A stretch of 31,965 nt of DNA from a virus: positions 1 through 31,965 of IMG/VR virus record IMGVR_UViG_3300027782_000239, one strand, 5' to 3'. Below are positions 1 through 31,965 of the stretch, in pieces. Every line of letters begins with the position of its first letter. Positions within the stretch are counted from its first letter, which is position 1. The notes below the pieces were generated by a model that saw nothing but the letters and a program-made list of their open reading frames with translations, did no database searches and was not told the origin of the DNA. The translations under genes and the position numbers were made by a program.

Positions 1-177
1 GGAAAGTTCGACCGCGCAGTCGAAACAGTAGTGCCTTTTCTCATTCTTTGACTTAGGGTGAACACTGACAACAGTCCAGACTGCTTGCCTTCTTCCCTTT
101 TCAAACTCCGTTCCATAGTGTGCTTTGCAATAATCACACCAGATACCAACTTTTGTTCTAGTAACTGTCAAGGTCAT
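1..177 (-). CDS. CxxC zinc-ribbon protein, copy A (3' end cut by window edge)
   Basis: The first 59 codons of a small phage protein whose end lies outside the window. It starts with ATG at 177, inside the end of the DUF6378-like gene. Two CxxC pairs (CDYC near residue 14 and CFDC near residue 51) are spaced like a zinc ribbon. The full-length copy at 15,594-15,860 has 88 residues. The last full codon before the edge reads Leu-Ser here and Val-Ser in the other copies, which is the single mismatch of the 105-bp terminal repeat. Function is unknown; a nucleic-acid-binding role is only an inference from the zinc motif. Confidence 0.8.
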   Translation of the reverse strand, partial: MTLTVTRTKVGIWCDYCKAHYGTEFEKGRRQAVWTVVSVHPKSKNEKRHYCFDCAVELS

Positions 178-442
178 CCCAATCAGTTGATGCAATTTGT
201 CCAGCGATTGCAATGTAAGCTGCGCAGTCTTTGTAAGAGTCCTCGTGGTGAGGACTTTCTTGGATCCGTGCGACTTTGACGAGTGCCATGCAGATTGCGA
301 CTTGGTTTGGCTCGATTTGTACATCGAGATAACTTGACCAGAGTCTTGCAATGCGAAGGTGATTGATAGCTGGTGTGCCGTAGTCTGCACCTCTGTCGAG
401 GATAAGTCCTTTTGCTTCGTCAAGGATTTCATTGGCTTTCAT
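158..442 (-). CDS. DUF6378-like phage protein, copy A
   Basis: A 94-residue protein with the pattern of a short phage family I associate with DUF6378: an RG-DYG motif near residues 17-22, then NHLRIA, LWSSYL and a conserved run VAICMALVKVARIQ. No enzymatic function is established. It starts with ATG overlapping the stop of the upstream membrane-protein gene (ATGA). It differs from the copy B protein at only three positions (5, 12, 16). The last 20 bp overlap the start of the CxxC-protein gene. Confidence 0.82.
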   Translation of the reverse strand: MKANEILDEAKGLILDRGADYGTPAINHLRIARLWSSYLDVQIEPNQVAICMALVKVARIQESPHHEDSYKDCAAYIAIAGQIASTDWDDLDSY

Positions 443-582
443 TCTTGCCAGAACGCTTGTCGAGAGATATTGCGACCGCGTGTGTAACCTTCGCGCTTAC
501 CATCCTTGAAGCCTTGCCAGTACCAGATAAAGTTAGCGGATATAAATAACCCGACAACCCCTACAAAAGAAATCCAATTCAT
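439..582 (-). CDS. Small membrane protein, 47 aa, copy A
   Basis: A short gene starting with ATG at 582 after an AGGGG ribosome site six bases upstream. Residues 3-22 form a hydrophobic segment ending in WYW, followed by a basic tail (KDGKREGYTRGRN), so a single-span inner-membrane protein with a cytoplasmic basic tail is likely. The hydrophobic half differs from copy B while the 32 or so C-terminal residues are identical. Its stop overlaps the DUF6378-like start by ATGA. Function unknown; a lysis accessory or superinfection-exclusion role is possible but unsupported. Confidence 0.75.
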   Translation of the reverse strand: MNWISFVGVVGLFISANFIWYWQGFKDGKREGYTRGRNISRQAFWQE

Positions 583-654
583 TATTAGCCCCTAATGTGT
601 CGGTTCGTTCGACCTTCACACCTTTACGGTCTCACAGATAACTGACAGAATCAA
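583..654 (-). promoter_or_regulatory. Conserved non-coding leader, copy A
   Basis: One of the few real gaps in the copy. It is almost identical to 16,487-16,560 in copy B although the next gene downstream differs. It contains one of three GATAAC elements and a GGTCGAACGAACC stretch. I see no open frame across it. It probably carries a promoter or operator for the accessory and early genes below it, but no convincing -35/-10 pair can be assigned by eye. Confidence 0.4.
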
Positions 655-679
655 TTACATTTGATAACGAAATGATAAC
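637..679 (-). repeat. GATAAC triplet repeat, copy A
   Basis: GATAAC (plus-strand reading) occurs at 637-642, 663-668 and 674-679. The last two sit in an exact 8-bp direct repeat, TGATAACG, at an 11-bp period, about one helical turn. The same three sites with the same 26 and 11 bp spacings occur in copy B. They straddle the end of the 31-residue ORF and the leader, so they could bind a regulator. Two of the three overlap codons, so chance coding constraint is an alternative. Confidence 0.35.
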
Positions 680-750
680 GATTCTCCGAGATCTACTGCC
701 TCATCGAGCGTAGGTCGCAGTGGAACTATTGAATCAACGAGGCTTTCCAT
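655..750 (-). CDS. 31-residue conserved small ORF, copy A
   Basis: This ORF starts with ATG at 750, overlapping the end of the metallophosphoesterase gene by 17 bp, and has TAGG upstream as a weak ribosome site. Both copies keep the frame with only one residue change (Ser/Leu near residue 24); other base differences are silent. That pattern supports translation. The peptide is acidic in the middle (LDEAVDLGE) with no membrane segment. Function unknown. Confidence 0.45.
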   Translation of the reverse strand: MESLVDSIVPLRPTLDEAVDLGESLSFRYQM

Positions 751-1483
751 AGCGCCTACCACTGACAAGGAAAGTGCCATCCTTTTCGATATAGACAAGC
801 TGAACATTGACACGCTTGCCATCGGTCTCGATGGTTGCAAAGGCTTGTTGCCAGTTAGCCGTTCCCTTGGTGTATCCAGCCTGCTTGAAGTTCATCAGGT
901 TGCCTACTTCAACCCCATGGATAACACGCCCTAGAACGCCACCAGAGGCCTCTGTGAAGGCACTACGCCCTGCCCTATGAGTGTGTCCACATATGACGCT
1001 CTTGCCATGCCTACGCGCTGCGCCAAGGGCTGTAAGGCCAGCGTTAGGATTGATGCCCTGCTCATCCCCATGGATAGCAATCCAATTAGGTGCAATGGCC
1101 ATTGGCTTCTTATGGAATGTAATTCCTAATTCATCTAGGTGCATGAACTTTTCAAACTTCAATTCTGGCAATGCTAGAAATGCCGGTATCTTTTTCATAA
1201 TTACGTTGTATAGCCGGTCTGTGTGGTTAGACCGAATCATGTCTGTTACTTGTAAGTCGTATAGTGTCTGAACAGCAAGGTCGCGATCTTCTCCAAGAGT
1301 CTGCTCGTACCAGCCTGGTGTTCCTTCTGTCCATCGTGAGATCTGTGGTAAGTCGATTTCGTCGCCAATCGTGACGACTTTGTGAGGCTTCCAAGCGCGG
1401 ATAAACGCCCCAAGGTTTTTGACTGCGACTTCATCATGATACGGAACCTGTAAATCTGAAACGACTACAGTGCGTTGAATCAT
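734..1483 (-). CDS. Calcineurin-like metallophosphoesterase, copy A
   Basis: A 249-residue metal-dependent phosphoesterase. The motifs are in order: SDLQ (residues 9-12), GDEID (40-44), SNHTD in the first third, IHGDE and CGHTHR in the second half. The first motif has Gln where the classical family has D-x-H, so one metal ligand is substituted. Phage enzymes of this class are proposed to act on nucleic acid ends or cyclic nucleotides, but the substrate cannot be told here. Its start overlaps the stop of the acidic-protein gene (ATGA). Seven residues differ from copy B. Confidence 0.88.
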   Translation of the reverse strand: MIQRTVVVSDLQVPYHDEVAVKNLGAFIRAWKPHKVVTIGDEIDLPQISRWTEGTPGWYEQTLGEDRDLAVQTLYDLQVTDMIRSNHTDRLYNVIMKKIPAFLALPELKFEKFMHLDELGITFHKKPMAIAPNWIAIHGDEQGINPNAGLTALGAARRHGKSVICGHTHRAGRSAFTEASGGVLGRVIHGVEVGNLMNFKQAGYTKGTANWQQAFATIETDGKRVNVQLVYIEKDGTFLVSGRRYGKPR

Positions 1484-1701
1484 TCATCCTCATCATCTTC
1501 ATATGGGATAGAGTCAATCTTGTTAGGCAAGGCAGGAAGTAACCAGTCAGGATAAGTTGCGCGATCAGAGATGATGGCCAGACATATATCAATAGCAAAG
1601 CCAGCCCTGCGAAGGCTTTTGTAGAACTCATGCATGGCAATGCTGTACGCATCTAACTTAGAGTAAGTATCTAAATCAATGACCTTCTTAGTCCTTGCCA
1701 T
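1480..1701 (-). CDS. Unknown acidic-tailed protein, 73 aa, copy A
   Basis: I do not recognise this protein. The N-terminus is basic (MARTKKVIDLD), the middle looks helical (IAMHEFYKSLRRAGFAIDICLAII), and the C-terminus is strongly acidic (YEDDEDE). It lies between the membrane-protein pair and the metallophosphoesterase and overlaps the latter by 4 bp. The copy B version has one more residue (an extra Lys/Arg near position 4) and a few changes in the middle. Confidence 0.75.
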   Translation of the reverse strand: MARTKKVIDLDTYSKLDAYSIAMHEFYKSLRRAGFAIDICLAIISDRATYPDWLLPALPNKIDSIPYEDDEDE

Positions 1702-1709
1702 GGCAATAA

Positions 1710-1859
1710 TTATCGCTCTAGAAGTATGTTGTAAATCTCATCGACTCGCGCATTGAGTCGCTTTATTTCACCAAGCAGATGTGTAATTACATAACCTGCT
1801 AGTCCACCTACAATGCCAAGAGTGGCAATGTAGATAGTGAACATGTCATTAGATGTCAT
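1710..1859 (-). CDS. Small membrane protein with coiled coil (lysis accessory candidate), copy A
   Basis: A 49-residue protein with one membrane span at about residues 9-28 (YIATLGIVGGLAGYVITHLL) followed by a helical charged stretch with a heptad-like pattern (EIKRLNARVDEIYNILLER). It directly follows the holin candidate and overlaps it by 11 bp. Two small membrane proteins after an endolysin are common in actinophage lysis cassettes, so a second holin or spanin-like role is inferred. ATG at 1859 is preferred over upstream starts because it matches copy B. Confidence 0.72.
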   Translation of the reverse strand: MTSNDMFTIYIATLGIVGGLAGYVITHLLGEIKRLNARVDEIYNILLER

Positions 1860-2040
1860 TCTTACCAATACCCATTGCCTTATCTGTTGGAGATAACCAA
1901 CGAATGATTGGTGGTAAGCATGAGCCAAGTCCAGCAGCTATAAGCGCCTTAGGATCTGTCACTCCTGCTGCGTAAAGGCTCAACACCGATACAAGGAAGG
2001 CTCTAGCCCAAGAACCTGCTGCTGTCTTTAGTTCATTCAT
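1849..2040 (-). CDS. Putative holin, copy A
   Basis: A 63-residue protein with two hydrophobic stretches (about residues 12-26 and 31-47, separated by GVTDPK) and a short polar tail. The size, the pattern and the position just after the peptidase lysin fit a small actinophage holin, similar in style to r1t-type holins. It would form lesions in the inner membrane for endolysin release. The start overlaps the lysin gene by 8 bp. The tail (GIGKNDI) is longer than in copy B. Confidence 0.65.
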   Translation of the reverse strand: MNELKTAAGSWARAFLVSVLSLYAAGVTDPKALIAAGLGSCLPPIIRWLSPTDKAMGIGKNDI

Positions 2041-2458
2041 TCTTTCCCCCTAGCATAGGTATTTGAAAAAACTTACCATCAGCGTCAGCTTCTTTCGCAA
2101 ACGAGATGTGAATGTGGTGGTTGTGAGCATTGATGCCATCGTATTTGCGCCAAGCCCAACGCTTCTTTGCACTAGCAATCTTTCCCATGTGGATAATGTA
2201 AGTAATTCGCCGCTCGCCATTCTTAGCAGCAAGTCGTATCTGATCTGCCAGATATACGGACTGCCCTTTTTGCTTGGACAAGTCAGCATCAACGTCGATG
2301 GCGCGTACCCAACCCTCAGCATCTGGATTGTGATCAGAGACAGTTCTACTATGTCGGGTATCCCCAAGCCAGCCGTCTGATGTTCTATCTCTATCCGCGA
2401 AGGAATCATCTATCTGTAACCTAAGTTGTGAAGCAGCTTTACTGAGTCTTGGCTTCAT
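2033..2458 (-). CDS. M15-type peptidoglycan peptidase (endolysin), copy A
   Basis: A 141-residue protein resembling D-Ala-D-Ala carboxypeptidase or L-Ala-D-Glu peptidase lysins. Probable zinc ligands are His43 in SDHNPD, Asp55 in AIDVD and His117 in HHIHISF, in the usual H...D...HxH order. There is no cell-wall-binding domain. ATG at 2458 is chosen because GAGGA sits eight bases upstream; longer in-frame starts would run deep into the upstream tail gene. It already overlaps that gene by 20 bp. With the holin it would make the main lysis pair. Confidence 0.85.
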   Translation of the reverse strand: MKPRLSKAASQLRLQIDDSFADRDRTSDGWLGDTRHSRTVSDHNPDAEGWVRAIDVDADLSKQKGQSVYLADQIRLAAKNGERRITYIIHMGKIASAKKRWAWRKYDGINAHNHHIHISFAKEADADGKFFQIPMLGGKNE

Positions 2459-2741
2459 GGGAAGAATCCTCACATGTCCATAGACAAGTTGCCTCGTCAA
2501 GTATTGCAACGTCATGACACTTAGGTGCAATAAAAGCATCGCGTGCATGATTGTATGACATGCCTACGCCTGCGTAATTCTTACGAATCTTCCCGTTGTA
2601 TGAAGTGCGTTTGCATACTTGGTTACGGAAATTGCTGTACCAAGTCTCAGGGTCTAAGCCATCTATTAGTTCAGTTTCATCTTTACCTGTAATAACTTCG
2701 GTAACTATGTTATTAGAATCTAAAAAAGCATAATGAGCCAT
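2439..2741 (-). CDS. Tail-associated protein of the MAHYAFLD type, copy A
   Basis: A 100-residue protein opening with MAHYAFLDSNNIVTEVITG. This matches a small family common in marine and freshwater phages (cyanophages included), where it is found among virion genes. CKRTSYN, RKNYAG, DAFI-PKCHD and a terminal CLWTCED are the recognisable parts. Its exact structural role is unknown. The start shares one base with the stop of the glycine-rich gene (TAATG), suggesting coupled translation with the tail tip. Confidence 0.72.
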   Translation of the reverse strand: MAHYAFLDSNNIVTEVITGKDETELIDGLDPETWYSNFRNQVCKRTSYNGKIRKNYAGVGMSYNHARDAFIAPKCHDVAILDEATCLWTCEDSSHEAKTQ

Positions 2742-3631
2742 TAGATAGTTACCGTTCCTGTTCCTGCGGTAAATGAATAAATCTTGTAACCGCCAGTTGT
2801 AGTTTTTGCGTAAGTCAAACCGCCGCCAATAGTTGTTAAATCAGCTTGTGAATCGGGGTAACGGATGATGACAATTCCAGAACCTCCATTACCACCGTTA
2901 CCCGTGTGATTAGTTAGGAAAGCACCGCCACCGCCGCCGCCACCAGTGTTAGCTGTACCTGCAGTTCCATTGTTATTACCACCGCCTGCACCTGCTCCAC
3001 CGCCGCCGCCAGAACCACCTGCGCCAGCAGTGCCACCAAATGTTGTTGCTCCACCGCCACCACCAGCATAAGTAACTGCGCTGCCTGAATATGAATTAGA
3101 TGTGCCAGCGCCACCTGTGCCACCTGTTGTACTTGTTCCATTACCGCCTACAGCACCTGCTCCGCCACCACCACCGTTACCATAATTAGGTGCGCTTCCA
3201 CCTGCTGCGCTTCCACCATTGTTACCTTGTGATGGAGATGTTGATGGGGTATTGCCTGCTGCACCTGAAAAAGGCGATGGAAAAAAAGAACCGCCACCGC
3301 CAGAACCACCAGCGCCTGGCCCACCTGAAGCTGCTTGACCAGTTCCATAGCCACCGCCTGCACTTGTTATTGTGCTAAATACCGAGCTACTTCCTTGTGT
3401 TCCTGCAACACCAGCAGAGCCATTACTTCCACCAGAACCACCACCACCTACGGTTACAGTAAATGATCCGCTAATTGCAAAGGCTGTTGATGTACGGAAT
3501 CCACCAGCACCACCGCCAGAACCACCAGCGTTACCAGCACCACCACCACCTGCAACTACAAGGTAATCAACAGATGTAGGTGGTACGGCTACTTGGCCTT
3601 TGTGTTGTGCTGCAATTATTGTGCCAATCAT
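2741..3631 (-). CDS. Glycine-rich tail-tip / adhesin-like protein, copy A
   Basis: A 296-residue protein. After a short N-terminal part with VDYLVVAGGGGAG, about 200 residues are runs of Gly with Ser, Ala, Thr and Asn; it ends with GIVIIRYPDS and a short beta-rich tail. Glycine-rich domains of this kind pack as polyglycine-II helices in phage adhesins and sit at the fibre or tail tip, so a receptor-contact role is likely. ATG at 3631 shares a base with the upstream stop. The Gly-rich part differs widely from copy B, while the ends are similar. Confidence 0.72.
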   Translation of the reverse strand: MIGTIIAAQHKGQVAVPPTSVDYLVVAGGGGAGNAGGSGGGAGGFRTSTAFAISGSFTVTVGGGGSGGSNGSAGVAGTQGSSSVFSTITSAGGGYGTGQAASGGPGAGGSGGGGSFFPSPFSGAAGNTPSTSPSQGNNGGSAAGGSAPNYGNGGGGGAGAVGGNGTSTTGGTGGAGTSNSYSGSAVTYAGGGGGATTFGGTAGAGGSGGGGGAGAGGGNNNGTAGTANTGGGGGGGAFLTNHTGNGGNGGSGIVIIRYPDSQADLTTIGGGLTYAKTTTGGYKIYSFTAGTGTVTI

Positions 3632-4020
3632 TATGCGATTGCTCCCACTACATACCATGTATCAGTTGCAACTTTAATACAGGCAGCGCTCTTATATTGT
3701 GCAAGGGTAGGAGATGCGGCAGTTGCGCCAGCACTAAGTACGGTAGTAGTACCGCTAGTTACCGCTGAAATTGTGCAAGTACCAGCACCAATATTTAGCA
3801 CGGTAATAACTGATCCGACAGGAATAGCCACGGATGCGTTAGTTGGAATCTTAAAGGCTATCGCTGTTGCCTTGTTCATCTGTACAAGTGTCTGATATGA
3901 ATCTGCTAATACTGCTGTGTAATCGGCAGTCTGTGTTGTTTGCAATGTGAACGACACAAGGCCATTGAACATTGCAGCGCTCATCACGTCACCGGTTATT
4001 GCTGGAAATCCTGTTGCCAT
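3631..4020 (-). CDS. Small tail/fibre protein, 129 aa, copy A
   Basis: A protein rich in Thr, Ala, Val and Ile with a beta-strand look and no charged core. It opens with MATGFPAITGDVMSAAMFNGLV, a pattern seen in small tail-fibre or collar proteins of environmental phages. Position between a minor tail protein and the glycine-rich tip supports a distal tail location. The first 20 or so residues are shared with copy B; much of the rest has diverged. No enzymatic motif is visible. Confidence 0.6.
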   Translation of the reverse strand: MATGFPAITGDVMSAAMFNGLVSFTLQTTQTADYTAVLADSYQTLVQMNKATAIAFKIPTNASVAIPVGSVITVLNIGAGTCTISAVTSGTTTVLSAGATAASPTLAQYKSAACIKVATDTWYVVGAIA

Positions 4021-4029
4021 TATTACTCC

Positions 4030-5289
4030 TTAGTATGATAAAACGCTAGTGCCAAGGATACCGTATAGGGAACTTCCTATAATGAATCCATCGATGATTG
4101 GTTCTTGCGTGGTGAGGGTTGTTTTCCAAGTGTTAGGTGTAATTGCATGAGCGATGCCTTGGACTTGGAGAGTCTTAGTTATTGTAGATCCGCCGGGCTG
4201 TGTGTTAGTTATCTGGACTTGGTCAAAGTAATCAAGGTCAAGAGCTGCCGTAACCCCAGTTGTGTAACTGGCAGTCATCAAGTCAAGGGTCATAGAGTCA
4301 ATGCGAATAGTTGTGTCTTTATGTGATGCTACATAGGCTCTAGCTATGTTGAGTGCTTCTTCATCGGACTCAACAATTAGGTTTGAGTATGATAGGCTAT
4401 GGGTAAAATAGGTCGTAACGCTTGCGCTATCGGTTGATGTTTGAGCAGTACCACCAGTGCGCTGTGCAGATACGTTATTGACTACCTGCTTGTCATCAAA
4501 GGCAAAGGCTACGTTTGCATAATTAATGCCAGTGCCATCCTGATTAAAAATAGTCGGGGCAGTGGCAGCAGCCGCTAAAACCTGAGAGCGAGACTTGAAG
4601 ACTGCAACGCCATTAGGATCCATGTAGAAAGCGCCATACTCCGACTGCTCTACATTACGAGCTGCTTGAAGCACTGAACGCACTGAAGTATCAACAGATG
4701 ACGCTTGGCAGGTTGAACTGCCAGTTGCAATTGTTCTCATGCTTGAAGGCCATGACACCATGTCCAAAATTCTGCCTAAACGTGTGCCAGTTGTTTCTGA
4801 TGCTACGCCACCAGTGATTGTCGTGATGTTAGACATATTGAACAAGCGGAAGGCATCGACGCAGGAAATGTCCACATAGGCAATGTCTTGACCTACTGGA
4901 TAAGTGTAGCGATAGTCAGTTGTATAGCCTGAGAAGATGTTGTAAGCAGTACCGTTGTCAGCAGTGATGCGTACTTTTCTGAGGGGCTGTAAGTAGGTGT
5001 AGTAAGGCGATGTAGTGTTCTGTGGATTGAAGTCACCATTAGGGTCTAATACACGTATAACAGCAGTGCCAGCCTCATAAAGGTCTTGATTGATGTTTCT
5101 GCCTCTGCGTGTGTCAATCTTGATTGTCTGAGCCGTTACATCAGCAATGAGGGCTGGTGTTGTGCTAGCGCCTAAAGTTCCTATGCCACCAAGTTTTCCG
5201 TAGAGCGGATCACCAATTGTAAATGGGACACCAAATATCGGGCCATCTGAGAAGTTGATAGTTACCGTAAGGGTTGCTGGCAAGGCCAT
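4030..5289 (-). CDS. Minor tail protein downstream of tape measure, copy A
   Basis: A 419-residue structural protein immediately after the tape measure, the usual place for a distal tail or tail-hub protein. The N-terminal 170 residues (IKIDTRRGRNINQDLYEAG, NGDFNPQNT, FSGYTTDYRYTY) resemble minor tail proteins of small actinophages. The C-terminal part is beta-rich with DLDYFDQVQITN. Start ATG shares one base with the tape measure stop. It differs from copy B by scattered substitutions only. The hub assignment rests on position. Confidence 0.75.
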   Translation of the reverse strand: MALPATLTVTINFSDGPIFGVPFTIGDPLYGKLGGIGTLGASTTPALIADVTAQTIKIDTRRGRNINQDLYEAGTAVIRVLDPNGDFNPQNTTSPYYTYLQPLRKVRITADNGTAYNIFSGYTTDYRYTYPVGQDIAYVDISCVDAFRLFNMSNITTITGGVASETTGTRLGRILDMVSWPSSMRTIATGSSTCQASSVDTSVRSVLQAARNVEQSEYGAFYMDPNGVAVFKSRSQVLAAAATAPTIFNQDGTGINYANVAFAFDDKQVVNNVSAQRTGGTAQTSTDSASVTTYFTHSLSYSNLIVESDEEALNIARAYVASHKDTTIRIDSMTLDLMTASYTTGVTAALDLDYFDQVQITNTQPGGSTITKTLQVQGIAHAITPNTWKTTLTTQEPIIDGFIIGSSLYGILGTSVLSY

Positions 5290-6791
5290 TAGAGAACCCT
5301 AACGCCAGACCAACTACCGCCTGAACCGCCTGATTGAGAAGATGTTTCTAAAGATGCGCCAAGCATTGTTGCAAGGTCGCGTTCAGTAATTACGTTACCT
5401 TGTGGATAGATATTGACGACGGTCGGTAAGTTAGTTGCAAGTCCACCTGCTTGACCACGATAAGCACTGTCAAATTGTCCACCAACTGCAGCATCCATTG
5501 GATTATTAGTCATAGGTGTGGTTACTGGTGCGCTCGGTGGCGATGGTTGTCCTTGAACAGGAATGCCAAGTTTAGCAATTTGTGCTGCTATCTTCTCTAG
5601 GTAATCTAACCACTCAGTAAATGGATTCTTGGCGCTAGGCAAGTTTTTTAGGTAAATAGATAATTCTTTAGTCTTGCCTTCAACGTTTGCAAGTTCATTG
5701 GCAATACGCACAACCTCATCAGCATTGCCGCTAAGAATCGCCATCTGTAATTCTAAACGCTTACGATCTTCTTCTGATACTTTGCCTTTTAGTGCTGCAA
5801 CAATTTGAATTTGTGCAAGGTCAAAAATGGCTGATGCTTTCTTGACAAGAGCTGAATCCTTTTGTGATTTTAGTAATGCTTTCTGCTGTGCAGCTATTGC
5901 AGCGGCTCTCTTCTTGGCATCTGTTTCAGCCTTTATTGCTGCTGCTTTATTAGACGCAGTTAGATCTTGATTGGCAATGGTTGTACTCATGCCAAATGGC
6001 TTTGCTACTGTAAAGCCTTTACGAAACTCACTAAAGGATAGAACCTGTATAACTCTAGCTGCATATTCAGCAGCAGTTTGCATCTTTAGAACAAGACCAT
6101 CCACGCTCTTTGAACCTGAGACTGTAACCAAAGCATCGACAAGAGACTTACCTATAATTTCAGATGCGTTCTCTGAGGCTATTGATAGTTTGTTTATCTG
6201 TGCTGTATAACTGTTAGCGGCTAATACACCCTGTCCAGCAAACAACTGTGTGAGTTTTGCTTGGATATCAGCGAATGAAGCACTGGCTAATTCAGTCTTA
6301 GTAAGTCCAAGGTTGAGTTGTCTAAGTCCACGAGTGTTGCCTACATAGGCCTGTGATAATGCCTGAGAAACGGTAACAATGTCGAGGCCAGTTGCAGCCG
6401 TTACGTCAAGACTTTGATTGAGAATCTCTTGTGACTTTGCAAGTGAGCCAGTAGTCTGCAATATCTTTACATATGCAGGTTGTAACTGATCACGATTGAT
6501 GCCGGTAATCTGTTCGAGGGTGTTGAGATAAGCATTGGCATTTGCTGTGCCAAAGGCTAATCCAAGGTTCTTGATGCTCTGAGTAAGTCGTGTAGTTTCA
6601 CCTTCTTGTTCAGCAAATGCTCGCACCGCAGTCTTTGAATAATTGACTAAGGCTCGTGTGCCAAAGGCAAGACCAAATGCTGAAGCTAATTGCTTAGCAG
6701 ATCTTGTCAGACTTGCTGTTGCTTTATCAGCCTTACTAAATGCCTTCTTGCCAGTGAACTCAGCAGCTAAATCAATCTTTACTACTGGCAT
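5289..6791 (-). CDS. Tape measure protein (500 aa), copy A
   Basis: This is the longest tail gene, rich in Ala, Lys and Gln and mostly helical. The N-terminus (VVKIDLAAEFTGKKAF) and the block with YLNTLEQITGINRDQLQPAY are typical of short tape measures. Using about 1.5 angstrom per residue, the tail would be near 75 nm (inference). The last 70 or so residues are nearly identical to copy B, as is the block around KRAAAIAAQQKALL. The stretch between about 230 and 270 is different and about 31 residues shorter. Confidence 0.88.
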   Translation of the reverse strand: MPVVKIDLAAEFTGKKAFSKADKATASLTRSAKQLASAFGLAFGTRALVNYSKTAVRAFAEQEGETTRLTQSIKNLGLAFGTANANAYLNTLEQITGINRDQLQPAYVKILQTTGSLAKSQEILNQSLDVTAATGLDIVTVSQALSQAYVGNTRGLRQLNLGLTKTELASASFADIQAKLTQLFAGQGVLAANSYTAQINKLSIASENASEIIGKSLVDALVTVSGSKSVDGLVLKMQTAAEYAARVIQVLSFSEFRKGFTVAKPFGMSTTIANQDLTASNKAAAIKAETDAKKRAAAIAAQQKALLKSQKDSALVKKASAIFDLAQIQIVAALKGKVSEEDRKRLELQMAILSGNADEVVRIANELANVEGKTKELSIYLKNLPSAKNPFTEWLDYLEKIAAQIAKLGIPVQGQPSPPSAPVTTPMTNNPMDAAVGGQFDSAYRGQAGGLATNLPTVVNIYPQGNVITERDLATMLGASLETSSQSGGSGGSWSGVRVL

Positions 6792-7348
6792 TATTTGCTC
6801 ACCTTAGCCCTTTTGTTTAGGTTATCTTTAGCCTTCTCTATGGCCTTCAATACGCCATCCTGAGCCTTACCCTGATCTTCTTCATAAGCGCGATACAAGG
6901 CGCGACCTTCAAATGCACCTTTGCCTTTGAAATCACTTGAATACTTATTCTCAATGTTCTTGACAAAAGTACTGCCTGGTGTTTTGCGACCAGCAGTTTC
7001 ATAGATAGATCCGGCAGCTGTCTTATTGAACAGTTGCGCTAAAGAACGGAAACCACGAGAGTTAGGCTTTGATGGACTTGTCTTATATCCAACGTTAGCC
7101 TTGACAACTGATGCAACGTATTTAGGAAACTTGGTATTAGAGAATGCAGAACTTTGAGCAGTAATTTGTTTGCCAAAGACTGACCAGTTAGAAATTATTT
7201 GAGACTCATTAGGCAAGTAACCACGAGCATTACGAACAACAGGTTTTAGAGCAGCAGCTAACTCTTTAGGTAATTCTTTAGCCAAGTCAGGAGTGAATTG
7301 TCTTAGAGCCGAACGAAGTTCAACCGCGCCCTTTACGCTTACTGGCAT
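6791..7348 (-). CDS. HK97 gp10-like / minor tail protein, copy A
   Basis: A 185-residue basic protein. Residues 1-50 (MPVSVKGAVELRSALRQF, DLAKELPKEL) resemble HK97 gp10-type tail completion proteins; the middle has diverged from copy B and is 37 residues shorter. The motif GSIYETAGRK and a final YRAYEEDQGK block are kept. ATG at 7348 follows AGGAG seven bases upstream, better than the earlier in-frame start. The first 29 bp overlap the end of the frameshifted chaperone. Position between chaperone and tape measure is unusual for gp10, so the name is tentative. Confidence 0.6.
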   Translation of the reverse strand: MPVSVKGAVELRSALRQFTPDLAKELPKELAAALKPVVRNARGYLPNESQIISNWSVFGKQITAQSSAFSNTKFPKYVASVVKANVGYKTSPSKPNSRGFRSLAQLFNKTAAGSIYETAGRKTPGSTFVKNIENKYSSDFKGKGAFEGRALYRAYEEDQGKAQDGVLKAIEKAKDNLNKRAKVSK

Positions 7349-7741
7349 CGCTGATCTCCTTTGCTCTGTCTTTGAGTCCATCCAGCATTGCCTTGAACAT
7401 TGCCGAATCTAACTCAATCAAATGTTGTGGCGCGATTCCTGTCTCAATACTCAAACGAGCAACGAGATAGGTGAAGGAATCACGCCCTAGTCCAAAGGGT
7501 CATCATCGAGAACTTCCACTCTCACGAGTGTCTCTACGAAGTCATCCAGTGGTTTTACCGTTTCACCCGAACGTCTAATACATTCCCAAGCAAGCCAATA
7601 GACATCAGACTGCTTCTCATCGTCACGAAAGGCCTTGTGAAAGCCTTTCTTTGCGTAACGCTCGAAAGCCATCTCGATTGCTGGAGTTACCTGATACTCA
7701 GATACTTCTCCACCAACTCTTGTTATCTTTAGTTTTGCCAT
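7320..7741 (-). CDS. Tail assembly chaperone, -1 frameshift product (GT-like), copy A
   Basis: This is the longer product expected if ribosomes slip back one base at 7499-7493. The first 83 residues are those of the short chaperone; 57 more come from the -1 frame (FTYLVARLSIETG, HLIELDSAMFKAML, DRAKEI), giving 140 residues. The -1 frame is open for 58 codons and is conserved in copy B. By analogy with lambda G/GT and actinophage chaperones, the longer form helps load tail tube protein on the tape measure. The frameshift is inferred from sequence, not measured. Confidence 0.8.
7487..7741 (-). CDS. Tail assembly chaperone, short form (G-like), copy A
   Basis: An 84-residue protein between tail tube and tape measure regions, the conserved place of the chaperone. 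The sequence opens MAKLKITRVGGEVSEYQVTP and ends with an acidic DDDPLD just at the slip site. AAGGG lies eight bases before the ATG. Two residues differ from copy B (Tyr18/His and Glu72/Asp). Confidence 0.85.
   Translation of the reverse strand: MAKLKITRVGGEVSEYQVTPAIEMAFERYAKKGFHKAFRDDEKQSDVYWLAWECIRRSGETVKPLDDFVETLVRVEVLDDDPLD
7493..7499 (-). other. Ribosomal -1 slippery heptamer CCCTTTG, copy A
   Basis: The zero frame reads C CCT TTG, the canonical X XXY YYZ form, two codons before the zero-frame stop (GAC TAG). Slipping gives CCC TTT and opens the 57-residue extension. The heptamer and its surroundings are the same in copy B. Confidence 0.82.
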
Positions 7742-7764
7742 TGCTTTAGCCCTTTTCTATTAGA

Positions 7765-8172
7765 TTATGAAGTGGTAACTGCTACTGTGCCGTTTACGTT
7801 CCATGTTACAGATTGTGTACCAAGATCGCTGACTGCACCGTTGATGTCTGTTGTCCCATTGACGAGGCATGACATTGTGTAAAGTGGGTTGGTTGCTGAT
7901 GTTGCAGCTGATGTCTGCTTGAAAGTAACTGCTGTTGATGCACCCCATGCAGCTTGCAAAGTCTGCAATACTTTTGAAGTAGCTGTGTCATTGAAGAAGT
8001 CAATGGTTACAGATGATGCTTCAAGACCCTTGACAAACTTGTGTCCTGAGTCTCCCATTGCTGTCACTTCAAGTTCATCAAACTGACGGTTGAGAGTTAC
8101 GCTTGAAACGTAAGCGCTTAGATCGACCGCATTGACGGTGACTACTACGCCATTATTTAGAAATACGGCCAT
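7765..8172 (-). CDS. Major tail (tube) protein, copy A
   Basis: A 135-residue beta-rich protein of tail tube size, directly before the chaperone pair. DLSAYVSSVTLNRQFDELEVT and the GDSGHKFVKGLEA loop are typical of tube proteins in small actinophages. Upstream GAGGAATAAAGG gives a good ribosome site overlapping the stop of the Ala/Pro-rich mini-gene. Only about six substitutions separate it from copy B, clustered around residues 65-80. Confidence 0.85.
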   Translation of the reverse strand: MAVFLNNGVVVTVNAVDLSAYVSSVTLNRQFDELEVTAMGDSGHKFVKGLEASSVTIDFFNDTATSKVLQTLQAAWGASTAVTFKQTSAATSATNPLYTMSCLVNGTTDINGAVSDLGTQSVTWNVNGTVAVTTS

Positions 8173-8175
8173 CCT

Positions 8176-8277
8176 TTATTCCTCATCTTTCTTAGTAGGT
8201 TTTGGTGCTGGTGCTGCTGGTGCAGTTTGCCCGATTTTCTCGAGAAAGGCTGCGTTTTCTTTTTCCCAATCGGACAT
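8176..8277 (-). CDS. Ala/Pro-rich 33-residue mini-protein, copy A
   Basis: A tiny gene between a connector gene and the tail tube gene: MSDWEKENAAFLEKIG followed by an AP-rich linker and a charged end KKDEE. It starts with ATG two bases after the connector stop and ends four bases before the tube start. Both copies keep the frame; copy B carries one extra three-residue Ala-Pro unit. The conserved head and variable linker suggest a real peptide. Function unknown; a small virion decoration or assembly factor is possible. Confidence 0.65.
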   Translation of the reverse strand: MSDWEKENAAFLEKIGQTAPAAPAPKPTKKDEE

Positions 8278-8279
8278 AA

Positions 8280-8675
8280 CTAACTCCAACTCGTAAGGAT
8301 TGATACGGACATTTCACATGTGAGCAAGTCACCAGATGCAGCGTTGAGAACGCTTGGTGCGGAGACTGTGCCTACATTGAAAACTATGCTTGATGCAGCT
8401 AATAAACCAAATGCTTTGACTACAAAATCTTCAATGCCATTTAGGTTTCCTTCATTGTCAAACAATGGACAAGTCAGCATTACCTTGAAGTTAGCCATTG
8501 GTGATATTGAAGTCTGTGAATTATTGGTAGGCGTGATATATGGATCATCAGGGCTGACGATGCAACTGTTTGCCAATATCGTTGCCGGTGGGAAAGCAAA
8601 GGTTTGCCAGCGAGTGTTATCTACTAAAGCAGTGGCAAGTGTTGTCCGAAGAGTAGTTATCGCTGGTGTAGGCAT
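8280..8675 (-). CDS. Head-tail joining / tail terminator-like protein, copy A
   Basis: A 131-residue protein in the slot between the adaptor and the tail tube, where the stopper or tail terminator normally lies. Visible parts are TTLRTTLATALVDNTRW, an IVSPDDPYITP stretch and a beta-rich end (LLTCEMSVSILTSWS). The start shares one base with the stop of the adaptor gene. Nearly identical to copy B except around residues 23-34 and one later position. Assigned by position and size. Confidence 0.62.
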   Translation of the reverse strand: MPTPAITTLRTTLATALVDNTRWQTFAFPPATILANSCIVSPDDPYITPTNNSQTSISPMANFKVMLTCPLFDNEGNLNGIEDFVVKAFGLLAASSIVFNVGTVSAPSVLNAASGDLLTCEMSVSILTSWS

Positions 8676-9238
8676 TATCCCACCATTGAGTACGGATCTA
8701 GCGCATGAGCGACAAGACCACGAATCTTTGCCAATAAACTATTTGACATGCGATAAGGCGAGGCACTTCCATCTATTGCTACGCCACCAGATGAGGGAAC
8801 CTGACGGGCTTGGAATATATCTACTGAAAGCATGAGTGATGCTTCTTGAATTGCAGCGTCTGTTGTCCAGTCAGTTGTGACATCCCCTGTGACTGTGCCA
8901 TAAGGTGCAAGTGGATTTTTATCTGTTGCTGTTGCAGCTGAAATTGTGTAACTCAAAGTAAGTTTTGAAACTTCTGTAATTGTCTTTGTACCATTCCATG
9001 CAGAACCAGAATTGGTTATGACTATGGAATCACCAACAATAAATCCATGATCTATATCAAAATAAAGTTTGGCTGTAGTTGTTGTCTTAGAATGTGCTAC
9101 AGCAAATGCTTCTCTTTTCCAAAACATAGGAAGTAGGACTGCATCGGATGCGTCACACACTTCCTGTAATGTTGCGTCACTGTATAACGAACCAACGCCA
9201 AGAACCGCTTTGAGTTCGGCAACTGTTGTCAGTGACAT
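8675..9238 (-). CDS. Head-tail connector (adaptor) protein, copy A
   Basis: A 187-residue protein right after the capsid gene, where gp6-like adaptors occur. The ends look like an adaptor: an N-terminal helix pair (ELKAVLGVG, LQEVCDASDAVLLPMFW) and a C-terminal helical block (EASLMLSVDIFQARQV, LLAKIRGLVAHALDP). Between them, about residues 50-115, a beta-rich Thr/Ser section looks like an inserted domain. AAAGGAAAT upstream gives a ribosome site. Confidence 0.68.
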   Translation of the reverse strand: MSLTTVAELKAVLGVGSLYSDATLQEVCDASDAVLLPMFWKREAFAVAHSKTTTTAKLYFDIDHGFIVGDSIVITNSGSAWNGTKTITEVSKLTLSYTISAATATDKNPLAPYGTVTGDVTTDWTTDAAIQEASLMLSVDIFQARQVPSSGGVAIDGSASPYRMSNSLLAKIRGLVAHALDPYSMVG

Positions 9239-9257
9239 GATTTCCTTTCTAAAGACC

Positions 9258-9286
9258 CAGTGAGGGCAAGGGCTATGCCCCCACTG
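9258..9286 (-). terminator. Conserved hairpin after the capsid gene, copy A
   Basis: On the minus strand a 10-bp stem (CAGTGGGGGC with GCCCTCACTG, one G-U pair) closes a 9-base loop. It lies between the capsid stop and the connector start and is identical in copy B. Only a short TCTTT follows, so it may be a weak terminator or a barrier that raises capsid mRNA relative to downstream genes. Confidence 0.6.
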
Positions 9287-9302
9287 AGCGACTTAGTGTG
9301 GC

Positions 9303-10844
9303 TTACGCCTTGTTGTTCTTGAACGCACCTGCACCAATTTTGGTAGCAATTGCGCCATAGCCGTACATAACGATTGAAACTTGACCTGATGCAATTACAT
9401 CTGCACGAAGTTGGTAAGTTGGTGACTCGTACCATGTGTAAGCCTCTGGATTGACGATAAGAATTGAACCGTCTGTATCTGTGAGGCTTGCTGTATTAGC
9501 AGTTACATAGAGATCAAGACCAGCAACGTTACCGCGAACTGATGTTGGTGCCACTGCGCCGCCAGCGTTTTGAGGAACCTGTGCGTTGTAAATTGGTCGA
9601 CCAGAATCATTGAGTGTCATAATGTTTGACCACTGTGATGTGTTGCAGATGATGTTGCGAGCAAAACCTTGTGTGCCGCTATAAACAGATGCAGCACCAC
9701 GAGCGACTACACCAAGCAACTCTGAAGCTGTTGGGTAAGTTGTAATTGTTGTTGCATCAAGTGATGCACCTGAAATGATTGCAGCATTTACTGCTGTGTC
9801 TGTAACCTTTGCGTATTGTGCAGCAAGGTTGTTCATCAATTCAGTTACGAAGATTGGGTTAGAGCGATCTAGAAGCTCAACGCTGAAGGTCTGTTGTCCG
9901 GCGTACTTGGCTACAGAAACCGAAACAAACGCAGCATTTTGGTCTGTATTTGATGGTGTTCCTTCTTCTGCTGTTGCAGCAACTGTTGGTAGCACTGTGA
10001 TTTTAGGAATTTCAAAAGTCATTCCTGCATCAGGCAATGCACCGCGTGAAATTGCATCAATGTTGCTGCGTGTTGTGTTAGCAAGTCCGTTGATAACTGA
10101 TGTGAGCTGACGTGTTGGTACAAGACCAGCATTGTCAGTTGTATCGGCGGCTGCTGCTAGATATTGACGAGCATCTTCTGATCCCATTGCTGCTTGGATA
10201 GTCATCTCAAGATGCTTTCCGGCAGAGAAATCAAGGCGTGGCTTTGTAAAAGCCATTGCTGTTACAGTAGGGCGAGCAGCTTCTACAGCCGATGCTTCTA
10301 CTGATGGTGATGCTTCGACTGGAGTGGTTTCTTCCACGACTGTCTCGCTTTCTGTAGTTGTTTGTGTTTCAGCAGATGGAGTTTCCTCTGCTGCGATCTG
10401 TAGCACCTGAGCAGATTTGAATGCTGGCTCAGTTACTAAAGAAACTTCTTTTAGTACAGCCGATGATACGACTGTGTGTCCATCGCGTGATGGCTTGGAT
10501 GCAAGAACTTCTGCACCAATACTCAACCCTGTTACTAGGCCTTCTTGTGCCATAACTAGCGCATCATTGCCACCAGTAGAGCGAGATAACTTGAATGTTG
10601 CATAAATACCGTCTTGACGAGTTTCAGCTGCAATCATTCTACCAATTGGCTTTTTCATGTCATGCTGTGATAACAATTTGATTTTGCTAACGTCGCCAAT
10701 TTCAATTGCACCGGCTTCAAAAGTATAAGCGCCAAGGTTTGTGTTACCAACTTCGCCTGTGCCAAGAGGCACAATCTTGCCAGAGATTTCCCTGCGATCT
10801 TCATTGCATTCAATAGATGATGCTTCGATGTATAACGTTTCCAT
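9303..10844 (-). CDS. Maturation protease fused to HK97-type major capsid protein, copy A
   Basis: A 513-residue two-domain head protein. Residues 1-150 are an HK97-type prohead protease: His61 in LLSQHD, Ser108 in GLSIGAE and Glu133 in LKEVSLVTEPAF are the likely catalytic set. An acidic Thr/Glu/Val linker (about 150-190) leads to a capsid domain from about 200 with the order of an HK97 fold. The protein would have to cut itself to free the shell subunit. The protease half is close to copy B; the capsid half is very different. ATG shares a base with the portal stop. Confidence 0.85.
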   Translation of the reverse strand: METLYIEASSIECNEDRREISGKIVPLGTGEVGNTNLGAYTFEAGAIEIGDVSKIKLLSQHDMKKPIGRMIAAETRQDGIYATFKLSRSTGGNDALVMAQEGLVTGLSIGAEVLASKPSRDGHTVVSSAVLKEVSLVTEPAFKSAQVLQIAAEETPSAETQTTTESETVVEETTPVEASPSVEASAVEAARPTVTAMAFTKPRLDFSAGKHLEMTIQAAMGSEDARQYLAAAADTTDNAGLVPTRQLTSVINGLANTTRSNIDAISRGALPDAGMTFEIPKITVLPTVAATAEEGTPSNTDQNAAFVSVSVAKYAGQQTFSVELLDRSNPIFVTELMNNLAAQYAKVTDTAVNAAIISGASLDATTITTYPTASELLGVVARGAASVYSGTQGFARNIICNTSQWSNIMTLNDSGRPIYNAQVPQNAGGAVAPTSVRGNVAGLDLYVTANTASLTDTDGSILIVNPEAYTWYESPTYQLRADVIASGQVSIVMYGYGAIATKIGAGAFKNNKA

Positions 10845-11959
10845 TAGTTACCGTTTCCATTAGGAGATAAATCTTCCATTTCCATTGCCTGTTCAGTTGT
10901 AATTAGCCCAAGGGATAGCATCTTCTCTAGTACAAGCAAACGTTCCATTGGTTCAGTTCTAAGGAACGTATCATCAAGCGAAAATTTTACGTAATGTCCA
11001 GCAGTGCTGCAATCATCCATTGAGAGCCTGGACTCGATGGCAGAAACGTAAGGCTGCAAAGTTAGAGCCACCATCTGCTTACGCTCGTCTTGGACATTGG
11101 CATAAGTCATTGTGGTGTTCTGCGATGCAGATACATAATAAGGATCTACAGAGCAAAGTCTTGCGCATTCTGTAGCAAGGTTTTGAATGGCCTCGTTGTA
11201 AAGCATGTCTTTAGGACTAAACGACGTTGCTTCATAATTTAGTGTGGATGTCAAGTAAGCAGTTGAGTTGTTCTGGCGACTGCGCTTCCATGCTGCTAAT
11301 AATGCAGATATTTCGGATGGTGGAAGATCAGCGCCAGAATTTTTGATAATGCCCGAACTCATGGGAGTAGATGCAGCTATACGAGCAGCATTTTGAACAT
11401 CGAGTGCAGCTTTAATTGTTGATGCACCGACAGCCAAGATGCCTTCATCTTTTTGGAATGTAATGAGTGAACCAATACCTGACATTGGAATTGGCTTGCC
11501 ATCGACGTTGTATTGGGTAATAAAGTTTGTTGCTGGATCAGTTGTAAAACTTACGCGAGTATTTGCAACCCAATCTGCGCGAGCCATTCTTCCATCTTCT
11601 TGGTAGGTCTCTTTAATCTGCCAGAAGGCTTGCCCATACATGAGCAAACTGTCCAACGTGAAATACATCGTAACAAAACGTGGTTGGTTAGCAGAAGGTT
11701 GTTCAACCCAACGTGGTGCTGCAATCATTTCACCAGTAGATTTTTTGTAATACTCAAGTGGGATTGATGCAATAGTGCCGGATATTAGATCACGACATCT
11801 TTTGATTGCAGGAACGCCAAGAGCCATCTGACGCGACACAACTGCTGGAAAGTAATTGTTATAGCTGTAAAAACTGTCAGCCATAATCTGAGGCGCTTCT
11901 TGCGCTTCTAACAATTGTGATTTACGCGAAAATATACCCATAGACAGAAAGGATACCAT
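10844..11959 (-). CDS. Portal protein (HK97 type), copy A
   Basis: A 371-residue protein that forms the ring through which DNA enters the head. Typical parts are LGVPAIKRCRDLISGTIASIPLEYYKK near residue 50, the central DLPPSEISALLAAWKRSR and the C-terminal EQAMEMEDLSPNG. Two starts are possible, ATG at 11,959 or 11,941 (MGIFSRK); neither has a strong ribosome site. The N-terminal 45 residues and the 80-220 region differ strongly from copy B, while the adjoining terminase does not. Confidence 0.88.
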   Translation of the reverse strand: MVSFLSMGIFSRKSQLLEAQEAPQIMADSFYSYNNYFPAVVSRQMALGVPAIKRCRDLISGTIASIPLEYYKKSTGEMIAAPRWVEQPSANQPRFVTMYFTLDSLLMYGQAFWQIKETYQEDGRMARADWVANTRVSFTTDPATNFITQYNVDGKPIPMSGIGSLITFQKDEGILAVGASTIKAALDVQNAARIAASTPMSSGIIKNSGADLPPSEISALLAAWKRSRQNNSTAYLTSTLNYEATSFSPKDMLYNEAIQNLATECARLCSVDPYYVSASQNTTMTYANVQDERKQMVALTLQPYVSAIESRLSMDDCSTAGHYVKFSLDDTFLRTEPMERLLVLEKMLSLGLITTEQAMEMEDLSPNGNGN

Positions 11960-11978
11960 TTGTCAAGTTATTAGACAA
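11925..11978 (-). promoter_or_regulatory. 54-bp invariant block at portal start, copy A
   Basis: This stretch across the portal start codons is identical in both copies, although the intergenic bases upstream and the portal codons downstream have both diverged. It contains TTGTCTAATAACTTGACAA on the minus strand, with TTGTC/GACAA arms and a TTGACA hexamer. Conservation of this kind suggests a control site for portal expression. Confidence 0.45.
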
Positions 11979-11997
11979 ATACCGTCTGCGTGTCTAA
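11971..11997 (-). promoter_or_regulatory. TTAGACA-N13-TGTCTAA dyad at terminase-portal junction, copy A
   Basis: A perfect 7-bp inverted repeat with a 13-base spacer that includes the terminase stop codon. In copy B the two arms and the spacer length are unchanged while most spacer bases differ. Arm centres are 20 bp apart, two helical turns, as for a dimer-binding operator; a weak RNA hairpin is the alternative. Confidence 0.45.
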
Positions 11998-13418
11998 CCA
12001 TAAATTGCTGGTACAGATTGTGGCTTCATTAGATGGCTTACAACCATTGCAATTGAAATAGGGGCTGATACATCTCCTGCGCTCTTTCTTTTGACAATTC
12101 GCCATGCTGAGTCATTGACCTTAGCTGCGCAGTTATTGAACTGCTGGATAAGTTCATCTTGTCCATTGTGAACGACTTTGTGATTGACAAGGCCATCAAG
12201 TAGGTCACCACATGCTTGGTAGAATTGCTGGCCTGAGCAATCCATCGTTACAACTCCTGCATTGGCCAGGCGCTCAGCAATTGAGGCTGTTGTGTATTTA
12301 TCAAACAAGACCATGCGAGGCCGATAAATGTCAGACCAGCCCTTTATAGTTGCAGCAATTCTTAGATCATCAACTGCGACCTGTGACTCGAAGGTTTCAA
12401 GGATTCCAATAGCAATCTTGCCATCCGGCATCAATTGACCTGCCACCAATGATGCGTTTCTTCTACTAGGTGAAACATCAAAGCCAAACATTGTCAAAGC
12501 CCCTGGTGTTATAGTCAATTCGCTATTGCTGGTTTCTTCAAGGACTCCATGAGGCCAAGGACTGCTTAGGGAGTCAATCCACTGGCATAATGTCTCAGTA
12601 CGAGTATTTTCTATTGGTGAAGTAGATATTGCTTCTTCAATCGCTTCTTCTGTAATTGTGTAGCCAAGTGCAGGGTTTGCCTGCGCCCATGCAGCTCTGT
12701 CATTTATCTTGCAATACTGTGGCGCTGAATATTCATAGAATCCGAAAGACTTAGGTGGATGGTCTAGCGCTCTTTCTCTTAAATCATTGAGTACCTTGCT
12801 AAAAGCATCTCCAGCATTAGATGTCAAGAGTATATGCGAACCTGCATGTGCTCGTGTCGTAGGCATTGCAGCTCGATAGCCTTCTTCATCGATTTCGCGT
12901 AACTCGTCAATAAATAACAAGCCATTGACTGTTCTACCACGAGAGCCATCTCTAGTACTTGCAACAACATCGAGACGAGCACCAGATAACATCTCGATTG
13001 ACTCTGTGCCATTTGCATAACGAATCTGTTTGACAAAACCTTTGAGATGGTCATTGGTTTCAATTAGTTGTGTGACTTGTCTAAACGTATCCAAGGCCAT
13101 GGATCTATTACTAGACATTATGAGTACGTTTGTATTCCATTTGATGAGATGCGTCAAAATAAGCATTCTGGCCAAGTGAGTCTTGCCATTCTGCCTAGAC
13201 ATAAGCAGCAAGTTGGTTTTGCGTATCCAGAGTCCGGCCTTATCGACTGTGAGCATGTCTTTTAGCACATATTCCTGCCAAGGGAGTAAATCAATCTGAA
13301 CTATGGTGCATAAATCCTTGACATCTTGTAATTTGTTTTTGCCTGTGAGAAACGGGCTGTGAAGCCTCGGTTTTGTTGCCCCCAGCAACCGTTTGGACTT
13401 CTTGGGTTTAGTCGTCAT
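11994..13418 (-). CDS. terL: Terminase large subunit, copy A
   Basis: A 474-residue DNA-packaging motor. The ATPase has a Walker A-like SRQNGKTH (about 74-81), Walker B GLLFIDE with Asp171 and Glu172, and a coupling TSN near 199. The nuclease domain begins with FGFDVSPSRRNAS (Asp314), with further acidic residues in LFDKYTT and AGDVSAP. No small terminase gene is recognisable; the HNH gene directly upstream may partner it. Start ATG shares a base with the HNH stop (TAATG). Confidence 0.95.
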   Translation of the reverse strand: MTTKPKKSKRLLGATKPRLHSPFLTGKNKLQDVKDLCTIVQIDLLPWQEYVLKDMLTVDKAGLWIRKTNLLLMSRQNGKTHLARMLILTHLIKWNTNVLIMSSNRSMALDTFRQVTQLIETNDHLKGFVKQIRYANGTESIEMLSGARLDVVASTRDGSRGRTVNGLLFIDELREIDEEGYRAAMPTTRAHAGSHILLTSNAGDAFSKVLNDLRERALDHPPKSFGFYEYSAPQYCKINDRAAWAQANPALGYTITEEAIEEAISTSPIENTRTETLCQWIDSLSSPWPHGVLEETSNSELTITPGALTMFGFDVSPSRRNASLVAGQLMPDGKIAIGILETFESQVAVDDLRIAATIKGWSDIYRPRMVLFDKYTTASIAERLANAGVVTMDCSGQQFYQACGDLLDGLVNHKVVHNGQDELIQQFNNCAAKVNDSAWRIVKRKSAGDVSAPISIAMVVSHLMKPQSVPAIYG

Positions 13419-13753
13419 TAGATCGGGTTAGGTCGGGCAGTGAATGGACTGTCTTGGTGAACCTTTGAGCGTGTTAGGGAGACGGAGACTGGAAAGACAG
13501 GGGGGGTGAACGCTGGTGCTAAAAAAACGCCTGCTGAGCGTGACCCTTTGCTCGAATTACAACGCTTACAACAAGCCACCATATTCTCCATGTTCATCGC
13601 TTGGTCAGGTGCTTTGCTTACAGGAATGATGTGATCTACTGTTGTTGCTGGTTGCTGGCAGTAATAGCATGTCCATTGGTCACGAGATAACACGCTAAGT
13701 CTTATCTTTCGATAGCTTCGTGTATCTCTTGGGTCATTACTCTTCAATGCCAT
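13418..13753 (-). CDS. HNH endonuclease, copy A
   Basis: A 111-residue HNH nuclease with Cys29-x-x-Cys32, the Asp40-His41 of VDHIIP, Asn58 region, and CCKRCN around residues 61-66 as the second zinc pair. In HK97-like phages such a protein beside the large terminase is needed for cos cleavage, which fits its place. ATG at 13,753 has GGAAG eight bases upstream; a TTG start at 13,786 would add 11 residues. The gene overlaps the transglycosylase end by 10 bp. The C-terminal 35 residues are Pro-rich. Confidence 0.88.
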   Translation of the reverse strand: MALKSNDPRDTRSYRKIRLSVLSRDQWTCYYCQQPATTVDHIIPVSKAPDQAMNMENMVACCKRCNSSKGSRSAGVFLAPAFTPPVFPVSVSLTRSKVHQDSPFTARPNPI

Positions 13754-14175
13754 CCGTATTTCTTCCAATGATTGAGTGCAGCGCAAGTGTCTGGTTGCCC
13801 ATCCATTTTTCCATAACGATGAGCAATGTACTTCAAGCCCCAGTCTATCTGTTGCTTAGGTGTAGCTGTGGCCAACCACTTACTTCTACCTTGTGGAATA
13901 CCATGATGAGATCCATTAGATGCAGATGATTTCCATGCAGATTCTTTTCCATACAATGTAGATATACATTTGTAATGGTCTTTCGTTAGTTGTGCATGTG
14001 CGTATTGTTTAGCATTCATTTTTAGATCTGGTGCAGCAGCTGATGCTGGTAAGCATAGACCTGCCCCAATAGCTAAACTAGCGGTCGCGAGCAGTCGGCT
14101 GAAGCCGCTCGCTAGCGAGTTATAGCGTACCCGGCGTGTCAAGTTAGAGCGTGAATCTTGGGAGTTTCTTGTCAT
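13744..14175 (-). CDS. Secreted lytic-transglycosylase-like protein, copy A
   Basis: A 143-residue protein with a Sec-type signal: a basic N-terminus (NLTRRVRY), a hydrophobic core around residues 28-44 and an ASA-AA cleavage region near 45-48. The rest resembles the small lysozyme-like domains of actinobacterial secreted transglycosylases, with the probable catalytic Glu78 in YGKESAW, then HHGIPQG, IDWGLKYIAHRYG and a terminal HWKKYGW. It probably cuts cell-wall glycan strands from outside the membrane. It starts within the FmdB stop (ATGA). Confidence 0.82.
   Translation of the reverse strand: MTRNSQDSRSNLTRRVRYNSLASGFSRLLATASLAIGAGLCLPASAAAPDLKMNAKQYAHAQLTKDHYKCISTLYGKESAWKSSASNGSHHGIPQGRSKWLATATPKQQIDWGLKYIAHRYGKMDGQPDTCAALNHWKKYGWH
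14078..14115. repeat. GC-rich palindromic island in transglycosylase signal region, copy A
   Basis: CTAGCG and CGCTAG bound 38 bp that fold as GCGAG / CAGT bulge / CGGC-TGAA-GCCG / CTCGC (14,087-14,112). The same 38 bp occur unchanged in copy B, embedded in a longer nearly identical block. It is unusually GC-rich for this genome and codes LASGFSRLLATAS on the minus strand. It could be a DNA site (origin, cos or packaging) or an mRNA fold. Confidence 0.45.
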
Positions 14176-14342
14176 TTATCTTTACCCCATCCTTTGCCCT
14201 TGAAGATTGCAGCTGTTGGTTGGTATAGGCGAATCATGATTGACTTACACTTACAATAAACAGTGTCGCCTAAATCATTGACGGATCGTGTAACTTCCTT
14301 TGTCTTATTGCATGACATACATTTATATTCATAAGTGGGCAT
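14172..14342 (-). CDS. FmdB-like zinc ribbon protein, 56 aa, copy A
   Basis: A short gene with the hallmark opening MPTYEYKCMSC of the FmdB family, a second pair CKC at residues 30-32, and the family's ending PTAAIFKGKGWG. Such zinc ribbons are often called regulators, but their action is not well defined. It overlaps the nuclease end by 14 bp and the transglycosylase start by 4 bp, so it is translated as part of the same run. Confidence 0.85.
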   Translation of the reverse strand: MPTYEYKCMSCNKTKEVTRSVNDLGDTVYCKCKSIMIRLYQPTAAIFKGKGWGKDK

Positions 14343-14760
14343 TTCTTTCATCCTCTATTCTACATGTGCTACATATTGCAGTAATCCATGAGCCGCATTT
14401 TGTACAACGGTTTATTTGTAATGATGCTTTTGAATAACCGGCTTGAAGCAATAGCGAGACCAAGTCATCGAATCTGAGCATTGCCCCGTATTGCGAGGCA
14501 TCTTCCCCTTGCCCGTTGAATCGCATAACAACAATTGACAACGATTCCCCAATAACTGCCCTTTGTGTGACTTGGTCTAGCCATGCTTTAGGTTGAAAGG
14601 CAGTGCGAGCTTTGATTTCGAGGTCGAACGGAACCCCAGTGACATCCTTGCCCTGCCTCCCAGCCCCAGCTGACTCAGCATGTTCCCACCACTGAGCCAG
14701 ATATTGTGCTACTACTCGCTGTGTGCGATAGCCGCGATGTTTGCGTGATTGACTAGCCAT
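14329..14760 (-). CDS. PD-(D/E)XK nuclease with C-terminal zinc ribbon, copy A
   Basis: A 143-residue protein with a restriction-fold core resembling archaeal-type Holliday junction resolvases and phage relatives: GRQGKDVTGVPFDLEIKAR supplies the Asp and the Glu-x-Lys, followed by WLDQV and a strand IVVMRFNGQG. The end carries CTKCGSW-ICSTC, a CxxC...CxxC ribbon. It may resolve recombination intermediates made by the ERF-like protein. ATG at 14,760 overlaps the upstream stop by 8 bp and matches copy B; longer starts are unlikely. Confidence 0.75.
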   Translation of the reverse strand: MASQSRKHRGYRTQRVVAQYLAQWWEHAESAGAGRQGKDVTGVPFDLEIKARTAFQPKAWLDQVTQRAVIGESLSIVVMRFNGQGEDASQYGAMLRFDDLVSLLLQAGYSKASLQINRCTKCGSWITAICSTCRIEDERNAHL

Positions 14761-14983
14761 TGACCGCATGACACTTGACACATTGCCAGACTGCGTTTGT
14801 CTCAAAAGTCAAATCCACGTCAATTCGAATGTCAGTGACTAACACTGGCACGTTACACATTTGACAAGTAATCCATTGCTCAGGTTTAGCATATGGATCA
14901 TGTACTACATCCTTCAAGTAATGGTCACCTAAGATAATAGGTGGCATGTCCTCACCGTCGCGAAAGACCTCGATATATCCCAT
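14753..14983 (-). CDS. CxxC zinc-finger-like protein, 76 aa, copy A
   Basis: A small protein with CQMC near residue 40 and CVKC near residue 70, separated by about 27 residues, as in a treble-clef or ribbon. The N-terminal half (GYIEVFRDGEDMPPIILGDHYLKDVVHDPYAKPEQW) is conserved with copy B; the loop before the second pair is variable. Unknown function, placed among recombination genes. Confidence 0.75.
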   Translation of the reverse strand: MGYIEVFRDGEDMPPIILGDHYLKDVVHDPYAKPEQWITCQMCNVPVLVTDIRIDVDLTFETNAVWQCVKCHAVNG

Positions 14984-14989
14984 TAGTGG

Positions 14990-15610
14990 TTACTTCTTAT
15001 CCCATTTGGCTGGACATTGTTCTGCTCTAGGTGCGCCATTATCTGCGCATACCCAACCCGAATACTCACCCTTAGCATTGACACCCATCTTGCGTTGCAT
15101 TTCCCCATGCTGACACATAGGTGCAATTGGCACTGGCTTTGCGCCTAGTTCTGCTTGAACTAATGCAATTGCTTGTGCTGCTTGTGTTGGTTCTTTGACT
15201 TTCTTGTCACCGTATATTTCCCATGTCGATGCAAACGATGCTGCATCTAGTTCTGGCACTACAACTAAACCTTGTACAGGATGTTGTACAACCTTTTTCA
15301 TTTCTTCCCTAGATGGACGTTTGCCTTTAGCTGCAAGATTTGCGTTTGCAAGCGCTCTGCCGATTGCTGAAGTTTCGCAGTTCTCCAATGCGCTAGTTGC
15401 ATTGACACCTCGATCAGAAATCTTCTCCTCAGCGAGTCCTGTGGAGTACGCGACGCTATCAAGATAAGTCCTAAAAAGGTATGCCTGAACAATATATTGA
15501 CCACCTTGAAACGAAATGAGTTCAGTCGATATACGACCATCTGGATTCTCCTTCCACCATCGATCTAAACGTTCTTCTACTGGTTCATAATCTTCAAGAT
15601 TGAATGCCAC
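14990..15610 (-). CDS. ERF-like ssDNA annealing/binding protein, copy A
   Basis: A 206-residue protein matching a type common in actinophages: VEERLDRWW at the N-terminus and the signature ENCETSAIGRALANANLA (about 77-94). I read this as an ERF/RecT-style annealing or ssDNA-binding protein; the exact family is uncertain. The last 45 residues have CQHG...GWVC...CPAKWD, a possible zinc site. The start is GTG at 15,610 preceded by GAGGAG; in copy B the same codon is ATG. The neighbouring PD-(D/E)XK nuclease supports a recombination role. Confidence 0.68.
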   Translation of the reverse strand: MAFNLEDYEPVEERLDRWWKENPDGRISTELISFQGGQYIVQAYLFRTYLDSVAYSTGLAEEKISDRGVNATSALENCETSAIGRALANANLAAKGKRPSREEMKKVVQHPVQGLVVVPELDAASFASTWEIYGDKKVKEPTQAAQAIALVQAELGAKPVPIAPMCQHGEMQRKMGVNAKGEYSGWVCADNGAPRAEQCPAKWDKK

Positions 15611-15860
15611 TTGGTAACTCCTCTTGGCTTAGTAGTGAATCAACCTGCTCAGTGAGAGGCCAATGTGTGCCGTCTGGCCATAGGGAAACTTCGACCGCGC
15701 AGTCGAAACAGTAGTGCCTTTTCTCATTCTTTGACTTAGGGTGAACACTGACAACAGTCCAGACTGCTTGCCTTCTTCCCTTTTCAAACTCTGTTCCATA
15801 GTGTGCTTTGCAGTAATCACACCAGATGCCTGACTTTGTTTTAGTAACTGTCAAGGTCAT
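15594..15860 (-). CDS. CxxC zinc-ribbon protein, 88 aa (complete copy at unit junction)
   Basis: The complete form of the gene cut at both window edges. MTLTVTKTKSGIWCDYC opens the first knuckle, CFDC near residue 51 forms the second, and a tail of about 35 residues (LWPDGTHWPLTEQ) follows. ATG at 15,860 is inside the DUF6378-like gene, and the end overlaps the ERF-like start by 17 bp. This gene spans the junction between copy A and copy B and lies in the most conserved part of the unit. Confidence 0.8.
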   Translation of the reverse strand: MTLTVTKTKSGIWCDYCKAHYGTEFEKGRRQAVWTVVSVHPKSKNEKRHYCFDCAVEVSLWPDGTHWPLTEQVDSLLSQEELPSGIQS

Positions 15861-16125
15861 CCCAATCAGTTGATGCAATTTGTCCAGCGATTGCAATGTA
15901 AGCTGCGCAGTCTTTGTAAGAGTCCTCGTGGTGAGGACTTTCTTGGATCCGTGCAACTTTGACGAGTGCCATGCAGATTGCGACTTGGTTTGGCTCGATT
16001 TGTACATCGAGATAACTTGACCAGAGTCTTGCAATGCGAAGGTGATTGATAGCTGGTGTGCCATAGTCTGCACCTCTGTTGAGGATGAGGTCTTTAGCTT
16101 CGTCAAGGATGTCATTGGCTTTCAT
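15841..16125 (-). CDS. DUF6378-like phage protein, copy B
   Basis: Copy B of the 94-residue protein, with Asp5, Asp12 and Asn16 in place of Glu, Gly and Asp. The other 91 residues are the same, and long runs are identical at the base level, so this gene is under strong constraint or was recently exchanged. ATGA overlap with the upstream membrane protein. Confidence 0.82.
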   Translation of the reverse strand: MKANDILDEAKDLILNRGADYGTPAINHLRIARLWSSYLDVQIEPNQVAICMALVKVARIQESPHHEDSYKDCAAYIAIAGQIASTDWDDLDSY

Positions 16126-16265
16126 TCTTGCCAGAACGCTTGTCGAGAGATATTGCGACCGCGAGTATAACCTTCGCGCTTACCATCCTTGAAGCCTTGC
16201 CAGTACCAGATGAAATTAGCCATTACGAATAAGGCAAAGACCGCTATAAATTGTATCCAGTCCAT
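16122..16265 (-). CDS. Small membrane protein, 47 aa, copy B
   Basis: Single-span protein with a hydrophobic stretch MDWIQFIAVFALFVMANFIWYW and the same basic tail as copy A. The hydrophobic part differs at about ten positions while keeping its character, as expected for a real membrane helix. Here the start shares a base with the stop of the copy-B-only gene (TAATG), instead of having its own leader as in copy A. Confidence 0.75.
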   Translation of the reverse strand: MDWIQFIAVFALFVMANFIWYWQGFKDGKREGYTRGRNISRQAFWQE

Positions 16266-16486
16266 TACTTCACCAACCTTAGGTGATTCATGTATTCAAC
16301 AAGATTTACACGCTCACCAAGATGCTTGCACTTCTTTTCCATTTCAAGATATAAAGCATGAAACTTTGCAGACATCTCATGCTCTCCCAGATCAGAGGCA
16401 AACTGAATCAAGTCATCTAATGCAGCTAGTGCCTGACGTTCCTGCGCTCTTGCGTCTGGATTTGTTCCTATTTCGATTGTTGCCAT
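16265..16486 (-). CDS. Copy-B-specific 73-residue protein
   Basis: A gene with no counterpart in copy A, where the leader joins straight to the membrane-protein gene. MATIEIGTNPDARAQERQ is followed by a long helical, Leu/Ala/Glu-rich section and KKCKHLGERVNL. AGGG lies nine bases before ATG at 16,486; an in-frame ATG at 16,525 would run into the conserved leader and is less likely. The sequence looks like a helical bundle or coiled-coil partner protein. Function unknown. Confidence 0.72.
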   Translation of the reverse strand: MATIEIGTNPDARAQERQALAALDDLIQFASDLGEHEMSAKFHALYLEMEKKCKHLGERVNLVEYMNHLRLVK

Positions 16487-16560
16487 GATATTTAGCCCTA
16501 ATGTGTTGGTTCGTTCGACCTTCACACCTTTACGGTCTCACAGATAACTGACAGAATCAA
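16487..16560 (-). promoter_or_regulatory. Conserved non-coding leader, copy B
   Basis: The counterpart of 583-654, almost base-for-base the same through the GGTCGAACGAACC stretch and then differing right at the ribosome site where the extra gene begins. Preservation with different downstream genes supports a transcription or translation control role rather than coding. Confidence 0.4.
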
Positions 16561-16585
16561 TTACATTTGATAACGAAATGATAAC
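16543..16585 (-). repeat. GATAAC triplet repeat, copy B
   Basis: GATAAC at 16,543-16,548, 16,569-16,574 and 16,580-16,585, with the same 26 and 11 bp steps as in copy A. The third site is followed by A instead of G, so the 8-bp direct repeat is imperfect here. Confidence 0.35.
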
Positions 16586-16656
16586 AATTCTCCAAGATCT
16601 ACTGCCTCATCAAGTGTAGGTCTTAGTGGGACTATCGAATCAACGAGGCTTTCCAT
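16561..16656 (-). CDS. 31-residue conserved small ORF, copy B
   Basis: Same frame and length as in copy A, starting with ATG inside the metallophosphoesterase end. Several base changes relative to copy A fall in third codon positions, with a single Ser-to-Leu change. This is modest evidence for translation. Confidence 0.45.
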   Translation of the reverse strand: MESLVDSIVPLRPTLDEAVDLGELLSFRYQM

Positions 16657-17389
16657 AGCGCCTACCACTGACAAGGAAAGTGCCGTCTTTTTCTATATAG
16701 ATTACCTGCACGTTCACACGCTTACCATCAGTCTCAATCGTTGCAAAGGCCTGTTGCCAATTAGCCGTTCCCTTGGTGTATCCAGCCTGCTTGAAGTTCA
16801 TTAGGTTACCAACCTCAACACCGTGGATAACACGCCCTAAAACGCCACCAGAGGCCTCTGTGAAGGCACTACGCCCTGCTCTATGAGTATGTCCACATAT
16901 AACGCTCTTGCCATGCCTACGAGCCGCTCCTAGGGCTGTAAGCCCTGCATTAGGGTTGATGCCCTGCTCATCACCATGGATAGCAATCCAGTTAGGTGCA
17001 ATGGCCATAGGCTTCTTATGAAATGTAATCCCTAGTTCATCTAGCTGCATGAACCTTTCAAACTTCATTTCAGGTAATGACAAGAATGCTGGAATCTTCT
17101 TCATGATTACGTTGTATAGACGGTCTGTGTGGTTAGACCGAATCATGTCTGTTACTTGTAAGTCGTATAATGTTTGAACAGCAAGGTCGCGATCTTCTCC
17201 AAGAGTTTGCTCGTACCAGCCTGGTGTTCCTTCTGTCCATCTGCTGATTTGTGGTAAGTCGATTTCGTCGCCAATCGTGACGACTTTGTGAGGCTTCCAA
17301 GCGCGGATAAACGACCCAAGGTTTTTGACTGCGACTTCATCGTGATACGGAACCTGTAAATCTGATACGACTACAGTGCGTTGAATCAT
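16640..17389 (-). CDS. Calcineurin-like metallophosphoesterase, copy B
   Basis: Same 249 residues long as copy A, with all motif residues retained, including the Gln in SDLQ. The seven differences sit at residue 26, in a cluster near 105-120 and at two positions before YIEKDG. Many silent base differences separate the copies, so the protein has been kept by purifying selection and is presumably active. Confidence 0.88.
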   Translation of the reverse strand: MIQRTVVVSDLQVPYHDEVAVKNLGSFIRAWKPHKVVTIGDEIDLPQISRWTEGTPGWYEQTLGEDRDLAVQTLYDLQVTDMIRSNHTDRLYNVIMKKIPAFLSLPEMKFERFMQLDELGITFHKKPMAIAPNWIAIHGDEQGINPNAGLTALGAARRHGKSVICGHTHRAGRSAFTEASGGVLGRVIHGVEVGNLMNFKQAGYTKGTANWQQAFATIETDGKRVNVQVIYIEKDGTFLVSGRRYGKPR

Positions 17390-17610
17390 TCATCCTCATC
17401 ATCTTCGTATGGGATTGAGTCGATTTTGTTAGGCAACGCAGGTAGAAGCCAGTCAGGATAAGTTGCACGATCTGAAATAATTGCTAAAGATAAATCAACA
17501 GCAAAGCCAGCCCTGCGTAGGCTTTTGTAGAACTCATGCATGGCAATGCTGTAAGCATCTAACTTAGAATAAGTATCGAGGTCTATGACCTTCTTACGAG
17601 TCTTTGCCAT
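17386..17610 (-). CDS. Unknown acidic-tailed protein, 74 aa, copy B
   Basis: Basic start MAKTRKKVIDLD, conserved centre HEFYKSLRRAGF and acidic end YEDDEDE. Relative to copy A it has one added basic residue and a changed VDLSLAII stretch. It overlaps the metallophosphoesterase by ATGA. Not assignable to a family. Confidence 0.75.
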   Translation of the reverse strand: MAKTRKKVIDLDTYSKLDAYSIAMHEFYKSLRRAGFAVDLSLAIISDRATYPDWLLPALPNKIDSIPYEDDEDE

Positions 17611-17618
17611 GTCGATAA

Positions 17619-17768
17619 TTATCGCTCTAGAAGTATGTTGTAAATCTCATCGACTCGCTGATTGAGTCTCTTTATTTCGCTGAGCAGATGTGTAATGACA
17701 TAGCCAGCAAGACCACCTACGATTGCAAGTGTGGAAATGTAGAGCGTAAAGAAGTCTTGTTGTGTCAT
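17619..17768 (-). CDS. Small membrane protein with coiled coil, copy B
   Basis: A 49-residue protein of the same plan as copy A: MTQQDFFTLYISTLAIVGGL leads into the membrane span, then a charged helix EIKRLNQRVDEIYNILLER. Start overlaps the holin stop by ATGA. The tail helix is nearly unchanged between copies, so it is likely the interaction part. Just after the stop is the palindrome CGATAATTATCG, not perfect in copy A. Confidence 0.72.
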   Translation of the reverse strand: MTQQDFFTLYISTLAIVGGLAGYVITHLLSEIKRLNQRVDEIYNILLER

Positions 17769-17947
17769 GACTTGATGCCTAGTGCCTCATCTTTAGGATT
17801 GAGCCAGCGGATAATTGGTGGAATGCAGGATGAAAGACCAGCAGCAATAAGTGCCTTAGGATCTGTTACTCCTGCTGCGTAGAGGCTAAGTGCCGCTACT
17901 AGAAAGGCTCTAGCCCAAGAACCTGCTGCTGTCATTAGTTCATTCAT
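17765..17947 (-). CDS. Putative holin, copy B
   Basis: A 60-residue version of the two-hydrophobic-segment protein, ending DEALGIKS, three residues shorter than copy A. The loop GVTDPKALIAAGL is identical. The start overlaps the lysin gene end by 8 bp as in copy A. Confidence 0.65.
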   Translation of the reverse strand: MNELMTAAGSWARAFLVAALSLYAAGVTDPKALIAAGLSSCIPPIIRWLNPKDEALGIKS

Positions 17948-18365
17948 CTGTTCCCCCTAGCATAGGTATCTGAAAAAACTCACCATCATTGTCAGCTTCT
18001 TTCGCAAACGAGATGTGAATGTGGTGGTTGTGAGCATTGATGCCATCGTATTTGCGCCAAGCCCAAGACTTCTTTGAACTAGCAATCTTTCCCATGTGGA
18101 TAACGTAAGTAATTCGCCGCTCGCCATTCTTAGCAGCAAGTCGTATCTGATCTGCCAGATATACGGACTGCCCTTTTTGTTTGGACAGGTCAGCATCAAC
18201 GTCGATGGCGCGTACCCAACCCTCAGCATCTGGATTGTGATCAGAGACAGTTCGACTATGTCGGGTATCCCCAATCCAACCGTCTGATGTTCTATCTCTA
18301 TCCGCGAAGGAATCATCTATTTGTAATCTTAGTTGTGCAGCAGCTTTAGACAATCGGTACTTCAT
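17940..18365 (-). CDS. M15-type peptidoglycan peptidase (endolysin), copy B
   Basis: A 141-residue lysin with the same zinc-ligand set (SDHNPD, AIDVD, HHIHISF) as copy A. About ten substitutions separate the copies, mostly at the surface-like ends (MKYRLSKAAAQ, SSKKSWAW, EADNDGEFF). GAGGA eight bases before ATG at 18,365 supports this start, and the upstream tail-gene overlap is 20 bp. Confidence 0.85.
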   Translation of the reverse strand: MKYRLSKAAAQLRLQIDDSFADRDRTSDGWIGDTRHSRTVSDHNPDAEGWVRAIDVDADLSKQKGQSVYLADQIRLAAKNGERRITYVIHMGKIASSKKSWAWRKYDGINAHNHHIHISFAKEADNDGEFFQIPMLGGTDE

Positions 18366-18648
18366 GCGAAGAATCCTCACATGTCCATAGACAAGTGTTC
18401 TCGTCAAGAATTGCTATGTCGTGGCATTTAGGCGGAATGAATGCATCTCTAGCCTCATCAAACAGATAAGCAATACCTGCATAATTCTTGCGATAGTTGC
18501 CGTTGTATGAAGTGCGCTTGCAAACTTGTCCACGAAAATTGCCGTACCAAGTCTCAGTATCTAAACCTTCGATAAGTTCAGTTTCGTGAATACCAGTAAT
18601 AACTTCCGTTACTACATTGTTTTCATCTAAGAATGCGTAATGTGCCAT
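18346..18648 (-). CDS. Tail-associated protein of the MAHYAFLD type, copy B
   Basis: A 100-residue protein. Compared with copy A, the first 20 residues and the CKRTSYN and RKNYAG motifs are kept, while the loop IAYLFDEARDAFIPPKCHD is closer to the form I know from cyanophage virion proteins. Start ATG at 18,648 shares one base with the glycine-rich stop; the ATG nine bases earlier would need to start inside that gene. Confidence 0.72.
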   Translation of the reverse strand: MAHYAFLDENNVVTEVITGIHETELIEGLDTETWYGNFRGQVCKRTSYNGNYRKNYAGIAYLFDEARDAFIPPKCHDIAILDENTCLWTCEDSSHEVPIV

Positions 18649-19559
18649 TAGACCCAACTCACATTTCCTGTGCCAGCAGTAATTGTTGTAGTTTTAAATC
18701 CGCCTGATGGACCTGCTGTTGAACCTGTAAGGCCAGCACCGATTGTAATTGTCAAAGTATCTGCGTATTTTAAAATAACAATTCCTGAACCGCCATCGCC
18801 AGGTGTGCCTGCACCGCCACGCGCACCACCTGCTCCACCACCTCGGTTGGCTGTGCCGCTTGTACCGTTTGATGGATCTCCACCAGCAGAACCACCACCG
18901 CCACCAGTACCACCACTTGAACCCGTTGTATTACCTGCTCCACCACCACCGCCACCATAAGTTACTGATGAGCCGCTGATAGATGTAGCAACGCCATTAC
19001 CACCGTTACCGCCTGTGTTAGTTGAACCTTGACCACCTGCTGCGCCTGCTCCACCACCACCACCGCAACCAAAGGAATTTGTCGGTGATGCAGTTGATGT
19101 ATTTCCTGCAAAACCTTGACCAGTGGTAGCACTTCCAGCGTCACCAATTCTCCATGCGCTAGAAGTGAAATGATAACCAGCACCACCACCTGAACCACCA
19201 GTACCACCTGATGCATTTGGCACGTCAGCTGTTGTGGCAGAACCTCCGCCACCGCCACCTAATGATGTGATTGTGCTGAAGACTGAATTTGCACCATTTG
19301 ATGCTCTTGTACTAGAGACAGCTTTGGCACCACCTGCGCCTACAGTTACAGTGTAATTTGTACTTTTAGCAATACCCGTTGCTGGCTCTAAACTTCCGCC
19401 ACCACCAGTTGCTGTAACGGTACAACGGAAACCACCTGCTCCGCCACCGCCACCAATACTTGTTCCTCCACCACCACCGCCTGCTAAGACAAGGTAATCA
19501 ACTAAAATTGGAGGTACTGGATTGAATCCAATTACGCCTGCTGTAATTGCGCCAATCAT
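18648..19559 (-). CDS. Glycine-rich tail-tip / adhesin-like protein, copy B
   Basis: A 303-residue protein with VDYLVLAGGGGGG near the start and a Gly-rich body holding different inserts from copy A (for example AGGFRCTVTATGG and AGYHFTSSAWRIGDAG). It ends GIVILKYADT and a short Gly/Thr tail. The body barely aligns with copy A beyond glycine runs, as expected for a host-range determinant under diversifying selection or module exchange. Confidence 0.72.
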   Translation of the reverse strand: MIGAITAGVIGFNPVPPILVDYLVLAGGGGGGTSIGGGGGAGGFRCTVTATGGGGSLEPATGIAKSTNYTVTVGAGGAKAVSSTRASNGANSVFSTITSLGGGGGGSATTADVPNASGGTGGSGGGAGYHFTSSAWRIGDAGSATTGQGFAGNTSTASPTNSFGCGGGGGAGAAGGQGSTNTGGNGGNGVATSISGSSVTYGGGGGGAGNTTGSSGGTGGGGGSAGGDPSNGTSGTANRGGGAGGARGGAGTPGDGGSGIVILKYADTLTITIGAGLTGSTAGPSGGFKTTTITAGTGNVSWV

Positions 19560-19945
19560 TATGCAATTCCGCCCACGATTGTCCAAGCGTTTGCACCAGT
19601 GCGGATTGCAACTGCGGATTTGCTAACTGCTAAAGTTGGAGCAGATGAAGAAGCGCCTGCGGATGTAATAGTGACACCAGCACCAGCAGCAAAAGTAAGT
19701 AATCCAGCGCCTGAGTTTAGAAAAGTAATTGCAGATCCAGTAGCAGCACCAGTCAAAGTTGAGTCAGGTGCAATTGTTATAGTTTTAGTTCCTGCATTAG
19801 TTGCTTGCACAAGACCTTGATATAAGTCTGCATTTGCTACGGTATAAGTCGCACCTGATTGCGGATTGATAGTAAAAGTCACTAGCCCGTTGAACATTGA
19901 TGCGCTAAGTACGTCGCCCGTAGCTGCTGGAAATCCTGTTGCCAT
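19559..19945 (-). CDS. Small tail/fibre protein, 128 aa, copy B
   Basis: Shares MATGFPA-TGDV-SA-MFNGLV and the final NAW-IVGGIA pattern with copy A, but the central 90 residues are different, with a Thr/Ala repeat-like beta section (ATGSAITFLNSGAGLLTF). A short fibre or cap protein of the tail tip is likely from its place. Confidence 0.6.
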   Translation of the reverse strand: MATGFPAATGDVLSASMFNGLVTFTINPQSGATYTVANADLYQGLVQATNAGTKTITIAPDSTLTGAATGSAITFLNSGAGLLTFAAGAGVTITSAGASSSAPTLAVSKSAVAIRTGANAWTIVGGIA

Positions 19946-19954
19946 TATTGCTCC

Positions 19955-21214
19955 TTAGTATGCTAAAACGCTAGTGCCAAGGATACCGTATAGGGAACTT
20001 CCTATAATGAATCCATCGATGATTGGTTCTTGCGTGGTGAGGGTTGTTTTCCAAGTATTAGGTGTAATCGCATGAGCGATGCCTTGGACTTGGAGAGTCT
20101 TAGTTATTGTAGATCCGCCTGGCTGTGTGTTGGTTATCTGAACTTGGTCGAAGTAATCAAGGTCAAGAGCTGCGCTGACTCCTGCGCTGTAGTTAGCAGT
20201 CATTAGATCAAGAGTCATTGAGTCAATGCGAATGGTTGTGTCTTTGTGGGATGCAACGTAAGCCTTGGCAATGTTGAGTGCTTCTGCATCTGTCTCAACG
20301 ATTAGGTTGGAATATGAAAGGCTGTGCGTGAAGTAGGTTGTAACGCTTGCGCTATCGGTTGATAACTGCGCAGTGCCACCAGTGCGCTGGACTGAAACGT
20401 TATTGACAACCTGCTTGTCATCAAAGGCGAAGGCTACATTTGCATAATTAATGCCACTGCCATCTTGATTGAATACCGTAGGTGCAGTAGCAGCAGCAGC
20501 TAAGACCTGAGAGCGTGATTTAAATACTGCAACGCCATTGGGATCCATGTAGAAAGCGCCATACTCTGACTGTTCTACGTTACGAGCCGCTTGAAGCACT
20601 GATCTAACCGAAGTATCCACCGATGAGGCTTGGCAGGTTGAGTTCCCAGTGGCAATTGTTCTCATGTTATTAGGCCATGAAACCATGTCAAGAATCTTGC
20701 CTAGGCGTGTGCCAGTGGCCTGTGAAGCAGTGCCGTCTGTGATTGTCGTAATGTTAGACATGTTGAACAAGCGGAAACCATCAACGCAGGAAATGTCTAC
20801 ATAAGCAATGTCTTGACCCACTGGATAGGTATAACGGTAGTCAGTTGTATAGCCTGAGAAGATGTTGTAGGCAGTACCGTTGTCAGCAGTAATGCGTACC
20901 TTTCTAAGAGGCTGTAGGTAGGTGTAGTAAGGCGATGAAGTGTTCTGTGGGTTGAAGTCACCATTAGGGTCTAAAACCCGTATAACAGCCGTCCCAGCCT
21001 CGTACAGGTCTTGGTTGATGTTTCTACCCCTGCGAGTATCTATTTTGATTGTTTGGGCTGTTACATCGGCAATAAGGGCTGGTGTTGTGCTAGCGCCAAG
21101 TGTTCCTACACCACCAAGTTTGCCGTAAGTCGGATCTCCAATTGTGAAACTTGGGCCGAACACAGGCCCGTCACTAAAATTTATCGTAACGCTAAGGGTT
21201 GCTGGCAAGGCCAT
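19955..21214 (-). CDS. Minor tail protein downstream of tape measure, copy B
   Basis: Same 419-residue length as copy A with scattered changes, mostly in the N-terminal 30 residues (VFGPSFTIGDPTYGK) and near 155-190. No gaps are needed between the copies, in contrast with the neighbouring tape measure and tail-tip genes. This suggests a tightly packed hub or distal-tail part. Confidence 0.75.
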   Translation of the reverse strand: MALPATLSVTINFSDGPVFGPSFTIGDPTYGKLGGVGTLGASTTPALIADVTAQTIKIDTRRGRNINQDLYEAGTAVIRVLDPNGDFNPQNTSSPYYTYLQPLRKVRITADNGTAYNIFSGYTTDYRYTYPVGQDIAYVDISCVDGFRLFNMSNITTITDGTASQATGTRLGKILDMVSWPNNMRTIATGNSTCQASSVDTSVRSVLQAARNVEQSEYGAFYMDPNGVAVFKSRSQVLAAAATAPTVFNQDGSGINYANVAFAFDDKQVVNNVSVQRTGGTAQLSTDSASVTTYFTHSLSYSNLIVETDAEALNIAKAYVASHKDTTIRIDSMTLDLMTANYSAGVSAALDLDYFDQVQITNTQPGGSTITKTLQVQGIAHAITPNTWKTTLTTQEPIIDGFIIGSSLYGILGTSVLAY

Positions 21215-22809
21215 TAGAGAACCCTAACGCCAGACCAACTACCGCCTGAACCGCCTGATTGTGAAGATGTTTCTAAAGACGCACCTAGCATTGTTGCAAG
21301 GTCGCGCTCTGTAATGACGTTACCTTGTGGATAGATATTTACTACCGTTGGTAGGTTAGTTGCAAGACCACCTGCTTGACCGCGATAAGCACTGTCAAAC
21401 TGACCACCGATTGCAGCATCCATTGGATTGTTTGATTGAGGTGGTGCTGGTGGTGGAGTTGGTTGACCCTTGACTGGCACTCCAAGACTCGCAACTTTTT
21501 TGGCAATCTCATCAAGATACGCCATCCAGTCTTGGAATGGGTTTTTAGCTGTAGGCAAATCCCTCAACCAGATATTTAGTTCTTTAGTTTTGCCTTGAAC
21601 ATTAGCCAATTCATTGGCTACTCGTACAACTTCATCAGCGTTGCCACTGAGGATTGCTTGTTGCAATTCTAAGCGCTTACGATCTTCTTCTGAAACTTTG
21701 CCTTTGAGTGCTGCAACAATTTGAATTTGTGCAAGGTCAAAGATGGCTGATGCCTTCTTGACAAGGGCTGAATCTTTTTGTGTTTTTAGTAATGCTTTTT
21801 GCTGAGCCGCTATTGCAGCAGCTCTTTTCTTGGCATCTGTTTCAGCCTTCATTGCTGCTGCTTTATTAGATGCAGTTAGATCCTGATTGGCAAGAGTGGT
21901 ACTCATGCCTGATGGCTTTCCCAAGCCCTTGATTTCTTTGATAAGTTCAACAGCTCTTTGTGGTGAGAACCTGCCCAATATGTTGCTACCAACACCAAGG
22001 ATTGCGCCAAGAATACCAGCGCCGGGAATTGACTTCAATTCATTTTTTAGATACACAATCGAATCAATGAAGTTAGCAGTTGATGCTGCTGCGTTCTCCA
22101 TAGAAAGACCTAAAGTATCTACTGACTTATCACCAGATAATGATTGCAATGCACCAATAAGAGATTTACCAATTGTTTCTGATGCGTTCTCTGCTGCAAT
22201 AGATAATTTTCCTATTTGTGCAGAATAAGTTTGTGCAGCAATTGCAGCTTGTCCGCCAAACAGTTGTGTAAGACGCTTTGAAATATCTTCATAACTAGCA
22301 GCTGCTAATTCTGCTTTAGTAAATCCAAGGTTGAGTTGTCTCAATCCGCGAGTATTTCCCACAAAGGCCTGACTCAATGCTTGGCTTACTGTAACCACGT
22401 CGTAACCAGTTTGCGCTGCTGTATCAAGACTTTGATTTAGAATCTCTTGGCTCTTGGTCAGTGACCCTGTGGTCTGAAGAATTTTTACATAAGCAGGTTG
22501 CAACTGGTCGCGATTGATACCAGTAATTCTTTCAAGTGTGTTTAGATAGGCTTCAGCAGCGCCTGAGCCATATTGCAATCCAAGGTTCTTGACGCTTTGT
22601 GCAAGACGAGCGGTTTCTGCCTGTTGCTCACCAAAAGCTTTGACTGCCTTGTTTGAGTATTGAAATAATGCCCTTGTACCGAAAGTCACACCAAAGGCAT
22701 ATCCAAGTTTTTTGACACTACTTTGGAGTTTAGTGACCGATGTCTGTGCAGCTTGAAAGCCCTTTTTGCCAGTGAACTCCGCTGCAATATCAATGACTAC
22801 ATTACTCAT
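21214..22809 (-). CDS. Tape measure protein (531 aa), copy B
   Basis: The longer of the two tape measures. A segment with hydrophobic and Gly-rich character (IPGAGILGAILGVGSNILG, about residues 260-280) is present here and missing from copy A; it could be the membrane-active part found in many tape measures. Both flanks align well with copy A. The added 31 residues would lengthen the tail by roughly 5 nm. ATG overlaps the gp10-like stop (ATGA). Confidence 0.88.
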   Translation of the reverse strand: MSNVVIDIAAEFTGKKGFQAAQTSVTKLQSSVKKLGYAFGVTFGTRALFQYSNKAVKAFGEQQAETARLAQSVKNLGLQYGSGAAEAYLNTLERITGINRDQLQPAYVKILQTTGSLTKSQEILNQSLDTAAQTGYDVVTVSQALSQAFVGNTRGLRQLNLGFTKAELAAASYEDISKRLTQLFGGQAAIAAQTYSAQIGKLSIAAENASETIGKSLIGALQSLSGDKSVDTLGLSMENAAASTANFIDSIVYLKNELKSIPGAGILGAILGVGSNILGRFSPQRAVELIKEIKGLGKPSGMSTTLANQDLTASNKAAAMKAETDAKKRAAAIAAQQKALLKTQKDSALVKKASAIFDLAQIQIVAALKGKVSEEDRKRLELQQAILSGNADEVVRVANELANVQGKTKELNIWLRDLPTAKNPFQDWMAYLDEIAKKVASLGVPVKGQPTPPPAPPQSNNPMDAAIGGQFDSAYRGQAGGLATNLPTVVNIYPQGNVITERDLATMLGASLETSSQSGGSGGSWSGVRVL

Positions 22810-23474
22810 GCTGTCCTCTTTACATCGACAATGGCTGTACGAGCCTTGAATTTGGCATCAGCTGATTCAATGGCTTTGAATATAGCCACAATCTGTTTTC
22901 CTTGATCTTGTTCCCAAGCACGATAAATCAAACGACCACGCATATCCTCATTGGCTTTTTTTGTTCCATAAAGTTTGCCTTGACGTTGTGTAAAGTTACG
23001 ACCAGCATCGGGATTAGTTGAGTGCGAGTAACTGTTACTTCCAGCACCTTTTCCAATCCAAGGTTGTCCATTAGGGTTTTTACGACCAGCAGTTTCATAG
23101 ATAGCACCAACTGCTGAATTATTTTTGATGCGAAAGAGCGAACGGAATCCACGCTTATTAGGTTTACTGTATCCAGTACGAGTGACAATACCAGCCTTAA
23201 TTACATCAGCATTGTAAAGCGGAAATAACCGCAAACGACCTTCAGTATTGAATTGACGAAAGGCTGAATTGCGTTTGGTTATCTTGCGCCCTTTAGATCT
23301 TTCATCCCAACCGTAGAGATTTCCGGGTGGTGTTGAAGGAACGAATCCACGAGCATCTGATTGAAGAACTTTGAGAGATGCACCTATTTCCTTGGTTAGT
23401 TCTTTAGCCAAGTCAGGAGCATACGCATTGAGAGCTTTACGGAGTTCAATTACGCCTTTGACGCTTACTGGCAT
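22806..23474 (-). CDS. HK97 gp10-like / minor tail protein, copy B
   Basis: A 222-residue basic protein; the first 18 residues and the YETAGRK and YRAWEQDQGKQ blocks match copy A. Between them the sequence is unrelated or has insertions (STPPGNLYGWDERSKGRKIT and a stretch with AGSNSYSHSTNPDAG). AGGAG seven bases before ATG at 23,474 fixes the start, which lies within the frameshift extension of the chaperone. Confidence 0.6.
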   Translation of the reverse strand: MPVSVKGVIELRKALNAYAPDLAKELTKEIGASLKVLQSDARGFVPSTPPGNLYGWDERSKGRKITKRNSAFRQFNTEGRLRLFPLYNADVIKAGIVTRTGYSKPNKRGFRSLFRIKNNSAVGAIYETAGRKNPNGQPWIGKGAGSNSYSHSTNPDAGRNFTQRQGKLYGTKKANEDMRGRLIYRAWEQDQGKQIVAIFKAIESADAKFKARTAIVDVKRTA

Positions 23475-23867
23475 CGCTGATCTCCTTTGCTCTGTCTTTG
23501 AGTCCATCCAGCATTGCCTTGAACATTGCCGAATCTAACTCAATCAAATGTTGTGGCGCGATTCCTGTCTCAATGCTCAAACGAGCAACAAGATAGGTGA
23601 AGGAATCACGCCCTAGTCCAAAGGGTCGTCATCGAGAACTTCTACTCTCACGAGTGTGTCCACGAAGTCGTCCAGTGGTTTTACCGTTTCACCCGAACGT
23701 CTAATACATTCCCAAGCAAGCCAATAGACATCAGACTGCTTTTCATCGTCACGAAAGGCCTTGTGAAAGCCTTTCTTTGCGTAACGTTCGAAAGCCATCT
23801 CAATTGCTGGGGTTACCTGATGCTCAGATACTTCTCCACCAACTCTTGTTATCTTTAGTTTTGCCAT
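23446..23867 (-). CDS. Tail assembly chaperone, -1 frameshift product (GT-like), copy B
   Basis: Slippage at 23,625-23,619 gives an 83 + 57 residue protein as in copy A. The extension is the same until its last few residues (KRQRRN here, KRKGRG in copy A), which lie in the overlap with the gp10-like gene. Silent changes in the -1 frame relative to copy A (for example the codon after TAT) support its being read. Confidence 0.8.
23613..23867 (-). CDS. Tail assembly chaperone, short form (G-like), copy B
   Basis: An 84-residue protein, differing from copy A only by His for Tyr at 18 and Asp for Glu at 72. It follows the tail tube gene by 22 bases with AAGGG as ribosome site. It ends two codons after the slip site. 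Confidence 0.85.
   Translation of the reverse strand: MAKLKITRVGGEVSEHQVTPAIEMAFERYAKKGFHKAFRDDEKQSDVYWLAWECIRRSGETVKPLDDFVDTLVRVEVLDDDPLD
23619..23625 (-). other. Ribosomal -1 slippery heptamer CCCTTTG, copy B
   Basis: Same C CCT TTG heptamer and following GAC TAG as in copy A, at the same codon. Its retention in two copies that differ nearby in silent positions supports function. Confidence 0.82.
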
Positions 23868-23889
23868 TCTTTAGCCCTTTTCTATTAGA

Positions 23890-24297
23890 TTATGAAGTAG
23901 TAATTGCTACTGTGCCGTTAACGTTCCATGTTACAGATTGTGTACCAAGATCGCTAACTGCACCGTTGATGTCTGTTGTCCCATTGACAAGACATGACAT
24001 TGTGTAAAGTGGATTTGTTGCTGATGTTGCAGCTGATGTCTGCTTGAAAGTAACTGCTGTTGATGTTCCCCAAGTTGCTTGAAGAGTAGCAAGAACTTTT
24101 GCAGCTGCTGTGTCATTGAAGAAGTCAATTGTTACAGATGATGCTTCAAGACCCTTGACAAACTTGTGTCCTGAGTCTCCCATTGCTGTTACTTCGAGTT
24201 CATCGAATTGACGGTTGAGAGTTACGCTTGAAACGTAAGCGCTTAGATCGACCGCATTGACGGTGACTACTACGCCATTATTTAGAAATACGGCCAT
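23890..24297 (-). CDS. Major tail (tube) protein, copy B
   Basis: 135 residues. The substitutions relative to copy A lie in the NDTAAAKVLATLQATWGTS helix-like segment, plus one Val/Ile near the C-terminus. GAGGA eight bases upstream of ATG is a strong ribosome site, fitting the need for many copies per virion. Confidence 0.85.
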   Translation of the reverse strand: MAVFLNNGVVVTVNAVDLSAYVSSVTLNRQFDELEVTAMGDSGHKFVKGLEASSVTIDFFNDTAAAKVLATLQATWGTSTAVTFKQTSAATSATNPLYTMSCLVNGTTDINGAVSDLGTQSVTWNVNGTVAITTS

Positions 24298-24300
24298 CTT

Positions 24301-24411
24301 TTATTCCTCATCTTTCTTAGTAGGTTTTGGTGCTGGTGCTGCTGGTGCTGCTGGTGCAGTTTGCCCGATTTTCTCGAGAAAGGCTGCGGTTTCTTTTTCC
24401 CAATCGGACAT
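24301..24411 (-). CDS. Ala/Pro-rich 36-residue mini-protein, copy B
   Basis: MSDWEKETAAFLEKIG, then a linker with three Ala-Ala-Pro-type units, then KPTKKDEE. One more 9-bp unit than copy A, an in-frame tandem repeat difference that leaves the reading frame intact. Tucked between connector and tail tube genes with no spare bases. Confidence 0.65.
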   Translation of the reverse strand: MSDWEKETAAFLEKIGQTAPAAPAAPAPKPTKKDEE

Positions 24412-24413
24412 AA

Positions 24414-24809
24414 CTAACTCCAACTCGTAAGGATTGATACGGACATTTCACATGTAAGCAAGTCACCAGATGCAGCGTTGAGAACGCTTGGTGCAGAGAC
24501 TGTGCCTACATTGAAAACTATGCTTGATGCAGCTAATAAACTAAATGCCTTGACTACGAAATCCTCAATACCGTTGAGGTTGCCTTCGTTATCAAAAAGC
24601 GGACAGGTCAGCATAACCTTAAAGTTAGCCATTGGTGATATTGAAGTTTGTGAATTATTTGTAGGCGTGATATATGGATCATCAGGGCTAACAATGCATG
24701 AGTTGGCAGTAATTGTGGCAGGCGGAAATGCGTAAGTTGCCCATCGTGTGTTATCTACTAATGCAGTTGCAAGTGTAGTTCTAAGAGTAGTTATCGCTGG
24801 TGTAGGCAT
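24414..24809 (-). CDS. Head-tail joining / tail terminator-like protein, copy B
   Basis: 131 residues, differing from copy A in the ATYAFPPATITANS segment and at one position near 90. Here the start follows the adaptor stop directly instead of sharing a base. The strongly conserved C-terminal half probably contacts the tail tube or connector ring. Confidence 0.62.
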   Translation of the reverse strand: MPTPAITTLRTTLATALVDNTRWATYAFPPATITANSCIVSPDDPYITPTNNSQTSISPMANFKVMLTCPLFDNEGNLNGIEDFVVKAFSLLAASSIVFNVGTVSAPSVLNAASGDLLTCEMSVSILTSWS

Positions 24810-25373
24810 TTACCCGACCATACTGCGAGGGTCTGTTGCATGAGCGATGAGACCACGAATCTTTGCAAGAAGGCTGTTAGACATGCGCCAAGGTGAAGCA
24901 CTGCCATCGATTGCAACGCCACCTGATGATGGCACTTGGCGTGCTTGAAATATATCTACTGAAAGCATAAGTGATGCTTCTTGAATTGCTGAGTCAGCTG
25001 TCCAATCAGTTGTTGTATCACCTGTGACTAAACCGTATGGATAAAGTGTATTTTTGTCTGTTGCTGTTGCAGCTGAAATTGTATAAGTAATGCTCAATTC
25101 AGAAACTGCTGTAATTGTCTTTGTGCCATTCCATGCAGAACCACAATTTGTAATGACTACTGAGTCTCCAACAATAAAGTCATGAGCAGTCTCAAAATAT
25201 AATGTTGCCGTAGTTGTGGTCTTTGAATGTGCTATTGCAAACTCACTTTTGACCCAAAGCATTGGAAGTAGGACTGCATCTGATGCGTCGCACACTTCCT
25301 GCAATATCGCGTCACTATACAAAGAACCAACGCCAAGAACCGCCTTGAGTTCTGCAATTGTTGTAAGTGACAT
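24810..25373 (-). CDS. Head-tail connector (adaptor) protein, copy B
   Basis: 187 residues with the same helical ends as copy A. The beta-rich central insert (about residues 50-115) carries most of the substitutions (for example ETAHDFIVGDSVVITN), so it is likely exposed. Start ATG has AAAGGAAAT upstream. Confidence 0.68.
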   Translation of the reverse strand: MSLTTIAELKAVLGVGSLYSDAILQEVCDASDAVLLPMLWVKSEFAIAHSKTTTTATLYFETAHDFIVGDSVVITNCGSAWNGTKTITAVSELSITYTISAATATDKNTLYPYGLVTGDTTTDWTADSAIQEASLMLSVDIFQARQVPSSGGVAIDGSASPWRMSNSLLAKIRGLIAHATDPRSMVG

Positions 25374-25392
25374 TATTTCCTTTCTAAAGACC

Positions 25393-25421
25393 CAGTGAGG
25401 GCAAGGGCTATGCCCCCACTG
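25393..25421 (-). terminator. Conserved hairpin after the capsid gene, copy B
   Basis: Identical stem and loop to copy A although the capsid coding sequence just upstream has diverged beyond easy alignment. A conserved RNA fold is therefore more likely than shared ancestry alone. Possible partial terminator or mRNA-end protector. Confidence 0.6.
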
Positions 25422-25440
25422 AGCGACTTAGTTACTGCTA

Positions 25441-27012
25441 TTAGGCAGTCATGTTATAGCGACGAACACCCTTGCCAGACTTGCCAACATAAATTGCCAA
25501 GTAGCCATAAAGTGCAATCTGGATTTGACCAGTTGCAAGCAAGTTCACACGAAGGTTAGTTGCTGGTGATTCCCATGTGTAGACAGAACCTGGTGCGACG
25601 AGGAATGCTGACTCGTCAATAAGTCCTGAAGTTGCGATGTTGTGATCTACGATAAGTGAAGTACCGAGAACATTTCCAACAACACTTGAAGGCACGACTG
25701 CACCTGATGCGTTAGTTGTCTGGCCTTGTGCTGAATACAATGAACGTCCAGTTGTATCTGCGTAACCAGTAATTGCAGCCCACTGATCTGTCGAAGCAAT
25801 TAGCTTGTTAGCGTAATCTCCACCAGTTCCCTTGTATGCTGCTGCGCCTTCAACTGAAATAAATGATTGAAGTCCTGCTGCTGTTGTTGCAACTGATGTT
25901 GCTTGTGTTCCTGAAGATGTGAATGCAGCGATAAGTGCGTTATCTGTTGCCTTCTCATAAGCCTTGCGGAGTTCAGCCATTAGGAGTTCCATGAATGCAG
26001 GTGAACTTCTGTCAATGAGCTCAAAAGATACTTCATTTAATCCGCTGTACTTTTGTACAGAAATCGTGTCATAGGCTGAGGTCATCCCAGTTTCTGATGT
26101 TGCTGCGCCTTCATTGACTGCTGCAACTGTTGGTGCAGTGTTTGCTGAAGATGCGTTTGTGTAAAGGCGTGGAATAGTGAAAGACATTCCGTCAATTCCT
26201 GCAAGTGATCCACGAGTTACTGCCTCGAATGATGGACGACCTGTAAATGTATCTGTTAGGAAAGTATTTAGGTGTGACGGTAATGTCACGCCTGTATTTG
26301 TTGAAGTGCTGTCATCAGCTGCAAGAACAGTGCGACGAGCTGAATCGTCTCCCATTGCTGCTTTGATGTTTGCATCAAGATATTGTGCGGATGTGATTGG
26401 TGCTACGCGCTCGCGCACGTTTGTAACAGCAACAGTTGGGCGAGCAGCTTCTACAGCCGATGCCTCAACTTCTGGAGCCGCTACTGTCTCAGGAGTATTC
26501 TCCACGACTGTCTCGCTTTCTGTTGGTTGGATTTCTACAACTGGGAGGACTTCCTCAGCTGCAATTTCAAGTACCTGTGCTGTTTTGAACGCAGGTTCGG
26601 TGACTAAACTGACTTCTTTTAATTTAGCCAAACTTACAACGATATGACCATCGCGTGATGGCTTGGATGCAATGATTTCTGCACCTACTGAAAGACCGCT
26701 TACAAGTCCTTCTTGAGCCATAACAAGTGCATCGTTACCACCTGTTGAACGTGAAAGTTTGAATGTTGCATAAATGCCATCTGGTCGAACTGTTGCAGTA
26801 ACCATGCGTCCGACAGGCTTCTTCATGTCGTGCTGTGATAGCAATTTGATTTTGCTTGGATCAGCAATATCAATTGAACCAGCCTCGAATACGACTCCGC
26901 CCATATTTGTCTGACCAACTTCGCCTGTTCCCATTGGCACAATCTTGCCTGAGATTTCGCGACGTTCTTCGCTGCACTCAATTGATGAGGCTTCAATAAT
27001 TAGTTGTTCCAT
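25441..27012 (-). CDS. Maturation protease fused to HK97-type major capsid protein, copy B
   Basis: A 523-residue fusion. The protease part keeps LLSQHD, GLSVGAE and LKEVSLVTEPAF and matches copy A closely. The linker (EVLPVVEIQPTESETVVENT) is variable, and the capsid part (from about residue 205) is of another subtype: LPSHLNTFLTDTFTGRPSFE and SGLNEVSFELIDRSSPAFMELL, ending VRRYNMTA. The overall fold order is kept. The swap point lies near the VEAARPTV stretch that both copies share. Confidence 0.85.
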   Translation of the reverse strand: MEQLIIEASSIECSEERREISGKIVPMGTGEVGQTNMGGVVFEAGSIDIADPSKIKLLSQHDMKKPVGRMVTATVRPDGIYATFKLSRSTGGNDALVMAQEGLVSGLSVGAEIIASKPSRDGHIVVSLAKLKEVSLVTEPAFKTAQVLEIAAEEVLPVVEIQPTESETVVENTPETVAAPEVEASAVEAARPTVAVTNVRERVAPITSAQYLDANIKAAMGDDSARRTVLAADDSTSTNTGVTLPSHLNTFLTDTFTGRPSFEAVTRGSLAGIDGMSFTIPRLYTNASSANTAPTVAAVNEGAATSETGMTSAYDTISVQKYSGLNEVSFELIDRSSPAFMELLMAELRKAYEKATDNALIAAFTSSGTQATSVATTAAGLQSFISVEGAAAYKGTGGDYANKLIASTDQWAAITGYADTTGRSLYSAQGQTTNASGAVVPSSVVGNVLGTSLIVDHNIATSGLIDESAFLVAPGSVYTWESPATNLRVNLLATGQIQIALYGYLAIYVGKSGKGVRRYNMTA

Positions 27013-28139
27013 TAGAGTCCTTCACTTCCATTAGGAGTTAGATCAGTCATGCCCATTGCTTGTTCAGTTGTAATGAGTTCAAGAGTTAGTAATTTTTCAA
27101 TTACTGTAAGTTCCACTATTGGGTCGCTCTTGAGGAATGTGTCATAAACTGCAAAGCGCACTTCATGGCCTGAAGTTGATATATCGTCCATTGAAAGTCT
27201 TGACTGGACGCATTGAATGTAAGGCTCGATGGATAGTGCGTAAAATTGTTTGCGTTCGTCTTGGACGTTTGCATAAGTCATTGTTGTGTTCATGTCTGAA
27301 GACAAGTAATAAGCAGGAACGTTGCATAGACGTGCAACTTGTGTACTCAATGTCTGAATCGCGTCGTTGTACATCATGTCTTTAGGACTAAATGAAACAG
27401 GAGCATAATCTAAAGTTGAAGTTAAAAATGCAGTTGAATTATTTTGACGTGCTCGTTTCCAAGCTGAGAGAAGTCCTTGAACTTCGCTAGGAGGAAGATC
27501 GGCTCCTGAGTTCTTAAGATAGCCCGCAGGTTGTGGATTAGCGGAGTTCTGAGAAGCTGCGCGTTCTACATCAATTGCTGATTGAATTGTGCGACTACCA
27601 CGTTCTAGAACGCCTTCATCGAATCCTTGTATTGTAACAATGTCATTCATAGATACAGGATTCATGTCCATGTAATACTGAGTGACCATGATGCCTTCTA
27701 AGTCAGTTGTAAATGTGACGCGAGAATTAGCAATCCATTCGAAAGCAGCAGGTCGTCCGTCCTCGCTGTAGCGTTCCGTTACCAAAAGGTAGGACACGCC
27801 GTAGAACATTAAGGAATCAATTATCCAGCTGAGAGTAATAAAAGATGGTTGATTTTTGGAAAGTTGATTGATCCAACGAGGAGCTGCAATAACTTCACCA
27901 GTAGATTTTTTGTAATACTCCAACGGTATGGATGCAACTGTTCCGCAGATTAGGTTGCGTGCTCGCGCTACGCTTGGCACTGTCATCGCATCATGGCGCG
28001 AGACCCTTGCAAAGATGGCGTTGTAAAGCGAAGGCATGTTCTCGCCCATGACCTGTGGGTTATATTGCGCTTCTACAGTCGCCTTATTATTAGATGATAC
28101 CGTCCGCGAAAATATACCCATAGACAGAAAGGATACCAT
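27012..28139 (-). CDS. Portal protein (HK97 type), copy B
   Basis: 375 residues. Shares the extreme N-terminus MVSFLSMGIFSR with copy A (same invariant DNA block), then diverges until TVASIPLEYYKKSTGE; DLPPSEVQGLLSAWKRARQNNSTA and MTYANVQDERKQ are the best conserved parts. Start may be ATG 28,139 or 28,121. Its last base pair is shared with the fusion-capsid start. Confidence 0.88.
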   Translation of the reverse strand: MVSFLSMGIFSRTVSSNNKATVEAQYNPQVMGENMPSLYNAIFARVSRHDAMTVPSVARARNLICGTVASIPLEYYKKSTGEVIAAPRWINQLSKNQPSFITLSWIIDSLMFYGVSYLLVTERYSEDGRPAAFEWIANSRVTFTTDLEGIMVTQYYMDMNPVSMNDIVTIQGFDEGVLERGSRTIQSAIDVERAASQNSANPQPAGYLKNSGADLPPSEVQGLLSAWKRARQNNSTAFLTSTLDYAPVSFSPKDMMYNDAIQTLSTQVARLCNVPAYYLSSDMNTTMTYANVQDERKQFYALSIEPYIQCVQSRLSMDDISTSGHEVRFAVYDTFLKSDPIVELTVIEKLLTLELITTEQAMGMTDLTPNGSEGL

Positions 28140-28158
28140 TTGTCAAGTTATTAGACAA
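28105..28158 (-). promoter_or_regulatory. 54-bp invariant block at portal start, copy B
   Basis: Base-for-base the same as 11,925-11,978, bounded on both sides by differing sequence. It includes both candidate portal ATGs and a TTGACA hexamer on the coding strand. Confidence 0.45.
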
Positions 28159-28177
28159 GTCACACTTGCGTGTCTAA
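28151..28177 (-). promoter_or_regulatory. TTAGACA-N13-TGTCTAA dyad at terminase-portal junction, copy B
   Basis: Same 7-bp arms and 13-base spacing as copy A, with most spacer bases changed. An inner ACAC-GCAA-GTGT hairpin exists only in this copy. The left arm holds the terminase stop TAG. Confidence 0.45.
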
Positions 28178-29598
28178 GTGTATATCTGTGCTACAGACTG
28201 AGGTTTCATTAGATGGCTTACGACCATGGCAATGGAGATTGGTGCTGATACATCTCCTGCGCTCTTGCGTTTGACAATACGCCATGCTGAGTCATTGACT
28301 TTAGCTGCGCAGTTGTTGAACTGCTGAATAAGTTCATCTTGTCCATTGTGAACAATCTTGTGATTTACCAATCCATCTAACAGATCACCACACGCTTGAT
28401 AGAACTGCTGACCAGAACAGTCCATGGTTACAACTCCAGCATTGGCTAAGCGTTCAGCAATTGATGCAGTTGTGTATTTGTCAAACAAGACCAGTCGAGG
28501 ACGATAAATGTCAGCCCATCCTTTTATACTTGCTGCAATCCTTAGATCATCTACAGCAACCTGTGATTCAAAGGTTTCTAGGATTCCAATAGCAATTTTG
28601 CCATCTGGCATCATCTGTCCAGCAACTAACGATGCGTTTCTTCTGCTAGGTGAAACATCAAAGCCAAACATTGTCAAGGCTCCTGGTGTTATCGTCAAAG
28701 TGCTATCGCTTGTCTCTTCCAAGACTCCATGAGGCCAAGGACTGCTAAGAGAATCAATCCATTGACAGAGCGTTTCAGTTCGAGTGTTTTCTATTGGTGA
28801 AGTCGATATTGCTTCTTCAATGGCTTCTTCCGTAATTGTGTAGCCCAGTGCTGGATTGGCTTGCGCCCATGCAACACGATCATTAATTTTGCAATACTGA
28901 GGTGCTGAGTATTCATAGAATCCAAAAGACTTAGGTGGATGGTCTAGCGCTCTTTCTCTGAGATCATTGAGAACCTTGCTAAACGCGTCACCTGCATTCG
29001 ACGTTAGCAGAATATGGGAACCAGCATGGGCGCGAGTTGTCGGCATTGCAGCTCTATAGCCCTCTTCATCGATTTCACGTAACTCATCAATAAATAACAA
29101 GCCATTGACAGTGCGACCACGAGAACCATCACGAGTTGATGCAACAACATCTAAGCGAGCACCAGATAACATCTCAATTGACTCTGTACCGTTTGCGTAA
29201 CGAATCTGTTTGACAAAACCCTTTAGGTGGTCGTTGGTTTCAATCAGCTGAGTGACTTGTCTAAAGGTATCTAAGGCCATAGATCTATTACTTGACATTA
29301 TGAGAACGTTTGTCTCCCATTTGATTAGATGAGCCAAAATAAGCATGCGAGCAAGGTGAGTCTTGCCATTCTGACGTGCTACAAGGATGAGATTGGTCTT
29401 GCGTATCCAGAGTCCAGCCTTATCCACCATCAACATGTCTTTTAGCACATATTCCTGCCATGGGAGTAAATCAATCCCAACTATGGTGCATAAATCCTTG
29501 ACATCTTGTAATTTGTTTTTGCCTGTGAGAAATGGCGTGTAGAGCCTTGGTTTCGTTGCCCCCAGTAGCTTCTTGGACTTTTTGGGTTTATTCGTCAT
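28174..29598 (-). CDS. terL: Terminase large subunit, copy B
   Basis: 474 residues, collinear with copy A without gaps. Differences include Walker A context (ARQNGKTH for SRQNGKTH), a few residues in the first 70, and the last four residues (QIYT for AIYG). The nuclease Asp in FGFDVSPSRRNAS and all ATPase residues are retained. Packaging specificity of the two copies is therefore probably the same. Confidence 0.95.
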   Translation of the reverse strand: MTNKPKKSKKLLGATKPRLYTPFLTGKNKLQDVKDLCTIVGIDLLPWQEYVLKDMLMVDKAGLWIRKTNLILVARQNGKTHLARMLILAHLIKWETNVLIMSSNRSMALDTFRQVTQLIETNDHLKGFVKQIRYANGTESIEMLSGARLDVVASTRDGSRGRTVNGLLFIDELREIDEEGYRAAMPTTRAHAGSHILLTSNAGDAFSKVLNDLRERALDHPPKSFGFYEYSAPQYCKINDRVAWAQANPALGYTITEEAIEEAISTSPIENTRTETLCQWIDSLSSPWPHGVLEETSDSTLTITPGALTMFGFDVSPSRRNASLVAGQMMPDGKIAIGILETFESQVAVDDLRIAASIKGWADIYRPRLVLFDKYTTASIAERLANAGVVTMDCSGQQFYQACGDLLDGLVNHKIVHNGQDELIQQFNNCAAKVNDSAWRIVKRKSAGDVSAPISIAMVVSHLMKPQSVAQIYT

Positions 29599-29933
29599 TG
29601 ACTCGGATTAGGTCGGGCAGTAAATGGACTGTCTTGGTGAACCTTTGAGCGTGTTAGGGAGGCGGAGACTGGAAAGACAGGGGGGGTGAACGCTGGTGCT
29701 AAAAAAGAGCCTGCTGAGCGCGAACCTTTTGATGAATTGCATCGCTTACAACAAGCCACCATGTTCTCCATGTTCATTGCTTGGTCTGGTGCTTTACTCA
29801 CTGGAATTATGTGATCCACTGTGGTGGCTGGTTGTTGGCAGTAATAACAAGTCCACTGATCACGAGATAACACACTGAGTCTTATCTTTCGATAGCTGCG
29901 TGTATCTCTAGGGTCATTACTCTTTAGTGCCAA
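29595..29933 (-). CDS. HNH endonuclease, copy B
   Basis: About 112 residues with the same zinc and DHIIP motifs as copy A. The codon matching the copy A ATG is TTG at 29,933, with GGAAG eight bases upstream; an ATG at 29,966 would give 11 more residues but has no clear ribosome site. The stop overlaps the terminase start by 4 bp (ATGA). The tail ends PNPSQ in place of PNPI. Confidence 0.85.
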   Translation of the reverse strand: MALKSNDPRDTRSYRKIRLSVLSRDQWTCYYCQQPATTVDHIIPVSKAPDQAMNMENMVACCKRCNSSKGSRSAGSFLAPAFTPPVFPVSASLTRSKVHQDSPFTARPNPSQ

Positions 29934-30355
29934 TTGTATTTCTTCCAATGATCTAATGCAGCGCATGTATCTGGTTGCCCATCTATCTTGCCATAACGAT
30001 GTGCTATGTAAGCCAATCCCCAGTCTATCTGTTGCAATGGTGTAGCTGTGGCCAACCATTCACTTCTACCCTGTGGAATACCATGATGAGATCCATTACG
30101 CGCATCAGCGCGCCATGCACTTTCTTTACCATAAAGTGTAGATATACATTTGTAATGGTCTTTAGTTAGTTGTGCTTTTGCATACTGTTTTGCACTCATG
30201 TTTATATCTGGTGCATCAGCCGATGCTGGTAAGCATAGAGCTGCCCCAATAGCTAAACTAGCGGTCGCGAGCAGTCGGCTGAAGCCGCTCGCTAGCGAGT
30301 TATAGCGTACCCGACGTGTCAAGTTAGAGCGTGAATCTTGGGAGTTTCTTGTCAT
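29924..30355 (-). CDS. Secreted lytic-transglycosylase-like protein, copy B
   Basis: 143 residues with a signal peptide almost identical to copy A, including at the DNA level, and the same KESAW, HHGIPQG and YIAHRYG blocks. The mature domain has more differences (SAWRADARNGS, ATPLQQIDWGLAY). The unequal conservation of signal and enzyme halves is odd and may reflect the palindromic island beneath the signal region. Confidence 0.82.
   Translation of the reverse strand: MTRNSQDSRSNLTRRVRYNSLASGFSRLLATASLAIGAALCLPASADAPDINMSAKQYAKAQLTKDHYKCISTLYGKESAWRADARNGSHHGIPQGRSEWLATATPLQQIDWGLAYIAHRYGKIDGQPDTCAALDHWKKYNWH
30258..30295. repeat. GC-rich palindromic island in transglycosylase signal region, copy B
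   Basis: Same 38 bp as in copy A without a change. The surrounding block, from about 30,240 to 30,410, is almost free of differences, including silent sites, which marks it as one of the most constrained DNA segments of the unit. Confidence 0.45.
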
Positions 30356-30522
30356 TTATCTTTACCCCATCCTTTGCCCTTGAAGATTGCAGCTGTTGGT
30401 TGGTATAGGCGAATCATTACGGACTTACATTTGCAATAGACTGCTTCACCTAAATCAGTGATGGATCGTGTAACTTCCTTGGTTTTATTGCATGACATAC
30501 ATTTATATTCATAGACTGGCAT
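30352..30522 (-). CDS. FmdB-like zinc ribbon protein, 56 aa, copy B
   Basis: MPVYEYKCMSC start, CKC at 30-32 and the IFKGKGWG end. Six residues differ from copy A, all outside the cysteines. Overlaps both neighbours, as in copy A. Confidence 0.85.
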   Translation of the reverse strand: MPVYEYKCMSCNKTKEVTRSITDLGEAVYCKCKSVMIRLYQPTAAIFKGKGWGKDK

Positions 30523-30937
30523 TTCTTTCATCCTCTATTCTACATGTGCTACATATTGCAGTAATCCATGAACCGCATTGCGTACAACGGTTTATTTGTA
30601 GTGATGCTTTCGAATAACCTGCTTGAAGCAATAGCACGATCAGGTCGTCGAATCTGAGCATTGCTCCATACTGCGAAGCATCTTCCCCTTGCCCATTGAA
30701 TCGCATAACAACAATCGGTAATTCCCCAACAACCGAACGTTGCTTGACCTGATCGAGCCAAGCTTTAGGTTGGAAAGCAGAGCGAGCCTTTACTTCAAGG
30801 TCGAACGGAACCCCAGTAATGTCCTTGCCCTGCCTACCAGCCCCAGCTGACTCAGCGTGTTCCCACCACTGAGCCAGATATTGTGCTACTACTCGCTGTG
30901 TGCGATAGCCGCGATGTTTTCTGCTTTGACTAGCCAT
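30509..30937 (-). CDS. PD-(D/E)XK nuclease with C-terminal zinc ribbon, copy B
   Basis: 142 residues. Keeps GRQGKDITGVPFDLEVKAR and the C-terminal CTQCGSW-ICSTC ribbon. One residue shorter than copy A after the WLDQV motif (QRSVVGELPIVV). ATG at 30,937 overlaps the upstream stop by 8 bp. Confidence 0.75.
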   Translation of the reverse strand: MASQSRKHRGYRTQRVVAQYLAQWWEHAESAGAGRQGKDITGVPFDLEVKARSAFQPKAWLDQVKQRSVVGELPIVVMRFNGQGEDASQYGAMLRFDDLIVLLLQAGYSKASLQINRCTQCGSWITAICSTCRIEDERNASL

Positions 30938-31160
30938 TGACCGCATGACACTTGACACATTGCCAGACTGTGTAGACAGGATTATCCAAGTCCACGTCAA
31001 TCCGAATGTCAGTGACTAAGACTGGCACGTTACACATTTGACATGTAATCCACTGCTCAGGTTTAGCGTATGGATCATGTACAACATCTTTCAAGTAATG
31101 ATCACCTAGTACAACTGGTGGCATGTCCTCACCGTCGCGAAAGACTTCGATATATCCCAT
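30930..31160 (-). CDS. CxxC zinc-finger-like protein, 76 aa, copy B
   Basis: CQMC and CVKC pairs retained; the variable loop between them reads DLDNPVYTVW here and DLTFETNAVW in copy A. Same length despite that, so the spacing of the two knuckles seems to matter. Confidence 0.75.
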   Translation of the reverse strand: MGYIEVFRDGEDMPPVVLGDHYLKDVVHDPYAKPEQWITCQMCNVPVLVTDIRIDVDLDNPVYTVWQCVKCHAVNG

Positions 31161-31166
31161 CAGTGG

Positions 31167-31787
31167 TTACTTCTTATCCCACTGTGCTGGACATTGCTCA
31201 GACCTTGGTGCGGCATCAGCTGCACAGACCCAACCAGAGTATTCACCCTTGGCATTTGTGCCCTTCTTGCGAATCATTCCACCATGCTGACATTTAGGTG
31301 CAACTGGCACTGGCTTAGCCCCGAGTTCTTCCTGCAATAATGCAATCGCATCAGCTGCTTGTGTTGGTTGCTTGACTTTCTTGTCACCGTAGATTTCCCA
31401 TGTCGATGCAAACGATGCTGCATCTAGTTCTGGTACTACAACTAAACCTTGTACAGGATGTTGTACAACCTTTTTCATTTCTTCTCTAGATGGACGTTTG
31501 CCTTTAGCTGCAAGATTCGCGTTTGCAAGCGCTCTGCCGATTGCTGAAGTTTCGCAGTTCTCCAATGCGCTAGTTGCATTGACACCGCGATCAGAAATTT
31601 TCTCCTCAGCGAGTCCTGTGGAGTACGCGACGCTATCGAGATAAGTCCTAAAAAGGTATGCCTGAACAATATATTGACCACCTTGAAACGAAATGAGTTC
31701 AGTCGATATACGACCATCTGGATTTTCCTTCCACCATCGATCTAAACGTTCTTCTACTGGTTCATAATCTTCAAGATTGAATGCCAT
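31167..31787 (-). CDS. ERF-like ssDNA annealing/binding protein, copy B
   Basis: 206 residues, starting with ATG (GTG in copy A) after GAGGAG. The first 140 or so residues are the same as copy A; differences gather in the last 70, around a possible Cys-rich zinc site (CQHGGMIRKKGTNAKG, GWVCAADAAP). The constant part would be the DNA-annealing domain and the tail a linker or partner-binding region. Confidence 0.68.
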   Translation of the reverse strand: MAFNLEDYEPVEERLDRWWKENPDGRISTELISFQGGQYIVQAYLFRTYLDSVAYSTGLAEEKISDRGVNATSALENCETSAIGRALANANLAAKGKRPSREEMKKVVQHPVQGLVVVPELDAASFASTWEIYGDKKVKQPTQAADAIALLQEELGAKPVPVAPKCQHGGMIRKKGTNAKGEYSGWVCAADAAPRSEQCPAQWDKK

Positions 31788-31965
31788 TTGGTAACTCCTC
31801 TTGGCTTAGTAGTGCATCAACCTGCTCAGTTAGAGGCCAATGTGTGCCGTCAGGCCATAGGGAAACTTCGACCGCGCAGTCGAAACAGTAGTGCCTTTTC
31901 TCATTCTTTGACTTAGGGTGAACACTGACAACAGTCCAGACTGCTTGCCTTCTTCCCTTTTCAAA
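31771..31965 (-). CDS. CxxC zinc-ribbon protein (5' end cut by window edge)
   Basis: The last 64 residues of the 88-residue CxxC protein, with CFDC and the LWPDGTHWPLTEQ tail; the first CxxC pair lies beyond the window. It ends inside the start of the ERF-like gene. Relative to the full copy it has Ala for Ser and Asn for Ser in the tail, so it is a third distinct version of this C-terminus. Confidence 0.8.
   Translation of the reverse strand, partial: FEKGRRQAVWTVVSVHPKSKNEKRHYCFDCAVEVSLWPDGTHWPLTEQVDALLSQEELPNGIQS
31861..31965. repeat. Third partial repeat at window end (overlap with window start)
   Basis: These 105 bases match 1-105 except at one position (C at 31,866, G at 6) and match 15,684-15,788 exactly. 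They show that the sequence re-enters the phage unit. Either the molecule is circular or permuted, or a third copy follows. The mismatch means it is not a simple identical assembler overlap with base 1. Confidence 0.9.

Follow-up and report, generated by a model that had tools for sequence, protein, structure and literature searches.

In the window, the 31,965 nt of the entire IMG/VR record IMGVR_UViG_3300027782_000239, the assembly appears on balance to have merged two co-occurring strains of a single small (~16 kb) tailed phage of the cos type. Most likely, the doubled genome is not a heritable state, and the phage is probably a tiny bacterial virus from freshwater. Two complete units, copies A and B, fill the record, and the minus strand carries both full gene sets in collinear order. 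The first-pass annotation had described a full gene set present twice, collinear and in a single direction, and this description is borne out by the ORF map, by self-BLAST, and by the intact gene pairs, with a single terminal stop in both copies for 24 of the 24 pairs compared. The substantial divergence that it reported for several genes is likewise found, the protein identity of these 24 pairs ranging from 50% to 98%, and the ~15.7 and 16.2 kb that it gave for the units agree with the closures at 15,683 and 16,177 bp. The coordinates of the units, genes, and repeats are collected in Table 1.

Table 1. Units, repeats, probable cohesive ends, and genes located in the window.
Feature	Coordinates	Strand	Basis or comparison
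Copy A, complete unit, 15,683 bp	1–15683	-	ORF map, self-BLAST, own closure
Copy B, complete unit, 16,177 bp	15684–31860	-	ORF map, self-BLAST, own closure
Stretch S copy 1 (99-base exact repeat), contig start	7–105		
Stretch S copy 2, A/B junction	15690–15788		
Stretch S copy 3, contig end	31867–31965		
Putative cos overhang CCCCCCTGTCTTT, copy A, in 3' part of HNH gene	13493–13505	-	Contig-end pile-up
Putative cos overhang, copy B	29673–29685	-	Contig-end pile-up
Large terminase A, 474 aa	11994–13418	-	PHROG 9, E 6.7e-59
Large terminase B	28174–29598	-	95% protein identity to A, dS 0.80, dN/dS 0.06
Portal A	10844–11959	-	PHROG 12
Portal B	27012–28139	-	PHROG 12; 57% protein identity to A
Major capsid protein fused to head-maturation protease, A	9303–10844	-	PHROG 2263 and 80
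Capsid-protease fusion B	25441–27012	-	PHROG 2263 and 80; 53% protein identity to A
HNH endonuclease A, abuts terminase start	13418–13786	-	PF01844, above its cut-off
HNH endonuclease B	29595–29963	-	94% protein identity to A
Metallophosphoesterase A	734–1483	-	PHROG 221
Metallophosphoesterase B	16640–17389	-	97% protein identity to A
DUF6378 protein A	158–442	-	PF19905
DUF6378 protein B	15841–16125	-	97% protein identity to A; dS 0.07, lowest of 24 pairs

The large terminase, the portal, and the capsid protein with its protease (PHROG 9, 12, 2263, and 80) assign the units to the Caudoviricetes with an HK97-type head. The 105 bases that follow copy B at the contig end repeat the contig start with one mismatch, at position 6. 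This end repeat, the 99-base triple repeat, and the diverged tandem units in related records are features beyond the first-pass annotation.

The two copies are clearly distinct. At offsets of ~15.7–16.2 kb, self-BLAST yields long blocks of 84–93% identity across most of the unit, and ~71% identity in parts of the portal, the capsid, and the gene in the tape-measure position. A MAFFT alignment of the copies at whole length contains 12,384 identical columns in 16,469, gap columns included (~75%), which rules out a replicating concatemer of a single phage, in which identical copies are expected. All 24 gene pairs show a dN/dS below 0.5 (0.04–0.47). Simultaneously, dS is very uneven among the pairs, from 0.07 to 2.0, suggesting from the sequence comparison that such strains may exchange segments. 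A recent duplication is also ruled out, both by dS values up to 2.0 and by the nearer terminase relative that each copy possesses elsewhere. The terminase of L003, derived from another sample, is closer to A (97% vs 95%) and that of L004 is closer to B (97% vs 95%), A and B themselves being 95–96% identical. L003 is a mosaic as a whole: a single 9-kb block aligns with B at 85%, but identity to A is 77% over portal and capsid and 91% over 7244–9297; hence, it is the terminase by itself that carries the lineage argument.

The contig start, the contig end, and the A/B boundary all coincide with S; the strain switch probably lies there rather than at cos. Before the second S, 15675 is the last base to separate the right end of A from that of B; past it, the first difference from the contig start falls at 15792 (equivalent to position 109). 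The self-closure of copy A (1–105 against 15684–15788) is identical at 104 of 105 bases, and that of copy B (15676–15788 against 31853–31965) at 113 of 113. Since S is present at the start, the junction, and the end, each copy closes by itself, and the triple S together with the separate closures is the output expected of two circular strains sharing an assembly-graph repeat. Each strain would have been present as closed or end-joined DNA, giving a circular path of its own in the assembly graph. Both circles would contain S (99–102 identical bases), which lies next to the region of highest similarity between the genomes, and the assembler would have followed the path S–A–S–B–S and released it as a single contig. 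A single wrong join would thereby account for the start, the junction, and the end together, and presumably no A–B molecule existed.

Measured over 300, 400, and 600 bases, similarity within the A/B alignment peaks beside the junction, with 97.7% identity over the 600 bases of 15181–15781; this is the region where the strains are hardest to keep apart. Six exact matches of 102–114 bases link A and B, in addition to the 99-base match of contig start and end, and none is longer, so an assembly graph built with k around 99 can mix up the strains, whereas one with k = 127 should not. Genes follow an ordinary order through the junction, a related contig (L103) being collinear with 14169–16265 at 90%. 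Position 6 is G, and the other two copies have C (15689 and 31866). To explain this imperfect closure of A, a composite needs either a third haplotype or an error at the contig end; should reads connect T15675 with C15689, A would carry C at its right end and G at its left. As support for a join at S the mismatch was dropped, because it lands on one closure under either reading.

In each unit, a 13-base site within the HNH gene looks like a cohesive end (cos), as judged from the ends of related contigs. The left genome end begins at 13492 in copy A, where base 1 of L003 aligns, and at 29672 in copy B. Among the terminase contigs, 32 of 91 start at one identical base. Of 80 right-end loci, 15 terminate immediately ahead of such a site, 5 of these belonging to another end type, and 7 terminate within the motif or directly behind it. 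Furthermore, 33 of the 50 related records described below contain the core CCCCCTGTC. The other 17 lack it, and 8 of these are closed circles, whose ends must therefore differ in sequence or type.

These 50 records of at least 15 kb, the window included, were chosen by length. Nineteen close as one-unit circles with ends at least 98% identical, 19 have no end redundancy, and 12, including the window, carry diverged redundancy. The first-pass annotation had taken an assembly join of two strains as the simplest reading; this is the reading best supported here, through the S repeats and closures, with a join at cos as its alternative. It also held that a real mixed dimer would be new; a layout of diverged tandem units is, however, found in related records as well.

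Compared with a join at S, a cross-join at the conserved 13-base sticky end is rather unlikely. The real genomes would then be M (cos to cos, 29672 down to 13493, 16,180 bp) and N (the remainder), the right end of each having been connected to the left end of its partner, either through annealing and ligation of virion DNA while the library was prepared or through an assembly path across this short site, and the contig would end at S only because M and N have S in common. Several relatives display different genomes joined at cos, from which the same layout would result. In G003, one right end (114/114 bases, the full extent contained in the contig) leads through the overhang into two differing left ends (201 of 308 columns identical), the switch lying at the overhang. 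In G010, the left ends match at 180 of 181 bases, whereas the right ends, identical at 247 of 307, diverge from a point ten bases ahead of the overhang. In G006, G007, and G008, differing sequences flank both sides of a complete unit, and G001 is G030-like up to 15101 and of another clade by 15436, a switch that spans its cos at 15350. The samples of G006 (3300007735) and G008 (3300011115) are described as unamplified libraries of virion DNA. Among lambdoid or P2-type phages, different members that share an overhang can be linked through their ends, which has been demonstrated with purified DNA, whereas the joins in the family of the window are deduced from contigs. Against a cos join, two reciprocal wrong joins are required rather than one, and the flanks of the window cos sites are 86.7% and 86.3% identical over 300 bases between A and B, neither side being identical, so no switch is visible there. 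In addition, the closure of N would show the same mismatch at position 6, and the 19 one-unit circles indicate that the end region is commonly crossed within a single genome. Phasing of A and B across S or cos through relatives failed, as L003–L006, L103, and L104 are mosaic and 67–94% identical blockwise, and no complete genome from the small clade of the window was found. The contig sequence alone does not separate the S join from the cos join with certainty.

A real mixed dimer is improbable. In a co-infected cell, circles or ends of A and B would have recombined at S or been ligated at cos, and the 32-kb heteroconcatemer would replicate until the terminase cuts it at cos into 16-kb units. 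The conserved probable cos, the diverged redundancy in 11 of the 49 other long records, and the uneven dS are consistent with such a molecule. The contig ends, matching at 104 of 105 bases, are likewise what a true two-unit circle is expected to show; however, the window is the only one of the 50 records with near-identical ends at two-unit length. Cos-to-cos packaging would yield 16-kb units, so that virions would presumably lose the dimer, and joins made in the tube or in the graph explain the same contigs more cheaply. It is a distinctly doubtful proposal that the 13-base sticky end is public to many small freshwater phages of this family, that co-infecting species or strains are ligated through it into replicating, recombining mixed concatemers with cos as a routine exchange point for genome ends, and that the window is one mixed dimer caught in the cell. 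Very improbable is a stable 32-kb genome or a pair of adjacent prophages with diverged duplicate gene sets. Both sets are intact and the ends overlap, but the one-unit closures among the long records and the nearer terminase relatives of A and B argue against either arrangement. Tandem prophages, an option of the first-pass annotation, have no support: a scan of 20 window proteins (covering the small ORFs in part) recognised no integrase, and no host flank exists in the record, which is the whole contig with ends that overlap each other.

The terminase of the window matches 1,311 phage records, most of them from actinobacterial hosts. Siphophage-type isolates from Microbacterium, Gordonia, Arthrobacter, and Mycobacterium possess a homologous large terminase, but the best matches listed are ~30% identical, all 1,311 are below 60%, and the isolates listed measure ~41–46 kb. 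For a tail protein, only two records were found, from a Pontimonas phage (27%) and a Microcystis phage (30%). A host and monomer search of genome contigs with the window terminase gave no relative in 18 stretches, and the same search with a 12-member alignment gave 14 loci. The best is a 15,902-bp contig of the MAG uncultured actinobacterium UppL4_bin-798 (59% identical); a second contig of this MAG reaches 62% over 81 residues, and the other 12 loci 24–32%. Isolated Nanopelagicales phages are reported at ~39 kb (PMC10202952). Complete phage genomes of ~15 kb form a size peak in freshwater metagenomes and have been described as 'miniphages' (Kavagutti et al. 2019, PMC6802176), with 15 among the predicted actinophages of a study that, by its account, retained only contigs with circular-genome evidence. 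The window units of 15.7 and 16.2 kb resemble them in size.

In COBRA, regions shared by different genomes were simulated, and the fragmented contigs mostly kept end sequences of maxK bases; the paper names both contig breaks at shared regions and chimeric assembly joins (PMC10914622). Compared with the strain chimeras it describes, the window joins two whole genomes that are ~75% identical over the full alignment. On mixed sticky-end joins in viromes, nothing to the point was found in the titles and opening abstract lines of open-licence papers, which is no proof of absence.

Any use of the record for taxonomy, gene counts, or genome size should be preceded by its division into two genomes of ~15.7 and ~16.2 kb. 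A repeated-k-mer check would probably miss the doubling, since the copies differ. As 12 of the 50 records show diverged redundancy, composite viral contigs in the family of the window seem to arise repeatedly from conserved sticky ends and shared stretches. If part of these joins occur in cells, they would provide a direct route for the mixing of phage genomes.

Two gene sets occupy the 31,965 bases of the window, which constitute one complete IMG/VR virus record. The first-pass annotation had described a full set present twice, collinear and in a single direction, and this is borne out, with both sets on the minus strand. Substantial divergence in several genes was likewise confirmed: most of the unit is 84-93% identical between copies A (1-15683) and B (15684-31860) in blocks of the self-comparison, falling to approximately 71% in parts of the portal, the capsid and the tape-measure-position gene, and protein identity across 24 gene pairs ranges from 50% to 98%. 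Purifying selection appears to act on both copies, which also look functional, because every compared gene of A and B carries a single, terminal stop codon and dN/dS lies between 0.04 and 0.47. The uneven divergence looks like the pattern of mosaic strains. Across the same pairs, dS is lowest in DUF6378 (0.07) and highest in gene 3631/19559 (2.0), which is a strong signal of mosaicism between the two strains. Annotation drew on 20 proteins, 18 from copy A and two from copy B, searched ten per library against two libraries and including only some of the small ORFs; ARAGORN found no tRNA in the window.

Features of the window, gene order of the unit (minus strand) and sequence comparisons at the CCCCCCTGTCTTT sites of the window and long related records (G, survey record; L, locus returned by the searches)
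Feature	Position	Detail
S, exact repeat	7-105, 15690-15788, 31867-31965	99 bases
CCCCCCTGTCTTT sites	13493-13505, 29673-29685	
Terminase large subunit	order 1	PHROG 9
Portal	order 2	PHROG 12
Capsid fused to protease	order 3	PHROG 2263/80
Small genes	order 4	head-tail genes, as suggested by position
Tape-measure-position gene	order 5	no PHROG match
Tail-position gene	order 6	PHROG 5313 (family of unknown function)
Glycine-rich gene	order 7	PHROG 2295 (family of unknown function)
Gene of PHROG 32486	order 8	family of unknown function
Metallophosphoesterase	order 9	PHROG 221
DUF6378	order 10	
Mycobacteriophage gp49-like gene	order 11	sub-threshold match, 25.4 bits against a cut-off of 27
Zn ribbon	order 12	
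HNH endonuclease	order 13	immediately ahead of the following terminase
G003 (L187)	1-128, 15773-15900	right ends 114/114 identical, full available length; left ends 201/308, differing from the first post-overhang base
G010 (L300)		left ends 180/181; right ends 247/307, nine identical bases ahead of the overhang
G006		55.6% and 55.0%; complete unit flanked on both sides by different sequence
G007		58.2% and 52.5%; complete unit flanked on both sides by different sequence
G008		67.9% and 84.0%; complete unit flanked on both sides by different sequence
G027		left side 140/141, same-genome crossing
G023		two motif sites, uninformative
Window		86.7% and 86.3% either side of the site, values without power to locate a strain switch

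Terminase searches of IMG/VR returned at least 80 loci each, and the matches listed comprise 91 distinct contigs, the longest of 18,301 bp. By terminase identity, L003 matches A at 97% and B at 95%, L004 matches B at 97% and A at 95%, and L005 and L006 match both at 92-95%, after which identity falls to 82% among the matches listed; hence, A and B appear to be members of a small clade, each with a nearer terminase relative from another sample. L003 is itself mosaic by nucleotide blocks, with 85% identity to B in a single 9-kb block; against A, identity is 77% over the portal-capsid region and 91% in 7244-9297. No close isolate was found among 50,697 phage records, of which 1,311 gave a terminase match, every one below 60% identity and the best listed at approximately 30%. 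An actinobacterial host is inferred as likely, since a terminase 59% identical lies on a contig of unit length (L334, CAIXTG010000145.1, 15,902 bp) binned with an uncultured actinobacterium MAG. Relatives, namely Lake Soyang records, rather than the window's own sample, suggest a freshwater setting; freshwater phage genomes of about 15 kb, termed 'miniphages', are already described in PMC6802176.

The first and last 105 bases of the window are identical except at position 6, and the junction equals the contig end over 113/113 bases (15676-15788 and 31853-31965). By these matches and that of start to junction, each copy forms its own circle, 16,177 long for B and 15,683 for A (104/105 bases); the entire contig can likewise be closed, as a circle of 31,860 (104/105). 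Position 6 is G, against C at 15689 and 31866, fits neither closure exactly, and may come from a third haplotype or else from an error at the contig end. The last base left of S that distinguishes the right ends of A and B is 15675, and the first base right of S that distinguishes contig start from junction is 109/15792. At scales of 300, 400 and 600 bases the highest A/B similarity is the stretch ending at S (15181-15781, 97.7% over 600), and at 150 bases the top lies instead at 163-313 and 14077-14227. Six exact A/B matches of 102-114 bases exist, plus the 99-base start/end match.

A probable cohesive end is marked by contigs of many samples that begin or break off there, 32 of the 91 terminase contigs listed starting at the identical base, 74 bases ahead of the terminase start codon. 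In contigs extending further, the 13 bases CCCCCCTGTCTTT directly precede this base. Among 80 loci listed in the gp49-like search, 15 end in '...AC' just ahead of such a site (5 of these being of another end type) and 7 end within the motif or shortly past it. The 13 bases separating the two end classes would fit a 3' overhang lost in end repair, and the site is a probable cos overhang, inferred to be a 3' cohesive end. HNH proteins assist terminases in cutting cohesive ends of this kind. Of the 50 long records, 33 contain a nine-base core of the site; the 17 that lack it include 8 closed circles, and therefore other end sequences exist. The contig G004 (L302; right end as in L128) ends at '...GACAC', like L121 and L141, which is another end type; its terminase is about 30% identical, and it too has diverged redundancy.

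The double genome of the window is most likely a composite. Two circular strains with S in common would, in an assembly graph with k near 99, yield the path S-A-S-B-S, and such a join at S is favoured, with somewhat better than even confidence, because a single error covers start, junction and end together. A reciprocal join at cos, for which related records offer precedents, requires two errors and is considered rather doubtful. That the molecule was formed in a co-infected cell is unlikely, a double genome that is inherited, or a pair of prophages, is highly improbable, and readings beyond these four retain only a marginal share.

The survey combined 49 of the 53 listed IMG/VR records of at least 15.0 kb with the window, and its selection by length favours records holding more than one unit; four of the 50 are distant, with terminases approximately 30% identical (G004, G018, G032 and G039). 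End repeats at least 98% identical at one-unit distance occur in 19 records (72 to 1,723 bases, often 123 or 127), end redundancy is absent in 19, and 12, including the window, have diverged redundancy (G000, G001, G003, G004, G006, G007, G008, G009, G010, G017, G045 and G049), which in G017 covers merely 764 bases at 96%. Diverged second units or unit parts are seen in G001 (L185/L186), G006 (L304), G007 (L296/L297), G008 (L298) and G045 (L428). The closest parallel to the window is G001 (29,664 bp), two tandem genomes partly alignable at approximately 65% nucleotide identity, which belong to different clades.

Eight records contain two motif sites. G003 and G010 are mirror-image cases, in which one genome end meets two different partner ends, at cos in G003 and no more than ten bases away in G010, although two strains sharing one end by chance would give the same picture. 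In G001, a G030-like genome is collinear to 15101 and the other clade is reached by 15436, the site itself lying at 15350. G006 and G008 come from Lake Soyang viromes, for which PMC7553992 describes unamplified virion DNA and SPAdes assembly with k from 27 to 127; amplification chimeras are thus unlikely there, and the joins may be either real molecules or low-k assembly errors. As a by-product of this analysis, the recurrence of mixed joins at one conserved sticky end is of greater interest than the probable composite in the window.
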